Below, piece by piece: positions 1-64,000 of a stretch of DNA of 64,000 nt; the stretch's first letter is position 1, and each line of letters begins with the position of its first letter. Source of the DNA: Massilia frigida (GTDB lineage Bacteria; Pseudomonadota; Gammaproteobacteria; Burkholderiales; Burkholderiaceae_D); the NCBI RefSeq assembly GCF_011682175.1, contig NZ_WHJG01000001.1:1-64000 (forward strand), given 5' to 3'. The position numbers were made by a program, and so were the translations under genes. The notes under the pieces are model-generated. The model saw only the letters and a list, made by a program, of their open reading frames with translations. It did not search any database and was not told where the DNA came from.

Positions 1-41
1 TCATGGTGTGGGCGTTTTGATTAAGCGTTAGAAACTAAATC

Positions 42-323
42 ATGCCAGAAATGGGCGCCCACCCCCACCTTTTCGCTTGCGCTGCCAAGCAATTTTCATC
101 CGTTCCGCTAGTTTTGCAAGAGGCTCGATTAACCCGCGACGCTATTTTTGATCTTATCGCCCTGTGCCGGCGTTATCAAATTCCAATGGCGCCGCTTTCG
201 CAAATTGCGAAAAAAGAGCGGTTTGCATGGCTAAATGACGAGAAATGGTACTGGTACAAAAGCATGTTCCAAAAAACTACCGAAGCTGACAAACCGAGCA
301 AACGTACACGATCTGCGGCTTAG
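42..323 (+). CDS. hypothetical protein, 93 aa
   Basis: Open frame of 93 codons starting with ATG. The predicted product has no signal peptide or membrane segment; it has a helical middle (around residues 28-50) and a basic C-terminus (KPSKRTRSAA). I do not recognise a family. It lies on the strand opposite the ribosomal operons, in a stretch visibly poorer in G+C than the rest of the window, next to two broken genes, so it may itself be the remnant of a larger protein. Coding status is uncertain. Confidence 0.35.
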   Translation: MPEMGAHPHLFACAAKQFSSVPLVLQEARLTRDAIFDLIALCRRYQIPMAPLSQIAKKERFAWLNDEKWYWYKSMFQKTTEADKPSKRTRSAA

Positions 324-385
324 GTTATGCGGGCGCGCAACATCCCCCTACATAGCCCATCCGGCGGCACAGCGGCTTTTCTAAC

Positions 386-687
386 ATGGATAAAATATGG
401 GTTCGTCTCAAAGTGTATTTGATGCGTGCGCCAACGTTGAATTAATTGGGGCGAGCCGGATAAGGTCTGATGCTGGAATCAAAAATCGACGTGTTGGTGT
501 CGCACATTTTTTTGTTCGCGCCGAAGACGATCTCGAAGCAGTATCCGACATTACCGATAGGTGCGTGCAGAACGGGCTGGTCGTTGGTGAATACATTTAC
601 CCTCCTGAAAAAGAACTACCCAGGTTCGCAAGGGGAGGAAATTGGTTAATTCGTCCACCTATAACCCTGAATAACGAGCAGCCATGA
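386..687 (+). pseudogene. hypothetical protein gene with a 2-nt frameshift
   Basis: An ATG at 386 opens a protein-like N-terminus (MDKIWVRLKVYLMRA) that hits a stop after 19 codons. The adjacent frame continues with a plausible body (NVELIGASRIRSDAG...) ending in NWLIRPPITLNNEQP at 687. Dropping the two bases at 428-429 (a GC duplication in GCGCC) joins both parts into one continuous ~99 aa protein. The alternative in-frame start at 397 gives a much less natural N-terminus. The family is not recognised. The stop overlaps the start of the next gene (ATGA), so the two were probably translationally coupled. A sequencing error would look the same. Confidence 0.5.
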
Positions 688-950
688 ACGAATTATTCAC
701 AGAAATTATGGTTTGGAAACGCATCGACGCCTGCTCGGCAGTTCGATATTCTTGCGTGAGCGATTTAGAAAGCGGCAAATTTGCGGTGCAAAGCGCGGAC
801 TTTTTCCGAGTGCCCCTGACGAGGAACTCAACAAATGACTTCATGGCGCAGTTTGCCGAGCTTTTCATCGAGACCTCGCCACGCGAGCGATGTATCTGGT
901 TTGATTCCCTGGCCGACGCAATATTTCATCATGACGAGGTCTTTTCGTGA
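684..950 (+). CDS. hypothetical protein, 88 aa
   Basis: Starts with the ATG of an ATGA overlap with the preceding frameshifted gene, which indicates a two-gene unit. The product is small, soluble and acidic, with aromatic residues (MVWKRIDACSAVRYSC...) and a C-terminal segment rich in D, F and H. No signal peptide or transmembrane helix is visible and no family is recognised. Coupled small soluble hypotheticals like these are often seen in accessory regions, but no toxin, immunity or mobile gene is visible next to it. Function unknown. Confidence 0.5.
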   Translation: MNELFTEIMVWKRIDACSAVRYSCVSDLESGKFAVQSADFFRVPLTRNSTNDFMAQFAELFIETSPRERCIWFDSLADAIFHHDEVFS

Positions 951-1010
951 CTGCTCTCGGCCAGTCGAGCGATGTCATGTGTGGACTTCACTTCCCGACC
1001 TGGGCTTCCA

Positions 1011-1411
1011 ATGAATAATATCTCCAGGGCGTTGATCGCCATGTCGCTGATCTGGATGACGCACGCGTTTGCAACACCGATAGGCAAGAGCCCCACCGGC
1101 GACGTCGCGGAAGTTTCGTATGCAGGCTTTGACATTGAAATCATCACCGGCGTACCGGAACATCAAATCCGTGAGTACGGCTGTGCGTACACGATTTCTG
1201 AAAGGAATTTTTGAGCCTTTTATTACCGGACTTATCCTCAACATGCCAGTATGACAAACGGGACGTGCGGGCTGTGATTACCCTTGCCGATGGCCGAAAA
1301 TACTTCGTCAACCGTCTCGGCCTGGTAAGAAATGGCAAGGCCATGTTGAAGCTCGACCCACGGTCTTTCGAGGAACGCTTGTCCTTGGTAAAGCCTGGAA
1401 AATGCAGATAG
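1011..1411 (+). pseudogene. small secreted protein gene, single-base frameshift in a T run
   Basis: The ATG at 1011 opens a protein with a typical signal peptide (hydrophobic core IALMS-type helix followed by AFA, residues about 1-21). It stops at 1212-1214, directly after a run of five T (1208-1212). Adding one T to that run continues the frame through LSLLLPDLSSTC...RDVRAVITLADGRKYF to the stop at 1409-1411, giving about 132 aa. The downstream part has no ATG of its own at its beginning. I infer one exported protein split by a 1-bp deletion. The family is unknown. Confidence 0.45.
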
Positions 1412-1556
1412 TCGCCGTCTCCCGTATGACGCACGCGAGTTGCTGCGTTTCATCAGCCAGAACGCGGCCGACTGTATCGATCCATAATGGATTGTTCCCG
1501 ACATGGCGAAGCTGGCGGAAGATCTCATCGAGCGGCGATGCGACTGGCCCAAACGT
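1407..1556 (+). pseudogene. remnant ORF interrupted by a stop codon
   Basis: This frame reads LPYDARELLRFISQNAAD, then an in-frame TAA at 1485-1487, then WIVPDMAKLAEDLIERRCDWPKR before running into the rplQ terminator. Both halves look like real protein but there is no start codon, so this is probably the tail of a decayed gene. The family is not recognised and the call rests only on the coding appearance of the translated pieces. Confidence 0.3.
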
Positions 1557-1586
1557 AAAAAAGCCAGGCTGAGCCTGGCTTTTTTT
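1557..1586 (-). terminator. rho-independent terminator of the alpha operon
   Basis: Perfect 7-bp stem GCCAGGC (1563-1569) / GCCTGGC (1573-1579) with a 3-nt loop. It is flanked by a T run at 1580-1586 and an A run at 1557-1562. Read on the minus strand the A run becomes the U tract, 14 bases beyond the rplQ stop. The symmetric A/T flanks would also allow termination of plus-strand transcripts from the hypothetical genes. Confidence 0.85.
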
Positions 1587-1600
1587 ACGTACCGCGCCGA

Positions 1601-1996
1601 TTACTCAGCGGTTGGTGCGTCTTCAACTTCGGTGACTTCTGGACGGTCCATCAGTTCAACGTAGCACATTGGTGCATTGTCGCCAACGCGGAAACCCATT
1701 TTCAGGATACGCAGGTAGCCGCCATTGCGGTTTGCGTAACGTGGGCCGAGTTCGGCGAACAGCTTCAACACCATTTCGCGGTCGCGCAGGCGGGCGAATG
1801 CCAGACGCTTGTTTGCCAGCGTGTCGGTCTTGCCCATCGTCAGGATCGGCTCGACTACGCGGCGCAGTTCCTTGGCTTTTGGCACGGTGGTTTTGATGGC
1901 TTCATGACGCAGCAGGGAAACGGTCATGTTGCGCAGCATTGCCAGACGGTGGGACGAGGTACGATTCAGCTTGCGAAGGCCGTGACGGTGACGCAT
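1601..1996 (-). CDS. rplQ: 50S ribosomal protein L17
   Basis: 131-aa protein with the diagnostic L17 N-terminus ([17 protein letters not shown]) and the [16 protein letters not shown] segment. L17 sits near the exit tunnel of the large subunit. It is the last gene of the alpha operon downstream of rpoA, the usual bacterial order. The C-terminus is acidic ([12 protein letters not shown]), slightly longer than in E. coli. A GGAAT-type ribosome binding site precedes the ATG. Confidence 0.98.
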
Positions 1997-2075
1997 GGTA
2001 ATTCCTTTCGAGTTGTTTAAATCCAGCTCTTCGATCGCCTTTCAGCGCGGGCCGGTTTGTATGGAGTGATGGATT

Positions 2076-2120
2076 AAAAAATTTGCCCCCCGCCTGCGCG
2101 GGGGCGACGCTATCGCGTCG
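2076..2120 (-). terminator. stem-loops and U-run in the rpoA-rplQ spacer (possible attenuator)
   Basis: The 125-bp spacer between rpoA and rplQ holds two hairpins: CGACGC/GCGTCG (2105-2110 / 2115-2120, loop TATC) and a 7-bp CCCCCGC/GCGGGGG stem (2087-2093 / 2098-2104, loop CTGC). On the transcribed strand the second is followed by CAAA and six U. This resembles a partial terminator that could lower rplQ output relative to rpoA. Readthrough must be possible because no clear new promoter is seen before rplQ. Confidence 0.45.
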
Positions 2121-2121
2121 A

Positions 2122-3099
2122 TTACTTCTCGAGGCCGGCTGGTGGCCAGTTTTCGAGCTTCATGCCCAAGGTCAAGCCGCGCGAAGCCAGCACTTCCTTG
2201 ATTTCGTTCAGGGACTTGCGGCCCAGGTTCGGCGTCTTGAGCAGTTCGTTTTCCGAACGCTGGATCAGGTCGCCGATGTAGTAAATGTTTTCTGCTTTCA
2301 GGCAGTTGGCCGAACGCACGGTCAGTTCCAGGTCGTCGACCGGACGCAGCAGGATCGGATCGACCAGCGGTGCGCGCGAAGGCGCTTCGGCAGCCGCTTC
2401 GGTGCCTTCCAGCGCCGCGAACACGTTCAGTTGATCGACCAGCACGCGCGCCGATTGACGGATCGCTTCTTCCGGCGTAATGACGCCGTTGGTTTCGATG
2501 TTGATCACCAGCTTGTCGAGGTCGGTACGCTGTTCGACGCGGGCCGATTCAACGAAGTACGACACGCGGCGCACCGGCGAGAACGAGGCGTCCAGGATGA
2601 TGCGGCCGATCGTCTTGTTGGTGTCTTCCGACAGGCGGCGCACGTTACCAGGCACATAGCCGCGGCCTTTTTCGACCTTGATCTGCATGTCCAGCTTGCC
2701 GCCAGCGGTCAGGTGGGCAATCACGTGGTCTGGATTGATCAGTTCGACGTCATGCGGCAGGTCGATGTCCGAAGCCAGGATCGCGCCTTCGCCTTCCTTT
2801 TTCAGGGTCAGCGTGACGGAATCGCGGTTGTGCACTTTGAACACAACGCCCTTCAGGTTCAGCAACAGGTCGACCACGTCTTCTTGCACGCCGTCCAGCG
2901 ACGAATACTCATGGACAACGCCGGCGATCGTCACTTCGGTTGGCGCGTAGCCGACCATCGACGACAGCAGTACGCGGCGCAACGCATTACCCAATGTATG
3001 GCCATAGCCACGCTCGAACGGCTCCATCACGACTTTGGCGTGACCGGCACCGAGGGCTTCTACATCGATAATACGTGGCTTCAACAGACTGTTTTGCAT
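2122..3099 (-). CDS. rpoA: DNA-directed RNA polymerase subunit alpha
   Basis: 325-aa alpha subunit. It has the N-terminal assembly/dimerisation domain (roughly residues 1-230, including the [15 protein letters not shown] motif), an Ala/Glu-rich linker, and the C-terminal helix-hairpin-helix domain (around 255-310) with [15 protein letters not shown] and [13 protein letters not shown] that contacts UP elements and activators. Length is normal for betaproteobacteria (325-330). It lies in the alpha operon between rpsD and rplQ. Confidence 0.99.
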
Positions 3100-3195
3100 G
3101 AAATGTCCTTTTCAATACCCTCGGCTCATTACACCGATAAGGCTGATGGCATTAGTGAAAACGCCCACTCCAGGGAGCGGGCGGGGAATCGGGTC

Positions 3196-3221
3196 ATTGC
3201 GCGGCCAACAAGCCGCGCAAT
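3196..3221 (-). other. stem-loop in the rpsD-rpoA spacer
   Basis: Perfect 10-bp inverted repeat ATTGCGCGGC (3196-3205) / GCCGCGCAAT (3212-3221) with a 6-nt loop, in the 133-bp spacer between rpsD and rpoA. No U tract follows on the minus strand, so it is more likely an mRNA stability, processing or weak regulatory element than a terminator. A weaker second hairpin (GCCC...GGGC) lies near 3170-3190. Confidence 0.5.
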
Positions 3222-3232
3222 CGAGCCGAGTA

Positions 3233-3856
3233 TTAACGCGAATACAGTTCGACGATCAGCGATTCGTTGACGTCGTTAGCGATCTCGTTACGCTCTGGGA
3301 ACGAACGGAAGGTGCCTTCCATTTTCTTCGAGTCAACCGAAACCCAGCTAGGCATACCGACTTGTTCAGCCAGCGACAGGGCTTCAACGATACGCACTTG
3401 CTTTTTCGACTTTTCGCGAACAGCGATGACGTCGCCGGTCTTGACAGCGTACGAAGCGATGTTCACAACGTTACCGTTGACAGTGAACGCTTTGTGGCTG
3501 ACCAGCTGGCGCGCTTCGGCGCGGGTCGAGCCGAAGCCCATGCGGTAGCAAACGTTGTCGAGACGCGCTTCCAGCAAACGCAGCAGCGCTTCGCCGGTGT
3601 TGCCCTTGCGACGGTTTGCTTCAGCGAAGTAGCGGCGGAACTGACGCTCGAGGACGCCGTACATGCGCTTGACTTTTTGCTTTTCGCGCAGCTGGTTACC
3701 GTAGTCCGAGGTACGAGCACCGGATTTGACACCGTGCTGGCCTGGCTTGACGTCCAGTTTGCATTTCGAATCGAGCGAGCGACGTGCGCTCTTGAGGAAC
3801 AGGTCCGTACCTTCACGGCGGGACAGTTTTGCTTTAGGTCCGATATAACGTGCCAC
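3233..3856 (-). CDS. rpsD: 30S ribosomal protein S4
   Basis: 207-aa S4, a primary 16S rRNA binder and, in E. coli, the translational repressor of the alpha operon. The start is taken as GTG at 3854-3856 (product begins with [15 protein letters not shown]) because an AAAGGAAA ribosome binding site lies just upstream and this matches the family N-terminus. The longer frame to 3925 adds 23 unrelated residues. The S4 RNA-binding domain ([23 protein letters not shown]...) lies around residues 95-160. A 160-bp spacer separates it from rpsK. Confidence 0.97.
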
Positions 3857-3992
3857 AATGTTTCCTTTAGAATAATGACGCCCCGGCGGCATCCTGTGAT
3901 GCTGGCCAGGCGCTAGTCCGTACACAACTGCGTCGGACGGTGGCTGACAATAAACCCGCGCAAAAAATCGCGACAGGCGACAACAGCCGGGC

Positions 3993-3998
3993 AGTATA
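3993..3998 (-). promoter_or_regulatory. possible -10 element before rpsD
   Basis: The rpsK-rpsD spacer contains a perfect TATACT hexamer on the minus strand (AGTATA on plus at 3993-3998), about 137 bases upstream of the rpsD GTG. No convincing -35 hexamer is seen 16-18 bases upstream, so it could be a weak internal promoter for rpsD-rpoA-rplQ or chance. Confidence 0.25.
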
Positions 3999-4085
3999 CC
4001 CTATTCGGGGACTGCGCCGGCGATCATCAACGACTAATTTACAACGAACGGCCGAAACTTGCGTTCCGGTCGCCAGCGGGCCGTA

Positions 4086-4490
4086 TCAGATACGACGACG
4101 CTTTGGTGGACGGCAGCCGTTGTGCGGCACTGGCGTCACGTCCTGGATTTCGGTGATCTTGATACCCAGGTTGTTCAAAGCGCGAACAGCCGATTCACGA
4201 CCAGGACCTGGGCCCTTGATACGTACTTCGAGGTTCTTCACGCCGCATTCGACAGCGACCTTGCCTGCTGCTTCAGCCGCAACCTGCGCTGCGAACGGGG
4301 TCGATTTACGCGAACCCTTGAAGCCAGCACCGCCGGACGTCGCCCACGACAGGGCATTGCCCTGGCGATCGGTGATCGTGATGATGGTGTTGTTGAACGA
4401 TGCGTGGACATGTGCGATGCCTTCAGCGACGTTCTTTTTAACTTTTTTGCGAACGCGCGCTGCTGCGGCGCTGCTTTGTTGCTTAGCCAT
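4086..4490 (-). CDS. rpsK: 30S ribosomal protein S11
   Basis: 134-aa S11 of the small-subunit platform. Family motifs are visible: [19 protein letters not shown], the glycine-rich [12 protein letters not shown], and the C-terminal [16 protein letters not shown]. It lies 12 bp downstream of rpsM in the alpha operon. Length and sequence are ordinary for the family. Confidence 0.98.
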
Positions 4491-4502
4491 GGTGTTGTCC
4501 TA

Positions 4503-4868
4503 TTATTTCTTAAGCGATTGTGCGGCCTTGCGCGGACCCTTGCGAGTACGGGCATTGGTGCGTGTACGCTGGCCGCGGCAAGGCAGACCCTTACGGTGAC
4601 GCATACCGCGGTAGCAGCCCAGATCCATCAAGCGCTTGATGTTCATGGACAGTTCACGACGCAGATCGCCTTCGACTACGAAAGTGCCGACGGCATCACG
4701 CAGTTTTTCCAGTTCGCTGTCGTCCAGGTCCTTGACCTTTTTGTTGGTCGCAACACCCGTTTGTGCGCAGATCTTCTGTGCGCGCGGGCGGCCAACACCG
4801 TAGATAGCCGTGAGGCCGATTACGGTGTGCTGATGATTGGGGATATTAACCCCTGCAATACGTGCCAT
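4503..4868 (-). CDS. rpsM: 30S ribosomal protein S13
   Basis: 121-aa S13, head of the small subunit, contacting the P-site tRNA and L5. It shows [14 protein letters not shown], the helix-hairpin-helix [17 protein letters not shown], and the basic C-terminal tail [17 protein letters not shown]. First full-size gene of the alpha block after rpmJ, in the conventional order. Confidence 0.98.
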
Positions 4869-4896
4869 TCGTTATTCCTCAATAAATAACGTTAAA

Positions 4897-5010
4897 TTAA
4901 CCTTGACGCTGCTTGTGACGCGGTTCCACGCAGATTACGCGGACGACGCCTTTGCGCTTGATGATCTTGCAGTTGCGGCAGATCCGCTTGACTGATGCGA
5001 GAACTTTCAT
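4897..5010 (-). CDS. rpmJ: 50S ribosomal protein L36 (zinc-binding form)
   Basis: 37-codon gene read directly from the sequence. The product begins with [15 protein letters not shown] and ends with RHKQRQG. The CxxC pair, a third Cys (VICVEP) and the His near the end form the zinc ribbon of the C+ type of L36. It sits between infA and rpsM as in other betaproteobacteria. A TAA stop lies at 4897-4899 and the ATG at 5008-5010. Confidence 0.97.
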
Positions 5011-5047
5011 ATTTGCACTCTCTTATGTTCGGATTGATTACTTAAAT

Positions 5048-5266
5048 TTACTTGGTCCGGAACACAATGCGGGCCCGGCTCAAGTCGTACGGCGTCAACT
5101 CCACCGTGACTTTGTCGCCGGGCAGGATGCGGATGTAGTTCATCCGCATTTTACCCGAAATGTGTCCGAGCACCACGTGCCCGTTTTCCAGCTTTACTCG
5201 AAACGTTGCATTAGGGAGATTCTCAAGAATCTCGCCCTGCATTTGTATGACGTCGTCTTTTGCCAT
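5048..5266 (-). CDS. infA: translation initiation factor IF-1
   Basis: 72-aa single S1/OB-fold protein ([19 protein letters not shown]..., ending [13 protein letters not shown]) that occupies the ribosomal A site during initiation. Exactly the family length. It lies between secY and rpmJ in the spc block, the usual betaproteobacterial position. Confidence 0.98.
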
Positions 5267-5302
5267 TCGGTCTGTACACTCCTGGTTCGCGGTAACCGCC
5301 GG

Positions 5303-6637
5303 TTAGCGCGTCGGAATTCCGCCCTTGAAATTTGCCTTGCGCAGCAGCGATTCATATTGCTGCGACATGACGTAGTTTTGTACTTGAGCCATGAAGTCCA
5401 TGGTGACAACCACAATAATCAACAGGGAAGTACCGCCAAAATAGAATGGCACTTTCCAACGGGCTTGCATAAATTCCGGCAACAAGCACACTAAAGTGAT
5501 GTACACCGCACCGGCCAGTGTCAAACGCATCAGAATCTTGTCGATGTAGCGCGCCGTCTGGTCGCCGGGACGAATCCCCGGCACGAAAGCACCGCTCTTC
5601 TTCAGGTTATCCGCTGTTTCCTTGCTGTTAAAGACCAGCGCCGTATAGAAGAAACAGAAAAATACGATTGCCACTGCATACAACAGCGCATGGATAGGCT
5701 CGCCTGGCCCCATCGATGCTGCCAAGTCTTTCAGGAAACCGATCACTGGGCTGCTGGAGTCTTTGCCCTTCGTGAACCAGTCCACGATGGTGGCGGGGAA
5801 CAAGATGATCGACGATGCAAAGATCGGCGGGATCACGCCGGCCATGTTCAGCTTCAAAGGCAGATGGCTGGTTTGACCGCCAACGACTTTGTTGCCAACC
5901 TGGCGCTTCGCATAGTTGACCAGGATCTTGCGCTGGCCACGTTCAACAAAAACCACACCAAAAGTAACGAATCCGACCAGGATCACGATGAAAATCGCTG
6001 ACAGGTTGCCAATAGCGCCACTGGACACGAGCGAGAACAGATTACTCAGCGCCGACGGCAGGCCAGCGGCAATGCCGGCAAAGATGATGATCGAAATACC
6101 GTTGCCCAGACCACGCTCGGTAATTTGCTCGCCGAGCCACATCAGGAACATCGTACCAGTGAGCAGCGATACCACCGCCACGAACCGGAAAGCCATGCCA
6201 GGCTCAATCACCAGATTCGGCTGCGATTCCAATGCCACGGCAATCGCCGTCGCCTGGAACAGTGCCAGCACCACCGTGAAGTAGCGCGTGTACTGCGTGA
6301 TCTTGCGGCGCCCGGATTCGCCTTCTTTCTTCAATGCCTCGACGGCCGGAATTGCCAGGCCGGCGAGTTGCATGATGATCGAAGCCGAAATGTACGGCGT
6401 AATACCGAGTGCGAATACTGCCGCGCGCTCCAGCGCGCCACCCGAGAACATGTTGAACATGCCCAGGATGCCGTCTTGATTCTTGCTAAACGCCGATGCC
6501 AGTTCCTCTGGGTTGATCCCTGGAACAGGGACATGGGCACCCAGACGGTACACGACCAACGCGCCGAGCAAAAACCAGAGCCGACCCCAAGGGAAACCGG
6601 CCGCTGCACTTTTACCAAGTTGTGAATTAGTCGCCAA
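5303..6637 (-). CDS. secY: preprotein translocase subunit SecY
   Basis: 444-aa channel-forming subunit of the SecYEG translocon in the inner membrane, with ten predicted transmembrane segments. Visible markers are the plug/TM2 region ([15 protein letters not shown]), the cytoplasmic loops with EGESGRRKI and FVERGQRKI, and the C-terminal loop [15 protein letters not shown] contacting SecA and the ribosome. Located downstream of rplO in the spc operon as expected. Confidence 0.98.
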
Positions 6638-6669
6638 TTTATGCTCCGATCAAGCTGTTAGCCTGCAAC

Positions 6670-7101
6670 TTACGCTACCGTGCCGCCAGCTGCTTCGATG
6701 GCCGCTTTCGCGCCTGCCGTTACTTTCAAGCCTTTAAGGTTCACCGCTTTGGTGATCTCGCCGGACAGGATCACGCGCACATCGCGCGCCAGCACTTGCA
6801 GAACGCCTGCTTGCTTGAGCACCAGGATGTCGACATCGCCGACCGCCAGGTTGTTCAAGTCGGACAGACGCACTTCAGCCTTGAACGTTGCGTTGAGCGA
6901 TTTGAAACCACGCTTAGGCAAACGGCGCTGCAGAGGCATCTGACCGCCTTCGAAGCCGACCTTGTGGAAACCGCCCGAACGCGACTTCTGACCTTTGTGG
7001 CCACGGCCAGCGGTTTTACCGATGCCCGAACCAATACCACGGCCTACGCGGCGCTTGTAATGCTTGGCGCCTTCAGCTGGTTGAATTGTATTCAATTCCA
7101 T
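6670..7101 (-). CDS. rplO: 50S ribosomal protein L15
   Basis: 143-aa L15 with the glycine/arginine-rich N-terminus ([21 protein letters not shown]) and the conserved [18 protein letters not shown] block. A late-assembly protein of the large subunit, directly upstream of secY in the spc operon. Confidence 0.98.
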
Positions 7102-7129
7102 TGTTTTCTCCGTTCATAAGCCCGAAGGC

Positions 7130-7318
7130 TTACGAAACAACTTTAACGAGGTACGAAACTTTGTTGATCATGCCGCGCACCGAAGGGGTGTCTTCCAGCT
7201 CGGAAACCGAGTTGACGCGACGCAGACCCAGGCCGCGAACGGTGGCGCGATGCGATTCGCGCGTGCCGATCAGGCCCATGACCAACTGAACTTTGACTGT
7301 TTTGGTAGCTTGTGTCAT
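7130..7318 (-). CDS. rpmD: 50S ribosomal protein L30
   Basis: 62-aa L30 ([19 protein letters not shown]...). The start is set at the ATG at 7316-7318 ([10 protein letters not shown]), which gives the family length. An upstream in-frame start at 7348 would overlap the end of rpsE and add ten unrelated residues. Lies between rpsE and rplO. Confidence 0.96.
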
Positions 7319-7328
7319 TTTGTCCGCC

Positions 7329-7847
7329 TTAAGCCAGAATGTCTTCAACCGACTTGCCGCGTTTCGCAGCGATATCGGAAGCAGTACTCATTTTCGACAG
7401 ACCGTCCAGGGTAGCGCGGACCAGGTTGTATGGGTTCGACGAGCCCGTGGATTTCGCCACGACATCGGTTACGCCCATGACTTCGAAGATAGCGCGCATT
7501 GCGCCACCAGCGATGACGCCGGTACCAGGCTTGGCAGGCATCATCATTACTTTCGATGCGCCGTGACGGCCGGTTACTGTGTGGTGCAAAGTACCGTTCT
7601 TCAGAGGAACCTTGATCAGGTTACGACGGGCTTCTTCCATTGCCTTCTGCACGCCCACTGGCACTTCTTTCGATTTGCCCTTGCCCATGCCGATACGGCC
7701 ATCGCCGTCGCCCACAACGGTCAGTGCTGCAAAACCCATGATACGACCACCCTTGACCACTTTGGTCACGCGGTTGATCGCGATCATCTTTTCGCGCATG
7801 CCATCATCCGGCTTGTCGCTTTGCATTTTCGCTTGCATTTTTGCCAT
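7329..7847 (-). CDS. rpsE: 30S ribosomal protein S5
   Basis: 172-aa S5, important for decoding accuracy. It contains the dsRNA-binding-like N-terminal domain with [18 protein letters not shown] and the C-terminal S5 fold ([28 protein letters not shown]). Position between rplR and rpmD is standard. Confidence 0.98.
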
Positions 7848-7859
7848 GACGATTCTTCC

Positions 7860-8222
7860 TTAGAACTTCAGACCGGCTTCACGCGCGGCTTCTGCCAACG
7901 CCTTCACACGGCCGTGGTAACGGAAACCGGAGCGGTCGAACGCAACTTCGGTAATCCCTGCTTTCAGTGCTTTCTCGGCGACGCGCTTGCCAATCAGTGC
8001 GGCAGCGGCGGCATTGCCACCCTTGCCGGACTTGCCTGCCAGCTCGGCGCGAACTTCGGCTTCGGCGGTGGACGCCGAGACCAGGATTTTCGCGTCCGGG
8101 CTGATCAGGTTGGCGTAAATGTGCTGGTTGGTACGATGTACCGACAGACGATTTACTTTCAGTTCCGCGATCTTGATGCGGGTCTGGCGTCCACGACGCA
8201 GACGTGATTCTTTCTTGTCCAT
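7860..8222 (-). CDS. rplR: 50S ribosomal protein L18
   Basis: 120-aa L18 that binds 5S rRNA together with L5 and L25. Visible family features: [27 protein letters not shown] and the C-terminal [25 protein letters not shown]. Follows rplF by 11 bp. Confidence 0.98.
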
Positions 8223-8233
8223 GGTCAGCCCTA

Positions 8234-8767
8234 TTATTTCTTCTTGGTTTCTTTAAGCTTAACCACTTCGTCCACATAGCGGACGCCCTTGCCTTTGTAA
8301 GGCTCAGGGGAGCGGTAAGCGCGCACTTCTGCAGCGACCTGACCAACCTGTTGACGATCGATACCCTTGATGATGATTTCGGTCGGGGTTGGGGTGGCGC
8401 AAGTCACGCCTGCTGGCATCGAGTGCACAACAGGGTGCGAGAAACCCAGCGACAGGTTCAGCTTGTCGCCGGCGGCTTGGGCTTTGTAGCCCACGCCGAC
8501 CAGGGACAGCTTCTTCTCGAAGCCTTTGGTCACGCCGGTCACCATATTGTTGACCAGGGCACGCAAGGTGCCGGACATCGCGTTCGACTCACGGCTGTCG
8601 TCGACGACGTCGAAGCTCAGCGTGCCATCTTTGTTTTCTACTTTTACCAGGCCGTTCAGGGCCTGGGTCATGGTGCCCAACGGGCCCTTGACGGTGATCG
8701 CTGCTGCAGTGATCGCCACATCGGCGCCAGCTGGGACAGCGATCGGCATTTTAGCTACTCGGGACAT
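8234..8767 (-). CDS. rplF: 50S ribosomal protein L6
   Basis: 177-aa L6 made of two related domains near the factor-binding site. It begins [14 protein letters not shown] and carries the conserved C-terminal [29 protein letters not shown] block. Standard place between rpsH and rplR in the spc operon. Confidence 0.98.
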
Positions 8768-8779
8768 TGTCGATACTCC

Positions 8780-9175
8780 TTAAGCCACGTAGCAAATAAC
8801 TTCGCCGCCGACACCGGTGGCGCGTGCTTTGCGGTCCGTCATGACGCCTTGCGGGGTCGACACGATCGCCACACCCAGGCCATTCATCACGGTAGGGATG
8901 TCATCTTTGCCTTTGTAGACGCGCAGGCCCGGACGGGACACGCGCTCTAAACGCTCGATGACGGGACGGCCAACGTAATACTTCAAACCGATCTTCAGTT
9001 CCGCCTTGCCACCAGCTGCGGTGACGGCGAAATCTTCAATGTAACCCTCGTCCTTGAGGACGACAGCAATCGCTACTTTAACTTTCGACGATGGCATGGC
9101 CACGGTCGTTTTTTGGACACCTTGTGCGTTGCGAATGCGGGTCAGCATATCGGCGATAGGATCGCTCATACTCAT
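8780..9175 (-). CDS. rpsH: 30S ribosomal protein S8
   Basis: 131-aa S8, a primary 16S rRNA binder and, in E. coli, the translational repressor of the spc operon. It shows [16 protein letters not shown] and the C-terminal [11 protein letters not shown]. The first of two in-frame ATGs (9175) is preferred because AGGAG lies 8 bases upstream; the second ATG at 9169 would be too far. Confidence 0.98.
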
Positions 9176-9189
9176 TGCATATTCTCCTA

Positions 9190-9495
9190 TTACCAGCTTG
9201 CTTTAGTCATACCCGGAATCTCACCACGCATGGCAAATTCACGGAGCTTGATACGGGCCAGACCGAATTTACGGAATGTGCCACGTGGACGGCCGGTCAC
9301 GGCGCAGCGGTTACGCTGGCGGGTCGGGGCCGAGTTGCGCGGCAATGCCTGCAACTTCAGACGGGCTTCATAGCGCTCTTCTTCCGACTTAGACTGGTCG
9401 TCGATGATGGCTTTCAGAGCGGCACGCTTCGGGGCGAATTTCTCCACCAGGTCTGCACGCTTCTGTTCGCGGTTAATCAGTGCTAGTTTTGCCAT
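9190..9495 (-). CDS. rpsN: 30S ribosomal protein S14 (zinc-independent form)
   Basis: 101-aa S14 with [23 protein letters not shown] and [17 protein letters not shown]. The paired CxxC zinc motifs of the short form are absent, so this is the long C- type. Located between rplE and rpsH as usual. Confidence 0.98.
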
Positions 9496-9499
9496 GATC

Positions 9500-10039
9500 T
9501 CAGTTTCTGAACGGAAATTTAAAGGCGGCGAGCAGAGCTTTCGCTTCGTCGTCGGTCTTAGCGGTTGTCGTGATGCTGATATTCATACCGCGCAACGCGT
9601 CAATCTTGTCGTACTCGATTTCAGGGAAAATGATCTGTTCCTTGACACCGATGTTGTAGTTACCACGGCCATCGAACGAACGGCCATTGACGCCACGGAA
9701 GTCACGCACGCGCGGCAGGGCCACGGTGATGAAGCGATCCAGGAATTCGTACATACGGGCACCGCGCAGGGTGACCATGGTACCGATTGGATAGCCTTCA
9801 CGGATTTTGAAACCCGCGATTGCCTTGCGCGACTTGGTGGTCACTGGCTTCTGGCCGGCGATCTTGGTCAGATCGGCGACAGCGTGCTCGAGAACCTTCT
9901 TGTCGGCGATCGCTTCACCAACACCCATGTTCAGGGTGATCTTGGTCAGGCGCGGCACTTCCATTGCCGATTTGTAGCCAAATTTGGCAACCAGGTCGGC
10001 AACGACCTTATCTTTATAAAATGCTTGGAGACGGGCCAT
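9500..10039 (-). CDS. rplE: 50S ribosomal protein L5
   Basis: 179-aa L5 that binds 5S rRNA in the central protuberance and contacts S13 across the subunit bridge. Motifs: [36 protein letters not shown] and the C-terminal [20 protein letters not shown]. Overlap-free, 6 bp after rplX. Confidence 0.98.
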
Positions 10040-10045
10040 GATGTC

Positions 10046-10360
10046 TTAAACCTTCACTACTTCGCCGGAGGACTTGAAAACGCGGACTTTCTTGCCGTCT
10101 ACGTCTTTGAAGCCCACGCGGTCTGCCTTGCCAGTCGCTGCATTAAACAATGCAACGTTGGACACGTGAATCGGCATTGTCTTGTCGACGATACCACCAG
10201 TTACACCGGTCATTGGGTTCGGCTTGGTCGCTTTTTTAGCGATGTTGACGCCTTCAACCACGACATGTTCAGCATCGATACGTTGCTGAACAACACCGCG
10301 CTTGCCCTTGTCTTTCCCGGTCAGAACGATGACTTCGTCGTTTTTACGAATCTTATCCAT
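10046..10360 (-). CDS. rplX: 50S ribosomal protein L24
   Basis: 104-aa L24, an assembly-initiating protein, with the KOW motif in [16 protein letters not shown] and the [13 protein letters not shown] block. Lies between rplN and rplE in the spc operon. Confidence 0.98.
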
Positions 10361-10369
10361 TACGACTCC

Positions 10370-10738
10370 TTACAGGACTTCAGGTGCCAGGGACACGATC
10401 TTCATGAACTTTTCAGTGCGCAGTTCGCGCGTGACTGGTCCAAAAATCCGGGTACCGATCGGCTCGAGCTTGGCGTTGAGCAAAACAGCAGCATTGCCGT
10501 CGAACTTCACCAGGGAGCCGTCTTGGCGGCGCACACCTTTAGCGGTACGCACAACCACAGCGTTATAAATTTCACCTTTTTTGACACGGCCGCGTGGCGC
10601 AGCAACCTTGACGGTTACCTTGATCACGTCACCGATGCCAGCATAACGGCGCTTGGAACCGCCCAATACCTTGATGCACATGACTTCCTTGGCACCTGTA
10701 TTGTCGGCTACTTCGAGCCGGCTTTCAGTTTGAATCAT
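10370..10738 (-). CDS. rplN: 50S ribosomal protein L14
   Basis: 122-aa L14 ([28 protein letters not shown]-type and FGPVTRELR motifs), at the subunit interface. It is the first gene of the spc block: a 327-bp spacer with a candidate promoter separates it from rpsQ, matching the E. coli arrangement in which the spc operon promoter lies before rplN. Confidence 0.98.
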
Positions 10739-10919
10739 AGTATTCTCTTTCCCAACTTAAGCCGAAGAATCCCCACAATGTGGGCCTGCGGTCAGTCTTG
10801 GTCCCGCCAACCTCCCCTGCTGGGTCGATTGATTGGGTGATGGACTTTCCAAAAACTTTCGTTGCAGGCCGCGCCACCGGGGTGACTAATAATGCGGCGT
10901 TACATGAACGAAGCCCGCT

Positions 10920-10948
10920 AGTATCACACAATACTGGCGGGCCCGCAA
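10920..10948 (-). promoter_or_regulatory. candidate sigma-70 promoter of the spc operon, with stem-loop
   Basis: In the 327-bp gene-free spacer 10739-11065 the minus strand carries TTGCGG (plus 10943-10948), a 17-nt spacer, and GATACT (plus 10920-10925) with an upstream TG of the extended -10 type. The predicted start is about 175 bases before rplN. The same place holds a 12-bp near-perfect inverted repeat (10913-10924 / 10931-10942, one mismatch). The rest of the spacer shows no ORF or other clear element. Confidence 0.55.
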
Positions 10949-11065
10949 GAACTTTTATCCGGAAGCTGGCTGCCGCACAAAAATGCGACACCCCCATCCG
11001 GCACTACTGGCCATACTGGAAGGACCACCCCGCTTGCGCCGGGCCACCCTTCCGTCTTTTAAGTC

Positions 11066-11338
11066 TTAGATGACTTGCGCTGCTTGCACAACGCGGGTCA
11101 CGGTCCAAGCCTTGGTCTTCGAGATCGGACGACCTTCCTGGATCTCGACCGTATCGCCGGTCTTGACCGAGTTGGTCTCGTCATGCGCGTGATACTTGTT
11201 CGAACGCATGATGATCTTGCCGTACAAAGGGTGCTTGACGTGACGCTCGATCAGGACGGTAACAGTCTTGTCCATCTTGTCGGAAACCACTTTACCGACC
11301 AAGGTGCGCTTCAGGGCGACTTTAGTAGTTTCGGTCAT
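11066..11338 (-). CDS. rpsQ: 30S ribosomal protein S17
   Basis: 90-aa S17, an OB-fold primary 16S rRNA binder ([50 protein letters not shown]). Its start overlaps the rpmC stop by 4 bp. It is the last gene of the S10 operon here; the 327-bp spacer follows. Confidence 0.98.
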
Positions 11339-11526
11339 TTGGCTTCCTTCGAGTTCATAACAGTCTTCACACGCGCGATGTCGCGGCGTACCTTCTTGAG
11401 TTGCGAAGTGTTGCTCAGCTGTTGCGTAGCGATTTGCATGCGCATGCCGAACTGTGCCTTCAACAAATCATTCAGCTCTTTCTGAAGAGCTGCCTGGTCT
11501 TTGCCGCGGAGTTCTGTTGCTTTCAT
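11335..11526 (-). CDS. rpmC: 50S ribosomal protein L29
   Basis: 63-aa helical L29 ([22 protein letters not shown]..., [15 protein letters not shown]) located at the tunnel exit next to L23. Overlaps rpsQ by 4 bp (ATGA), consistent with translational coupling. Confidence 0.98.
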
Positions 11527-11538
11527 ATACGACTCCTT

Positions 11539-11958
11539 TTATTGGCCGACTTGGCGGATGACAAACGTCGTCGCCAGTGGCAGTTTGGCGGCGGCCAGAC
11601 GGAACGCTTCCCGGGCCAGCGTCTCATCAACGCCGTCCATTTCGTACAGTACCTTGCCTGGCTGAATTTCAGCGACGTAGTACTCCGGGTTACCTTTACC
11701 GTTACCCATACGGACTTCAGCTGGCTTGTTCGAAATTGGCTTGTCCGGGAAAATACGGATCCAAATACGACCACCGCGCTTGATGTGACGGGTCATGGCA
11801 CGACGAGCTGCTTCGATCTGACGTGCTGTGATACGGCCGCGGGCAACTGCCTTCAGACCGAATTCACCGAACGAGACAGCGGTGCCGCGTGTGTGCGAAA
11901 TGCCGGTGTTACGGCCTTTCTGCTCTTTACGATACTTCCTGCGTGCTGGTTGCAGCAT
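11539..11958 (-). CDS. rplP: 50S ribosomal protein L16
   Basis: 139-aa L16 that helps organise the A-site region. Contains [17 protein letters not shown], the [21 protein letters not shown] block and [20 protein letters not shown]. Two bases after rpsC; order is standard. Confidence 0.98.
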
Positions 11959-11960
11959 GA

Positions 11961-12809
11961 TTATTCTCCTGCTTTCTCAGCTGGTGCAGCAGCAGCCGCT
12001 TCCGGCTTCTTCACTGCGACTGCAGGACGAGCACGGACGACTGGAGCGCCAGTTGGGGTTGAACCTGGACGGCCTGGAGCACCGGCTGGACGCGGACGGC
12101 CTGCTGGCTTGCCATCGTCACGGCGCGGACCGCGGCTCTTCTTCTCGTCAGCCGGGGTATCGATGACTGGTGCATCGCCATTTGGCGCGCGGTCACCCTT
12201 GTATACCCAGACCTTGACGCCGATGATGCCGTAGGTCGTTGCTGCTTCGCTGGTACCGTAGTCGATATCGGCGCGCAGGGTGTGCAGAGGCACGCGGCCT
12301 TCGCGATACCACTCTTTACGTGCGATTTCGATACCGTTCAAGCGGCCCGACGACATGATCTTGATGCCCAGGGCACCCAGACGCATGGCGTTTTGCATCG
12401 CGCGCTTCATGGCGCGGCGGAACATGATCCGCTTTTCCAGCTGCTGCGAAATCGAATCGGCGATCAGCTGCGAGTCGATTTCCGGCTTGCGGATTTCTTC
12501 GATGTTCACGTGCACAGGAACGCCCATGATCTTGGTCAGCGCCGACTTCAGTACTTCGATGTCTTCGCCTTTTTTACCAATGACCACGCCTGGACGCGAG
12601 CTGTAGATCGTGAAGCGCGCGTTCTTGGCAGGACGCTCGATCACGATGCGGCCAACCGAAGCGTTCTTCAGTTTCTTTTTCAGGAACGCACGTGCCTTGA
12701 GATCTTCGTTCAGCATTTGGGCAAAGTTACCATTGCCCGCGTACCAACGCGATGCCCAGTTACGGGTTACTGACAGGCGAAAGCCTGTTGGATGAATCTT
12801 CTGTCCCAT
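11961..12809 (-). CDS. rpsC: 30S ribosomal protein S3 with a long Pro/Ala-rich tail
   Basis: 282-aa S3 at the mRNA entry side of the 30S head. It has [18 protein letters not shown], the type-2 KH domain with the GKKG loop ([17 protein letters not shown], around residues 70-90), and the C-terminal S3 domain up to about residue 215 (VKVWVYKGD). It then carries a ~65-residue low-complexity tail rich in P, A, R and K. E. coli S3 is 233 aa; tails of this kind occur in other betaproteobacteria and are presumably disordered. Confidence 0.97.
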
Positions 12810-12818
12810 CGTGACCCC

Positions 12819-13148
12819 TTAGTTGCCGACAGTCACGTAGATGTGACAGGATTGTTTTGAGATGCGATCACCCCGGCCTTTAGCGCGTGCAGTAAAGCGC
12901 TTCAGGATAGGACCCTTTTCAACGTAGATCTGGACGACCTTCAGCTCGTCGATGTCAGCGCCATCATTGTGCTCGGCGTTCGCGATCGCGGACTCCAGAA
13001 CCTTCTTGATGATCGTTGCACCTTTTTTCGGGCTGAACTGCAAGATGTTGAGTGCTGCGTCAACCTTCTTGCCACGGATCAGATCGGCAACCAGACGACC
13101 TTTTTGGTCGGACAGGCGCACACCTTTGAGGATAGCTTTGGTTTCCAT
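12819..13148 (-). CDS. rplV: 50S ribosomal protein L22
   Basis: 109-aa L22, whose beta-hairpin lines the exit tunnel (macrolide-relevant). Motifs: [28 protein letters not shown] and the hairpin/C-terminal [18 protein letters not shown]. Its first base overlaps the last base of rpsS. Confidence 0.98.
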
Positions 13149-13423
13149 TATTTCTTCGCCTTCTTGTCAGCGGCATGGCCCTTGAACGTACGGGTCAGTG
13201 CGAATTCGCCGAGCTTGTGACCAACCATGTTCTCGGAGATGTATACCGGCACGTGCAGCTTGCCGTTATGCACTGCGATCGTCAGGCCGATGAAGTCTGG
13301 CGAGATCGTCGAACGGCGCGACCAGGTTTTGACTGGCTTCTTGTCTTTGTTCGCTTGCGCGGTTTCGACTTTTTTCACCAGGTGGGCGTCGATAAACGGC
13401 CCTTTTTTCAATGAACGTGTCAT
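13148..13423 (-). CDS. rpsS: 30S ribosomal protein S19
   Basis: 91-aa S19 ([53 protein letters not shown]) in the small-subunit head next to S13. Located between rplB and rplV in the S10 operon. Confidence 0.98.
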
Positions 13424-13432
13424 GTCTTATCC

Positions 13433-14260
13433 TTATTTCTTGCCGCGGCGCGAGACGATCATCGAAGTCGTACGCTTGTTACGGCGCGTCTTCTTACCCT
13501 TCGTCTGTTGGCCCCAAGGCGACACTGGATGACGACCAGCTGCGGTTTTACCTTCACCACCACCGTGCGGGTGATCGACCGGGTTCATGACCACACCGCG
13601 AACGGTAGGACGAACACCGCGCCAGCGCATCGCGCCAGCTTTACCGATCTTGCGCAGGCTGTGCTCGGCATTACCGACTTCGCCAACCGTTGCACGGCAT
13701 TCGATGTGCACGCGGCGTACTTCACCCGAGCGCAGACGCACTTGAGCGTAGGTACCTTCGCGCGCCATCAGAACAACACCAGCGCCGGCGGTACGTGCCA
13801 TCTGGGCACCTTTACCTGGCAGCATCTCGACGCAATGCATCACGGTGCCGACTGGGATGTTACGGATAGGCAGGCAGTTGCCCGACTTGATAGGCGCTTC
13901 CGAACCATTCATCACCGAATCGCCAACGGACATGCCCTTGGTTGCGATGATGTACTGGCGCTCACCGTCTGCATAGCACAGCAGGGCGATGTTCGCGGTA
14001 CGGTTTGGATCGTATTCGATACGCTCGACCTTTGCCGGAATACCATCCTTCTGACGCTTGAAGTCGATCAGGCGATAGTGCTGCTTATGACCACCGCCGA
14101 TGTGGCGGGTGGTGATGTGACCGTTGTTGTTACGGCCGGCAGTTTTCGATTTCTTTTCAACCAGGGCTGCGAACGGACGACCTTTGTACAGGTCCGGGTT
14201 CACAACCTTCACCATGCCGCGACGGCCTGGTGAGGTTGGTTTCATCTTTACGAGTGCCAT
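13433..14260 (-). CDS. rplB: 50S ribosomal protein L2
   Basis: 275-aa L2, required for subunit association and the peptidyl-transferase region. Visible: [21 protein letters not shown] and the conserved C-terminal [16 protein letters not shown] loop with the invariant His. Ends with [14 protein letters not shown]. Its start overlaps the rplW stop by one base. Confidence 0.99.
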
Positions 14261-14577
14261 TATTTAGCCTCCTCGGAGAAGTTGATTTCCTGGCCAGGCT
14301 TCAGGCACACGAAAGCACGCTTGGTATGGTTGCGACGGCCATTGAAACGGCCCGAGCGCTTTTGCTTACCTTCGCGATTGGCTGTCTGCACCGACAGCAC
14401 TTCAACCTTGAACAACAGTTCAACGGCTGCCTTGATTTCAGGCTTGGTCGCATCCGGCAATACGCGGAACACGATCTGCTCGTTCTTTTCCGCGACCATG
14501 GTGGCCTTCTCGGAAATGACTGGCGCCTGGAGCACCTTCATCAGGCGCTCTTCGGAAAATTTGATTACGCCGCTCAT
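14260..14577 (-). CDS. rplW: 50S ribosomal protein L23
   Basis: 105-aa L23 of the tunnel exit, docking site for trigger factor and SRP. Motifs: [20 protein letters not shown] and the basic loop [19 protein letters not shown]. Overlaps rplD by 4 bp (ATGA), consistent with coupled translation. Confidence 0.98.
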
Positions 14578-15194
14578 GCGAACATCTCCTCGATCATGGC
14601 CAGTGCTGCTTTGGTGACCACGATTTTTTTGTAGAACACCAGCGACATCGGATCAGCGTGCTTCGGCTCGACAACCAGCACGTTCGGCAGGTTACGCGAT
14701 GCCAGCAGCAGGTTTTCTTCGAGCTTGTCGGTGATGATCATGACCGATTCCAGGCCCATGCCCTGCAGCTTTTGCGACAGCAGCTTGGTCTTTGGCGCAT
14801 CCAGATTGATGCCTTCGACCACGACCAGACGCTCTTCGCGTGCCAGTTGCGACAAGATCGAGCAGATACCTGCGCGGTACATCTTCTTGTTCACTTTGTG
14901 GGTGAAGTTTTCGTCAGGCGAGTTCGGGAAAATCCGACCGCCGCCGCGCCACAGTGGCGAGGACGACATACCAGCACGCGCGCGGCCGGTACCTTTTTGG
15001 CGCCATGGCTTCTTGGTCGTGTGGTGAACTTCTTCACGATCCTTCTGCTTGCGGTTACCGCTACGTGCGTTGGCAGCGTAAGCGACGACGATCTGGTGGA
15101 TCAGGGCTTCGTTGTAGTCACGACCGAAAACGGTATCGGCTGCGGCGACGTTCGAACCTGCTTGACCTTGCTCATTCAGAAGCTTGAGTTCCAT
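14574..15194 (-). CDS. rplD: 50S ribosomal protein L4
   Basis: 206-aa L4 with the tunnel loop ([20 protein letters not shown]) and the conserved globular domain. In E. coli L4 is the feedback repressor of the S10 operon, acting on the leader before rpsJ. Here the S10 leader cannot lie next to rpsJ-rplC in the usual way because those genes are separated, so any L4 feedback would have to act on the short leader before rplC. Confidence 0.98.
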
Positions 15195-15196
15195 AA

Positions 15197-15853
15197 TTAA
15201 GCTCCCTTCTGAACTTTGGATTTAATGGCTGGCGAAACGATCACCTGACCATTTTTCGCACCTGGTACGGCACCTTTGACCAGCAACAGCTGACGGTCGG
15301 CATCGATACGGGCGATTTCGAGATTCTGTACGGTACGATTCACGTCACCGAGGTGACCGGTCATGCGCTTACCAGGGAAAACACGACCTGGATCCTGCGC
15401 CATACCGATGGAACCTGGCACGTTGTGCGAACGCGAGTTACCGTGCGTTGCGCGGCCGGAAGCGAAGTGGTAACGCTTGATAACGCCGGCGTAGCCCTTA
15501 CCGATCGTGACGCCTTGGACGTCGATCTTCTGACCGACTTCGAACAGGGAAGCAGCAACAACGTCGCCAGCTTTCAGTTCGGCAGCTTTACCAGCGTCAA
15601 CGCGGAATTCGCGCAACATGGTGCCTGCTTCGACGCCAGCTTTGGCGTGGTGACCCGCAACAGCTTTGGTCACGCGGGAAGCGCGACGTTGACCGAATGC
15701 GACCTGAACAGCGGAGTAACCATCTGTTTCAGGGGTTTTGATTTGTGCGACACGGTTGTTCGACACGTCCAGAACGGTGACAGGGATCGAGTCCCCTTCA
15801 TCCGTAAAGATGCGCATCATTCCAACCTTGCGACCGAGAAGGCCTAGGCTCAT
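15197..15853 (-). CDS. rplC: 50S ribosomal protein L3
   Basis: 218-aa L3 ([39 protein letters not shown] with the Gln that is methylated by PrmB in E. coli, [12 protein letters not shown]). It heads the S10 operon here: rpsJ, which normally precedes it directly, lies 19.4 kb away. A GGAG-type ribosome binding site (AATGGAGAAAAA) precedes the ATG. Confidence 0.98.
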
Positions 15854-15951
15854 TTTTTCTCCATTCCCACCTGCGATTGGGCGGGGCTGACTGTTTAACT
15901 ACCAAGTAAAGGACAGATTCAAAAACACACGAATCCATACCGAAGCCGGCT

Positions 15952-15980
15952 AGGATAGCATGCAAAAAGGCTTGACGCAA
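15952..15980 (-). promoter_or_regulatory. candidate sigma-70 promoter for the rplC-led S10 operon
   Basis: Minus strand TTGCGT (plus 15975-15980), 17-nt spacer, TATCCT (plus 15952-15957) preceded by TGC of the extended -10 type. The predicted start lies near 15945, giving a leader of about 90 nt before rplC. The position fits the need for a new promoter now that rpsJ no longer precedes rplC. No long L4-type leader structure was worked out. Confidence 0.6.
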
Positions 15981-16116
15981 CAACTTAGTTGGGGTTATGT
16001 CGATGTGTTGTGCAGCGGCGGATGCGGAGGTGTTGCGAGGGGCGCAAGCGGGGTGTTTTACGGGGTCAAATGCGTGGGGAAACGCGTAAAACCTGCGGGT
16101 TTCGCTATCTCATGAT

Positions 16117-16181
16117 CCGTCGTTCCCGCCGAGTGCCGCCTTGGCGCGGGAAGTCGTTTCTGGCAATGCCAGGAACGACGG
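16117..16181. repeat. dispersed ~65-bp palindromic repeat, copy 1
   Basis: Outer arms CCGTCGTTCC (16117-16126) and GGAACGACGG (16172-16181) enclose two smaller hairpins (a CCCGC/GCGGG stem, and CTGGC AAT GCCAG). The reverse complement of the element at 40534-40592 aligns with it along most of its length. REP-like dispersed palindromes of this kind are common in betaproteobacterial intergenic DNA. It sits between the rplC promoter and a hypothetical gene. Confidence 0.75.
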
Positions 16182-16205
16182 CCTGGAGGCTGGCGCTCTG
16201 GCGAG

Positions 16206-16709
16206 CTACCTTGCCAGCGGCCGTCCGCCCGACCCGATCCGCAAGCGCAGCCAGAACTGCGCCAGCCGCTCCCACCAGCTGCGCCGGACCCGGCCGGTGC
16301 GCAGGCGCGTCTCGCCCGCCATCGGCACGGCCATTTCCCAGCGCACCGGATAGATATTCACGCGCTTGGTATACCTGCTCAGCAGCGCGGTGGTCTCGAT
16401 CCCGGCAAAATCGAGGTGCCGGTCCAGCAGGAACACGAACATCGGCTCGACATGCTGCTTCTTGCCGCGCGTGCTGACCTCCACGCAGGACGGCAGGATC
16501 ACGCCATCGCTCAAGGTGGTGTTGGCGGCCACAATATAATGACCCAACGGGTCGAGCGGCACCGCGTCCAGGCTGGTCGGGCGCACGAACGACTCCCCAT
16601 TGCCCAGGTTGACCTCCTCGTCGATCGCCCATTCCCAGATGGGATAGGCGGCAAAGTCGGCATGCGTGACCTTGCGGATGGAGCGGCGGATAGCAAGATC
16701 TGGGGTCAT
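16206..16709 (-). CDS. hypothetical protein, 167 aa
   Basis: Soluble protein without signal peptide or membrane segment; Trp- and Arg-rich C-terminus (RRSWWERLAQFWLRLRIG). The first half contains IRKVTHADFAAYPIWEWA and GHYIVAANTTLSDG. I do not recognise a family. It is transcribed toward rplC but separated from it by the dispersed repeat and the rplC promoter, and it is divergent from the Ter module, so its link to either is unclear. Start at 16709 is the first ATG. Confidence 0.6.
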   Translation of the reverse strand: MTPDLAIRRSIRKVTHADFAAYPIWEWAIDEEVNLGNGESFVRPTSLDAVPLDPLGHYIVAANTTLSDGVILPSCVEVSTRGKKQHVEPMFVFLLDRHLDFAGIETTALLSRYTKRVNIYPVRWEMAVPMAGETRLRTGRVRRSWWERLAQFWLRLRIGSGGRPLAR

Positions 16710-16822
16710 GGACGGGGCGGCATAGCTTCGAGGTAACGGGTCCAGTTTACGGCCAGCGCTGATTTCTGTCCAGCAACGCCCAGCTGGCGTGACCGGAAAA
16801 CCTCAAAACAAAAATTTAAGAC

Positions 16823-16852
16823 TTGCCTACCAATCAAGTGCGCCCATATACA
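16823..16852 (+). promoter_or_regulatory. possible promoter of the Ter module
   Basis: TTGCCT (16823-16828), 18-nt spacer, TATACA (16847-16852), about 105 bases upstream of the terD-like start, in the 254-bp divergent spacer. The region further down is AT-rich (TGTATATT, CTGTAATTTTG), so the true start could lie nearer the gene. Weak evidence only. Confidence 0.25.
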
Positions 16853-16963
16853 GGCTGGCAAGCACGTTGTATATTACGACCGGAAATTGCAACACTGTAA
16901 TTTTGTTATCGTGCGCCACTGCGTTGGCGTGAAGTGCCCTCAACCCGTTACAAGGAGTTATAC

Positions 16964-17539
16964 ATGGCAATCAGTTTGCAAAAAGGCGGCAACGTCAACC
17001 TGAGCAAGGAAGCGCCGGGACTGACCAAGGTCGTCATCGGCCTCGGCTGGGATCCACGCGCGACCGACGGCAGCGCCTTCGACCTCGACGGCAGCGCCTT
17101 CATGCTCAAGGCGGACGGCAAGGTTCGCGCCGACGCCGACTTCATTTTCTACAACAACCTCAAATCGAGCGATGGTTCGGTGGTGCACGGCGGTGACAAC
17201 ACCTCGGGCGCGGGCGACGGCGACGACGAGCAGGTGCGCATCGACCTGAGCGCGGTGCCGGCCGAGATCGACAAGGTATCGTTCTGCGTGACCATTCACG
17301 AAGCCGAAACGCGCAAGCAGAATTTCGGCATGGTCGGCAAGGCCTACATCCGCTGCCTGAACGCCGAAGGCGACAAGGAACTGGCCCGTTACGACCTGTC
17401 GGAAGACGGTTCGACCGAAACGGCGATGATCTTCGGCGAGCTGTATCGCGCCGGCGCGGAATGGAAGTTCAAGGCCATTGGCCAGGGCTTCAAGGGCGGC
17501 CTGGGGCCACTGGCCAAGTCGTTCGGCGTCAACGCCTAA
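16964..17539 (+). CDS. terD: TerD-family stress protein
   Basis: 191-aa TerD/TerE-type protein. These are small calcium-binding beta-sandwich proteins of the tellurite/chemical stress (Ter) systems. The start at 16964 is chosen because AAGGAG lies 7 bases upstream and the product then begins [18 protein letters not shown], the family N-terminus. Visible family features are [19 protein letters not shown], the acidic [14 protein letters not shown] metal-binding loop, [10 protein letters not shown], and [13 protein letters not shown]. Length equals the family norm (about 190). It is as close to TerE as to TerD, so the symbol is approximate. It begins the 16.96-25.3 kb Ter module. Confidence 0.9.
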
Positions 17540-17688
17540 AGCACGACCCGCTGGTCCGCGCCCGCAAGGATGGCTGCTTCAGGGCGGCGCCTTGCGGGCG
17601 TTGTGACGTGTGGGGGATGCGTATGCATGAGTGCGGCCCGTGAGCGTGCCGGGCCGCCATCCCTCCCCCGTCGTTCCTGCTCCCCAGC

Positions 17689-17718
17689 CCGTCGTTCCCG
17701 CGCAGGCGGGAACGACGG
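17689..17718. repeat. perfect palindromic repeat (short REP-like unit)
   Basis: 13-bp arms CCGTCGTTCCCGC / GCGGGAACGACGG with a 4-nt GCAG loop, preceded at 17669 by an extra half-unit (CGTCGTTCCTGC). It shares the GTCGTTCC core with the longer repeats at 16117 and 40534. It lies in the 250-bp gap between two Ter genes and could act as a transcriptional pause or mRNA-stability element inside the operon. Confidence 0.75.
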
Positions 17719-17789
17719 TTTCGAGGGTGACGGCCAATATACCGGCGCCGTTTACCCAACTCTTCCTCTTACCTGATAGCGCGGACACC

Positions 17790-19124
17790 ATGGAAAACTT
17801 ATCACGCGGGCAGCGTCTGCCGCTGGCCGGCATCGCTCCCAACGGCACCTTCGATATCGGCCTGAACGCCGCCGGCCTGCGGCTCGACTTCGCCTGCTTC
17901 GGCCTGGGCACCGACGGCAAGCTGCTCGATGAGTCGTACATGACCTTCTTCAACCAGCCGCGCACGCCCTGCGGTGGCGCCGAACTGATCGACATCCCCG
18001 GCGACCTGCTCGGTTTCCGCATCGATACCCGCCTGCTGCCCGCCAACATCGACCAACTGGCGATCACCGCCAGCGTCGACGGCGACGGCACCATGTCCCA
18101 GCTCTCCAGCGGCTACCTGCGCCTGCTCGCCGGCACCGAAGAAAATGCGCGCTTCGCCTTTTCCGGCGCCGATTTTGCCCAGGAACGCGCCATCATGCTC
18201 GGCAACCTGTACCGCAAGGATGGCCAGTGGCGCTTCATGGCCGTCGGCCAGGGCTTCAACGGCGGCCTCGACGCGCTGGTGGCCCACTTCGGCGGCGCCG
18301 TGGCCGCCCCCGCGCCGGTCGCCGCCCCGGCATCCCGCCCGGCCGCCGAAGCGGGCCGCGTCTCGCTCGAAAAACGCATCGCCAGCAGCGCGCCCCACCT
18401 GGTCAGCCTGGTCAAGCACGCCACCGTCTCGCTGGAAAAAGTGGGCCTGGCCAAGCACTGCGCCAAGGTCGCCCTGGTACTCGACATTTCCGGCTCCATG
18501 GGCTCGCTCTACCGCAAGGGCCTGGTACAACAATTTGCCGACCGCATCCTGGCCCTGGGCTGCAAGTTCGACGACGATGGCGAAATCGACGTCTTCCTGT
18601 TCGGCTCCAAGGTGCACCAGCCGGCGCCCATGAACCTCGGCAACGCGCGCGCCTACATCCGCGACGTCGTCGAAGCCCACCCGCTCGAAGGCGACACCCG
18701 CTACGGCCGCGCGATGGAAGCGGTGCGCCGCTTTTACTTTCCGGATTCCCAGGGCGGCGAGCGCAAGAGCGCAGTGGCGGCACCCCTGCCGGTATTCGTC
18801 ATGTTCGTCACCGATGGCGGCACCTCCGACAAGCCGCTCACCGAGAAACAGTTGCGCTGGGCTAGCTACGAACCGATCTTCTGGCAATTCATGGGCATCG
18901 GCAAGGGCAAGAAATCGAAAAGCAAGAAACTGCTCCAGTTCGCCGACTCCGACTTCCCCTTCCTGGAACAGCTCGACGAGCTTTCCGGACGCCTGCTCGA
19001 CAATGCCGGCTACTTTTCGGTCAGCTCGCCCGACGAACATTCCGACGCCGAACTGTACGACCTGCTCATGGCAGAATACCCGGGCTGGATAACGCTGGCA
19101 AAACAACACCGGCTGCTTCCCTAA
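17790..19124 (+). CDS. TerF-like protein: TerD domain fused to a von Willebrand A domain
   Basis: 444-aa protein. Residues about 1-170 form a TerD-type domain (LSRGQRLPLAGIAP at the start, RKDGQWRFMAVGQGFNGGL near its end). A Pro/Ala linker and two SLEK-type motifs follow, then a vWA domain (about 225-440) with an intact MIDAS: DISGS at 232-236, the conserved Thr in GDTRYGRAM, and TDGGTSD. This matches the TerF architecture of ter operons, thought to assemble a metal-dependent complex. The start at 17790 (MENLSRG) is preferred: the upstream extension to 17631 merely translates the REP-like repeat. Confidence 0.85.
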   Translation: MENLSRGQRLPLAGIAPNGTFDIGLNAAGLRLDFACFGLGTDGKLLDESYMTFFNQPRTPCGGAELIDIPGDLLGFRIDTRLLPANIDQLAITASVDGDGTMSQLSSGYLRLLAGTEENARFAFSGADFAQERAIMLGNLYRKDGQWRFMAVGQGFNGGLDALVAHFGGAVAAPAPVAAPASRPAAEAGRVSLEKRIASSAPHLVSLVKHATVSLEKVGLAKHCAKVALVLDISGSMGSLYRKGLVQQFADRILALGCKFDDDGEIDVFLFGSKVHQPAPMNLGNARAYIRDVVEAHPLEGDTRYGRAMEAVRRFYFPDSQGGERKSAVAAPLPVFVMFVTDGGTSDKPLTEKQLRWASYEPIFWQFMGIGKGKKSKSKKLLQFADSDFPFLEQLDELSGRLLDNAGYFSVSSPDEHSDAELYDLLMAEYPGWITLAKQHRLLP

Positions 19125-19165
19125 AATAGCAGCAGCAACAATCACGATTCATTAAGAAAGCAAAC

Positions 19166-20200
19166 ATGCGTGTCTGGTTCAACAGGACGTTCTCGTCCGT
19201 GTACGCGGCAATCGGCCTCATCCGCGAAGCCGATCTGGAAGGCCGTTTCCATCTCATTTACACCAATGCCAATCCGCACGCCACCGCCGGCCGCGTGGCC
19301 CACGAATTCTTCGTCGAACCGACCGGCCTGGACAACGCCGCCTACATCGACTGGTGCCTGGAATTTTGCCGCGAGCACCGGGTCGACATCTTCATCCCCG
19401 GCCGCCTGTCGAGCGAGCTGGCCAGCGCCCATGCGCGCTTTGAAGCCCAGGGCACGCGCGTACTGAGCGCCGCCTCGCAGGAACAGCTCGAACTGATCCA
19501 CGACAAGGCGCGTTTCTACGCCACCACCAACCTGCCCGGCGCGCCGGTGGCCGAATTCCGCGTATTCGAGAACGTCGCCCAGTTCGACACCGCCTACGCC
19601 GACCTGCGCGCCCGTTATCCCAAGCTGTGCGTCAAGCCCTCGCGCTCGGTGTACGGCCTGGGCTTTGCCATCCTCGACGAGGAACGCAGCAGCGCCGCCC
19701 TGCTGCTGGCCGGCGCCGAATATCATATCGGCCGCGACGACATGCGCCGCGGCCTGGCCGAGCTGGGCGAATTCCGCACCATGCTGCTGATGGCCTACCT
19801 CGACGGCGTCGAATACAGCGTCGACTGCGTGGGCGACAACGGCCGCCTGGTGTGCGCGGTAGCGCGCAAGAAGCCGATGAAGGCCGGGAACGGCCAGTTG
19901 ATCGACATGCGCGAGGACATCTCGCAAGCGACCGCCGAACTGGCCCGCATCCACGGCCTGAACGGCGTATTCAACGTCCAGTTCCGCGAAGGCGACGGCA
20001 AGCTGCACCTGCTCGAAATCAATCCGCGCATGTCGGGCGGCATCGGCATGGCCTGCGTGGCCGGCCCCAACCTGCCCTACATCGCCCTGTGCGGCTTTGC
20101 CGACGGATTCGACAAGGTGACCGTGCCGCCGGTACGCGACGGCATCCGCGTGGCCGAACTGAGCTCCCCGGCCGAGCTGACCTCGGTGGACTTGCTGTGA
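19166..20200 (+). CDS. ATP-grasp enzyme of the Ter biosynthetic module
   Basis: 344-aa ATP-grasp protein. It has an N-terminal Rossmann-like part (MRVWFNRTFSSVYAAIGLI), the ATP-binding KPSRSVYGLGF region around residues 150-165, and the Mg-ATP signature LLEINPRMSGG around 285-300. ATP-grasp ligases join a carboxylate to an amine or thiol; the substrate here is unknown. It is the first of five enzymes (ATP-grasp, PRTase, HAD, StiP, aldolase) that occur together in many ter loci and were predicted by comparative genomics to make a nucleoside-like metabolite. The stop overlaps the next start (GTGA). Confidence 0.85.
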   Translation: MRVWFNRTFSSVYAAIGLIREADLEGRFHLIYTNANPHATAGRVAHEFFVEPTGLDNAAYIDWCLEFCREHRVDIFIPGRLSSELASAHARFEAQGTRVLSAASQEQLELIHDKARFYATTNLPGAPVAEFRVFENVAQFDTAYADLRARYPKLCVKPSRSVYGLGFAILDEERSSAALLLAGAEYHIGRDDMRRGLAELGEFRTMLLMAYLDGVEYSVDCVGDNGRLVCAVARKKPMKAGNGQLIDMREDISQATAELARIHGLNGVFNVQFREGDGKLHLLEINPRMSGGIGMACVAGPNLPYIALCGFADGFDKVTVPPVRDGIRVAELSSPAELTSVDLL

Positions 20201-21357
20201 GCATGCCCGAGCGCCACCGCCTGAGCCTGCCCACCGGCGAGCTCGAACTCGACATCCACGACAGCGCCTTCGCGCTGGACGACGTGATGGGCTTTGCCGC
20301 GCGCGCCAACGCCAAGCGCGGCTTCCTGTTCCTGAGCAAGGTGCTGGGCAAGCACTGGCCGGTCACGCCCGCCATGATGCGCAAGGTCCACGTCAGCCTG
20401 GCCGATACCGTGCCCGAACTGCCCGGCCCGGTGGTCTTCATCGCCATGGCCGAAACCGCCATTGGCCTGGGCCAGGGCGTGTTCGAAGCCTGGCTGGCCG
20501 CCCATCCCGGGCGTGAGGGCCTGTTCCTGCACACCTCGCGCTACCGGGTGGGCGAGGCCCCCATCATCGAATTCGAGGAAGCGCACAGCCACGCCCCGCG
20601 CCAGTTCCTGCACATGCCGCCGGACGCGCACACGCGCGAACTGCTCTTGCATGCCAAGGCCCTGGTGCTGGTCGACGATGAAGCGAGCACCGGCAACACC
20701 TTCCTCAACCTGACCGACGCCTGCCGCAAGCTCAATCCCGGCATCGCCCACGTGCACCTGGCGACGATTACCAACTTCATGGGCGCGACCGCCACCGCCG
20801 CCCTGTCCGAGCGCTTCGGCTTGCCGGTGACGATGGGCGCGCCGGTCAGCGGCGAATACCGCTTCACCCCCGGCCAGCTGGCCAGCGCCAGCGCCCCGGC
20901 CCAGCTGTTCGATGGGTCCGCCGACCGTGGCGCCAGCGGCGAGTTCGGCCGCTACGGCCTGCACCGCGCCCTCACCATCCCAAGCGGCCTGGCCGAGCGC
21001 CTGGCGGGCGCTGTCAAGCCGGGCGAGCGCGTGCTGGTGCTGGGCACGGGCGAATTCATGCACCCGTCCTACCTGCTCGGCGCGGCCCTGGAACGCCTTG
21101 GCGTGGATGTCGTTGTGCAATCGACCACACGTTCGCCGATCCTGACCTGGGGCGCCGTGAAAGCCGCGCTCACGTTCCCGGACAATTATGGGGAGGGTGT
21201 CGCCAATTTCCTGTATAACGTCACCCCCGGCCAATACGAGCACGTATTCATTTGCCACGAAACCGCGCCAAAACAGGCGCTGCTGGACCTTGCAGACACG
21301 CTCAAAGCGCGCCTGCTCCACTTTAAGACCGAGACCCATGTTGAAGAAGTTTCATAA
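20197..21357 (+). CDS. phosphoribosyltransferase-domain protein (PRTase with TRSP-type C-terminus)
   Basis: 386-aa protein. The PRPP-binding loop VLVDDEASTGNT lies at about residues 157-168. The C-terminal half (from about residue 240) resembles the TRSP-type domain found attached to ter-linked PRTases, with VLVLGTGEFMHPSYLLGA and a strictly conserved-looking STTRSP. GTG at 20197 forms a 4-bp overlap with the previous stop and has GGTGGA 7 bases upstream; ATG at 20203 is the alternative. Presumed to transfer or remove a ribose-5-phosphate group in the Ter biosynthetic pathway; substrate unknown. Its 3' end overlaps the HAD gene by 20 bp. Confidence 0.85.
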   Translation: MSMPERHRLSLPTGELELDIHDSAFALDDVMGFAARANAKRGFLFLSKVLGKHWPVTPAMMRKVHVSLADTVPELPGPVVFIAMAETAIGLGQGVFEAWLAAHPGREGLFLHTSRYRVGEAPIIEFEEAHSHAPRQFLHMPPDAHTRELLLHAKALVLVDDEASTGNTFLNLTDACRKLNPGIAHVHLATITNFMGATATAALSERFGLPVTMGAPVSGEYRFTPGQLASASAPAQLFDGSADRGASGEFGRYGLHRALTIPSGLAERLAGAVKPGERVLVLGTGEFMHPSYLLGAALERLGVDVVVQSTTRSPILTWGAVKAALTFPDNYGEGVANFLYNVTPGQYEHVFICHETAPKQALLDLADTLKARLLHFKTETHVEEVS

Positions 21358-22105
21358 ATTCCTGTTCGCCGACCTGGATGACACCCTGTTCCAGTCGCTC
21401 GAAAAGTGCGAGGGCCGCGGCCTGCCGATCGAAGCGGCCGCCTTCCTCAAGGATGGCAGCCCGATTTCGTACACCACGCCCGGCCAGCGCGCCTTTCTCG
21501 CCTTTGCCCAGGATGGCATGACGATGATCCCGACCACGGCGCGCAACCTGAACGCGTTCCAGCGCGTGGGCATCGACTTCCACAGCTACGCGGTGCTCGA
21601 CTACGGCGGCATCGTGCTGCTGCCGGACGGCAGCGTCGACCAGGAATGGCTGGACCACATGCGCAGCGCCATGCAAGCCGCCCTGCCCGGCCTGCAAGAA
21701 CTTGCCGGGCTGATCGACGCCTGGGCCGAGCGCACCGGTTTCGGCAACCGCGCGCGCCTGATCGAGGATTTCGGCACGCCCTTCTACCTGGTGGTCAAGG
21801 ACCCGCAAAAAATCGCGGCCAAGCTGGAGCCGATCGAGCGCGAGGTGGTCCAGCCATGGATCAACGAGGGCAATCGCGACTACTTCATCCATCGCAACGG
21901 CAACAACCTGGCGATCTTGCCGAAGGCGTTGAACAAATCGCACGCGGTGGCGCACGTGAGCGCGCGCCTGCGCGCCGAACATGGCGATATCCTGACGTTT
22001 GGCATGGGCGACAGCAAATCGGACGCGCGCTTCATGGCCGCCTGCGACTACGCCATCGTGCCGAGCCGCACCCAGCTCGCCGGCCTGACCCTGGAGACCC
22101 TATGA
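21338..22105 (+). CDS. HAD-superfamily hydrolase of the Ter module
   Basis: 255-aa HAD phosphatase. Motif I DLDDT at residues 12-16 (nucleophile Asp12, general acid Asp14), a capped alpha/beta body, the conserved Lys (PKALNKSHAV) and the C-terminal GMGDSKSD that holds the metal-binding aspartates. Likely removes phosphate from a sugar or nucleotide intermediate made by the neighbouring PRTases. Overlaps the genes on both sides (20 bp upstream, ATGA downstream), so translation is tightly coupled. Confidence 0.85.
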   Translation: MLKKFHKFLFADLDDTLFQSLEKCEGRGLPIEAAAFLKDGSPISYTTPGQRAFLAFAQDGMTMIPTTARNLNAFQRVGIDFHSYAVLDYGGIVLLPDGSVDQEWLDHMRSAMQAALPGLQELAGLIDAWAERTGFGNRARLIEDFGTPFYLVVKDPQKIAAKLEPIEREVVQPWINEGNRDYFIHRNGNNLAILPKALNKSHAVAHVSARLRAEHGDILTFGMGDSKSDARFMAACDYAIVPSRTQLAGLTLETL

Positions 22106-23193
22106 ATTTTTCCGGCAGTTACCGTTCGGACGACGTCAGCTTCCTGCTCAAGCCGCTGGCGATGCAGGATTTCGTCGATGTCCCGGAAAAGGAATTCCTG
22201 ATCCAGTCGGGCCAGCGCCACTACAGCGAAATGCTCTCGCCCGAATCGCTGCCGTCCGAGCGCTACCTGGCGGTATTCCGCGAAGCCTGCGCCGCCAACA
22301 CGGCGCGCATGGCGCGCGACTGCCTGACCCTGGCCGGTTTGATCAGCCAGCGGCGCAGCGGCCCGGTGACCCTGGTCTCGCTGGCGCGCGCCGGCACCCC
22401 GGTCGGCGTGGTGTTGAACCACCTGCTGCCCAAGGTGTGCGGCCGCGCCAGCACCCATTACTCGGTCTCGATCATCCGCGACCGCGGCATCGACCAGGTC
22501 GCGCTGGAGCACATCCTGGCGCAGGGCCACGCGCCCGAATCGATCGTCTTCATCGATGGCTGGACCGGCAAGGGCGTGATTTCGCGCGAATTGTCCGCCG
22601 CCATCGACGGCTTCAACAGCCGCCGTGGCACGGCGATTGACGGCGGCCTGTACGTGCTGTCCGACCTGGCCGGCAGCGCCGCCTGCGCCGCCTCCTGCGA
22701 CGACTATCTGATTCCGTCGAGCATACTGAACGCCACCGTGTCCGGCCTGATCAGCCGTTCGATCCTGAACGAGGCAATCGGGCCAGGCGACTTCCACGGC
22801 TGCGTGTACTATCAGCAGTTCGAGGCGCACGACCAGTCGCAAAGCTTCGCCGACGGCCTGGTGGCCGCCGCGCTGGAGATTGCCGCCGCCGATGGCGCGC
22901 AGCAGGTGCAAGCGGTCGACCGCGAGCAGGCCGGCGCCGTCTCGCGCGCCTACATGCTGGCGGCGCTGGACCAGCATGGCATTAGCGACGTCAACATGAT
23001 CAAGCCCGGCATCGGCGAAGCGACCCGCGTATTGCTGCGGCGCAGCCCGCGTCTCTTGATCCTGCGCGACGCCGGCGCGCCCGATGTGGCCCACCTGGCC
23101 CTGCTGGCGCAGGAAAAGAATATCCCTGTGATCGTCGACCGCGCGTTGCCGTATCACGCCGTTTCATTGATCAGGAGTGCACTCGATGGTTAA
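22102..23193 (+). CDS. StiP-family protein (PRTase fold with PELOTA-type C-terminus)
   Basis: 363-aa protein of the StiP type linked to ter operons; databases often label the family a cysteine protease, but the sequence shows a phosphoribosyltransferase-like core. SLARAGTPVGVVL (about 94-106) and the loop IVFIDGWTGKGV (about 149-160) correspond to the PRTase core and PRPP loop, and the last ~90 residues (VDREQAGAVSRAYMLAALDQHG onward) resemble the PELOTA-type module described for these proteins. Starts with ATGA overlap after the HAD gene; the stop lies inside the start of the aldolase gene. Family assignment is from memory of motifs. Confidence 0.75.
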   Translation: MNFSGSYRSDDVSFLLKPLAMQDFVDVPEKEFLIQSGQRHYSEMLSPESLPSERYLAVFREACAANTARMARDCLTLAGLISQRRSGPVTLVSLARAGTPVGVVLNHLLPKVCGRASTHYSVSIIRDRGIDQVALEHILAQGHAPESIVFIDGWTGKGVISRELSAAIDGFNSRRGTAIDGGLYVLSDLAGSAACAASCDDYLIPSSILNATVSGLISRSILNEAIGPGDFHGCVYYQQFEAHDQSQSFADGLVAAALEIAAADGAQQVQAVDREQAGAVSRAYMLAALDQHGISDVNMIKPGIGEATRVLLRRSPRLLILRDAGAPDVAHLALLAQEKNIPVIVDRALPYHAVSLIRSALDG

Positions 23194-24100
23194 GTCGATG
23201 GGAGCGTCGCTGTACGTGCCGGCGAATCACAAATACCTGATGGAGGTGGCCAATGGCCAGCGCATGGGGCACGTGCGCTCGCTGATTTTCTGCACCGAGG
23301 ACGCGGTCGCCGACGCCGACCTGAGCTGGGCGCTGTTCAACCTGTCCGTGGTGCTGGCCAATATGCGCAGCGAAGGCACGGCCGAGCGCTTCGTGCGCGT
23401 GCGCAATCCCGAGGTCATGGCAAGGGTACTGGCCATGCCGGGCGCCGACAAGCTGGCCGGCTTCGTGATCCCGAAAGCGACGCGCGCCAACTTCGACGCC
23501 TACTTCAAGCAGATCCGCAACACCGACCACATGCTGATGCCCACGCTGGAAACGGCGGAAGTATTCAACGACTGGGAAATGCGGCAATTTCGCAAGATGC
23601 TCGAAGCGCCCGGCGTGCGCCAGCGCATCCTGGCGCTGCGCATCGGCGGCAACGACCTGCTGGCCCTGCTGGGCCTGCGCCGTCCGCGCACCATGACCCT
23701 GTACCGCACGCCCCTGGGACCGGTGATCGCGCGCCTGGTCACCATCTTCCGCCCCTACGGTTTCGTGCTGACCGCGCCCGTGTTCGAGCACCTCGACCTG
23801 CCCGAACTGCTCGACCAGGAAGTGGCGGAGGATCTGGCCCACGGCATGGTCGGCAAGACCGCCATCCACCCGAGCCAGATCGCGCCCATCGAGCAGCACT
23901 ACCGGGTCAAGCCGAACGACCTGGCGGCCGCCCGTGCCATTCTCGACGTCGACGCGCCGGCCGTGTTCAAGATGCATAATTCCATGTGCGAAGTGGCCAC
24001 CCACCGCGCCTGGGCCGAACGCACCATCGAACAATCGAACGTGTTTGGCGCGCATCACGACCACCCTCCGATGAGCCCGGCAATTCCACGGGAACTTTGA
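23186..24100 (+). CDS. HpcH/HpaI (CitE-like) aldolase/lyase-family protein
   Basis: 304-aa TIM-barrel protein related to citrate lyase beta subunits and HpcH/HpaI aldolases. Visible features: SLYVPANHKYLMEV at the N-terminus (compare CitE LFVPG), the RVRNPE strand, FVIPKATRAN, and HGMVGKTAIHPSQI near residue 230, the typical C-terminal CitE motif. ATG at 23186 is preferred over GTG at 23177 because AGGAG at 23171-23175 is well spaced for it. Fifth enzyme of the Ter biosynthetic module; probably cleaves or forms a C-C bond in the unknown metabolite. Confidence 0.85.
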   Translation: MVKSMGASLYVPANHKYLMEVANGQRMGHVRSLIFCTEDAVADADLSWALFNLSVVLANMRSEGTAERFVRVRNPEVMARVLAMPGADKLAGFVIPKATRANFDAYFKQIRNTDHMLMPTLETAEVFNDWEMRQFRKMLEAPGVRQRILALRIGGNDLLALLGLRRPRTMTLYRTPLGPVIARLVTIFRPYGFVLTAPVFEHLDLPELLDQEVAEDLAHGMVGKTAIHPSQIAPIEQHYRVKPNDLAAARAILDVDAPAVFKMHNSMCEVATHRAWAERTIEQSNVFGAHHDHPPMSPAIPREL

Positions 24101-24128
24101 ACCTGACTTGAGTGAAAAGGACGCTATC

Positions 24129-25316
24129 GTGACAAATTTTTCGCGCGGACAAAAAGGCAAGCTGGCCGACCTGGGCCTGGCGGCGCCCTTCCAGGTGGTG
24201 CTCGATATCGACAGCGCCGGGCTGGTGATCGACATTTCCTGCTTCGGCCTCGACAGCGCCGACAAGCTCTCGGACGAGCGCTACATGGTGTTCTACAACC
24301 AGCTGGCCAGCCCCGCCAATGAAATCAGCATGACCATGGCCGGGCGCGCCGCCAGCTTCGCCGTCAAGCTCGACGCGCTGCCAGCCTCGATCGCCAAGCT
24401 GGTGTTCGTGGCCGCCATCGATGGCAGCGGCACCATGCGCAATGTGGGCGCCAGCAGCCTGAAACTCGGCGAGAGCGTGCAATTCCCCTGGTCGGGTGCC
24501 GATTTCCAGGATGAAAAAGCCGTCATCGTCGGCGAAATCTACCGTAAAGACGGCATCTGGCGCTTCGGCGCGGTCGGCCAGGGCTTCAACGGCGGCCTGT
24601 CGGCCCTGCTCAAGCATTTCGGCGGCACCGAAGCGACCCCGGGCGCCGCGCCCACGCCGCCGGCCCCCGTGCCGGTTCCGCCCGCGCCCCAGCAGCAACA
24701 GCCGGTATCGCTCTCGAAAGTCACGCTCGACAAGCGCGGCGACAAGGTCTCGCTCGACAAGCGCGGCGGCAGCAAGGGCTTCGGCCGCATCCACGTCAAC
24801 CTGAACTGGAACCGCAGCGCCACGAGCGCCACCGGCAAGGGCATCGACCTCGACCTCGGCTGCATGTACGAGCTGGCCGATGGCCGTCCGGGCCTGGTAC
24901 AGGCGCTGGGCAATGTCTGGGGCGACTTCGACCGTCCACCGTACATGCGGCTGGCGGCCGACGACCGCACCGGGCAATCGGCCGAAGGTGAAAACCTGGC
25001 CATCAACGGCGACCACTTCCACCAACTGAAGCGCGCCCTGATCTTCGCCTTCATCTACGAGGGCGCGCCGAACTGGGCCGCCACCGATGGCGTGGTGACC
25101 ATCAAGATGCCCGACCAGGCGCCGATCGAAGTGCGGCTCGACCAGGGCGGCAACCAGATGATGTGCGCGATTGCCATGATCGAAAACCGCGGCGGCAGCA
25201 TGCAGGTGACCAAGCTGGCCGACTACTTTTCCCAGCAAGGCCGCGAAAGCGGGCACGAGCTGATGGACCGCCGCTTCGGCTTCGGCCTGCGCTGGACCAC
25301 CGGCTCGAAAGACTGA
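24129..25316 (+). CDS. TerD-TerA two-domain stress protein
   Basis: 395-aa protein. The N-terminal TerD-type domain (about 1-170; FSRGQKGKLADLG, GFNGGLSALLKHFGG) is followed by a Pro/Gln linker (PTPPAPVPVPPAPQQQQ), a short repeat VTLDKRGDK-VSLDKRGG, and a TerA-type C-terminal domain (about 205-395; FGRIHVNLNWN, GIDLDLGCMYEL, NGDHF). The GTG at 24129 is chosen because AAAAGG lies 8 bases upstream; a TTG at 24108 is a less likely start. It closes the Ter module. Its TerD domain closely parallels that of the TerF-like gene, suggesting duplication within the locus. Confidence 0.85.
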   Translation: MTNFSRGQKGKLADLGLAAPFQVVLDIDSAGLVIDISCFGLDSADKLSDERYMVFYNQLASPANEISMTMAGRAASFAVKLDALPASIAKLVFVAAIDGSGTMRNVGASSLKLGESVQFPWSGADFQDEKAVIVGEIYRKDGIWRFGAVGQGFNGGLSALLKHFGGTEATPGAAPTPPAPVPVPPAPQQQQPVSLSKVTLDKRGDKVSLDKRGGSKGFGRIHVNLNWNRSATSATGKGIDLDLGCMYELADGRPGLVQALGNVWGDFDRPPYMRLAADDRTGQSAEGENLAINGDHFHQLKRALIFAFIYEGAPNWAATDGVVTIKMPDQAPIEVRLDQGGNQMMCAIAMIENRGGSMQVTKLADYFSQQGRESGHELMDRRFGFGLRWTTGSKD

Positions 25317-25500
25317 AGCACCGCGCCGCCGGCGCTGCCCATGGCAGCCGCCCGGCGCTCCCCGGCCGCAGAACTTTTCGTGCCGGAACGGGTCTTAACA
25401 GCATCGACGCGCGATGTCAGGCACGCCAGAGGCCGAGCGCTTCCGCGCTGCCGTACCTGCGTCCCCCCCGTACCCGGAGAGCTCATCCGATGGACGACGC

Positions 25501-28389
25501 ATGCAGACCCAGATGATCCGCCGCGCTGGCGAGATCGTCTTGCTCGCCACGATCTATTACATTACCGCCCGCCTGGGCTTGCTGCTGGCGCTCCCGCCCG
25601 GCTACGCCGCACCGATCTGGCCCGCCGCCGGCATTGCGCTGGGCGCCGTGCTGATCTGTGGCAATCGGGTCGCGCCGGGCATCTGGATCGGCTCGTTTTT
25701 ATGCAATGTCGCGGTCTCCTTCGATGCCGGCAGCACCGCCCTGCTCGTGAAATCGCTGCTCTTGCCAGCCATTCTCGGCATGGGCGCCACCGCGCAAGCC
25801 ATTGCCGGCGGCTACCTGATACGCCGTTTCGTCGGTTTCCCGATGCCGCTCGACCGGGCCCGGGACGTGATCAAGTTTCTCGGCCTGGGCGGACCGCTCA
25901 GTTGCATTATCGGCGCCAGCGTGGGCGCGACCGTCCTGTTCCTTGCCGGCACCTTGCCGGCGGAAAGTTATGCCTTCATCTGGTGGGCCTGGTGGTTCGG
26001 CGACGCCATCGGCGTCCTGGTCACCACGCCGCTGATGCTGACCTGGTTCGGGCAGCCGCAAGCGCTCTGGCGACGCCGGCGCAAGACCGTGGCGCTTCCC
26101 ATCTGCCTGGCATTGGTGGTCATCGTTGGCGTGTTCAGCGGCGCCAAGGAACCGTATTTTTCGCCCCCGCATCTGCGCATCGCCTGGTCCGTGCTTGCCG
26201 GCGGGCTGATGTTTGCCGGCTTGCTCGGGGCGTTCCTGCTCGTGACCAGCGGCCACGCCATGCTGATCGAGCAACTGGTCGCCCAACGCACGCATGACCT
26301 GGAGCGCACCCGCCAGGCCGAGCAGGCCGCGCGCCAGCTCGCCGCCATCGTCACCTCGTCCGAGGACGCCATCATCGGCAAGACGCTCGACGGCACCATC
26401 GTCAGCTGGAACGCCGGTGCCGCGCGCATGTACGGCTACAGTGCCGCCGAAATTCTCGGCCGGCCGATGTCGGTCCTGACCCCGCCCGAGCTGGCTGGCG
26501 AGATGCCGGCCATCCTGGCGCGCCTGCGGCGGGGCGAGCGGATCGACCACCTCGAAACGGCGCAGCTGCGCAAGGATGGGGGCCGCATCGCGGTCTCGCT
26601 CACCATCTCGCCGATCCGGGACGCCGACGGCATGGTAACGGGCGTATCGGCGATTGCGCGCGACATCAGCGAGCGCAAGCGCGCCGAGGAAGCGCTGCGC
26701 GACAGGGAGGCGCGCATCCGGCGCCTGGTGGACGCCAACATTATCGGCATCTTCATCGGCGATATGAGCGGGCGCATCAGTGAAGCGAACGACGCCTTCC
26801 TGAAGATTTCCGGCTATTCCAGGGAAGACGTGCTCTCGGGAAAATTGCTATGGAACAACATGACCCCGCCGCAATACGATGCGGCCGATGCGCATGCCCT
26901 TGAGGAACTCAAGAACACCGGACGGTGCACGCCCTATGAGAAGGAGTTGATGCGCAAGGATGGCAGCCTGATTCCGGTGTTGCTGGCCAGTGCCTTGTTC
27001 GAGGGGGCGCAGGATGAGGGCGTCAGCTTCGTGCTCGACCTGACCGAACGCCGCCAGGCCGACGAGCGCATCCACCACATGGCCGACCATGATGCCTTGA
27101 CTGGATTGCCAAATCGCACGCTCTTGCAGGACCGCATGCACCAGGCGATCGCCTTTGCCCATCGCAACCGGCGCCGGGTGGCGATCCTGTTCATCGATCT
27201 CGATTATTTCAAGAACATCAACGACTCGCTGGGCCACCACATCGGCGATCAAGTGTTAAAAATGGCGGCCATCCGATTGCAGCAATGCCTGCGCGAAGGC
27301 GATAGCGTGGCGCGGCTGGGCGGCGACGAATTCGTCCTCATCCTGCCCTTGCTCGATGACAGCAGCGATGCCGCGCGGGTGGCGCGCAAGGCGCTCGATA
27401 GCCTGACCCAGCCGTTCAGTGTCGAACTCAAGCAGTTGCACCTGGGCGGCAGCATCGGCATCAGCCTGTATCCCGACGACGGCCACGATGTCGACTCCCT
27501 GATGCGCGCCGCCGATACCGCGATGTACCATGCCAAGGAAATGGGGCGCGGCAATTTCCAGTTCTTCACCGCCGCGCTCAACCAGGCGGTGCAGCGGCGC
27601 CTGGACGTCAGCCAGCGCTTGCGCCAGGCCCTGGCGCACGATGAATTCATCCTGCATTACCAGCCGCAGGTGAAGATGGAGAGCGGCATCATTTTTTCCG
27701 CCGAAGCGCTGCTGCGCTGGCAGCCGCCGGGGACCGAGCCGATTTCCTGCGGCGACTTCATCGCCAACGCGGAAGAGTCCGGCCTGATCGTGCCGATCGG
27801 CGAGTGGGTGTTGCGCCAGGCTTGCCGGCAACTGAAAGCCTGGCACGCCGCCGGCCATCCGCAACTGAAAATGGCCGTCAACCTGTCGCCCCGCCAACTC
27901 GAACAAGCGAATTTTTGCTCCCTGGTCGGGCAAATCCTGGACGAGGAAGGCCTTCCCGCCACCGCCCTCGAACTGGAGATTACCGAAAGCATCCTGATGC
28001 AGCGCAGCGAATACAATCTCGCCATGCTGAACCAGTTGAGCGACATGGGCATCCAGCTATCGGTCGACGACTTCGGCACAGGCTATTCCAGCCTGGCTTA
28101 CCTGCAGCGCTTTCCTGTGCATTCGCTCAAGATCGACCAATCGTTCGTGCGCGACATCGGCACCGACCAGAATGACACGGCGCTGGTCACGGCCATCATC
28201 GCCATGGCGGCCAGCCTGCAACTGGAAGTGATCGCCGAAGGGGTGGAAACCCTGCCTCAGGCAGAGTTTCTCATGGCGCATGGCTGCGCGGCCGCCCAGG
28301 GGTTTTATTACAGCAAAGCCGTGCGCGCGGATGCATTCTCGGCATTGTTCGGCGACACCTTCGCCTGCACCATGCAGCGCCCTCGTTGA
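25501..28389 (+). CDS. MASE1-PAS-PAS-GGDEF-EAL cyclic-di-GMP enzyme
   Basis: 962-aa membrane-bound sensor. An N-terminal MASE1 domain (about 1-270, eight or so hydrophobic segments) is followed by two PAS domains (about 285-400 and 410-525), a GGDEF domain with intact GGDEF and an RxxD inhibitory site (REGD) five residues before it, and an EAL domain with EALLRW, ELEITES, DDFGTGYSS and EGVET all intact. Both diguanylate cyclase and phosphodiesterase activity are therefore possible. The start is uncertain: ATG 25501 places the first helix near the N-terminus as usual for MASE1; 25414 would add 29 residues. The 25317-25500 gap shows no other feature. Confidence 0.92.
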   Translation: MQTQMIRRAGEIVLLATIYYITARLGLLLALPPGYAAPIWPAAGIALGAVLICGNRVAPGIWIGSFLCNVAVSFDAGSTALLVKSLLLPAILGMGATAQAIAGGYLIRRFVGFPMPLDRARDVIKFLGLGGPLSCIIGASVGATVLFLAGTLPAESYAFIWWAWWFGDAIGVLVTTPLMLTWFGQPQALWRRRRKTVALPICLALVVIVGVFSGAKEPYFSPPHLRIAWSVLAGGLMFAGLLGAFLLVTSGHAMLIEQLVAQRTHDLERTRQAEQAARQLAAIVTSSEDAIIGKTLDGTIVSWNAGAARMYGYSAAEILGRPMSVLTPPELAGEMPAILARLRRGERIDHLETAQLRKDGGRIAVSLTISPIRDADGMVTGVSAIARDISERKRAEEALRDREARIRRLVDANIIGIFIGDMSGRISEANDAFLKISGYSREDVLSGKLLWNNMTPPQYDAADAHALEELKNTGRCTPYEKELMRKDGSLIPVLLASALFEGAQDEGVSFVLDLTERRQADERIHHMADHDALTGLPNRTLLQDRMHQAIAFAHRNRRRVAILFIDLDYFKNINDSLGHHIGDQVLKMAAIRLQQCLREGDSVARLGGDEFVLILPLLDDSSDAARVARKALDSLTQPFSVELKQLHLGGSIGISLYPDDGHDVDSLMRAADTAMYHAKEMGRGNFQFFTAALNQAVQRRLDVSQRLRQALAHDEFILHYQPQVKMESGIIFSAEALLRWQPPGTEPISCGDFIANAEESGLIVPIGEWVLRQACRQLKAWHAAGHPQLKMAVNLSPRQLEQANFCSLVGQILDEEGLPATALELEITESILMQRSEYNLAMLNQLSDMGIQLSVDDFGTGYSSLAYLQRFPVHSLKIDQSFVRDIGTDQNDTALVTAIIAMAASLQLEVIAEGVETLPQAEFLMAHGCAAAQGFYYSKAVRADAFSALFGDTFACTMQRPR

Positions 28390-28466
28390 AGGTGCTGCCG
28401 GGTCCAGCCCGGGAATGCGGCCTGCGCGCCGCTGGACCCGTCCTTGGGCGGATCCGGGTCCGCTCC

Positions 28467-29885
28467 TCAGTTCCCGCTTGGCTCCGGGGATGGCTCCGCC
28501 TTGCCGATCTGATACCAGTCCACCTTGCGGGTAGCGACCATGATCGCGCCCAGCACCGCGAACAGCAGGATACTGCCCAGCACCAGCGCATTATTCTCCG
28601 AGCTCAGCAAGCCATACAGCGCACCGTAGAGCACGGTCAGCGCCAGGCCGAAGCCCACGCCGCGCACCCGGTTGCGCAGCACGAAACTGAGGTAAAACCC
28701 CAGCAGCAGGATGCAGGCCGTGCTGGCGATCAGGTAGGCCACGACGAAGCGGATATGTTCCGACAAGCCCACCAGCAGCAGGAAGAACAGCACCAGCGCC
28801 AGGCCGACCAGCAGGTACTGGATCGGGTGAATCGGCAAGCGCTTGAGGATTTCAAAGATAAAGAAGGCGGCAAAGGTCAGCGCCACGAACAGCAAACCGT
28901 ATTTGGTGGCGCGCTCGGCCAGCGAATAGGCGTTCACCGGTTCGATGAAGGCCACGCTGAAGCGGTCGGCGCGGCCATCGCCATCGGCTGTGGGAGCGCG
29001 CGCGGCCGGGGTGGCGTTCGCGGCCGCCGCAGTGCCATCCTGCAGGGCGCGCAGCTGCTGCTGGGTGGCGCTCGACAGCGACGAGATCGACCAGTTGGCC
29101 TTGAAGCCATCGTCGCTGATGCTGCGGTCCTTGGTCGATGGCAGGAAACGGCCGCCGAATTGCGGATGCGGCCACTTCGATGTCAGCGTGATCTGGTTAT
29201 TGCGCGCGACGGGCGAGAAATGCTGGCGTTCGATGCCATCGAGATTGAGGTTGAACGCGAAGTTGACGCGGCCGCCCTGTTCCATCTCCATGGGTGGCAG
29301 ATCGGCATGCAAGCCGCTGCCAAGGGCGACGCTGCCGGTTCCCTGCTGGAATTCGATCGGCTGCTTGCCCCAGGTAATGCTCGGAATATTACGGATGCCA
29401 CGCACATCCTCGATCCCGACCGCGATGCTGGCCTGGCCCACGGTAATGCGCGAGAGCGAATTGGCGCGCGGCAGGGATGACTTGAGCGGCAAGTCGAAGT
29501 TGCCCGACAGCGCGTGCTGGCCGCTGTAATACAAGACCCGGTGGATGCCGCGATAACGGTAATCGGTATCGAAGCGGCCATCGATCGTTAGCTGGTTCGG
29601 AAACACCAGGTGCACCCGGCTGACCGAGCGCCGCACGGTTTCGGGCTTGCTGGCGGCATCGCTGGTGGCGGGCACGGTCACATCGAATTCATCGGTGTAC
29701 GGAATGACCATGATGGGACCGGTGATCGACTGTTCGCGCACCGAATCGGCGGCGATGCTGGCCACGGCCTGGGCGCGGAACTCGGAACGGTCGTTGATGG
29801 TCCCCTGGATCATCGCCAACAGCAGGCAGATCACCAGCGTGAGTGCCAGGATGGCGAGTATTTTGTACAGCAGTGTTTTTTGCAT
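28467..29885 (-). CDS. creD: cell envelope integrity protein CreD
   Basis: 472-aa inner-membrane protein of the CreD family, a target of the CreBC two-component system affecting envelope integrity and beta-lactam/colicin response in enterobacteria and pseudomonads. One N-terminal membrane helix (KILAILALTLVICLLLAMI), a ~300-residue periplasmic part with TGPIMVIPY and GGRFLPSTK, then five or so C-terminal helices including FVALTFAAFFIFEILKRLPIHPIQYLLVGLAL. ATG at 29885 is chosen because GGGAG precedes it and the helix then starts near the N-terminus. Lies downstream of creB-creC on the same strand. Confidence 0.93.
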   Translation of the reverse strand: MQKTLLYKILAILALTLVICLLLAMIQGTINDRSEFRAQAVASIAADSVREQSITGPIMVIPYTDEFDVTVPATSDAASKPETVRRSVSRVHLVFPNQLTIDGRFDTDYRYRGIHRVLYYSGQHALSGNFDLPLKSSLPRANSLSRITVGQASIAVGIEDVRGIRNIPSITWGKQPIEFQQGTGSVALGSGLHADLPPMEMEQGGRVNFAFNLNLDGIERQHFSPVARNNQITLTSKWPHPQFGGRFLPSTKDRSISDDGFKANWSISSLSSATQQQLRALQDGTAAAANATPAARAPTADGDGRADRFSVAFIEPVNAYSLAERATKYGLLFVALTFAAFFIFEILKRLPIHPIQYLLVGLALVLFFLLLVGLSEHIRFVVAYLIASTACILLLGFYLSFVLRNRVRGVGFGLALTVLYGALYGLLSSENNALVLGSILLFAVLGAIMVATRKVDWYQIGKAEPSPEPSGN

Positions 29886-29911
29886 GAAAGCTCCCGATTG
29901 GTGGTGGAACC

Positions 29912-29954
29912 AGTATAGGGAACGTGTATGCGCTGCAGATGCGCTGCGTGTGAA
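29912..29954 (-). promoter_or_regulatory. possible creD promoter with a TTCAC half-site
   Basis: Minus strand TATACT (plus 29912-29917) lies 27 bases before the creD ATG, with no good -35 hexamer. A single TTCAC (GTGAA on plus at 29950-29954) lies near the -35/-45 region. The CreB box of enterobacteria is two TTCAC copies six bases apart; only one is present, so an activator-dependent promoter is a suggestion only. Confidence 0.3.
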
Positions 29955-29996
29955 GTCGCCCGCATGAAAGTTTCCCAACCGGGGTCAGCAACTAAA

Positions 29997-30054
29997 CCGG
30001 GGTCTGACCTCTGATTAGCAACGTTTTTGTTGCTAATCAGAGGTCAGACCCCGG
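29997..30054. repeat. perfect 26-bp inverted repeat downstream of creC
   Basis: Arms 29997-30022 and 30029-30054 are exact reverse complements (26 bp; CCGGGGTCTGACCTCTGATT... ) around a 6-nt GTTTTT loop. The right arm ends immediately before the creC stop codon. A further partial copy (CCGGGGTCAGCAAC) lies at 29979-29992. GGGGTCTGACC / GGTCAGACCCC units recur in many proteobacterial genomes, in some cases tied to REP-associated transposases. It can fold as a very strong hairpin in creBC-creD transcripts and may uncouple creD from creBC. Confidence 0.85.
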
Positions 30055-31481
30055 TCAGGAAACCAAGACGATGGGCAGGTGCAGCATGGCGCAGACGCCG
30101 TGCGGCTCGATGTTGTCGACCGTTACCCGGCCGCCGTGCAGCGCCATCACTTCGCGCACGAACGGCAGGCCCAGGCCCGTGCTTTTGGCGCCGTCCGGGC
30201 GCGGCAGCGAGTAGAAACGCTCGAACAGCCGCTCGCGCGCGAACGCGGGAATCCCACTCCCGCTGTCGCTCACGCTGATCACCGTTTCATCGCCCATTTG
30301 CTCGCCCCGCAATGTGATGACGCCGCCCGGCGGCGAGAAATCGATCGCGTTGTCGAGCAGGTTGCCGACCGCCTGGCGCAGCAGCAGCGGGTCGCCTTTC
30401 ACGATCAGCTTGTCGATGAAGGCGTCCAGGGTCAGGCCGCGCGCCAGCAGCCGCACCGAGACATCCGCCCGCACCTGCTCGGCCAGGGCGCGCAGCGGCA
30501 CCGTTTCCGGCGCGCCCAGGCGCTGCTGCTTTTCCACGCGGATCAGCGCCAGCAACTTGTCGATCAGCTGCTTCTGGCGCAAATTCTGGTTCAGGATATT
30601 GCCGAGGAAATGCTGGCGCTCGGCGGCCGGCATGTCTTCCTGCATCAGCTCGGCCGAGCCCTGGATCGCCGCGATCGGGCTCTTGAGCTCGTGGGCCAGG
30701 GTGTGCATCAGTTCTTCCACGTATTCCTTGCCTTCGAGCTTGTTGCGCATCGCTTCGAGCGCGCGCCCGAGCGTGCCGATCTCGTTATTGCCCAGCGCCG
30801 GCAAGGTCGCCTTGCGGCCGGCCTCGACATCGGCGATGTACACCATCAGGGTGCGCAGGGCGCGGTTGAGCCACCAGGCAAATCCCACCCCGATCAGCAG
30901 CGACGAGCCCAGCAGCACGGCGCCGCGCTGCAGGATGATGCGCTGGCTGCGCTCGACAAACGGTTGCACGGTCGAGACCGGCTTGGCGACGGTCAGCACG
31001 CCGATGATGCGCTCGCCATCCATGATGGGCGCCGCCACGTGCATCACGGCGCTGGTGTCGTCGCTGCCGGTGGCGCGCGTGCTGCGCGCCCCGTACTGGC
31101 CGCGCAGGGTGAGGTAGACATCGTTCCACAGCGAGTAATCCTTGCCCACATCCTTGCCGCTCGAATCGAAGGTGACGCGCCCCTGCAGGTCGGTGATGTA
31201 CACCCGGTAATTCAGGCTGCGCTTGTTCAAGCCATCGATCTGGACATCCACATGGCGCCTGGCGACGTTCTGGATGCGCGTGAGCATCTGCGAGTCGCCC
31301 ACCTTGCCGGCCTTGACATCGTCGGCCACCACTTCGGCCAGCAGGTGGGCGGTATCGACCAGGGTGTCTTCCAGCGTCGAGCGCACGCCCGGCTTGACCT
31401 GGGCCACGAACACATTGAGCAAAAACCACGCCGCCAGCCCGACAATCAGAAAGTAGCCGAGCAGGATGCGCAGGCCGATCC

Positions 31482-31485
<4 letters not shown>
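30055..31485 (-). CDS. creC: sensor histidine kinase CreC
   Basis: 476-aa membrane kinase. An N-terminal helix (LRILLGYFLIVGLAAWFLLNVF), a periplasmic sensor (about 30-190), a second helix (GAVLLGSSLLIGVGFAWWL), HAMP, HisKA with the phospho-accepting His265 in HTLAHELKSP, and an HATPase domain with DNAIDFSPPGG, GSGIPAFARERLF and GLGLPF. The start at 31485 (MRIGLRILL) overlaps the creB stop by 4 bp and restores a normal N-terminus; the open frame to 31674 adds an Arg-rich stretch opposite creB coding sequence. The stop abuts the palindrome at 29997-30054. Confidence 0.93.
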
Positions 31486-32177
<692 letters not shown>

Positions 32178-32353
32178 GCGCTTCCGTTCGTCGTGGTCAT
32201 GGCGACAGTATCCGGGGCGGGCGCGGACCAGTCAACCGGCGGCCAGGATCACGCCCGGCCCGCGCGGCGCGCCTGTCGGAAAATCTTACAGACGTTCAGG
32301 GGATTTCTTCGCGGACATTCCTAAGCCGATGATAGCAAACACGAATTTCCCAG

Positions 32354-32369
32354 TGGCATGTTTTTTGCT
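32354..32369 (+). promoter_or_regulatory. sigma-54 (-24/-12) promoter before the PEP-CTERM gene
   Basis: TGGCATG (32354-32360), four bases, TTGCT (32365-32369). This fits the RpoN consensus TGGCACG-N4-TTGCW with a single change. The predicted start near 32380 leaves about 30 nt to the GTG at 32412. RpoN with the PrsK/PrsR two-component system is known to drive PEP-CTERM genes in exopolysaccharide-forming betaproteobacteria. Confidence 0.7.
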
Positions 32370-32411
32370 TGATGATCAAGCCACCTTAACCAAACTACAA
32401 GAAAGAATATC

Positions 32412-33107
32412 GTGTCAGCAAAATCATTCCTCGCGTTCGCCCTCGTTGCCTCGGCCTGGATCTCCAGCGCCCAGGCGACCATTCTCACCACCACTTCGCG
32501 CGGCGTGATCAGCAGCGTTGCCCAGAACAACCTGGACGAATTCGGCCCGGGCGACCTGGTCGGCAAGCGCTACCAGATGACGCTGACGTTCGACGATACG
32601 GGCGCCACGCGCGACCATTACCTGAACCAGTATGACGGCCTGTATGGCTTGAATCTGTTCAGCGCCAGCATCACGGTCGACGGCGTGACGCGCAATTACC
32701 GCCGCACCGGGCATTTCCAGCAGCAGACCGCCAACGGCGCATCGACCGCGAGTGCGTGGGGATCGGACCAGGCGTTCGCCGGCGTGAACTGGACCACCCA
32801 GGATGAAAGCATGTATGCCTACCACGGCATCGAATCGGTGAATCACTTGTTCGCCGGCGCCAACGCCAGCCTGACCACGCCTTTCTCGACCACTGTGCGC
32901 CCCGACCTGTACGACTACGCGATGAAACAGTCGCAGTTCGGCTACAACGACGTGCTCACGGGCCGCTCCACGGTGTTCTACGGCGATATCCAGGAGTTTT
33001 CGATGAGTACCGTGGCGGCGGTGCCGGAACCGGTCAGCCTCGCTTTGCTGGGACTGGGTGCGCTGGCCATGCTGGGCGCACGCAGGCGCGCGCGCCAGCC
33101 GGCCTGA
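32412..33107 (+). CDS. PEP-CTERM sorting-domain exported protein
   Basis: 231-aa secreted protein. A signal peptide (about 1-22, SFLAFALVASAWISSAQA) is followed by a beta-rich body with no recognised catalytic motif and a classic C-terminal PEP-CTERM signal: VPEPVSLALLGLGALAMLG followed by ARRRARQ. Such proteins are handled by exosortase (EpsH/XrtA type), encoded elsewhere, and are linked to exopolysaccharide/floc formation. GTG start with a weak purine-rich site (AAGAAAGAA). No other exosortase gene is in this window. Confidence 0.9.
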   Translation: MSAKSFLAFALVASAWISSAQATILTTTSRGVISSVAQNNLDEFGPGDLVGKRYQMTLTFDDTGATRDHYLNQYDGLYGLNLFSASITVDGVTRNYRRTGHFQQQTANGASTASAWGSDQAFAGVNWTTQDESMYAYHGIESVNHLFAGANASLTTPFSTTVRPDLYDYAMKQSQFGYNDVLTGRSTVFYGDIQEFSMSTVAAVPEPVSLALLGLGALAMLGARRRARQPA

Positions 33108-33113
33108 GCGGGA

Positions 33114-35006
33114 TCAAGGCGGCGCGCCCGCGCCGATGGTGCGCTCGAGCAGCTTGAAGAGGGCGCCGTAGAATTTTTCGCGGTTGTCTTCATGGTAAAT
33201 GCCATGGCCCTCTTTTTCCAGGATCATCCACTCGACTTCCTTGTTCGCTTCCTTGAGCGCCTTGTGCATCTTGCGGCCGTGCTCGATCGGCACGCGCCGG
33301 TCCCATTCTCCGTGGGCCAGCAGCACCGGCGCCGTGATGCGCGCCGCGTTCTTGAGCGGCGAGACCTGGTCGAAGGCCTGTTTGGTGCGCCCTGCCCCGC
33401 CCACCAGGATATTCGTGGCCAAGCGTCCGGTCGCCCCGGCATTGGTATCGGAATCGTCCTTGAGCATGTATGCAATATCGCTGACGCCGGCAAAGCTGGC
33501 GCCGCAGCGGTACAGCTCCGGCGTCTTCGCCAAGCCCCACATGGCGGCATAGCCGCCGTAGCTGGCGCCATAGATGCAGATGCGCTGCGGATCGGCGTGA
33601 CCCTGCTCGACCAGCCAGCGCACGCCATCGCTGATATCGTCCTGCATCGCCAGTCCCCACTGGCCGTAGCCGGCGGTCATGAAGGCCTTGCCGAAGCCGC
33701 TGGAACCGCGGAACTGCGGTTGCAGCACAACGTACCCGCGCGCGGCCAGCAGTTGCACTTCGGGATTGAAGCTCCAGCCATCGCGGGCGGCGGGACCGCC
33801 GTGGATCAGAATGACGGCAGGTTTTGCCGCGCCGGTCGCGGACGGCAAGGTGAGATAGGCGGGAATGCTCAAGCCATCGCGCGCGGTATAGCGCACGACC
33901 TGCATCGGCCGCATAGCGCCGGCATCGATCTCCGGCTTGGCCGACGCCACCTTGCGTAACGATGCGCTCGGCACGTCAAGCAACAACCACTGGCCCGGAT
34001 CGACATCGCTGTACGAATAGATCAGCAGCTTGTTGGTCAGGCTGCCGGAGATCAGATTCATCCGGTCCGGCAAGGCCGTATCGACGCTCTTTTGCATCGC
34101 CGCCCAGGCCGGATCGAACCATTCGACAACGGGTTTCATGCCCGCGCTGGCGATCTGGCGAAACTGTCCGTCGGTCTCGGTGTCGGGTACGTAGATGTCC
34201 TGGGTCGGATGACCGGCGAGCAGCTCGCCGACGCTGCGCGTCTCCAGGCTGTAGCGGAAGTAGGCGAAGGTGTCGCGATCGTGGCGCGACCTCACCACCA
34301 GCGACTTTTGGTCGCGCGACAGGCTTTGCGGCCACCAGTGCTCGTCGCTATAGCCGAAGGTGGCCAATTTTTCCCAGGGCTTGTCTTGCGCGGCCCGATA
34401 CCAATGCGTGATGCTGGTGTCGTCCGACCAGATGGCGGTGCTGATGGTGCTCACCACGCGGGCGTCGCCATTGTCGTCGAGTATCCACCATACCGGCTTG
34501 CCGGGCATATGGAAGTTGACCACCTCGGACTCGCCCGTCCTGAGCGTGATGCGGGCGATGTACGCCGGGGTGCGGTAGCCGTTAGCCAGGATACGCACGT
34601 TGCCGGCCGAGTCAGGATTGACCTTGCCGATGTAGCGGCTGCCGAGGAAGGTGGGGTACGTTCCGCTCAGGTCGATCAGGTCCACGCCATGATCGGAATC
34701 GACCGCCAGCCGGGTATCGTCGACCCAATCCACGTCGCTCGGGTTCTCCATAGCGGGACCTTCGCTTTCGAGAAAGCGCGAGGCCATGGTCGCCGTATCG
34801 ATCAGCACCAGCTTGCTCGCCTCTCCCTTGCGCGCGATGGCAGCGATGTGCTTGCCGTCCGGGGACAGGGTCATCGACAGGTAGGCCGGCAGGCGCAGTG
34901 CATCCTTGATGCCCAGGATGGGGGGCTCGGCCATGCAGGGGGCGGCGGCAAGGCATAGCAGCCAGAGCAAGGGGTGCAGCAGGGTTCGGAAGACGGAAGC
35001 GATCAT
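33114..35006 (-). CDS. secreted S9 (prolyl oligopeptidase) family peptidase
   Basis: 630-aa serine peptidase/dipeptidyl aminopeptidase-like protein. A signal peptide (about 1-25, LLHPLLWLLCLAAAPCMA), a WD-like beta-propeller (about 30-370; LSPDGKHIAAIARKG), and a C-terminal alpha/beta-hydrolase domain with HGGPAARDGW, the nucleophile in YGASYGGYAAMWG, the Asp in GEWDRRVP and the His in KEGHGIYH. The triad is complete. The ATG at 35006 is preferred over an upstream frame to 35087 because it starts directly at the signal peptide. Convergent with the PEP-CTERM gene (6 bp between stops). Confidence 0.92.
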   Translation of the reverse strand: MIASVFRTLLHPLLWLLCLAAAPCMAEPPILGIKDALRLPAYLSMTLSPDGKHIAAIARKGEASKLVLIDTATMASRFLESEGPAMENPSDVDWVDDTRLAVDSDHGVDLIDLSGTYPTFLGSRYIGKVNPDSAGNVRILANGYRTPAYIARITLRTGESEVVNFHMPGKPVWWILDDNGDARVVSTISTAIWSDDTSITHWYRAAQDKPWEKLATFGYSDEHWWPQSLSRDQKSLVVRSRHDRDTFAYFRYSLETRSVGELLAGHPTQDIYVPDTETDGQFRQIASAGMKPVVEWFDPAWAAMQKSVDTALPDRMNLISGSLTNKLLIYSYSDVDPGQWLLLDVPSASLRKVASAKPEIDAGAMRPMQVVRYTARDGLSIPAYLTLPSATGAAKPAVILIHGGPAARDGWSFNPEVQLLAARGYVVLQPQFRGSSGFGKAFMTAGYGQWGLAMQDDISDGVRWLVEQGHADPQRICIYGASYGGYAAMWGLAKTPELYRCGASFAGVSDIAYMLKDDSDTNAGATGRLATNILVGGAGRTKQAFDQVSPLKNAARITAPVLLAHGEWDRRVPIEHGRKMHKALKEANKEVEWMILEKEGHGIYHEDNREKFYGALFKLLERTIGAGAPP

Positions 35007-35133
35007 GGAAGCGGGGTCGTTGAGTGCCGGCGCAAGGGGGGCGGCGGGCGGGCGCAAGAGTATACCCGCGCACATGCTGCGTCGCAATAATCGTGGCGTG
35101 GGGGAAGCTGAAAATAGGACAATGTAAACGCAT

Positions 35134-35176
35134 CAGGGCCGGGTCCGTTCGCTAAAAGCGAACTCGCCCGGCCCTG
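35134..35176 (-). terminator. strong stem-loop after rpsJ (end of the str-rpsJ operon)
   Basis: 10-bp outer stem CAGGGCCGGG / CCCGGCCCTG (35134-35143 / 35167-35176), a small internal loop, and an inner GTTCGCT/AGCGAAC stem with an AAA loop, about 45 bases past the rpsJ stop. The minus-strand sequence after it (ATGCGTTTACATTG) has no clean U tract, so it may be a weak, Rho-assisted or 3'-end-protecting structure. Confidence 0.55.
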
Positions 35177-35220
35177 ACTCGCCCGCGCACATCAATGCGC
35201 TGGCGGCAACACTGCAATGA

Positions 35221-35538
35221 TTATTGCAGTTTGATTTCGACGTCGACGCCAGCTGGCAGATCCAGCTTCATCAGCGCGTCAACGGTCTTGTCCGTTGGGT
35301 CCACGATGTCCATCAGACGCTGGTGCGTACGGATTTCGAACTGGTCGCGCGAGGTTTTGTTGACGTGCGGCGAGCGCAGGACGTCAAAACGCTGGATGCG
35401 GGTTGGCAGTGGGACTGGGCCTTTGACAACAGCGCCGGTACGCTTGGCGGTGTCGACGATTTCCAGTGCGGACTGGTCGATCAGCTTGTAGTCGAACGCT
35501 TTGAGGCGAATGCGGATTTTCTGGTTTGGTGCGGACAT
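35221..35538 (-). CDS. rpsJ: 30S ribosomal protein S10 (also NusE)
   Basis: 105-aa S10 ([44 protein letters not shown]). Besides its ribosomal role it is the NusE antitermination factor. Start at 35538 chosen from the family N-terminus and the GGGAATT site before it. It follows tuf directly, so it is read with the str operon. The gene normally downstream of it, rplC, is absent here: next on this strand are a terminator-like hairpin and an S9 peptidase gene. Confidence 0.98.
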
Positions 35539-35606
35539 GGTAATTCCCTTAAAAAGAACGAACCGGCGTTGAACCGGCAATATGAATTTTTTGCTTGGGC
35601 ACATCA

Positions 35607-35638
35607 GGTAAGAAAGCAAGTATACCTGCTTTCCTACC
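35607..35638 (-). other. stem-loop in the tuf-rpsJ spacer
   Basis: 12-bp stem GGTAAGAAAGCA (35607-35618) / TGCTTTCCTACC (35627-35638) with one mismatch and an 8-nt loop containing TATACC, in the 112-bp spacer just after the tuf stop. Not followed by a U tract. Possibly a 3'-end stabiliser for tuf mRNA or a partial terminator setting the tuf:rpsJ ratio. Confidence 0.45.
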
Positions 35639-35650
35639 CTTTCCTACAAA

Positions 35651-36856
35651 TTACTTACCAGCGACTTCGCTGAGGATCTTTGCAACAACACCTGCGCCAA
35701 CGGTACGGCCACCTTCGCGGATGGCGAAACGCAGGCCTTCTTCCATCGCGATCGGGTTGATCAGCTTGACGGTGATCGACACGTTATCGCCTGGCATAAC
35801 CATTTCTTTGTCCGCTGGCAACTCGATCGAACCAGTCACGTCCGTCGTACGGAAGTAGAACTGTGGACGATAGTTGTTGAAGAACGGGGTGTGACGGCCG
35901 CCTTCGTCTTTCGACAGGACATAGATCTCGCCGGTGAAGTGATTGTGCGGCTTGATCGAGTTTGGCTTGGCCAGAACCTGGCCACGCTGCACGTCTTCAC
36001 GCTTGGTGCCGCGCAACAGCAGACCGACGTTGTCGCCAGCTTGACCCTGGTCCAGCAGCTTGCGGAACATTTCCACGCCGGTGCAAGTGGTCTTGACGGT
36101 GTCGGAGATGCCGACGATTTCGATTTCTTCGCCAACTTTAACAACACCGCGCTCGATACGGCCGGTCACAACGGTGCCGCGACCCGAGATCGAGAACACG
36201 TCTTCCACAGGCATCAGGAAGGCGCCGTCGATTGCGCGCTCTGGCGTCGGGATGTAGGTGTCGAGTGCGTCGGCCAGGGCCATGATCGCCACTTCGCCCA
36301 TTTCGCCGGTATTGCCTTCGAGGGCCATACGTGCCGAACCCTTGATGATTGGCAGGTCGTCGCCTGGGAACTCGTATTTCGACAAGAGCTCACGCACTTC
36401 CATTTCAACCAGTTCCAGCAGTTCTGCGTCGTCGACCAGGTCGCACTTGTTCAGGAACACGATGATGTAAGGAACGCCAACCTGGCGTGCCAGCAGGATG
36501 TGCTCGCGGGTCTGTGGCATTGGGCCGTCAGCTGCGGAGCAAACCAGGATCGCGCCATCCATCTGTGCTGCGCCGGTGATCATGTTCTTGATGTAATCGG
36601 CGTGGCCTGGGCAGTCAACGTGAGCGTAGTGGCGGTTAGCCGTTTCGTACTCGACGTGAGCGGTGTTGATGGTGATGCCGCGCGCTTTTTCTTCTGGTGC
36701 TGCATCGATCTGGTCGTATGCTTTTGCTTCGCCGCCGAATTTCTTCGACAGAACGGTTGCGATAGCTGCCGTCAGGGTGGTCTTGCCGTGATCGACGTGA
36801 CCGATGGTGCCCACGTTGACGTGCGGCTTGGTCCGTTCGAATTTACCTTTTGCCAT
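35651..36856 (-). CDS. tuf: translation elongation factor Tu
   Basis: 401-aa EF-Tu that brings aminoacyl-tRNA to the ribosome. GTPase motifs intact: GHVDHGKT, the switch I RGITIN, DCPGH, NKCD and GSA. Domains 2 and 3 complete ([38 protein letters not shown]). Slightly longer than the usual 396 aa because of a few C-terminal residues (SEVAGK). Lies between fusA and rpsJ as typical for betaproteobacteria; a second tuf copy often exists elsewhere. Confidence 0.99.
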
Positions 36857-36902
36857 TTTGAATTTCCTTTAAAGACTATTTTTACAATTTTTGTTCGATG
36901 CC

Positions 36903-36983
36903 GGTGCGGCTTATGGCCGCACCTGGCAAATCAGAATTTAGTCAGTTGAGGACAGAGCAAAGGCGATGAACCATGCTCTGTCC
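36903..36983 (-). other. two stem-loops in the fusA-tuf spacer
   Basis: The 136-bp spacer holds GGTGCGGC / GCCGCACC (36903-36910 / 36916-36923) and a perfect 10-bp GGACAGAGCA / TGCTCTGTCC (36950-36959 / 36974-36983, 14-nt loop). Neither is followed by a U run on the minus strand. They may separate fusA and tuf transcripts by processing or pausing. Confidence 0.5.
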
Positions 36984-36992
36984 CGCAATTGA

Positions 36993-39098
36993 TTATTTTG
37001 CTTTGGCCGTTACGATTGCATCGGTAACGTGCTTAGGCGCTTCCGAATAGTGCTTGAATTCCATCGTGTAGGTAGCGCGGCCTTGCGTTGCGGAACGCAG
37101 CGAGGTCGAGTAACCGAACATTTCGGACAGTGGCACTTCGGCTTTGATGATCTTGCCGCCGCCGCCTGGGATCTCGTCCATGCCCTGCACCATACCGCGG
37201 CGGGACGACAGATCGCCCATCACGGTACCGGCGTAGTCTTCCGGCGTTTCCACTTCCACGGCCATCATTGGCTCGAGGATGACTGGCGATGCTTTACGGC
37301 AGCCATCTTTGAATGCCATCGAAGCGGCCATCTGGAACGCGTTTTCGTTCGAGTCCACATCGTGGTACGAACCGAAGAACAGCGTGACCTTGACGTCGAC
37401 CACTGGGTAACCCGCCATCACGCCGGCGTTCAGCGTGCCGCGCACACCCTTTTCAACTGCAGGGATGTATTCGCGTGGAACGGTGCCGCCCTTGATCGCG
37501 TCGACGAATTCGAAACCTTTACCGGCTTCTTGCGGCTCGATCTTCAGGACCACGTGACCGTACTGACCACGACCGCCCGACTGCTTGACGAACTTGCCTT
37601 CGGATTCTTCGCACACCTTGCGGATCGTTTCGCGGTAAGCCACTTGTGGCTTGCCGACGGTCGCTTCAACGCCGAATTCGCGCTTCATGCGGTCAACGAT
37701 AATTTCCAGGTGCAACTCGCCCATACCACCGATGATGGTCTGGCCCGATTCTTCATCGGTTTTCACGCGGAACGAAGGATCTTCCTGTGCCAGGCGGTTC
37801 AGCGCCAGGCCCATTTTTTCCTGGTCAGCCTTGGTTTTCGGCTCGACTGCCTGCTGAATCACCGGCTCAGGGAAGACCATTTTTTCCAGCGTGATGATCG
37901 ACGATGGATCGCACAGGGTTTCGCCCGTGGTCGCGTCTTTCAGGCCGACCGCGGCGGCGATATCGCCGGCGTGGACTTCCTTGATTTCTTCGCGCTGGTT
38001 AGCGTGCATCTGCAAAATACGGCCAAGACGCTCTTTCTTGTTCTTGATCGGATTGTAGACGGTGTCGCCCGACTTGATCATGCCCGAGTAGACGCGGAAG
38101 AAGATCAGCTGGCCCACGAACGGGTCGGTCATGATCTTGAATGCCAGCGCCGAGAATTTCTCGGTGTCTTCCGCTTTACGCGTGGTCGGCTGGTCATCTT
38201 CGTCCATGCCCTTGACTGGCGGGATGTCGACTGGCGATGGCAGGTATTCGATCACGCCGTCGAGCATGGCTTGCACGCCCTTGTTCTTGAACGCGGTGCC
38301 GCACATCATCGGAACGATTTCCGAAGCGATCGTACGCTGACGCAGCGCCTTCTTGATCTCTTCTTCGCTCAGATCGCCTTCTTCCAGGTACTTGTTCATC
38401 AGTTCGTCGTTCGCTTCAGCAGCGGTTTCGACCAGCTTCAGACGCCACTCGGCAGCCTGCTCTTGCAGCTCAGCAGGAATGTCGCGGTAGTCGAACTTCA
38501 TGCCCTGCGACGCGTCGTCCCAGTAGATGGCTTTCATCTTGACCAGATCGACCACGCCCTTGAAGTTGTCTTCGGCGCCGATTGGAATCTGCAGCGGAAT
38601 CGGGTTCGCCTTCAGGCGAGCGCGCATCTGCTCGTAGACCTTGAAGAAGTTGGCGCCGGTACGGTCCATCTTGTTGACAAAAGCCAGACGTGGCACTTTG
38701 TACTTGTTAGCCTGGCGCCATACGGTTTCCGACTGTGGCTGAACACCGCCCACTGCGCAGTAAACCATGCAGGCACCGTCGAGCACGCGCATCGAGCGTT
38801 CAACTTCAATCGTGAAGTCAACGTGGCCCGGGGTGTCGATGATGTTGATGTGGTGCTCAGGGAAATTGTTAGCCATCCCTTTCCAGAAGCAGGTCGTCGC
38901 AGCCGAGGTAATCGTGATACCGCGCTCTTGCTCTTGCTCCATCCAGTCCATGGTGGCCGCGCCATCATGCACTTCGCCGATCTTGTGGTTCACGCCCGTG
39001 TAGAACAGGACGCGCTCGGTCGTGGTGGTCTTGCCAGCATCGATGTGAGCCGAGATACCGATATTGCGGTAGCGCTCAATGGGGGTCTTGCGTGCCAT
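36993..39098 (-). CDS. fusA: translation elongation factor G
   Basis: 701-aa EF-G, the translocation GTPase. Motifs [26 protein letters not shown] and NKMD, followed by domain II and the domain IV loop region ([15 protein letters not shown]) that reaches the decoding site. Family length. Between rpsG and tuf in the str operon. No obvious truncation or unusual substitutions. Confidence 0.99.
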
Positions 39099-39179
39099 AA
39101 TTATTCCTAAATCTTTTAATGGACAAAACCGAGCGGCATTTTGTGAACAAAATGAGCCCGGCCTCGAACAACAGATACA

Positions 39180-39225
39180 TGGCCACGCCTGGGCTCACAC
39201 AAATGTGCAAGCCAGGGCGTGGCCA
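39180..39225 (-). other. stem-loop in the rpsG-fusA spacer
   Basis: Perfect 10-bp outer arms TGGCCACGCC (39180-39189) / GGCGTGGCCA (39216-39225), with further pairing inside (TGG..CCA) around a 20-nt centre, starting 6 bases after the rpsG stop. No U tract. A candidate processing, stability or attenuation element in the str operon. Confidence 0.55.
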
Positions 39226-39230
39226 ATTGA

Positions 39231-39701
39231 TTAGAAGCGGAAATGCGAGAACGCTTTGTTCGCTTCTGCCATGCGGTGAACTTCGTCCCGCTTCTTCATA
39301 GCACCACCGCGCATTTCAGCGGCTTCCATCAGTTCACCACCGAGGCGTTGCGGCATGGATTTTTCGCTGCGCTTGTTTGCGGCTTCGCGCAACCAACGCA
39401 TGGACAGCGCCATACGACGAACCGGACGAACTTCAACTGGCACCTGGTAGTTGGCACCACCGACGCGGCGGGACTTAACCTCGACCATCGGCTTGGCATT
39501 GTTGATCGCGGTTGCAAACACTTCGAGCGGGTCTTTGCCGGACTTTTGCTTGATGTGCTCGAATGCACCGTAGATGATGTTTTCTGCGACCGATTTTTTA
39601 CCGGACAGCATCAGTACGTTGACGAATTTGGCGACATCTTGGTTACCGAACTTTGGATCTGGCAAGATTTCGCGCTTGGGTACTTCACGACGACGTGGCA
39701 T
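39231..39701 (-). CDS. rpsG: 30S ribosomal protein S7
   Basis: 156-aa S7, assembly initiator of the 30S head and, in E. coli, repressor of the str operon through the rpsL-rpsG spacer. Motifs: [48 protein letters not shown]. The 127-bp spacer upstream could carry the S7 site, but I could not show one. Confidence 0.98.
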
Positions 39702-39828
39702 ATCAATTCCTTCCTATCTTCAGTTGAGCGCGCGGTGCGCACTCGCGGAGGCCATCATAGCCATCCACTTACTCGACCATTACGGTCGGTTCAACTCGTT
39801 AAACTTCTAGTGAAAGCGGGGCGAAAAA

Positions 39829-40212
39829 TTACTTCTTGCCTGCTTTAGCGCGCTTCGTACCGTATTTCGAACGAGCTTGCTTACGGTCTTTGACGCCCTG
39901 GGTATCCAGTGCACCGCGAACCATGTGGTAACGCACACCCGGCAAATCTTTTACACGACCGCCGCGCAGCAGCACGACACTGTGTTCTTGCAGGTTGTGG
40001 CCTTCACCGCCGATGTACGAAATGACTTCGAAACCGTTGGTCAGGCGAACTTTGGCGACTTTACGCAGAGCCGAGTTTGGCTTCTTTGGAGTCGTCGTGT
40101 ACACACGGGTGCAAACACCACGTTTTTGCGGGCTGTTTTCCAGCGCCGGCGATTTGCTTTTCACGGTCAGAGCGACACGTGGATTGCGAATCAGTTGATT
40201 GATGGTTGGCAT
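39829..40212 (-). CDS. rpsL: 30S ribosomal protein S12
   Basis: 127-aa S12 at the decoding centre. It carries [20 protein letters not shown] with Lys43 and [13 protein letters not shown] with the equivalent of Lys88, i.e. the wild-type streptomycin-sensitive state. The C-terminus is a little extended (KRAKAGKK). First gene of the str operon, about 160 nt after the predicted transcription start. Confidence 0.98.
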
Positions 40213-40246
40213 CGTTATAAATCCAACAAAATTACAACATGAATAA

Positions 40247-40265
40247 CCCGGACAGAGTGTCCGGG
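40247..40265 (-). other. leader hairpin before rpsL
   Basis: Perfect 8-bp stem CCCGGACA (40247-40254) / TGTCCGGG (40258-40265) with a GAG loop (CTC on the transcribed strand), ending 35 bases before the rpsL ATG, inside the predicted 5' leader. No U tract, so a regulatory or stability role is more likely than termination. Confidence 0.45.
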
Positions 40266-40376
40266 GACTAAAACGGAGTCCCGACGAGCACTGCGCAGGA
40301 GAGGCACCGACAGCCGCCCTGCGAGGAGCGGCGCTGAATGCGTAAACAATGCGCAGAATAAAATCGAGAACTCGCG

Positions 40377-40405
40377 AGTATAGGCGCGAAGTGGCAGGCA
40401 GTCAA
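40377..40405 (-). promoter_or_regulatory. sigma-70 promoter of the str operon
   Basis: Minus strand TTGACT (plus 40400-40405), 17-nt spacer, TATACT (plus 40377-40382): five of six matches in each hexamer. It is followed by a GC-rich discriminator (CGCGAG), the feature associated with stringent control of ribosomal promoters. The leader to rpsL is about 160 nt. The 408-bp gene-free stretch 40213-40620 also holds the leader hairpin and the repeat at 40534; nothing else is evident in it. Confidence 0.75.
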
Positions 40406-40533
40406 ACAGTTTAACGCTTGGCAATGCGGATGTGGGGCGATGATGCTAGAGAAAACAGGGACTGTGGCGGGGGTGAGACAGGGCGTTGCAGCAAGCATGG
40501 CCGCTCGTGCCCTCTGCGCCCGCCAACCTCAAA

Positions 40534-40592
40534 GCCGTCGTTCCTGGCACCGCCAGAACCGACTCCCCGCGCCTTGGCGCGGAGACGACGGC
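40534..40592. repeat. dispersed ~60-bp palindromic repeat, copy 2 (inverted)
   Basis: Outer arms GCCGTCG (40534-40540) / CGACGGC (40586-40592) enclose two hairpins: TTCCTGGC ACC GCCAGAA and CCGCGC CTTG GCGCGG. Its reverse complement matches the 16117-16181 element, including the CTGGC..GCCAGGAACGACGGC end, so the two copies are inverted relative to each other. It lies between the str promoter and the M48 protease gene. Confidence 0.75.
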
Positions 40593-40620
40593 GCTGGCTC
40601 AGTGGTACTCAACCTGACTA

Positions 40621-41364
40621 TTACAGCTTGTCAGCCGCCGCCTTCATGCGATCGGCGCGCGAGTTCGAACCCGGGTGGCTCGCCATCATGCTGCCTTCGC
40701 CCTGCTCCTGCTTGGCCAGCTTGCGGAATGCCGATTCCATCGCGCGCACGTCGTACTTGTGCTTCTGCATGAACTTGAAGCCATAGTCATCCGACGCGGT
40801 CTCATCGGACTGCGAGAACTGCGCATTGCCGAAGGCCTTGATGGTTTCTTCGTTGGCTGCGACCATGCTGCCGATCTGGTTGCCGCTCGCGCCCGCCGCC
40901 TTGGTACCGGCCGACAGCACCAGCGCCTTTTTCATCTGCGACGCCGAGTGACCCAGCTTGGTATGGCCGATTTCATGGCCGATCACGCCGCGCAGTTCCT
41001 CGTCGTTCATCAGGTCCATCAAGCCGGCGTAAATACGGATGCTGCCGTCCGGCGTGGCGAATGCATTGATTTCAGCGGACTGGTACACCGCAAAGTTCAG
41101 CTTCAGGCCATCTTCGTTTTCCAGGCCCTTGGTCAACATCGCCAGGCGCTTGGCGTACTTGCTGCCGGCCGGCGCGACTTTTTCTTCCTTGTCCATCTGG
41201 CGCATCATCAGGCGCGAGCCTTCGATCACATCCTTGTCGCTGACGGTGGCGGCCTTGGCCAGATCCTTGCCCGCGCCCAGCATGCCGCCGAGGTCGATAG
41301 CCGACGCGGCGCCTGCGCTCAGGATCAACATGGTCAGCGCGGCAATACGAATTGTGGTTTTCAT
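40621..41364 (-). CDS. exported M48-family zinc metalloprotease
   Basis: 247-aa peptidase. A signal peptide (about 1-22, ALTMLILSAGAASA) is followed by the M48 domain with HEIGH (VIGHEIGHTKLGH) holding two zinc ligands and the catalytic Glu, and a downstream Glu in SDETASDDYGFKFM as third ligand. Resembles YcaL/LoiP-type periplasmic quality-control proteases. The ATG at 41364 is chosen because the signal peptide begins there. Single-gene unit flanked by the dispersed repeat. Confidence 0.92.
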   Translation of the reverse strand: MKTTIRIAALTMLILSAGAASAIDLGGMLGAGKDLAKAATVSDKDVIEGSRLMMRQMDKEEKVAPAGSKYAKRLAMLTKGLENEDGLKLNFAVYQSAEINAFATPDGSIRIYAGLMDLMNDEELRGVIGHEIGHTKLGHSASQMKKALVLSAGTKAAGASGNQIGSMVAANEETIKAFGNAQFSQSDETASDDYGFKFMQKHKYDVRAMESAFRKLAKQEQGEGSMMASHPGSNSRADRMKAAADKL

Positions 41365-41546
41365 GGAGTTACTCTCATTCAGGTTATTAGTAATAAAACA
41401 TTGCCATTGTAGCAGCATGCGGCATCATCCATTGCATCCGTATACATATAATTACAATCAAGACAACGCTTTGCTGCATCGAATATTTGGCAAGGAGAAC
41501 TAAAAACCCGGGATAATGGCCAATTTTGCTGGACCATGCTTCCCTG

Positions 41547-43358
41547 ATGCGACATCTGCTGCGCCCTGCCCCGCTCTACCTGCTGCTGACCTACGCGGCA
41601 CTGTCGGCCATCCCCTTCTTCCCCATGCTGCTTGGCAAGCGGCTCGACCGTCCATGGCAAGTGCTCGGCATCGAAGCGGTAGCCTGGGTGGCGGTGTGGG
41701 CGCTGTTCAAGCGTCCCGCCTGGTTCCACTGGCTGCTGATCCCCGCCTTCCTGGCCCTGCCGACCGAAATCTACCTGTTCAGTTTCTACGGGCAAAGCAT
41801 GTCGACCCACCACCTGGGCATCATTGCTGAAACCAGCCCCAAGGAAGCGCTCGAATTTCTCGGCAAGACAGTCTGGCTGATGGCCGCTGTCATGACGGCC
41901 GTCAGCGCCTGGTGGATCACCAGTTTCCAGGCGGCCCGCCGCGCCCGCGAACTGGACTGGGACGACAGCTCGCGCTGGCTCAGCCTGGGCCTGCTGGCCA
42001 TCGGCGCCGGCCTGTGGGCGTACGGCGTCGAATTCGGCGTGGGCGCGGCGCCGCGTGCCGCCTCGACAGCGGCGTCGGCCAGTGCCAGCAAGCCCACCCC
42101 GGGCGCCGCGCACACCGGCTGGACATCCCCGCCCCTGCCGCGCTGGGCCGTGCTGCCGCTCGAATTCGACGCGTTCGCGCAAACCTGGCCATTCGGCGTC
42201 ACGGCGCGCGGCGTCGACTTCTATAAAGAACGCAAGCACCTGGCCGAACTGGGCCAGCGCAACAGCCACTTCCGCTTCGGCGCGCGCCAGGCGGCGCCCG
42301 ATGCCCAGCCCGAAATCGTGGTGATGGTGATCGGCGAATCGTCGCGCTTCGACCGCTGGAGCCTGAACGGCTACACGCGCGACACCAATCCCCTGCTCGC
42401 CAAGGAAGCCAACCTGGTCACCCTGCCCGACGTGATCACGTCCGTCTCGGCCACGCGCCTGTCGGTGCCGGTGATTATCTCGCGCAAACCGGCCATCAAG
42501 AGCCTGAAGGATGGTTTTGCCGAAAAATCCTTCCTGACTGCCTACAAGGAAGCCGGCTTCAAGACGTACTGGCTGTCGAACCAGATCTCGTTCGGCGAAT
42601 TCGACACGCCGGTGTCGGTGTTCGCCAGGGAAGCGGACGTGATCCAGTTCCTCAACCTGGGCGGCTTCACCAACAACTCCAATTTCGACGCCATCCTGTT
42701 CGACCCGCTGCGCCGCGCCATCGCCGACCCGGCGCCGAAAAAGCTGATCGTGCTGCACTCGCTGGGCAGCCACTGGAACTACAGCCAGCGCTACCCCAAA
42801 CAGTTCGACCGCTGGCAGCCCTCCCTGTTCGGCGTCGACAAGCCGGTCTACAGCGATCCCGCGCTCAAGACCGAGCTCAATAACAGCTACGACAGCAGCA
42901 TCTTGTATACCGACTGGTTCCTGTCCAACGTGATCGGGCAGCTGAAAGGATCGCAACAGCGCAGCGCCATGCTGTACGTGTCCGACCACGGCCAGACGCT
43001 GTACGACAACAGCTGCAAGCTGGCCTTCCACGGCCACAATAGCCAGTACGAATTCCACGTGCCGGCGCTGGTCTGGTATTCGGACCAGTACCTGGCGCGC
43101 TATCCGGACAAGGTGACGCAGCTGCAGCGCCACGGCAAGGCGCGCCTGGCGACCGAGAACATGTTCCACACCCTGCTCGACCTGGCCGACATCCGCTACC
43201 CCGACGAGCGCCTGGAATGGAGCTTTGTCAATCCCGGCTTCGCGCAGCACAAGCGCTACGTCGACAGCTACGGCTGGAGCGACTACGACAACGCCACCAT
43301 GAAAGGCGACTGCCGCGAGGTCATCGACAAGGGCACGCCGCTCAAGCGTGAGAAATAA
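41547..43358 (+). CDS. phosphoethanolamine transferase-like membrane protein
   Basis: 603-aa protein of the EptA/CptA/OpgE type. About five N-terminal membrane helices (residues 1-165), a periplasmic linker, then an alkaline-phosphatase-fold catalytic domain with VVMVIGESSRFDRWSLNGY, where the Ser following GES is in the place of the usual Thr/Ser nucleophile, and the metal-binding YVSDHGQTLYDN and FHGHN motifs. Family members transfer phosphoethanolamine from PE to lipid A, core sugars or glucans; the acceptor here cannot be told. The ATG at 41547 is preferred over TTG 41526. The Ala/Ser-rich linker (about 175-195) is unusually low in complexity. Confidence 0.85.
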   Translation: MRHLLRPAPLYLLLTYAALSAIPFFPMLLGKRLDRPWQVLGIEAVAWVAVWALFKRPAWFHWLLIPAFLALPTEIYLFSFYGQSMSTHHLGIIAETSPKEALEFLGKTVWLMAAVMTAVSAWWITSFQAARRARELDWDDSSRWLSLGLLAIGAGLWAYGVEFGVGAAPRAASTAASASASKPTPGAAHTGWTSPPLPRWAVLPLEFDAFAQTWPFGVTARGVDFYKERKHLAELGQRNSHFRFGARQAAPDAQPEIVVMVIGESSRFDRWSLNGYTRDTNPLLAKEANLVTLPDVITSVSATRLSVPVIISRKPAIKSLKDGFAEKSFLTAYKEAGFKTYWLSNQISFGEFDTPVSVFAREADVIQFLNLGGFTNNSNFDAILFDPLRRAIADPAPKKLIVLHSLGSHWNYSQRYPKQFDRWQPSLFGVDKPVYSDPALKTELNNSYDSSILYTDWFLSNVIGQLKGSQQRSAMLYVSDHGQTLYDNSCKLAFHGHNSQYEFHVPALVWYSDQYLARYPDKVTQLQRHGKARLATENMFHTLLDLADIRYPDERLEWSFVNPGFAQHKRYVDSYGWSDYDNATMKGDCREVIDKGTPLKREK

Positions 43359-43382
43359 GCCATCACCGCCCTCAAGGACAAC

Positions 43383-43652
43383 ATGAGTAACCATATCGAA
43401 ACCGGATTCAAGCTGCTGTTGTGGTATCTCGCCGCGACCTTTATCGCCACCCAATTGTGGCTGGTCCTCGAGCCGCCGCACGCCCATGTCCCGGGCAGCA
43501 TCTTCATGCTGCTCTCGCCCATGGGTCCCTACCTGTGGATCAAGGCGATCCTGGAAGGCCGGGGCTCGGCCGCGAACATCTGCGCGCTGCTGATCGTGGC
43601 GGCGGCGCTGGCCGTGGGAACCTGGCACTCGCTGCGCAAGCGCGGCCCTTAA
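43383..43652 (+). CDS. small membrane protein, 89 aa
   Basis: Three predicted hydrophobic segments (LLLWYLAATFIATQLWLVL; SIFMLLSPMGPYLWI; ICALLIVAAALAVGTW) and a basic C-terminal end. Family not recognised. It begins 24 bp after the phosphoethanolamine-transferase-like gene and is probably co-transcribed, so an accessory role at the membrane is possible but unproven. Confidence 0.65.
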   Translation: MSNHIETGFKLLLWYLAATFIATQLWLVLEPPHAHVPGSIFMLLSPMGPYLWIKAILEGRGSAANICALLIVAAALAVGTWHSLRKRGP

Positions 43653-43685
43653 CCCTGGCCCGCGTGCCGGCTTCGTCAACGTGCG

Positions 43686-45317
43686 CTAAGCCGGCACTGC
43701 TTCCCTCGCGGCGTCGCCCGCCAGCACCCCGTCGCAATCGCCCGGATGCGCCAGGTAGCCATTGAGCCAGTCGAACACCCTGCCCGCGCGCGCTTCGATG
43801 GCCGGGCCGAAGCCGCGCTGCGCCAGCAGGGCGATGCCGTTGGTATGCGCCAGCACGCCCGCTTCCAGCACCAGCCGGCCAGCGCCGTCCAGGCGCACGC
43901 ACAGGGGCGCGAGCCGGTGCGCCAGCAAGGACGCCAGCACCAGGTTGTGCGACGAGACCATCACCAGCCCATTGGCCGCCAGTACATCGAGCACCGAGGC
44001 CGCGGCCGACACCGATTCGAGGTGATTGGTGCCCCGGAAAATCTCGTCGATGATGCAGATGCCGGGATGCGGCCCGTCGGCCGCCGCCAGCAACTCCTGC
44101 GCGCGCCGCAGTTCGGCCATGTACAGGCTCTCGCCGCTCAGCAGCGAATCCTCGCTCTGCATGCTGGTGTAGACCGGCAGGTCCGGCACGCTGGCGCGCC
44201 GCGCGTAGCAAAAGCCGAACGCGCGCGCCGTCACCAGGTTCACGCCCACGGTGCGCAGCAAGGTGCTCTTGCCGATCCCGTTCTGGCCCGAGATGAAGGC
44301 GCCGCCGCCATCGATCCTGACCGACAGCGCCTGCGCCTGCGGCAGCAGCGGATGCACGGTGCCTTCCAGCGCCAGCGTATTGTGCGCATGGCGCCCGGCC
44401 CAGCACAGCGCGGGGGCATCGAGCAGATGGCGCGCCAGCGCAATATCGGCTTCCAGCTCGCCCACCCGCGCAAAGCACGCGCGCAGGAAGTCCAGGTTGC
44501 CGTGCACCAGCCGCACGCCCTTGAAGTAGTGGTTCACGTTGTCGAGCATGAACCAGTCCAGATAGGTGCGCGCGCCCGGCGTCATCTCCACCATCGGCGC
44601 GCGCGACAGCTGGCGATTGAGCTTGCCCGCCGCCGCGCCCGCACCGGCGAACGGCAGCAGCAAGGCATCCTTGCTCGCTCCCAGGATGCTCGACACACGC
44701 AGCACCATCTGCAGCGCGTTCATCGACAGATCCCACTCGTCCACCCGTTCGTGATAGCGCATCTGGGTGCTCATTAATATGTACGCGACCACGCCGGTGG
44801 CCAGCCATGCGGCCGGCGTCACGATCACGGCGCCGATCGACGCCAGCAGCAGGAGCGGCAGCGGCCAGGTTTTGCCGACCCACCAGGGCGCTGGCGGCGC
44901 GGCATCCTCGAACAGCAAGGTGGCGATTTCCTTGTCCGCATGGCGCAGCGAGGTGCAGTCGCGGTGCAGCGCGGCCAGGCGCTCCGGATCGCGCATCAGC
45001 TCGCGCACCCGTTCGCCCACGGCGGCGCAGGCGTCGTCGCCCAACCCCTCGCGCAGGCGCCGGTACAGCACCTGCTGGCCGAAGATGCTCACTTCTTTTG
45101 ATAACTGCGCGCGGTAGGTATCGAGCAGCAGGTCCTTCCAGGTGGCGTCATCGAGCGCGCCGCGCGCCGGATCGGCGCACAGCCGGTGCAGCTGCGCCAC
45201 GTCGCTCGCCACGAAACCGTAATCGACCGGCTCCCGGCCGGGAATGATCAGGAACGCGCGCACACTGGTCACCACTTGCGTCCACACGGCGGACAACTTC
45301 GATACGAACGCGGACAT
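43686..45317 (-). CDS. membrane-anchored MutS-like ATPase
   Basis: 543-aa protein with a C-terminal MutS-type ATPase: Walker A GQNGIGKSTLLR, the signature-like SEDSLLSGESLYMAEL, Walker B ICIIDEIFRGTN, and the HN of VSSHNLVLASLLAHR. N-terminal to it are a helical region and two transmembrane segments (TWPLPLLLLASIGAVIVTPAAWLATGVVAYILM, around residues 150-185). No mismatch-recognition domain is visible. It is not the repair MutS; the function of these membrane MutS relatives is unknown. Start at 45317 chosen by AAAGG upstream. Divergent from the exporter operon. Confidence 0.85.
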   Translation of the reverse strand: MSAFVSKLSAVWTQVVTSVRAFLIIPGREPVDYGFVASDVAQLHRLCADPARGALDDATWKDLLLDTYRAQLSKEVSIFGQQVLYRRLREGLGDDACAAVGERVRELMRDPERLAALHRDCTSLRHADKEIATLLFEDAAPPAPWWVGKTWPLPLLLLASIGAVIVTPAAWLATGVVAYILMSTQMRYHERVDEWDLSMNALQMVLRVSSILGASKDALLLPFAGAGAAAGKLNRQLSRAPMVEMTPGARTYLDWFMLDNVNHYFKGVRLVHGNLDFLRACFARVGELEADIALARHLLDAPALCWAGRHAHNTLALEGTVHPLLPQAQALSVRIDGGGAFISGQNGIGKSTLLRTVGVNLVTARAFGFCYARRASVPDLPVYTSMQSEDSLLSGESLYMAELRRAQELLAAADGPHPGICIIDEIFRGTNHLESVSAAASVLDVLAANGLVMVSSHNLVLASLLAHRLAPLCVRLDGAGRLVLEAGVLAHTNGIALLAQRGFGPAIEARAGRVFDWLNGYLAHPGDCDGVLAGDAAREAVPA

Positions 45318-45398
45318 ACTGCCTTTCTGGGCTGCGGCCGCGCGGATCGCGCAGCCAGCCTGCCAGATGTGGATTAATTGACAAAATGCAAGTCCACC

Positions 45399-45443
45399 CT
45401 GTCCGCGCACTGTCCATACAGACCGTCCGGACGGCGCGGACAG
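45399..45443 (+). promoter_or_regulatory. palindromic candidate enhancer sites for the sigma-54 regulator
   Basis: Perfect 10-bp inverted arms CTGTCCGCGC (45399-45408) and GCGCGGACAG (45434-45443) surround a second CTGTCC (45410-45415) and a 12-bp palindrome CCGTCCGGACGG (45423-45434). They lie about 70-115 bases upstream of the predicted sigma-54 start near 45515, the usual distance for enhancer-binding protein sites. The likely ligand is the regulator encoded at 50176-51510. Confidence 0.55.
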
Positions 45444-45488
45444 CCCCGCCGCATTGACGAATTCCATATAAATCAGCCACTTAGCTAT

Positions 45489-45504
45489 TGGCACGCTTCC
45501 TGCT
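45489..45504 (+). promoter_or_regulatory. sigma-54 (-24/-12) promoter of the exporter operon
   Basis: TGGCACG (45489-45495), CTTC, CTGCT (45500-45504): the -24 block is exact and the -12 block differs from TTGCT by one base. The predicted start near 45515 gives a ~35-nt leader to the HlyD-type gene at 45549. Confidence 0.8.
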
Positions 45505-45548
45505 TTGCTTTTGCTATTACTATTGCTATTGACTGTTCAGACAAACCC

Positions 45549-46817
45549 ATGATCCGAGATACCTCTTCCCAGGACGCCACCATCAGCGCAGCGCCCGCGC
45601 ACAAGGCAAAGCGCCGCATCGTGGCCGCGGTGCTGGCACTGGGCGCGCTGGGCGGCGCCGCGCTGCTGCTGTCCGCCTGGAGCGGCAGCGAGCATGCGGT
45701 CAGCGCGGCGCGCCTGCGCGTGGCCGAAGTCACGCGCGGCACGCTGGTGCGCGACGCCTCCGTCAATGGCCGCGTGGTGGCCGCCGTCAGTCCCACCCTG
45801 TACGCCAGCGCGCCGGCCACGGTCACGCTCAAGGTGGCCGCCGGCGACACGGTGACAAAAGGCCAGGTCCTGGCGCTGCTCGAATCGCCCGACCTGTCGG
45901 ACGCGCTCAAACGCGAGCAATCGAGCTACCAGCAGCTCGAAGCGGAAGTGGCGCGCCAGCGCATCCTGGCCAAGAAACAAAAGCTGCTGGCCCAGCGCGA
46001 AGCCGACACCGCCGAGATTGACCGCCTGTCGGCCCAGCGCACGCTGGAGCGCTACGACAGCGTGGCCCAGGAAGGCATCATCGCCAAGATCGACTATCAA
46101 AAAGCCAAGGACGCGCTCAATTCGGCCGGCATCCGCGCGCGCCACGCATCCCAGGCGGCCACGCTGGAAGGCGACGACGTCGGCCTGGCGCTGCAAACCA
46201 AGGTGGCCGAACTCGATCGCCAGCGCCTGTCGATGGCCAACGCCCAGCGCCGCGTGGACGAATTGAGCGTGCGCGCGCCGGTCGATGGCTTCATCGGCAC
46301 GCTGTCGGTGCAAAACCGCAGCGTGGTGGCGGCCAATGCCGCCCTCATGACGCTGGTCGACCTGTCGCGCCTCGAAGTCGAACTCGAAGTCCCGGAAACC
46401 TATGTCGACGACATGGGCCTGGGCATGAGCGCCGAGATCGCGCTCGGCAACGCCACCGCCAGCGGCAAGCTGTCGGCCCTCTCGCCGGAGGTGGTCAAGA
46501 ACCAGGTGCTGGCACGGGTGCGCTTCGACGGCGCCCAGCCCAAGGGCCTGCGCCAGAGCCAGCGCGTCAGCGCGCGCCTGCTGATCGAAGAAAAGCGCGA
46601 CGTCATCCTGCTGCCGCGCGGCCCCTTCGTCGAAAACGAAGGGGGCCGCTTCGCCTACGTCATGCAAGGCGGCGTGGCCGTGCGCACCCCGATCAAGCTG
46701 GGCGCGACCAGCGTGTCGTCGGTCGAGATCTTGTCGGGCCTGAAACCCGGCGACAAGGTCGTCATCGCCGGCACCGACAGCTTCGCCAACGCAGCGCGCG
46801 TCTCGATTCACAACTGA
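45549..46817 (+). CDS. HlyD/MacA-type periplasmic adaptor protein
   Basis: 422-aa membrane-fusion protein. One N-terminal helix (RRIVAAVLALGALGGAALLLSAW, about 28-50), a biotinyl-lipoyl-like hairpin split around a long coiled coil (about 110-260; EQSSYQQLEAEVARQRILAKKQKLLAQ), the second half with VRAPVDGFIGTL, then beta-barrel and membrane-proximal domains (LKPGDKVVIAGTD). It joins the ABC permeases to an outer-membrane channel encoded elsewhere. The ATG at 45549 is chosen: upstream frame to 45378 runs over the promoter. First gene of a six-gene operon to 52847. Confidence 0.9.
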   Translation: MIRDTSSQDATISAAPAHKAKRRIVAAVLALGALGGAALLLSAWSGSEHAVSAARLRVAEVTRGTLVRDASVNGRVVAAVSPTLYASAPATVTLKVAAGDTVTKGQVLALLESPDLSDALKREQSSYQQLEAEVARQRILAKKQKLLAQREADTAEIDRLSAQRTLERYDSVAQEGIIAKIDYQKAKDALNSAGIRARHASQAATLEGDDVGLALQTKVAELDRQRLSMANAQRRVDELSVRAPVDGFIGTLSVQNRSVVAANAALMTLVDLSRLEVELEVPETYVDDMGLGMSAEIALGNATASGKLSALSPEVVKNQVLARVRFDGAQPKGLRQSQRVSARLLIEEKRDVILLPRGPFVENEGGRFAYVMQGGVAVRTPIKLGATSVSSVEILSGLKPGDKVVIAGTDSFANAARVSIHN

Positions 46818-46849
46818 TCAATCATTGATTTCCAACGAAAGGACCATCC

Positions 46850-47566
<717 letters not shown>

Positions 47567-47575
47567 GGAGAATCC

Positions 47576-48898
47576 ATGTTTTCGTACTATTTCCTGCTGG
47601 GCGTGCGCAGCCTGCGCCGCAACCCGGCCCTCACCGCGCTGATGGTGCTGACCCTGGCCATCGGCGTGGCGGCCAGCGTCGCCACCCTGACCATCCTGCA
47701 CGTCATGTCGAGCAATCCCATTCCGCACAAGAGCGAGCGCCTGTTCGTCCCGAGAATCGACAACGGCCCGCTCGAAAACTTCAATCCGCAGGACGAAGAC
47801 CACGGCGATCCGCAATCGACCTACATCGACGCCACCAATTTCCTCAAGAGCGGCCAGGGCGAACGGCGCACGGTGCTGTACGGCGTCTCCGCGCCGCTCG
47901 AACCGGAGCGCAAGGACCTGGCCGTGATGTCGGTCAAGGGCATGGCCCTGACGCGCGACTTTTTCGCGATGATGGACGTGCCGTTCCGGTACGGGCAGCC
48001 GTGGAGCGAGGCCGACGACAAGGCCGGCGCCGACGTCGTGGTCCTGAGCCAGGCGCTGGCCGAGAAGCTGTTCGGCGCGGTCGACCCGGTCGGCAAGCGC
48101 ATTCGCCTGATGGACGCCCAGTTCCAGGTGGTGGGCGTGCTCAAGCCGTGGGTGCCGGTACCGAAGTTCTATAAGCTGATCGGCGGCGGCGGCAGCGGCG
48201 CCTTCGGCGTGGAGGATGAAATGATGCTGCCTTTCGCCACCGCGATCCGGCACGAATCGAACCCGGAAGGCACCCTCAGTTGCCGCGGGCGCGCCGAACC
48301 GGGCTGGCAAGGCTTCCTCGATTCGGAATGCACCTGGCTGCAGTTCTTTTTCGAGACCAAGACCGGCGCCGGGCGCGCCGGGCTGCAGGATTACCTGGAC
48401 AACTACGCGGCCGACCAGCGCAAGCTGGGGCGCCTGAAACGCAAGCAGCCAAACCAGCTGTTCGACGTCATGCAGTGGCTCGAATTTCGCAAGGTGGTGG
48501 CCAACGACAGCCGCCTGTCGGCCTGGCTGGCGTTCGGCTTCCTGCTGCTTTGCCTGGTCAACACCATCGGCCTGCTGCTGGCCAAATTCTCGGTGCGCGC
48601 CTCCGAGGTCGGCATCCGGCGCGCGCTGGGCGCCTCGCGCAAGGAGATCTTCCGCCAGTTCCTGACCGAGACCGCGGTGATCGGCCTGGCCGGCGGCATG
48701 CTGGGACTGGGGCTGGCCTTCGGCGCGTTGGCCCTGATCGGCATGCAATCGAAGCAGTTGCAGATCGTCGCCCACATGGACTGGCAGATGCTCGGCCTGA
48801 CGTTCCTGATGTCGCTGGGCGCCGCCATGCTGGCCGGCCTGCTGCCGACCTGGCGCGCCTGCCAGGTCACGCCCGCCATTCAACTTAAATCGCAGTGA
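47576..48898 (+). CDS. ABC transporter permease, FtsX/MacB type (first subunit)
   Basis: 440-aa permease. One N-terminal helix (ALTALMVLTLAIGVAASVATLTI), a large periplasmic domain (about 45-315), then three C-terminal helices with the FtsX features AFGFLLLCLVNTIGLLLA, EVGIRRALGASRKEIFRQFL and MLAGLLPTWRACQVTPAIQL. Paired with the second permease next door, implying a heterodimeric transporter. Substrate unknown. Confidence 0.92.
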   Translation: MFSYYFLLGVRSLRRNPALTALMVLTLAIGVAASVATLTILHVMSSNPIPHKSERLFVPRIDNGPLENFNPQDEDHGDPQSTYIDATNFLKSGQGERRTVLYGVSAPLEPERKDLAVMSVKGMALTRDFFAMMDVPFRYGQPWSEADDKAGADVVVLSQALAEKLFGAVDPVGKRIRLMDAQFQVVGVLKPWVPVPKFYKLIGGGGSGAFGVEDEMMLPFATAIRHESNPEGTLSCRGRAEPGWQGFLDSECTWLQFFFETKTGAGRAGLQDYLDNYAADQRKLGRLKRKQPNQLFDVMQWLEFRKVVANDSRLSAWLAFGFLLLCLVNTIGLLLAKFSVRASEVGIRRALGASRKEIFRQFLTETAVIGLAGGMLGLGLAFGALALIGMQSKQLQIVAHMDWQMLGLTFLMSLGAAMLAGLLPTWRACQVTPAIQLKSQ

Positions 48899-48905
48899 GG
48901 TAATC

Positions 48906-50144
48906 ATGGAAATCCGTCCCATCCTGTCGGCGCTGTTGCGCAGCAAAACCGGCGCCATCCTGGTGGCGCTGCAAGTGGCGATCAGCCTGGCGATCCTGAC
49001 CAACGCGCTCCACATCGTCAACGTGCGCCAGGCCGTGGCCGCGCGCCCGAGCGGCATCGCCGACGAGGCCAACGTGGTCCACATCAAGGTGCGCCACCTG
49101 GTAGAAGGCAGTCACCAGGAACAGCTGGCGCGCCAGCAGGCCGAAACGCGGGCCCTGCGCGCCATCGGCGGCGTGCTGTCGACGGCCTTTGCCAACCAGG
49201 CGCCGATGTCGCAATCCGGCTGGACCACCGGCCTGACCGCCTCGCGCACGGCCGGCAACGACAGCTCCCCCACCTCCATGTACTACTCCGGCGATTCGCT
49301 GGTCAAGACCTGGGGCCTGACGCTGGTGGAAGGGCGCGACCTGGCGCCCGCCGACGTCGTCGAGATCGACGGCAAGACCTCGCCCGACGACCTGTTCCCC
49401 AAGTCGGTCGTGATCACCAGGGCGCTGGCCGGCAAGCTGTGGCCGGGCGCCAGCCAGGCGGTCGGCAAGACGCTGTATTTCGGTAACGGCGACGATGCCA
49501 ATGCGGCTACCGTGGTCGGCGTCGTCGACGCGCTGCAGTCGCAAAACGCAGAGGTGGCCACGCGCGGCGGCTTTGCCCTGATCGCCCCGATCCGCCAGTC
49601 GTTCGCGTCCATCATGTACACCGTGCGCACCGAGCCGGGGCAGCTGGAGCGGGTCATGAAGGAGGCCGAGGCCGCGCTGCGCGCCAACAGCGGCGGCCGC
49701 GCCATCATCAAGATGAAGACGGTGGCCGAGGACCGCAAGGAGCGCTACCGGGCCGACGTGGCGCTGTCGTGGATGCTGATCGCAGTCAGCGTGCTGCTGC
49801 TGCTCATTACCGCCAGCGGCATCGTCGGCATGGCCAGCCTGTGGGTCACCCAGCGCCGCAAGCAGATCGGCGTGCGGCGCGCGCTGGGGGCGCGCCGCAT
49901 CGACATCCTGCGCTACTTCATCACCGAGAACTTCATGATCACCAGCGTCGGCGTGCTATGCGGCGTGCTGGCGTCGGTGGCGCTGAACCAGCTGCTGGTC
50001 AGCCAGCTGGACATGGCCCGCCTGCCGATCGCCTACCTGGTGGTGGGCGCCGGCGTGTTCTGGGCGCTGGGCGTGGCCGCGGTGGCCGGACCGGCGTACC
50101 GCGCCGCCTCCATTTCCCCGGCCACGGCGACCCGCAGTGCCTGA
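48906..50144 (+). CDS. ABC transporter permease, FtsX/MacB type (second subunit)
   Basis: 412-aa permease with one N-terminal helix (TGAILVALQVAISLAILTNAL), a periplasmic domain, and three C-terminal helices carrying SGIVGMASLWVTQRRKQIGVRRALGAR and the ALGVAAVAGPAYRAASISPATATR end. It starts 7 bp after the first permease. The two differ in sequence, so they are not a simple recent duplication. Confidence 0.92.
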   Translation: MEIRPILSALLRSKTGAILVALQVAISLAILTNALHIVNVRQAVAARPSGIADEANVVHIKVRHLVEGSHQEQLARQQAETRALRAIGGVLSTAFANQAPMSQSGWTTGLTASRTAGNDSSPTSMYYSGDSLVKTWGLTLVEGRDLAPADVVEIDGKTSPDDLFPKSVVITRALAGKLWPGASQAVGKTLYFGNGDDANAATVVGVVDALQSQNAEVATRGGFALIAPIRQSFASIMYTVRTEPGQLERVMKEAEAALRANSGGRAIIKMKTVAEDRKERYRADVALSWMLIAVSVLLLLITASGIVGMASLWVTQRRKQIGVRRALGARRIDILRYFITENFMITSVGVLCGVLASVALNQLLVSQLDMARLPIAYLVVGAGVFWALGVAAVAGPAYRAASISPATATRSA

Positions 50145-50175
50145 CGGCGTACGTTCCGATGGTATGCTAGCGGCC

Positions 50176-51510
50176 ATGCCTACTGTATTGATCATTGACG
50201 ACAACGCCGCCGTCGCCATCGCCCTCGATGTCCTGTTTTCGCTGCACGACATCGGTGCGCTGCGCGCCACCTCGCCCGAAGAAGGCCTGGCCATCCTGGA
50301 CCGTACCAGCGTGGACCTGGTCATCCAGGACATGAACTTTTCCGCCGACACCACCTCGGGCGAGGAAGGCACGGCGCTGTTCCGCGAAATCCGCAAGCGC
50401 CACCCCGACCTGCCGGTGATCCTGCTGACCGCCTGGACCCATCTGGACGCGGCGGTCGACCTGGTCAAGTCGGGCGCGGCCGACTACCTGTCCAAGCCAT
50501 GGAACGACAACCGCCTGATTGCGACGGTGACCAACCTGATCGAACTGGGTCAGGCCAACCGCTCCTTGCAGCAGCGCGTGCAGCACGAACGGCGCGCCCG
50601 GCGCGACCTGGAACAGGGTTTCGATTTGCGCGGCATGGTATGGCAGGACGCGGCCACGGAACGCATCCTGCACCTGGCCTGCCAGGTGGCGCGGTCCGAC
50701 GTGCCGGTGCTGATCAGCGGCCCGAATGGCACCGGCAAGGAACGCATCGCCGAGATCATCCAGGCCAACTCGCTGGTGGCGCGCGGGCCGTTCGTGGTGC
50801 TCAATTGCGGCGCCCTGCCGGCCGAATTGATCGAGGCCGAACTGTTCGGCGCCGAAGCGGGCGCCTACACTGGCGCTTCGCGCGCGCGTGAAGGCAAGTT
50901 CGAAGCGGCCGATGGCGGTACCCTGTTTTTGGATGAAATCGGCAACCTGCCGCTGGCCGGCCAGATGAAGCTCTTGCGCGTACTCGAAACGGGGCGCTTC
51001 GAGCGCCTGGGCTCGAACCGCGAACGGCAGGTGAAAGTGCGCGTAATCAGCGCCACCAACGCCGACCTGGGCGCGATGATCCGCGCCGGCACCTTCCGCG
51101 AAGACCTGTTCTACCGCCTCAACGTGATCGAACTGCGCCTGCCGCCCCTGGCGGCGCGCACGGCCGACATTTTGCCGCTGGCGGCCGCTTTTCTCGCGCG
51201 CGGCAAGAGCCTGCACCACTGCGCCCAGGCCGCGCTGCTGGCGCACGCCTGGCCGGGTAATGTGCGCGAACTCAAAAACGTGATGGCGCGCGCCAGCCTG
51301 CTGGCGGCCGGAGACGTCATCAAGGCCACCGATCTTGGCCTGCCGCTGACGCTGGCGGTAAGCGCTGGCATCGAGGTAGAGCCGGACCGCGACGCCATTG
51401 TCGGTGCCATGACGCGTGCCAACGGCGTGGTGGCGCAGGCGGCGGCCGACCTGGGGCTGTCGCGCCAGGCGCTGTACCGGCGCATGGAACGCCTCGGGAT
51501 CGCGCGCTAG
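50176..51510 (+). CDS. sigma-54-dependent response regulator (NtrC family)
   Basis: 444-aa regulator. Receiver domain (Asp52 in QDMNF, Thr in LLTAWTHLD, Lys in LSKPW), AAA+ domain with Walker A GPNGTGKE, the sigma-54-contacting GAYTGA at 229-234, Walker B GGTLFLDEIG, and the arginine-finger region (FREDLFYRLNV), then a Fis-type helix-turn-helix (VVAQAAADLGLSRQALYRRMERLG). The start at 50176 gives a normal receiver N-terminus; upstream ATGs overlap the permease gene. It shares the operon with the exporter and is presumed to activate the sigma-54 promoter at 45489. Confidence 0.93.
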   Translation: MPTVLIIDDNAAVAIALDVLFSLHDIGALRATSPEEGLAILDRTSVDLVIQDMNFSADTTSGEEGTALFREIRKRHPDLPVILLTAWTHLDAAVDLVKSGAADYLSKPWNDNRLIATVTNLIELGQANRSLQQRVQHERRARRDLEQGFDLRGMVWQDAATERILHLACQVARSDVPVLISGPNGTGKERIAEIIQANSLVARGPFVVLNCGALPAELIEAELFGAEAGAYTGASRAREGKFEAADGGTLFLDEIGNLPLAGQMKLLRVLETGRFERLGSNRERQVKVRVISATNADLGAMIRAGTFREDLFYRLNVIELRLPPLAARTADILPLAAAFLARGKSLHHCAQAALLAHAWPGNVRELKNVMARASLLAAGDVIKATDLGLPLTLAVSAGIEVEPDRDAIVGAMTRANGVVAQAAADLGLSRQALYRRMERLGIAR

Positions 51511-51512
51511 GA

Positions 51513-52847
51513 ATGCGCATGCATACCTCGCTGCGCCTGTCCCTCGTCACGCGCTGGACCGCCCTGGTGGGCACCCTGCTGGCCCTGGGCATCCTCATCG
51601 CGCTGGGATTGGACCACCTTCTGCCGGGGCGTGCGCTACTGGTGCTCGCCTTGTCGCTGGCATGCGTGGTGCCGATCGCGGTCATTACCATGCGCGCCCA
51701 GATCGCCCCGATCCTGTCGCTGTTTCGCGCGCTCGAAGGCACCGTCACCAGCTACAAGGATGGCGACTTTTCGTTCAGCCTGCACTGGCCCCAGAACGAC
51801 GAACTGGCCGACCTGGTGGCGGCCCACAACGCGCTCGGCAATGTGCTGCGCGAACAGCGCCTGGCGCTGGTGCAGCGCGAACTGCTGCTCGATACCATGG
51901 TCCAGAACACCCCGGTGGCCATGCTGCTCGTCAGTGAAGGCGCGGGGAACACGGGAGCGATCGTGTACGCCAACCTGTCGGCGCGCCAGATGCTGGGCGA
52001 CGGCCGCAAGCTCGAAGGCCATCGCCTGTCCGAGATCCTCAGCCAGGCCTCGCCCGCGCTGGTCGATGCGCTGGCGCGCGGCGGCGACGGCCTGTTCACG
52101 GCCGGCGACGGCGAAGATGAAGAGGTATATCACCTGGCGCGGCGCAGCTTCAGCCTCAATGGCCGCAAGCACGAACTGCTGCTGCTGCGCCAGCTGACCC
52201 ACGAACTGCGGCGCCAGGAAGTGCAGACCTGGAAAAAGGTCATCCGCGTGATCAGCCACGAACTGAATAATTCGCTGGCGCCCCTGACCTCCCTGGCCCA
52301 TTCCGGCGCGGAGCTGGTGCGGCGCGGCCAGACCGGGCGCCTGCCGCAAATCCTGGAAACCATCGAAGAGCGCACGCGCCACCTGGAAAGCTTCATCCTC
52401 GGCTACGCGCGCTTCGCCAAGCTGCCGTCGCCGCGCGTCGAAGAGTGCCCGTGGCCCGCCTTTGTCAGCCAGCTGGCCTCGCAGGTGGCCGTGACGGTGG
52501 CCGGGACGCTGCCGCCGGAGCCAGCCAGGTTCGACCCGGGCCAGATGGAACAGGCTTTGCTCAACCTGCTCAAGAATGCCCACGAATCGGGCTCGCCGGC
52601 CGCCGACGTGACGCTGCAAGTGCGCCTGGCGCCGGGCGTGCTGCGGATCGAGGTGATGGACCGCGGCCAGGGCATGAACGACGCCGTGCTGACCAATGCG
52701 CTGGTGCCGTTCTACTCCACCAAGCGCAGTGGCACCGGCCTGGGACTGGCGCTGGCGCGCGAAATCGCCGAAGCGCACGGCGGGCGCATCACGCTCGGCA
52801 ACCGCGACGGCGGCGGCCTGACGGTCACCCTGATCCTGCCGGCCTAA
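51513..52847 (+). CDS. sensor histidine kinase of the exporter operon
   Basis: 444-aa kinase. Two N-terminal helices (ALVGTLLALGILIALGL; ALLVLALSLACVVPIAVI) with almost no periplasmic loop, HAMP, a PAS-like region (about 125-215), HisKA with phospho-accepting His249 (RVISHELNNSLAPL), and HATPase (NLLKNAHESG, DRGQGM, GTGLGLAL). The short loop suggests sensing within the membrane or cytosol. It starts 2 bp after the response regulator, its probable partner. Confidence 0.93.
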   Translation: MRMHTSLRLSLVTRWTALVGTLLALGILIALGLDHLLPGRALLVLALSLACVVPIAVITMRAQIAPILSLFRALEGTVTSYKDGDFSFSLHWPQNDELADLVAAHNALGNVLREQRLALVQRELLLDTMVQNTPVAMLLVSEGAGNTGAIVYANLSARQMLGDGRKLEGHRLSEILSQASPALVDALARGGDGLFTAGDGEDEEVYHLARRSFSLNGRKHELLLLRQLTHELRRQEVQTWKKVIRVISHELNNSLAPLTSLAHSGAELVRRGQTGRLPQILETIEERTRHLESFILGYARFAKLPSPRVEECPWPAFVSQLASQVAVTVAGTLPPEPARFDPGQMEQALLNLLKNAHESGSPAADVTLQVRLAPGVLRIEVMDRGQGMNDAVLTNALVPFYSTKRSGTGLGLALAREIAEAHGGRITLGNRDGGGLTVTLILPA

Positions 52848-52893
52848 GCGGCAGCAATGGTAAGATCGGCTTCCATTTTCTTCCCCGCCAGCG

Positions 52894-53667
52894 ATGTCCG
52901 ACACCCCTGCTTCCACCCGCTTCGACGCACCCGGCCACCCGCCGGCCACCATCACCGAATTCAAGGGCGTGCGCTTCCTGCACCTGGGCACCTCGTGGGT
53001 GCAGGGCGCCATGCGCCTGGCCAAGCCGGACAATATCGAGCTCGAATACGTGCAGATGATGATGATGTGGATGCTCTTCCTCGAGCATCCGAAGCACATC
53101 GTCCAACTGGGCCTGGGCAGCGCGGCGCTGACCAAATTCAGTTACCAGCGCTTTCCGTCCGCGCGCGTGACGGTGGCCGAACTCAATCCCAACGTGATCG
53201 ACATCTGCCACGCGCATTTCGGCCTGGCGCCGAACGATGCGCGCCTCGACGTGCGCCAGATGGATGCGATGGATTTCGTGCTCGATGCGGCCAACCACGG
53301 CACGGTCGACGTGCTCCAGGTGGACCTGTACGACGAGGAGGCGCGCGGGCCGGTGCTCGACTCGCCCGAGTTCTACCAGGCCTGCATGGATTGCCTGTCC
53401 GAGGACGGCATCATGACCACCAATGTATTTGGCGACTTTTCGAACTACGACAAGAACCTGCAAAACATGGAGCTGGTGTTCGACGCCGTGGTGTGGCTGC
53501 CCGAAGTGCATGACGCGAACATCGTCGTGGTGGCGTTCAAGCGCGCGCCGTCCATTGATTTCAGTGTGTTGTACGAGCGCGCGGGGGCCATCAAGAAGAG
53601 CATGAACCTGCCCGCCAAGAACTGGGTGGCGGGTTTGAAGGGCTGGATGCAGGACCAACAGGAATAA
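52894..53667 (+). CDS. spermidine-synthase-like Rossmann protein
   Basis: 257-aa protein with the SpeE-type fold: LQLGLGSAAL-like glycine loop (IVQLGLGSAALTKF), the acidic end of strand 2 (VTVAELNPNVIDIC), and DVRQMDAMDFVL. The polyamine synthase GGGDG loop is replaced by GLGSA and the catalytic segment reads VDLYDEEARGP, so true aminopropyl transfer is doubtful. Many such homologues are annotated only as spermidine synthase-like methyltransferase-fold proteins. 46 bp after the kinase gene; may be read with that operon. Confidence 0.75.
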   Translation: MSDTPASTRFDAPGHPPATITEFKGVRFLHLGTSWVQGAMRLAKPDNIELEYVQMMMMWMLFLEHPKHIVQLGLGSAALTKFSYQRFPSARVTVAELNPNVIDICHAHFGLAPNDARLDVRQMDAMDFVLDAANHGTVDVLQVDLYDEEARGPVLDSPEFYQACMDCLSEDGIMTTNVFGDFSNYDKNLQNMELVFDAVVWLPEVHDANIVVVAFKRAPSIDFSVLYERAGAIKKSMNLPAKNWVAGLKGWMQDQQE

Positions 53668-53794
53668 GCATATAACGGCTGCGCATAAGTGATGCGCGCG
53701 CGCGGGGTACGTAGTCGAGATTACAGCGTTTTATGAATCGAAGCACGCAATATTGCTGCCATTGCACGGATTTACAACACTCTGTCATGACTCG

Positions 53795-53824
53795 TTGCGC
53801 GTCCCAAAACTCGTCAGGTAGTAT
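53795..53824 (+). promoter_or_regulatory. possible promoter of the TonB receptor gene
   Basis: TTGCGC (53795-53800), 18-nt spacer, TAGTAT (53819-53824), 75 bases before the receptor ATG. Hexamers are moderate. No clear Fur or other operator was seen in the 231-bp spacer 53668-53898. Confidence 0.3.
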
Positions 53825-53898
53825 CGTTTCACATTGGCTGGCCCCACGAGGGTGGGTCCAGTGAATTCCCGAAAAATGAAAAGAAACGAGACATCTAC

Positions 53899-56376
53899 AT
53901 GACGAATTACCCAGGCAGCCCTCACCTCAAACGCACCTTGCTCGCATCGGCCCTCCTGCTCGCGCTCAATAGCACCTACGCGCAGCAAGGTACCGCCCCC
54001 GCCGCCCGCAGTGGCGAGGACACCCCCGCTTCCGTCGTGATCCTCGGTTCACGCTCGACCGCCAAGACCTCGCTCGATACCGCCGCGCCGGTTGGCCTGA
54101 TCAACATCAAGGACATGCAGACCGCCGGTCCGCTGGAACTGGGCAAGCTGCTGCAAACGCTGGACCCATCGTTCAACTTCTCGTCGACGTTCATCAGCGA
54201 CGGCACCGACATCATCCGCCCTGCGACCCTGCGCGGCCTCGGCCCCGACCAGCTGCTGGTGCTCGTGAACGGCAAGCGCCGCCACCAGCAGGCGCTGGTC
54301 AATGTGCAGCAAACCGTCGGACGCGGCTCGGCCGGTACCGACATCAACGCCATTCCGCTGTCGGCCATCCACCACATCGAAGTGCTGCGCGATGGCGCGG
54401 CCGCCCAATACGGCTCCGACGCGATCGCCGGCGTGATCAACATCGTCCTCAAGACCCAGACCAACGAAACCCAATTGAGCAGCAGCGTCGGCACCACCTC
54501 CGAAGGCGACGGCGACCTGATCTCCGGCAGCGCCAACAAGGGTTTCAAGCTGGGTGAAAACGGTTACCTGAACCTGTCGGTCGAAGGCCGCCGCCGCAAC
54601 GAAACCAACCGCGCCGGCCCCGACACCGCGCGGGTCGACCCGCCGCGCGTGACCCAGCGCATCGGCGACAGCCTGGCGAAAGATGCCTACCTGTGGTGGA
54701 ATGCGGCGCTGCCGATCGACGACAGCAGCGAAATCTACTCCTTCGGCGGCATCTCCAAGCGTACCGGCGATTCGGCGGGCTTTTTCCGCTCGCCGGGCGA
54801 CGGCCGCACCGTGCCTGCCGTGTACCCGAACGGCTATCTGCCGAACATCCTGACGACGGTGAAAGACGTCTCGTTCGCGGTCGGCTACAAGCGCGAGCTG
54901 GCCAACGACTGGAAGTTCGACGTGAGCGTGAACCACGGCCGCAGCGAACTCGGTTTCCATGAACGCAATTCGATCAACGTCAGCTACTGGTACGAGCCGA
55001 AACCGGGTGGCGGCATCTATGCCGAATCGCCGCTGGAAGCCGATACCGGCAAGCTGAAATTCAACCAGACCACCTTCAACGCCGACATTCGCGGCCCGAT
55101 CAAGTTTGGCGACCGCACCGTGCAGCTGGCGACCGGCTTTGAGTACCGCAGCGACAACTACGCCATCGAAGCGGGCGACCCGGTGTCGTACCAGTACGGC
55201 CGCACCAACAACCCGGCCATCAAGATCTTCGACCAGGTCGGCGGCATCGCGGCCTCCGGCGCGCAAGGCTTCCCTGGCTACACCCCGGGCACCGAAGTTG
55301 ACCAGGGCCGTCACAACATCGCCATGTATCTCGATGCGGAACACAACATCACCGAGAAGCTGCTGGTCGCCGCCGCGGTGCGCTTTGAAAAGTACTCTGA
55401 CTTCGGCAACACCACCACCGGCAAATTGAGCATGCGCTACGATCCGTCGCGCCAGTTCGGCATGCGCGGCAGCGTGTCGACCGGTTTCCGCGCACCGAGC
55501 GTGCAGCAGAAGTTCTACAGCTCCGTGTCGACCAACCTCAATTCGGCCGGCGTGCTGACCGAAACGCTGACCGCGCGCGAAGGCAGCCCGGTCACGCGTG
55601 CCTTCGGCATCTCCCCGCTCAAGGAAGAGACCTCGAAGAGCGCCAGCATCGGCATGATCGTGCGCCCGATGCCCAACTTCTCGGTGACCGCCGACTTGTA
55701 CCGCATCGACATCGACGACCGCATCGTCTTCTCGAGCAATATCGCACCGGAATCGGGCGCCTGCGTGCCGGCGTCCAAGTGCCCGATCAAGTCGATCCTC
55801 GATCCGCTCAAGGTCGGCCAGGCCCAGTTCTTCACCAATGCGATCGACACCACCACGGATGGCCTGGACATGGTGGCCGAGCACACCACCAAGTGGAGCG
55901 GCTCGACCCTGGTATTGTCCGGCCAGATGAGCTTCAGCAAGACCGAAGTCAAGGCCCGCAAATCGCAGTCGCCCGTGCTGACCGGCGCCCAGTTGTTCGA
56001 CGACGCGCAAGTGACCCTGATCGAGCGCGGCCAGCCGCGCAAGAAGCACGTGCTCGCGGCCGACTACACCACCGGCCCATGGAACGTGAACACCCGCGCC
56101 AACTACTACGGCGCCGTGCAGGGCCAGGGCTTTACCGCCCCGTACATCCAGACCTGGGAAGCGAAGTGGCTGGTCGACATGTCGCTGCGCTATGCCTTCA
56201 CCAAGAAGATCAGCGCATCGATCGGCGTGAACAACCTGTTCGACACCTACCCGACCGAGTGGGACAAGACCAAGGCCGCACCGTTCCCGCAACTGGGCTT
56301 CACCCATTGCTGGGAAACCTGCCCGATCGGCATCAACGGCCGCCAGATGTACGCGAAGCTTGACTGGGCTTTCTAA
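53899..56376 (+). CDS. TonB-dependent outer-membrane receptor
   Basis: 825-aa receptor. A signal peptide (about 1-29, LLASALLLALNSTYAQ), plug domain (about 45-190) with LRGLGPDQLLVLVNGKRRH and IEVLRDGAAAQYGSDAIAGVINI, and a 22-strand barrel ending in the required aromatic (LDWAF). The plug wording (NGKRRHQQALVN, GSAGTDINAIPLSAI) is of the kind seen in receptors often annotated for catecholate siderophores or other substrates, but the ligand cannot be assigned. Monocistronic with its own terminator. Confidence 0.93.
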   Translation: MTNYPGSPHLKRTLLASALLLALNSTYAQQGTAPAARSGEDTPASVVILGSRSTAKTSLDTAAPVGLINIKDMQTAGPLELGKLLQTLDPSFNFSSTFISDGTDIIRPATLRGLGPDQLLVLVNGKRRHQQALVNVQQTVGRGSAGTDINAIPLSAIHHIEVLRDGAAAQYGSDAIAGVINIVLKTQTNETQLSSSVGTTSEGDGDLISGSANKGFKLGENGYLNLSVEGRRRNETNRAGPDTARVDPPRVTQRIGDSLAKDAYLWWNAALPIDDSSEIYSFGGISKRTGDSAGFFRSPGDGRTVPAVYPNGYLPNILTTVKDVSFAVGYKRELANDWKFDVSVNHGRSELGFHERNSINVSYWYEPKPGGGIYAESPLEADTGKLKFNQTTFNADIRGPIKFGDRTVQLATGFEYRSDNYAIEAGDPVSYQYGRTNNPAIKIFDQVGGIAASGAQGFPGYTPGTEVDQGRHNIAMYLDAEHNITEKLLVAAAVRFEKYSDFGNTTTGKLSMRYDPSRQFGMRGSVSTGFRAPSVQQKFYSSVSTNLNSAGVLTETLTAREGSPVTRAFGISPLKEETSKSASIGMIVRPMPNFSVTADLYRIDIDDRIVFSSNIAPESGACVPASKCPIKSILDPLKVGQAQFFTNAIDTTTDGLDMVAEHTTKWSGSTLVLSGQMSFSKTEVKARKSQSPVLTGAQLFDDAQVTLIERGQPRKKHVLAADYTTGPWNVNTRANYYGAVQGQGFTAPYIQTWEAKWLVDMSLRYAFTKKISASIGVNNLFDTYPTEWDKTKAAPFPQLGFTHCWETCPIGINGRQMYAKLDWAF

Positions 56377-56399
56377 GCTTTTCAACGTCGCATGACGAG

Positions 56400-56428
56400 G
56401 CCACGCCGGCGACGGCGTGGCTTTTTTT
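56400..56428 (+). terminator. rho-independent terminator of the TonB receptor gene
   Basis: Perfect 9-bp stem GCCACGCCG (56400-56408) / CGGCGTGGC (56413-56421), GCGA loop, followed by seven T (56422-56428), 24 bases after the stop codon. Confidence 0.92.
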
Positions 56429-56453
56429 ATTCGCCTGGCCAAAGTGACGCCCA

Positions 56454-56472
56454 GTGCATAAAATTTATGCAC
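56454..56472. promoter_or_regulatory. 19-bp operator-like palindrome
   Basis: GTGCATAAA (56454-56462), central A, TTTATGCAC (56464-56472): a perfect palindrome 25 bases before the small antitoxin-like ORF. Its size, AT-rich centre and position are those of autoregulatory operators of type II toxin-antitoxin genes. Confidence 0.6.
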
Positions 56473-56497
56473 TCCCATTTATGTAGCGAGACACCCC

Positions 56498-56728
56498 ATG
56501 CGCAAGGAAGTCCTTCTTACGGCCGGCATTGTGGAACAGCCATGGGACAATTTTTTGCTTGCGAAGGTCGAAGCCGCACGTCACTCCGTGCGCGCGCGCA
56601 AGGGAACTTCCCACGACGAGCTGGAAGCGAGATTCGCGGCGCACCGCGCTGAGTGCATCAGAGCGCTCGAAGTGCGAACATCGGCTGACTCACGTTCGCC
56701 TATGCCGGCACGTGAATCCGCACCTTGA
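56498..56728 (+). CDS. orphan antitoxin-like small protein, 76 aa
   Basis: Small charged protein: a short N-terminal strand (MRKEVLLTAGIVEQ), PWDNFLLAKVEAARHSVRAR and SHDELEARFAAHRAECI. The WD/N-F..KV-A...HDE-A pattern resembles the C-terminal toxin-binding part of stability-determinant/StbD-type antitoxins, but I cannot confirm the family. The C-terminal ~20 residues after EVRTS look unrelated and overlap the convergent DUF817 gene by 29 bp. No toxin gene follows, so the gene may be a solitary survivor of a toxin-antitoxin pair. Confidence 0.5.
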   Translation: MRKEVLLTAGIVEQPWDNFLLAKVEAARHSVRARKGTSHDELEARFAAHRAECIRALEVRTSADSRSPMPARESAP

Positions 56729-57578
56729 TGTGCTTGAGGTTGACGATCATCGTGAAGATCATCACGACCAGCAAAGACCACGAACTCCACTTCCCGACAT
56801 GCACCATCGACCACGCGCCCAGCTGGTTGGGGTACTTCCAGATGCCGAAAAAGGTGCTGATGTTTTCGGCCAGCCAGATGAAAAACCCGATCAGCACAAA
56901 GGCCAGCAGCAAGGGCATGCGGCGCTCGACGTCGAGCGGCCGAAAGATGACGGTCGACCTGGCATACAGCCCGAGCGCGCACGCCGCCACGTTCCAGCGA
57001 TAGTCGCCGATGTAGTGGTGCGTGAAAAAATTGACGTAGATGAGGAGCGCGATCACCACGCCCATCCAGTGCGGCGGGTGATGGATCACCCGCAAATCGA
57101 ACAAACGCCATGCCTGGATGATGTAGCTGCCGACGGCCGCATACATGAATCCCACAAACAGCGGCACGCCGAACAGCTTCGTGTACGCAGGGTCCGGGTA
57201 GGACCACGACTGGATGCTGCCCGAGGTCTTGAACACTTCCAGCGCAAAGCCGACCACGTGAAACAAGGTGATCGCCTTGAGTTCATCGCGCGTCTCCAGC
57301 CTGGCCCACATCATCCAGCCCTGGATGGCAAGCGCGACGACCAGCAGCACGTCGTAACGCGGGATGCCCCACAGGCCCGCGCGCGGTACCGAAAACACCG
57401 CCGCAAAGAACAGGCCCACGAACAGGCAGGCGCGCGCTTCCTTCATGCCGAAGTAGAGAAACTCCACCCCAAAGCGGGACAGGCCGCTAAGTCCGGCCCG
57501 GGGATGGAATGCCAGCAGTTGCGCGTCGACCGCGCTTGGGCGCAACGAAAACAGCCGGGACAGGATATGGGCGGCCAT
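56700..57578 (-). CDS. DUF817-family integral membrane protein
   Basis: 292-aa protein with about eight hydrophobic helices and the family-like blocks FLYFGMKEARACLFVG, FKTSGSIQSWSYPDP and FVGFMYAAVGSYIIQAWR. Function of DUF817 is unknown. The ATG at 57578 (MAAHILSRLF) is used; the frame open to 58181 upstream is Arg/Ser-rich and opposite real coding sequence of another gene. Stands alone after the MoxR operon (94-bp gap). Confidence 0.85.
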   Translation of the reverse strand: MAAHILSRLFSLRPSAVDAQLLAFHPRAGLSGLSRFGVEFLYFGMKEARACLFVGLFFAAVFSVPRAGLWGIPRYDVLLVVALAIQGWMMWARLETRDELKAITLFHVVGFALEVFKTSGSIQSWSYPDPAYTKLFGVPLFVGFMYAAVGSYIIQAWRLFDLRVIHHPPHWMGVVIALLIYVNFFTHHYIGDYRWNVAACALGLYARSTVIFRPLDVERRMPLLLAFVLIGFFIWLAENISTFFGIWKYPNQLGAWSMVHVGKWSSWSLLVVMIFTMIVNLKHIKVRIHVPA

Positions 57579-57672
57579 ACGAATAAAGAGCTCCAGGGTG
57601 ACGAAAGTGAAGGCGGGATTGCGAGGCTGGCAACGGCATCTTAACCCAAGCCGACGCCCCACCGGCCGGGCG

Positions 57673-59202
57673 CTAGCGCCGCTCGCGCCACCACAGCAGC
57701 AGCATCGCCGCCGTGAACAGCAGCGCAAACGGCCATGCCGGCACTGGCACGGTGCCCGCCGCCGCCGGCACCGGCGTGCGCGCCGCATACCGCGCGGTGG
57801 CGTCGCGCCGCTGCGCCTGTTGCCACAGCGGCCAGTCGTCCTTGGCGTACGCATACAGCTTGCCGGCCTGCGGCTTGGCGCCTCCGGTGTGCATCGCCAG
57901 CCAGCCGGCCTTGCGCGGCCATACGGCCACGCAGGAGGCGTCGGCCTTGTCCGGGCGGCGCTGCCAGGCAAGCGTTTGTTTGAGTTCGGGGAAGGCGACC
58001 TCGCCCTGCACGCCGAACGCGCACACTTCCAGCCGCCGGCCGGGCAGCGGCATCTCCCGCGGGTCGAGCCAGGCAACGTCCTGCGGCCGCTCGACGCCGG
58101 CGCGGTCGAGCACCCCCTGCCACCACAGCCCGAGCGCCTGCGGCTCGCTGATCGCGTAGCGGTGCCAGTCGGCGACGCCAAGCCAGACGATGCGGCCCTT
58201 TTCCCACGGCCGCGTCCAGATCCTGTCGCCCGCCGCGCTCCACGGGCCAGATGCCGGCGCCGGATTGAGCGGCGCCGACGCCAGCGCCAGCGGCGTGCCG
58301 GAAGGCCGGGAGTCGGCCTGTTCCCTCAGTTCCAGCTGCACAGCGCGTGCCCACACCTGCCTGTCCTGCGCGTTCGCCGCCAGGATCACCAGCGGCGTGC
58401 CCGCAGCAACCTGGGCCAGCAAGGCCGCGCGCGCGCCGTCGCCCAGATGCTCGATGTGCGCGGCGTCAGCCACCAGCAGATTGGGTTGGGTAAGCGTAGC
58501 CGCCGGGCTTTCACTGCGCGTGACGGTCTTGCCCAGGGTGACCTGCCAGTCCAGCGCCGCATGGCTGTCGACCAGCAGGTCATTGAGCGCGCGCGCATCG
58601 AACGACGGTGCGCCGAAGCGCCCCATCACCTGCAGCGGCACCGGCGCCGACACCGAAAACGGCACCGGCCCCTGCGCCATCAGCTTGCCGCTGCCATCGA
58701 GCACGCGCGCACTGAGCACCAGCGTCTCGGCCACCGGCGGCAGCCACTGCACCGTCAGCGCCGCGCCGTTGCCGGCGATATCGGCGATCACCTGCTTGTT
58801 TTCGGCCAGCAGTTGCAGGCGCCAGCTGGACGCCTGGCTGCGGCGCACAGTCAGCGCGAACATGCGCCCGAGCGCCAGTTCGCGCGGAAAATCCAGGTGC
58901 AGCACGTCACTCGCAGGCGCCTCCCACAACAACGGCCGCGCCGGCAGGTCGTGCCACTGCGCGGCGCTCAGGCCATCGCCGGTGAGCCTCACGGCCGCCG
59001 CTTCGTTCAGGTCGATGGCCTCGGCCTCCGAATCGATCGACAGCGTTCCAGCCGCCCCGGCCGGCATCGGAAAGTCGCCGACAATCACACCCAGCGCCAC
59101 CGCAGCGACCACGATCAGCAGCGCCTCGACCCACTGGCGCCGCCACAGGTAGACGGCGGCGCTGCCGATCCCCATCAGGAAAATCAGGCCGGCAGCGATC
59201 AT
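57673..59202 (-). CDS. membrane protein of the MoxR-DUF58 operon
   Basis: 509-aa protein with two N-terminal helices (MIAAGLIFLMGIGSAAVYLW; ALLIVVAAVALGVIVG), a long periplasmic region of beta-rich and glutamine-amidotransferase-like appearance (for example LLAQVAAGTPLVILAAN, GRIVWLGVADWHRYA), and one C-terminal helix (WPFALLFTAAMLLLWW) before WRERR. Similar architecture is seen in BatA-linked membrane proteins that end such operons. Family not firmly recognised. Its start overlaps the previous stop by 4 bp (ATGA). Confidence 0.7.
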   Translation of the reverse strand: MIAAGLIFLMGIGSAAVYLWRRQWVEALLIVVAAVALGVIVGDFPMPAGAAGTLSIDSEAEAIDLNEAAAVRLTGDGLSAAQWHDLPARPLLWEAPASDVLHLDFPRELALGRMFALTVRRSQASSWRLQLLAENKQVIADIAGNGAALTVQWLPPVAETLVLSARVLDGSGKLMAQGPVPFSVSAPVPLQVMGRFGAPSFDARALNDLLVDSHAALDWQVTLGKTVTRSESPAATLTQPNLLVADAAHIEHLGDGARAALLAQVAAGTPLVILAANAQDRQVWARAVQLELREQADSRPSGTPLALASAPLNPAPASGPWSAAGDRIWTRPWEKGRIVWLGVADWHRYAISEPQALGLWWQGVLDRAGVERPQDVAWLDPREMPLPGRRLEVCAFGVQGEVAFPELKQTLAWQRRPDKADASCVAVWPRKAGWLAMHTGGAKPQAGKLYAYAKDDWPLWQQAQRRDATARYAARTPVPAAAGTVPVPAWPFALLFTAAMLLLWWRERR

Positions 59203-61154
59203 CGGTGAGCTCCGTTGCGCAAGGCGCGGGTGAAGAGGGTTTGTGGGGCGACCTTTGCCTGCAACAGTACCGGTGCCTGGGTGATGGCGCCGCGCAGCCA
59301 GGCGCGCAGGAGCGGGCGGCAGGCGGCGCAGCCATCGGCCACGTCCTGCACGGCGCGCTGCGCTTCGAGGCGCTGTGCTTCGTTGGCGATGCGTTCGCGA
59401 ATCCATGCGTGCGCGTCGCGGCTCCACAGGGCCGGCAAGGCACCATCGCCATCGAGCGCTTCGATCAGACGCCGCACCTCGCCGGGAATCGGCACGGCCG
59501 GGGCGCCCTGTTCGCGGCGGTAGCTCTTGGCGCCAACGACGTCGCCGGTCATGCGGATTTCTTCCTTGAGCGCGGGCGGCACGAAGGCGGTCTTGTGCAG
59601 GTAGATGCGGTCGGCCTGCTGCAACTGCTTGATCGCTTCCAGCGCCTTGTGTTCGGGCGCCAGCGCGGCCGCCGGCGTGATCGCGCGCAGGGCCTTTTCG
59701 GCGTCCCACATGGCGCTCAGGGCGCGCCGCAGGACCTTCTTGGTCGACTCGTCGAACAGGGTCGCGTTTTCGGCCTGGTCGTGCATGTGGCCGAATTCGG
59801 CGATCACGTCGTGCTTCTCGTCCTTGTCGTGATGCTCCTCGCCGCCGAACAGGGTCGACTCCTCGCCGAGAAACTGGCCGTAACGGCGCCGCAACTGGGC
59901 CTGGTCGTCGGCAATGGCCTCGCTGCGCGAGCGCACCGTGGCCGGGTTCATGCCGGGCGCCGCTTTCACGTCGGCCAGCAGCTGTTCGGTGTCGATGATG
60001 ATCTGGCGCTGGCTGCGCAGGTTTTCGGGCTTGACCAGCATCGGCTGCGCCGACGACTCGTCGCTCTCTTCCACCGGCCCGGGCAGGCGCAGGGTGTAGG
60101 TGGGCGAGACGGTGGTGTGCGCTCGCTCGGCATTGTCGGTCGCGCGCACAAAAAAATACAGATCGTCGCCCGGCTCCATGCCCAGCTCCGCCAGCGTCCA
60201 TTGCTTGTGCCAGGTACGCGTGCGCGGATCGTTCGACTCGGGTAGCGGCAGTTCGCGGTCGCTGAAGCGGATGTTTTCGCCGCTGCCGCGCGCCAGCGTC
60301 AGGTGCAAGGTGGCGCGCCGCACCTGGTAATCGTCGCGCACCGCCAGCGTGATGGTGGTGCTGGCGGCATCGCGCGCAAGCGTGTGGATCATCTCGCGCG
60401 GCGCGGACATGGTGACCTCGGGCGCCTGGTCGGCAATCACGCGCAGCTTGTAGCGTGCGCCACGCCAGCGCCAGAATACCGACTCAGTCGCATTCCAGCG
60501 CGCGCAGGCGCGGCCAATCGCGAGCGACTGGCCATCGCTCAGTTCAATCGGCGTGTCCACCGGTTGCGGAGCGCGCAGGCACCATTCGACAACGCTATGC
60601 TCGGGCACCAGCAACTCGCGCGGCACGCCAACCGACATGGCCACGCCCGTGTATTTGGGCGGCGTCACGCGCACGGTGATTTCGCTGGTCTGCTTCGCAA
60701 TCAGGGCCTTGACTTCACGCGGCGTGGGCGGAATGGCCTGCACCTGGCGCCATGCGAACAGGGCCAGTGCCGCGCACACGCTCGCCGCGAGCCAGCGCAC
60801 GTCGAAGCGTACGCGCTCCCTGGCGATGGCCGCCAGCACGTCGTCGGTGAGCGTGGTGGCAATGCGCGCCAGCAGGCGCCGGCGCTGGAGCTGGCCGATG
60901 GCGCTGGTGGCCCCCGCCAGCAGCGCACTGCTGTCTTCCAGCGCAGGCACGGTGGCATCGATCCAGCTGCTCCAGTCGCGCCGCACGCGCGCGCGCAAGC
61001 GCCGGCAATCCCATACCGCCCACGCGCTACAGAGCGCGATGCCGGGGAACGACAGCAGCAGCACCCATGGCAGGATTACCGCGATCCACAGCGGCGTGCG
61101 CCGGCGCGTGGCGGCGAACTGCAACTGGTCGATGATGTCAGCGTCGGCTTGCAT
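59199..61154 (-). CDS. large membrane-anchored protein, DUF4175-like
   Basis: 651-aa protein. Two N-terminal helices (WIAVILPWVLLLSFPGIALC and WLAASVCAALALFAW near residue 125), then beta-sandwich-like parts (ITVRVTPPKYTGVAMSVG, TITLAVRDDYQVRRATLHL, LYFFVRATDNAERAHT), and a helical C-terminal third with many acidic and basic residues (FLGEESTLFGGEEHHDKDEKHD). This order resembles DUF4175-type proteins found beside MoxR/vWA genes. The ATG at 61154 is chosen to match a plausible N-terminus. Role probably in an envelope complex; inferred from context only. Confidence 0.7.
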   Translation of the reverse strand: MQADADIIDQLQFAATRRRTPLWIAVILPWVLLLSFPGIALCSAWAVWDCRRLRARVRRDWSSWIDATVPALEDSSALLAGATSAIGQLQRRRLLARIATTLTDDVLAAIARERVRFDVRWLAASVCAALALFAWRQVQAIPPTPREVKALIAKQTSEITVRVTPPKYTGVAMSVGVPRELLVPEHSVVEWCLRAPQPVDTPIELSDGQSLAIGRACARWNATESVFWRWRGARYKLRVIADQAPEVTMSAPREMIHTLARDAASTTITLAVRDDYQVRRATLHLTLARGSGENIRFSDRELPLPESNDPRTRTWHKQWTLAELGMEPGDDLYFFVRATDNAERAHTTVSPTYTLRLPGPVEESDESSAQPMLVKPENLRSQRQIIIDTEQLLADVKAAPGMNPATVRSRSEAIADDQAQLRRRYGQFLGEESTLFGGEEHHDKDEKHDVIAEFGHMHDQAENATLFDESTKKVLRRALSAMWDAEKALRAITPAAALAPEHKALEAIKQLQQADRIYLHKTAFVPPALKEEIRMTGDVVGAKSYRREQGAPAVPIPGEVRRLIEALDGDGALPALWSRDAHAWIRERIANEAQRLEAQRAVQDVADGCAACRPLLRAWLRGAITQAPVLLQAKVAPQTLFTRALRNGAHR

Positions 61155-62121
61155 GGGCCAGTATCCGTTCCACCGCAAACAAGCCAAGCAGGATCAGCGT
61201 CAGCAAATAGCGCAAGGCGCCGCTGGACTGGCCCGGCGTGGCCGACGACGTGGGTGCGATCAGTTGCGAAGGCATCGTGTAAGGCACGGGCGCGTAATGC
61301 AGGCGCTGCCAGCTCTCGAACAGCTGGCGCGCGGCATCCGGGCCTGCCGGCGGCCACGCGTTCGACGCCCAGACGCGCCCGCGCGCGCTGTCGGCATAAC
61401 GGATGCCGTCTGCCTGCGCCGGCTTTTTCAGTTCCGGGAAGGAGGCCTTGTCAGCGGCCCACCAGAGCGGCGCGCGCAGGCTTGCGGGCGGCGCCTGCGG
61501 CACGTCCCAGACGACCAGTTCGGCCGTGCCGTCAGGTGCTTCGTCAACCTTGTAGCGGCGCGGGCCATCGAGCGCGGCGAACATGGCGCGCCACTGCGCC
61601 GCGCGTTTGCTGACGATGACCACGCGCTGCCCGCTGGCTGCGAACGGCGGCGTCTTGCTGCGCACCTCGATCCGGTGGCGCGAGCGTGGCGGCATGGCGG
61701 GCATCGGCACGTTCCCGAGCACCAGCAAACGCGAATCGGGCCGCCATTCGCGCTCGTGGCGCGCCAGCCAGGCGAAGGGATCGCCCGCCGGCACCGCGAT
61801 CCAGCTGGCGTCGACCATGCCGGCTTGCTTGATCTGGCGCTCGGCCCAGACGCTGTCGGTACCGGCAAGTATCAGCACCGCGTCGCGGCGCCACGGCAGC
61901 ACCAGGTCGGCCAGCCACGCAATCACGGCGACGATCAGCAGGCAGCGTACCAGCAGCAGCAAGCGCTCGGTCCAGCGCCACTCGCGCAGTTGCTGCGGAT
62001 CGGCGCGCGGCAGGAAGCGCGCCGTGGCCAGCGGCTCCTGGCGGATGCGCTGGCGCCGCTGGCGATGCCACAGCACCGGCAGCGCCAACAGGGCCAATCC
62101 CAGCCACCACAGGGCGTTCAT
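61138..62121 (-). CDS. BatA-like N-terminal-domain membrane protein
   Basis: 327-aa protein. The N-terminal LWWLGLALLALPVLWH helix followed by a basic loop (RQRRQRIRQEPLATARFLP) and a second helix is the pattern of BatA/aerotolerance-type N-terminal domains; a C-terminal helix (ALRYLLTLILLGLFAVERIL) closes the protein. No vWA MIDAS motif is visible between them. Overlaps its neighbours on both sides (4 bp with the DUF58 gene, 17 bp with the next gene). Confidence 0.75.
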   Translation of the reverse strand: MNALWWLGLALLALPVLWHRQRRQRIRQEPLATARFLPRADPQQLREWRWTERLLLLVRCLLIVAVIAWLADLVLPWRRDAVLILAGTDSVWAERQIKQAGMVDASWIAVPAGDPFAWLARHEREWRPDSRLLVLGNVPMPAMPPRSRHRIEVRSKTPPFAASGQRVVIVSKRAAQWRAMFAALDGPRRYKVDEAPDGTAELVVWDVPQAPPASLRAPLWWAADKASFPELKKPAQADGIRYADSARGRVWASNAWPPAGPDAARQLFESWQRLHYAPVPYTMPSQLIAPTSSATPGQSSGALRYLLTLILLGLFAVERILAHASRR

Positions 62122-63005
62122 GCGCGTCCGCCCTGGCGCAGCCACGCGCGCAGCACGGCGGGCAGCGCTTGCTCGATGCACGCGGCCAGCGCCGGGATAT
62201 CGTTGCGGCGGCACTGCGCCAGCATGCGGGCGAAGTGTTCGTCGCGGTTCTTGCGGTATACGCCGACCGTGTCGGGCGCGAAGCGGAATACGCCGTCGGC
62301 GTTTTCGGGATCGCGGTACGTGGTCTCTGGAGGAAAGCTGGCATCGCACTCGGCGCGGGTTTGCAGGCAAAGCAGACGCACGTCGTGGCGCATGCGGCGC
62401 AGGCGCAGCAGCGCCTCGGCCTGGCCGGACGGCCAGTCGAGAAAGTCGCTGGCGGCGAACACCAGGCTGGGTGCGCGCACGAACGGCATGCTGGCGCGCA
62501 GGGTTTCGCTGTCTGGCAGGGCACCGCCGGCTTGCGCGCGCTGCAATTGCGCCAGCACGCGCTGCATCTGGCGTGGCCCGCGCGCGGCGGGGGTGAACTG
62601 CACGCGCTCCCCGCTGCAGATGACCAGGCCGAAGGCGTCGCCCTGGCGCTGGGCGATGGCGGCGATGCAGGCCAGGATGGTGCGCGCGTACCACAGCTTG
62701 TCGAGCCCCGACACACCGCTGCGGCTCGGTTCCGCCATCGATGCGGTGGCGTCGAGCCAGAGCCAGACGGCCACGTGGCTGTCGCGCTCCGCTTCGCGCA
62801 CATAGTAACGGTCGGCGCGCGCCAGCAGCTTCCAGTCGACGCGGCGCCATTCGTCACCGGGAGCGTAGGCGCGGTACTCGGAAAATTCGACGCCGGCGCC
62901 GCGCTCGCGGCCCGCATGGATGCCGTGACCGAGCCCCGCCAGCACATGGCGGATGATCAGGTTCAGGTCATTGGTGTGCGCGAGCAGCGCGGACGTCGAC
63001 AGCAT
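62118..63005 (-). CDS. DUF58-domain protein
   Basis: 295-aa DUF58 protein, the usual partner of MoxR ATPases. It shows GAGVEFSEYRAYAPGDEWRRVDWKLLAR and the vWA-like strand VWLWLDATASM, in which the MIDAS-type DxTxS is only partly conserved. The start at 63005 (MLSTSALLAHTN) is used, 7 bases after the moxR stop. Commonly annotated as a von Willebrand A-related protein of unknown function. Confidence 0.88.
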   Translation of the reverse strand: MLSTSALLAHTNDLNLIIRHVLAGLGHGIHAGRERGAGVEFSEYRAYAPGDEWRRVDWKLLARADRYYVREAERDSHVAVWLWLDATASMAEPSRSGVSGLDKLWYARTILACIAAIAQRQGDAFGLVICSGERVQFTPAARGPRQMQRVLAQLQRAQAGGALPDSETLRASMPFVRAPSLVFAASDFLDWPSGQAEALLRLRRMRHDVRLLCLQTRAECDASFPPETTYRDPENADGVFRFAPDTVGVYRKNRDEHFARMLAQCRRNDIPALAACIEQALPAVLRAWLRQGGRA

Positions 63006-63012
63006 GCGATGG

Positions 63013-64000
<988 letters not shown>

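Follow-up and report, generated by a model that had tools for sequence, protein, structure and literature searches.

Expression of the Escherichia coli S10 operon is controlled by ribosomal protein L4 through a leader in which stem D is required for that control (PMC10578931), and section 3.3 of a 2024 review limits the L4 control hairpin to part of the gammaproteobacteria and gives it a late origin (PMC10931766). Structured, covarying 5' untranslated regions before ribosomal protein operons were described by Eckert and Weinberg in 2020 (PMC7247131); that paper mentions an S10 leader in Firmicutes, its table assigns an L4 leader to Archaeoglobi and an L2 leader to Alphaproteobacteria, and the words "Betaproteobacteria" and "Burkholderia" are absent from its main text. 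The rpsJ motif of Peptostreptococcaceae, a candidate leader of the S10 gene, is set apart from the leader analysed here by its description as clostridial and located before rpsJ (PMC11109978), in a paper whose main text contains neither "rplC" nor "Betaproteobacteria".

We analysed a window of 64,000 nucleotides from Massilia frigida (64 kb; contig NZ_WHJG01000001.1), in which rpsJ and rplC lie on the same strand with about 19,370 bp (19.4 kb) between them. A first-pass annotation had described this as a split by some 19 kb of stress genes on both strands, and the coordinates, together with the single match that each of the two genes has in its own genome, bear it out. Pfam and NCBIfam scans likewise confirmed the gap contents that it had named, namely the Ter genes, the c-di-GMP enzyme, creBCD, the PEP-CTERM gene and the S9 peptidase. 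The features are as follows.

35221..35532, minus strand: rpsJ (S10; Pfam Ribosomal_S10), closing the str operon (rpsL-rpsG-fusA-tuf-rpsJ)
15854..35220: cargo region parting rpsJ from rplC, with stress-type genes on both strands
33114..35087, minus strand: S9 family peptidase (Pfam Peptidase_S9, 8.1e-50)
32412..33107, plus strand: PEP-CTERM protein (PF07589, TIGR02595)
28467..32177, minus strand: creBCD (Pfam and NCBIfam)
31482-32177, minus strand: CreB (NCBIfam equivalog, 339.6 bits, cutoff 273)
30055-31674, minus strand: CreC (NCBIfam equivalog, 632 bits, cutoff 356)
28467-29978, minus strand: CreD (PF06123, 1.2e-142)
25414..28389, plus strand: MASE1-PAS-GGDEF-EAL c-di-GMP enzyme (domain scan)
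16934..25316, plus strand: Ter stress module of 8 genes (TerD, TerD-vWA, ATP-grasp, PRTase_2/TRSP, HAD, StiP/PELOTA, C-C bond lyase, TerD; Pfam/NCBIfam)
16206..16709, minus strand: 167-aa ORF without a known family (cluster 16), present in the gap of 7 of the 40 split genomes, each of them in genus g1
15197..15853, minus strand: rplC (L3), heading the downstream operon rplC-rplD-rplW-rplB-rpsS-rplV-rpsC-rplP

Next to rplC lie the elements from which the downstream half would be started and controlled.

15952..15980, minus strand: candidate rplC promoter, with −35 TTGCGT (15975-15980), a 17-nt spacer, −10 TATCCT (15952-15957) and a G+C-rich discriminator
15854..15951, minus strand: rplC leader region with a provisional 5' end, from alignment A1 of 41 leaders and its fold
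15866..15885, minus strand: L4-type hairpin, a 6-bp stem with the loop CAAUCGCA, separated by 3 nt from the downstream Shine-Dalgarno GGAG (15859-15862)

A similar promoter-like block precedes rplC in 43 of 43 split-clade genomes, 17 of 21 unsplit genomes and one of two genomes of genus g11 (raw counts, with no shuffled control). A generic sigma-70 scan before rplC found no promoter, because the hexamers are TTGCGT and TATCCT. The block agrees with the candidate promoter that had been assigned to rplC and supports the proposal that rpsJ and rplC would belong to separate transcription units.

The leader hairpin, with the loop CAAUYGNA, stands beside the rplC Shine-Dalgarno in split and unsplit genomes. 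It was present in all 66 Oxalobacteraceae leaders read, which reduce to 57 distinct leaders (40 plus the window were aligned in A1). Model R1, built from Oxalobacteraceae only, matched 14 of 150 genomes from the order, in every case beside rplC, and 2 of 143 from the class; it was too narrow, so the spacers were read directly. A strict pattern found the hairpin in 56 of 60 other betaproteobacteria, with 0.095 expected from shuffles (stem of 3 or more); the 60 were drawn from 138 non-Oxalobacteraceae genomes with rplC, preferring places off contig ends. Model R2 recovered three of the four strict-pattern misses, giving 59 of the 60 genomes sampled. Its match in the window (15863-15888) scored 30.7 bits, E 1.1e-6, the window row being among the 65 of the model, and two unrelated places in the window scored 15.6 and 13.8 bits (E 0.05 and 0.17).

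The alignment of 65 hairpins (A3: 56 pattern-positive hairpins, the window and 8 Oxalobacteraceae) had two-sided changes at all six pairs, with 85 such cells against a shuffled mean of 24.8; none of 500 shuffles was as high as 85, and slid controls gave 4-17. The covariation score was 0.783 versus 0.309 for shuffled alignments. The number of pairs with two-sided changes, taken alone, was matched by 88 of the 500 shuffles, and the 98.6% of paired cells is inflated by selection, the rows having been picked on exact loop and stem. The window leader as a whole folded no better than its shuffles (z −0.73), and it contains a variable hairpin upstream of the L4-type one. Rfam at the gathering score gave no match in the window, with only chance-level miRNA and snoRNA family matches around the leader; the E. 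coli S10 region was also without a leader match. The rplC leader is undescribed in Rfam and in the literature searched. Mimicry of 23S rRNA was considered and rejected: a pattern scan of E. coli 16S and 23S gave only mismatched loops and short stems, R1 gave chance-level matches only (best E 2.9) and R2 had no match in rrnB; a 23S gene was not found in the window's own genome.

On 9.9 kb of E. coli sequence (the S10 region and rrnB), R2, which was built without E. coli, had the S10 leader as its sole match up to E 5, a weak one (16.8 bits, E 0.0032) with a non-standard outermost pair. The attenuator hairpin of that leader (stem E) has, as here, a short stem and letter for letter the loop CAAUCGUA. 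Both leaders head an operon encoding L4, the betaproteobacterial hairpin lying directly before rplC, followed by rplD, whose product L4 is 55% identical to that of E. coli. Before rpsJ, within 130 nt, no L4-type hairpin was found in any of 57 betaproteobacterial genomes. Among gammaproteobacteria, the hairpin was detected in 5 of 40 genomes (a sixth is weak), always between rpsJ and rplC and never before rpsJ; these 40 were sampled from 117 genomes with rpsJ, again preferring places off contig ends. The expectation in the first-pass annotation, that L4 feedback acting before rpsJ would no longer reach rplC-rpsQ, is thus not supported: split or not, the genomes have the hairpin in front of rplC, where the break is expected to spare it.

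The hairpin might be a structured translation-initiation element, or the site of another protein of the operon such as L3, its likeness to E. coli being convergence or chance. It abuts the Shine-Dalgarno in many genomes, a CCUU...AAGG pairing noticed by eye could mask the Shine-Dalgarno in several, and L3 is the first gene product of the operon; the E. coli score is low and nearly equalled by chance places in the window. Against this stand the identical loop, the U-A closing pair in 23 of 60 distinct rows of A3 and the fact that both leaders belong to an operon encoding L4. We regard such a role as unlikely, though the strongest competitor of an L4-type control hairpin.

On the other side of the gap, the first-pass annotation had placed a hairpin at the end of rpsJ, and a very stable one is present.

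35125..35200, minus strand: very stable hairpin region, candidate terminator or 3' end (−51.7 kcal/mol, z −7.9), with a weak U-run

A strict terminator pattern after rpsJ was matched in 5 of 40 split (1.5 expected) and 4 of 21 unsplit genomes (0.4 expected). This home-made pattern was judged too narrow, and fold energies were then used: 37 of the 40 split genomes and 15 of the 21 unsplit ones had z below −2 (15 mononucleotide shuffles each), and U-rich tails followed rpsJ in 24 and 7 genomes, respectively. The weak U-run and the few strict matches count against the proposed termination there.

Gene order across Oxalobacteraceae, the comparison suggested at the outset, revealed that the split is common to a whole clade instead of being a peculiarity of one genome. 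In five genera (Massilia, Duganella, Pseudoduganella, Janthinobacterium and Rugamonas type), every one of the 40 measurable genomes, the window's own included, has a gap of 2,329-42,024 bp with variable cargo, and 97 genomes of other genera of the family have one of 139-388 bp. The survey covered 143 of 175 genomes, in 6 of which rpsJ and rplC were on different contigs; among the matches listed, rpsJ was present in at least 155 and rplC in at least 158 of the 175, and unpaired listed places were left out. In a tree of eight ribosomal proteins (77 loci with all eight, from the best 80 of 573 relatives), the 42 split rows correspond to 2 changes against a shuffled mean of 25.9; four contigs ending before rpsJ (L004, L016, L045 and L079), with a gap of at least 1.4-5.3 kb, were counted among the split ones. 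By this tree, the split would need one gain, followed by one or two losses in two re-joined metagenome-assembled genomes (MAGs), and genus g11 looks like a second, independent split. One MAG labelled Duganella (L036) is unsplit and groups with Herbaspirillum in the tree.

In each of the 40 split genomes the two halves share a contig and a strand and retain their order, and inversion or translocation was rejected for that reason. A rearrangement rather than a simple island insertion had been considered possible earlier; the conserved order and strand, the differing cargo and the two re-joined relatives within the clade fit insertion at the seam and later turnover instead.

The cargo could consist of integrative islets aimed at the 3' end of rpsJ, as one genome (G149) has a 105-nt copy of this end about 2.3 kb behind the intact rpsJ, with one 713-aa ORF between, to which PADLOC and NCBIfam gave no name. 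The copy is followed by the genus-typical hairpin, the intact gene carries a different terminator, and in another genome (G170) a complete second copy of rpsJ lies 3.1 kb downstream. Yet such repeats occur in only 2 of 47 sequences examined (a third match, in G171, is 22 nt), no integrase was recognised in the Pfam-scanned part of 110 gene clusters, and transposases within the scanned clusters are confined to G170 (IS66 and IS110). The window's own gap has no repeat of the rpsJ 3' end. As had been noticed at first sight, it also lacks recognisable mobile genes and att-like repeats: the 15 proteins of the gap that were scanned, which include the familyless 167-aa one, contained no integrase or transposase, and none of the 20 repeat families listed of 22 held a direct repeat of at least 18 nt joining both gap ends. 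The gap thus shows neither the mobility genes nor the flanking direct repeats of a genomic island, and we consider targeted islets improbable.

Equally doubtful is that the cargo is kept for high expression or proximity to the origin, that is, that the position is selected for stress-gene dosage. The Ter core (clusters 6-10) does occupy 14 of 40 gaps from three genera with its gene order and orientation unchanged (7 of 11 genomes in g1, 2 of 3 in g4 and 5 of 8 in g18), and the CreB, CreC and CreD clusters are each in 19 of 40 gaps. However, all 10 Janthinobacterium-type (g6) genomes and 4 of 9 g40 genomes have the Ter PRTase gene at a different place, and the cargo is very diverse, including TonB receptors, esterases and trehalose-phosphate synthase. 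An assembly artefact is ruled out for the clade and has practically no chance, for although many assemblies break in or beside tuf next to rpsJ, 40 of 40 measurable genomes have a split with related, differing cargo, and in ten (G018, G048, G070, G079, G106, G123, G139, G148, G157 and G170) the contig measures 4.2-7.4 Mb.

We propose, with a probability of roughly 0.72, that the betaproteobacterial "S10 operon" consists of two transcription units with an L4-type hairpin before the second, and that a single insertion at the seam was followed by cargo turnover. In this model, rpsJ would close the str operon, and rplC would open another, which has a promoter and, beside the Shine-Dalgarno, a leader hairpin (stem-CAAUYGNA-stem). 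This hairpin would correspond to the attenuator hairpin of the S10 leader that L4 controls in E. coli. Its most likely ligand is free L4, whose binding would reduce expression of rplC-rpsQ but spare rpsJ. The spacer upstream of the rplC promoter would be a free seam, so that foreign or displaced genes could land without breaking either unit. A single insertion, which probably brought the Ter module, would have taken place in the common ancestor of the Massilia/Duganella/Janthinobacterium clade, after which the cargo would have been replaced lineage by lineage and deleted again in one or two lineages. The cut probably falls at an old boundary upstream of promoter and hairpin, with control of the downstream half retained; most likely, the L4 switch of betaproteobacteria is located ahead of rplC and has persisted despite the break.

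A broader generalisation, close to an even bet, is that the L4 hairpin is old in beta- and gammaproteobacteria and ancestrally stood before rplC, that rpsJ belongs with str, and that the enterobacterial position is derived. Breaks in operons would then recur, and be reversible, precisely at the upstream side of L4 leader and promoter, so that the leader would mark the true operon start. The proposed picture as a whole turns a gene-order oddity into a testable rule, whereby the position of a regulatory leader decides where a ribosomal operon can be cut; genomes of the clade with different cargo and their re-joined relatives offer a natural experiment on how operons split. Should L4 prove to be the ligand, the L4 control hairpin extends, with its position moved, to nearly all betaproteobacteria sampled.

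With its covariation, the rplC leader resembles the structured ribosomal protein leaders among the candidates in the paper of Eckert and Weinberg (PMC7247131). Its closest counterpart is in E. coli, where the hairpin is 46-71 nt before rpsJ, whereas here it is a few nucleotides before the rplC Shine-Dalgarno and rpsJ lies outside. The separation of str and S10 in E. coli is similar in that the S10 operon likewise starts at the L4 leader, with the non-ribosomal genes gspB and gspA upstream; the E. coli seam, however, precedes rpsJ, and the one described here separates rpsJ from rplC.

In the window, rpsJ and rplC are 19,370 bp apart on one strand. Upstream of rpsJ lies tuf, followed by open reading frames (ORFs) with the lengths of fusA, rpsG and rpsL; rplC is followed downstream by rplD-rplW-rplB-rpsS-rplV-rpsC-rplP. 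The split is real, and the stress-type genes that the first-pass annotation had placed between rpsJ and rplC are all present. Its claim that an att-like repeat is absent also holds, as no repeat joining the two gap ends was found in the window.

Features of the rpsJ-rplC region in the window
15197-15853, minus strand, rplC (single match in its own genome)
Gap, ORF of 167 aa without a family
Gap, Ter module of eight genes
Gap, MASE1-PAS-GGDEF-EAL protein
Gap, creBCD (CreB and CreC exceed their NCBIfam cutoffs)
Gap, PEP-CTERM protein
Gap, S9 peptidase
35221-35532, minus strand, rpsJ (single match in its own genome)

A perfect inverted repeat between creC and creD (29996-30055; 27-nt arms, 6 nt spacing) looks like a repetitive extragenic hairpin. 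ARAGORN called a tmRNA of the permuted type, tag length 24 aa, at 49865-50389, where Rfam has no match; judged by its length and tag, the call looks like a false positive.

The first-pass annotation had proposed comparing gene order across Oxalobacteraceae, and this comparison showed that the split is common to a clade. From a family sample of 175 genomes, 143 entered the gap measurement. Gaps of 2,329 to 42,024 bp were present in 40/40 measurable genomes of genus groups g1, g4, g6, g18 and g40, and the spacer was 139-388 bp in 97 genomes of other genera; rpsJ and rplC were on separate contigs in four further genomes of the five groups and in both g11 genomes. Among the 80 named loci (best 80 of 573 relatives), split loci are named Massilia, Duganella, Pseudoduganella, Janthinobacterium and Rugamonas, together with some unnamed MAGs, and unsplit loci Undibacterium, Herbaspirillum, Collimonas, Noviherbaspirillum, Oxalicibacterium, Herminiimonas and others. 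In a 78-row tree built from eight ribosomal proteins, 42 rows are split, and an unsplit MAG named Duganella (L036) clusters with Herbaspirillum. The split requires two changes on this tree, versus 25.9 with shuffled labels: a single gain, placed on a branch that is sister to Oxalicibacterium and has support 100, and a single loss in L015, a Janthinobacterium MAG with a 278 bp spacer. Genome G019 is also joined (297 bp), and an rplC-only tree puts it in the same part (13-row set, 11 split, support 99). Its addition gives three changes, one gain plus two losses, or one shared loss, which the short rplC tree cannot separate. The two joined species show 83-85% DNA likeness, and both contigs stop in or just beyond tuf. 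The joined loci L015 and L141 (278 and 297 bp) are draft assemblies near Janthinobacterium, and their spacers retain a G+C-rich hairpin with a U-rich tail.

An independent second break is likely in g11, which rplC and part of rplD place outside the split clade. In G010 (L129, L130), about 9 kb after rpsJ lacks rplC and holds genes for EAL, FlhD, MotA and MotB, and 10 kb ahead of rplC lacks rpsJ; in G051 (L131), about 4.6 kb of other genes follow rpsJ without rplC. This break is likely rather than proved because both genomes are draft assemblies in which rpsJ and rplC sit on separate contigs. In 3/60 further betaproteobacteria (G226, G182 and G312; L195, L226 and L231), rpsJ is absent from the 900 bp upstream of rplC.

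A block TTG(N3)-16 to 18 nt-TAYNNY with GGCT after it stands ahead of rplC in 43/43 split-clade genomes (39 measured, window excluded, plus four with the genes on two contigs), 17/21 unsplit genomes and 1/2 g11 genomes, all as raw counts. In 37/40 split genomes a stable hairpin lies 3' of rpsJ (best 50-nt energy, median -36.0); 15/21 unsplit genomes have a weaker one (-17.6). Since both elements occur in split and unsplit genomes, the rpsJ and rplC units, with their putative terminator and promoter, probably predate the break. The window carries GACATAACC (15993-16001) about 12 nt ahead of the -35 of rplC; a GACATACC-like element was seen by eye at the same place in many of the split genomes and in several unsplit ones, and is possibly an activator site or UP-type element.

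The split is best explained as an insertion at this pre-existing transcription seam. Rearrangement, which had been suggested instead, fits less well, as 40/40 gaps keep the two genes on one strand. When gene clusters were compared over the 40 gaps, the Ter core showed constant order and orientation in 7/11 g1, 5/8 g18 and 2/3 g4 genomes. Clusters of CreB, CreC and CreD lie in the gap in 10/10 g6, 7-8/11 g1 and 1/8 g40 genomes; the g4 genome G045 has CreB plus a fused CreC-CreD call. The remaining cargo differs (TonB receptors, esterases, MscS, trehalose-phosphate synthase, LacI, cupin, ROK, PP2C). The Ter module's PRTase_2 gene is located elsewhere in 10/10 g6 genomes, 4/9 g40 genomes and G125, and is present too in the unsplit genera g12, g33 and g10. 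The simplest reading is a single insertion in an ancestor, with the Ter module among the inserted genes, followed by cargo turnover.

Two genomes hint at how DNA arrives at the seam. In G149, a 105-nt rpsJ 3' end with the genus-usual hairpin lies behind an intact rpsJ that has a different terminator, and between them is a 713-aa ORF (L137, 4406-6724) without a match in Pfam, PADLOC or NCBIfam; it looks like a single-gene islet that carried in its own rpsJ end. A PD-(D/E)xK-like stretch was noticed in this ORF by eye. G170 (L122-L124) has a second whole rpsJ, 97% identical and 3.1 kb downstream of the first, both within a 41.9-kb gap holding IS66 and IS110 transposases; in a scan of part of the gap gene clusters, transposases were recognised in this genome only.

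A hairpin with the loop CAAUCGYA adjoins the Shine-Dalgarno sequence of rplC in 66/66 Oxalobacteraceae leaders read. A strict pattern of the loop CAAUYGNA plus a stem was found in 56/60 other betaproteobacterial genomes, against a dinucleotide-shuffle expectation of 0.095 (stem >= 3) or 0.005 (stem >= 4) of 60. R2, an RNA model of the hairpin built from 65 betaproteobacterial examples with E. coli excluded, recovers three of the four misses, leaving G188 alone without it. Within 130 nt before rpsJ, the CAAUYGNA hairpin occurs in 0/57 betaproteobacterial genomes. In the alignment of the 65 hairpins (60 distinct), 98.6% of cells are paired, a figure inflated in part by row selection. Two-sided changes affect all six pairs, equalled by 88/500 shuffles, and 85 cells, equalled by 0/500 shuffles, with 4-17 cells in slid controls. 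The first-pass annotation had argued that L4 feedback would no longer reach rplC; given the hairpin before rplC rather than rpsJ, this is probably wrong. Free L4 most likely binds the rplC leader hairpin, and the bound hairpin would block initiation at rplC, the Shine-Dalgarno sequence being 3 nt away, and lower rplC-rpsQ expression. The cargo, upstream of the predicted promoter and hairpin, should have no effect on this control, and rpsJ would stand outside the feedback loop in betaproteobacteria with and without the split.

The betaproteobacterial hairpin resembles the L4 attenuator of E. coli, whose S10 leader holds CCCAU-CAAUCGUA-AUGGG 46-71 nt ahead of rpsJ. The eLife paper PMC10578931 names stem E as the attenuator hairpin, places AGG and AGU in the attenuator, and describes stem D as required for L4 control. 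AGG and AGU are also found directly 3' of the CCCAU-CAAUCGUA-AUGGG stem-loop, which we read as stem E. Across 9.9 kb from E. coli, the sole R2 match up to E 5 is the S10 leader hairpin (16.8 bits, E 0.0032), with the outermost pair broken; the link is weak because unrelated places of the 64-kb window score 15.6 and 13.8 bits. E. coli 23S rRNA (L236) carries GGCCAATCAAACCGG at about position 787, loosely resembling the leader hairpin and possibly the rRNA that it mimics; the model gave no match there. Among 40 gammaproteobacterial genomes, none has the hairpin within 300 nt before rpsJ, and five have it between rpsJ and rplC (R2 E < 1e-4 for four); a sixth, in G406 (E 0.027), falls in the rpsJ-rplC spacer by coordinates. 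A 2024 review (PMC10931766) describes the L4 site as not widely conserved, absent from Pseudomonas and late in origin. If the hairpin is an L4 site, its wide occurrence before rplC speaks against such a narrow, late site. Of the findings, this betaproteobacterial rplC leader hairpin, similar to the E. coli L4 attenuator, is the valuable one.
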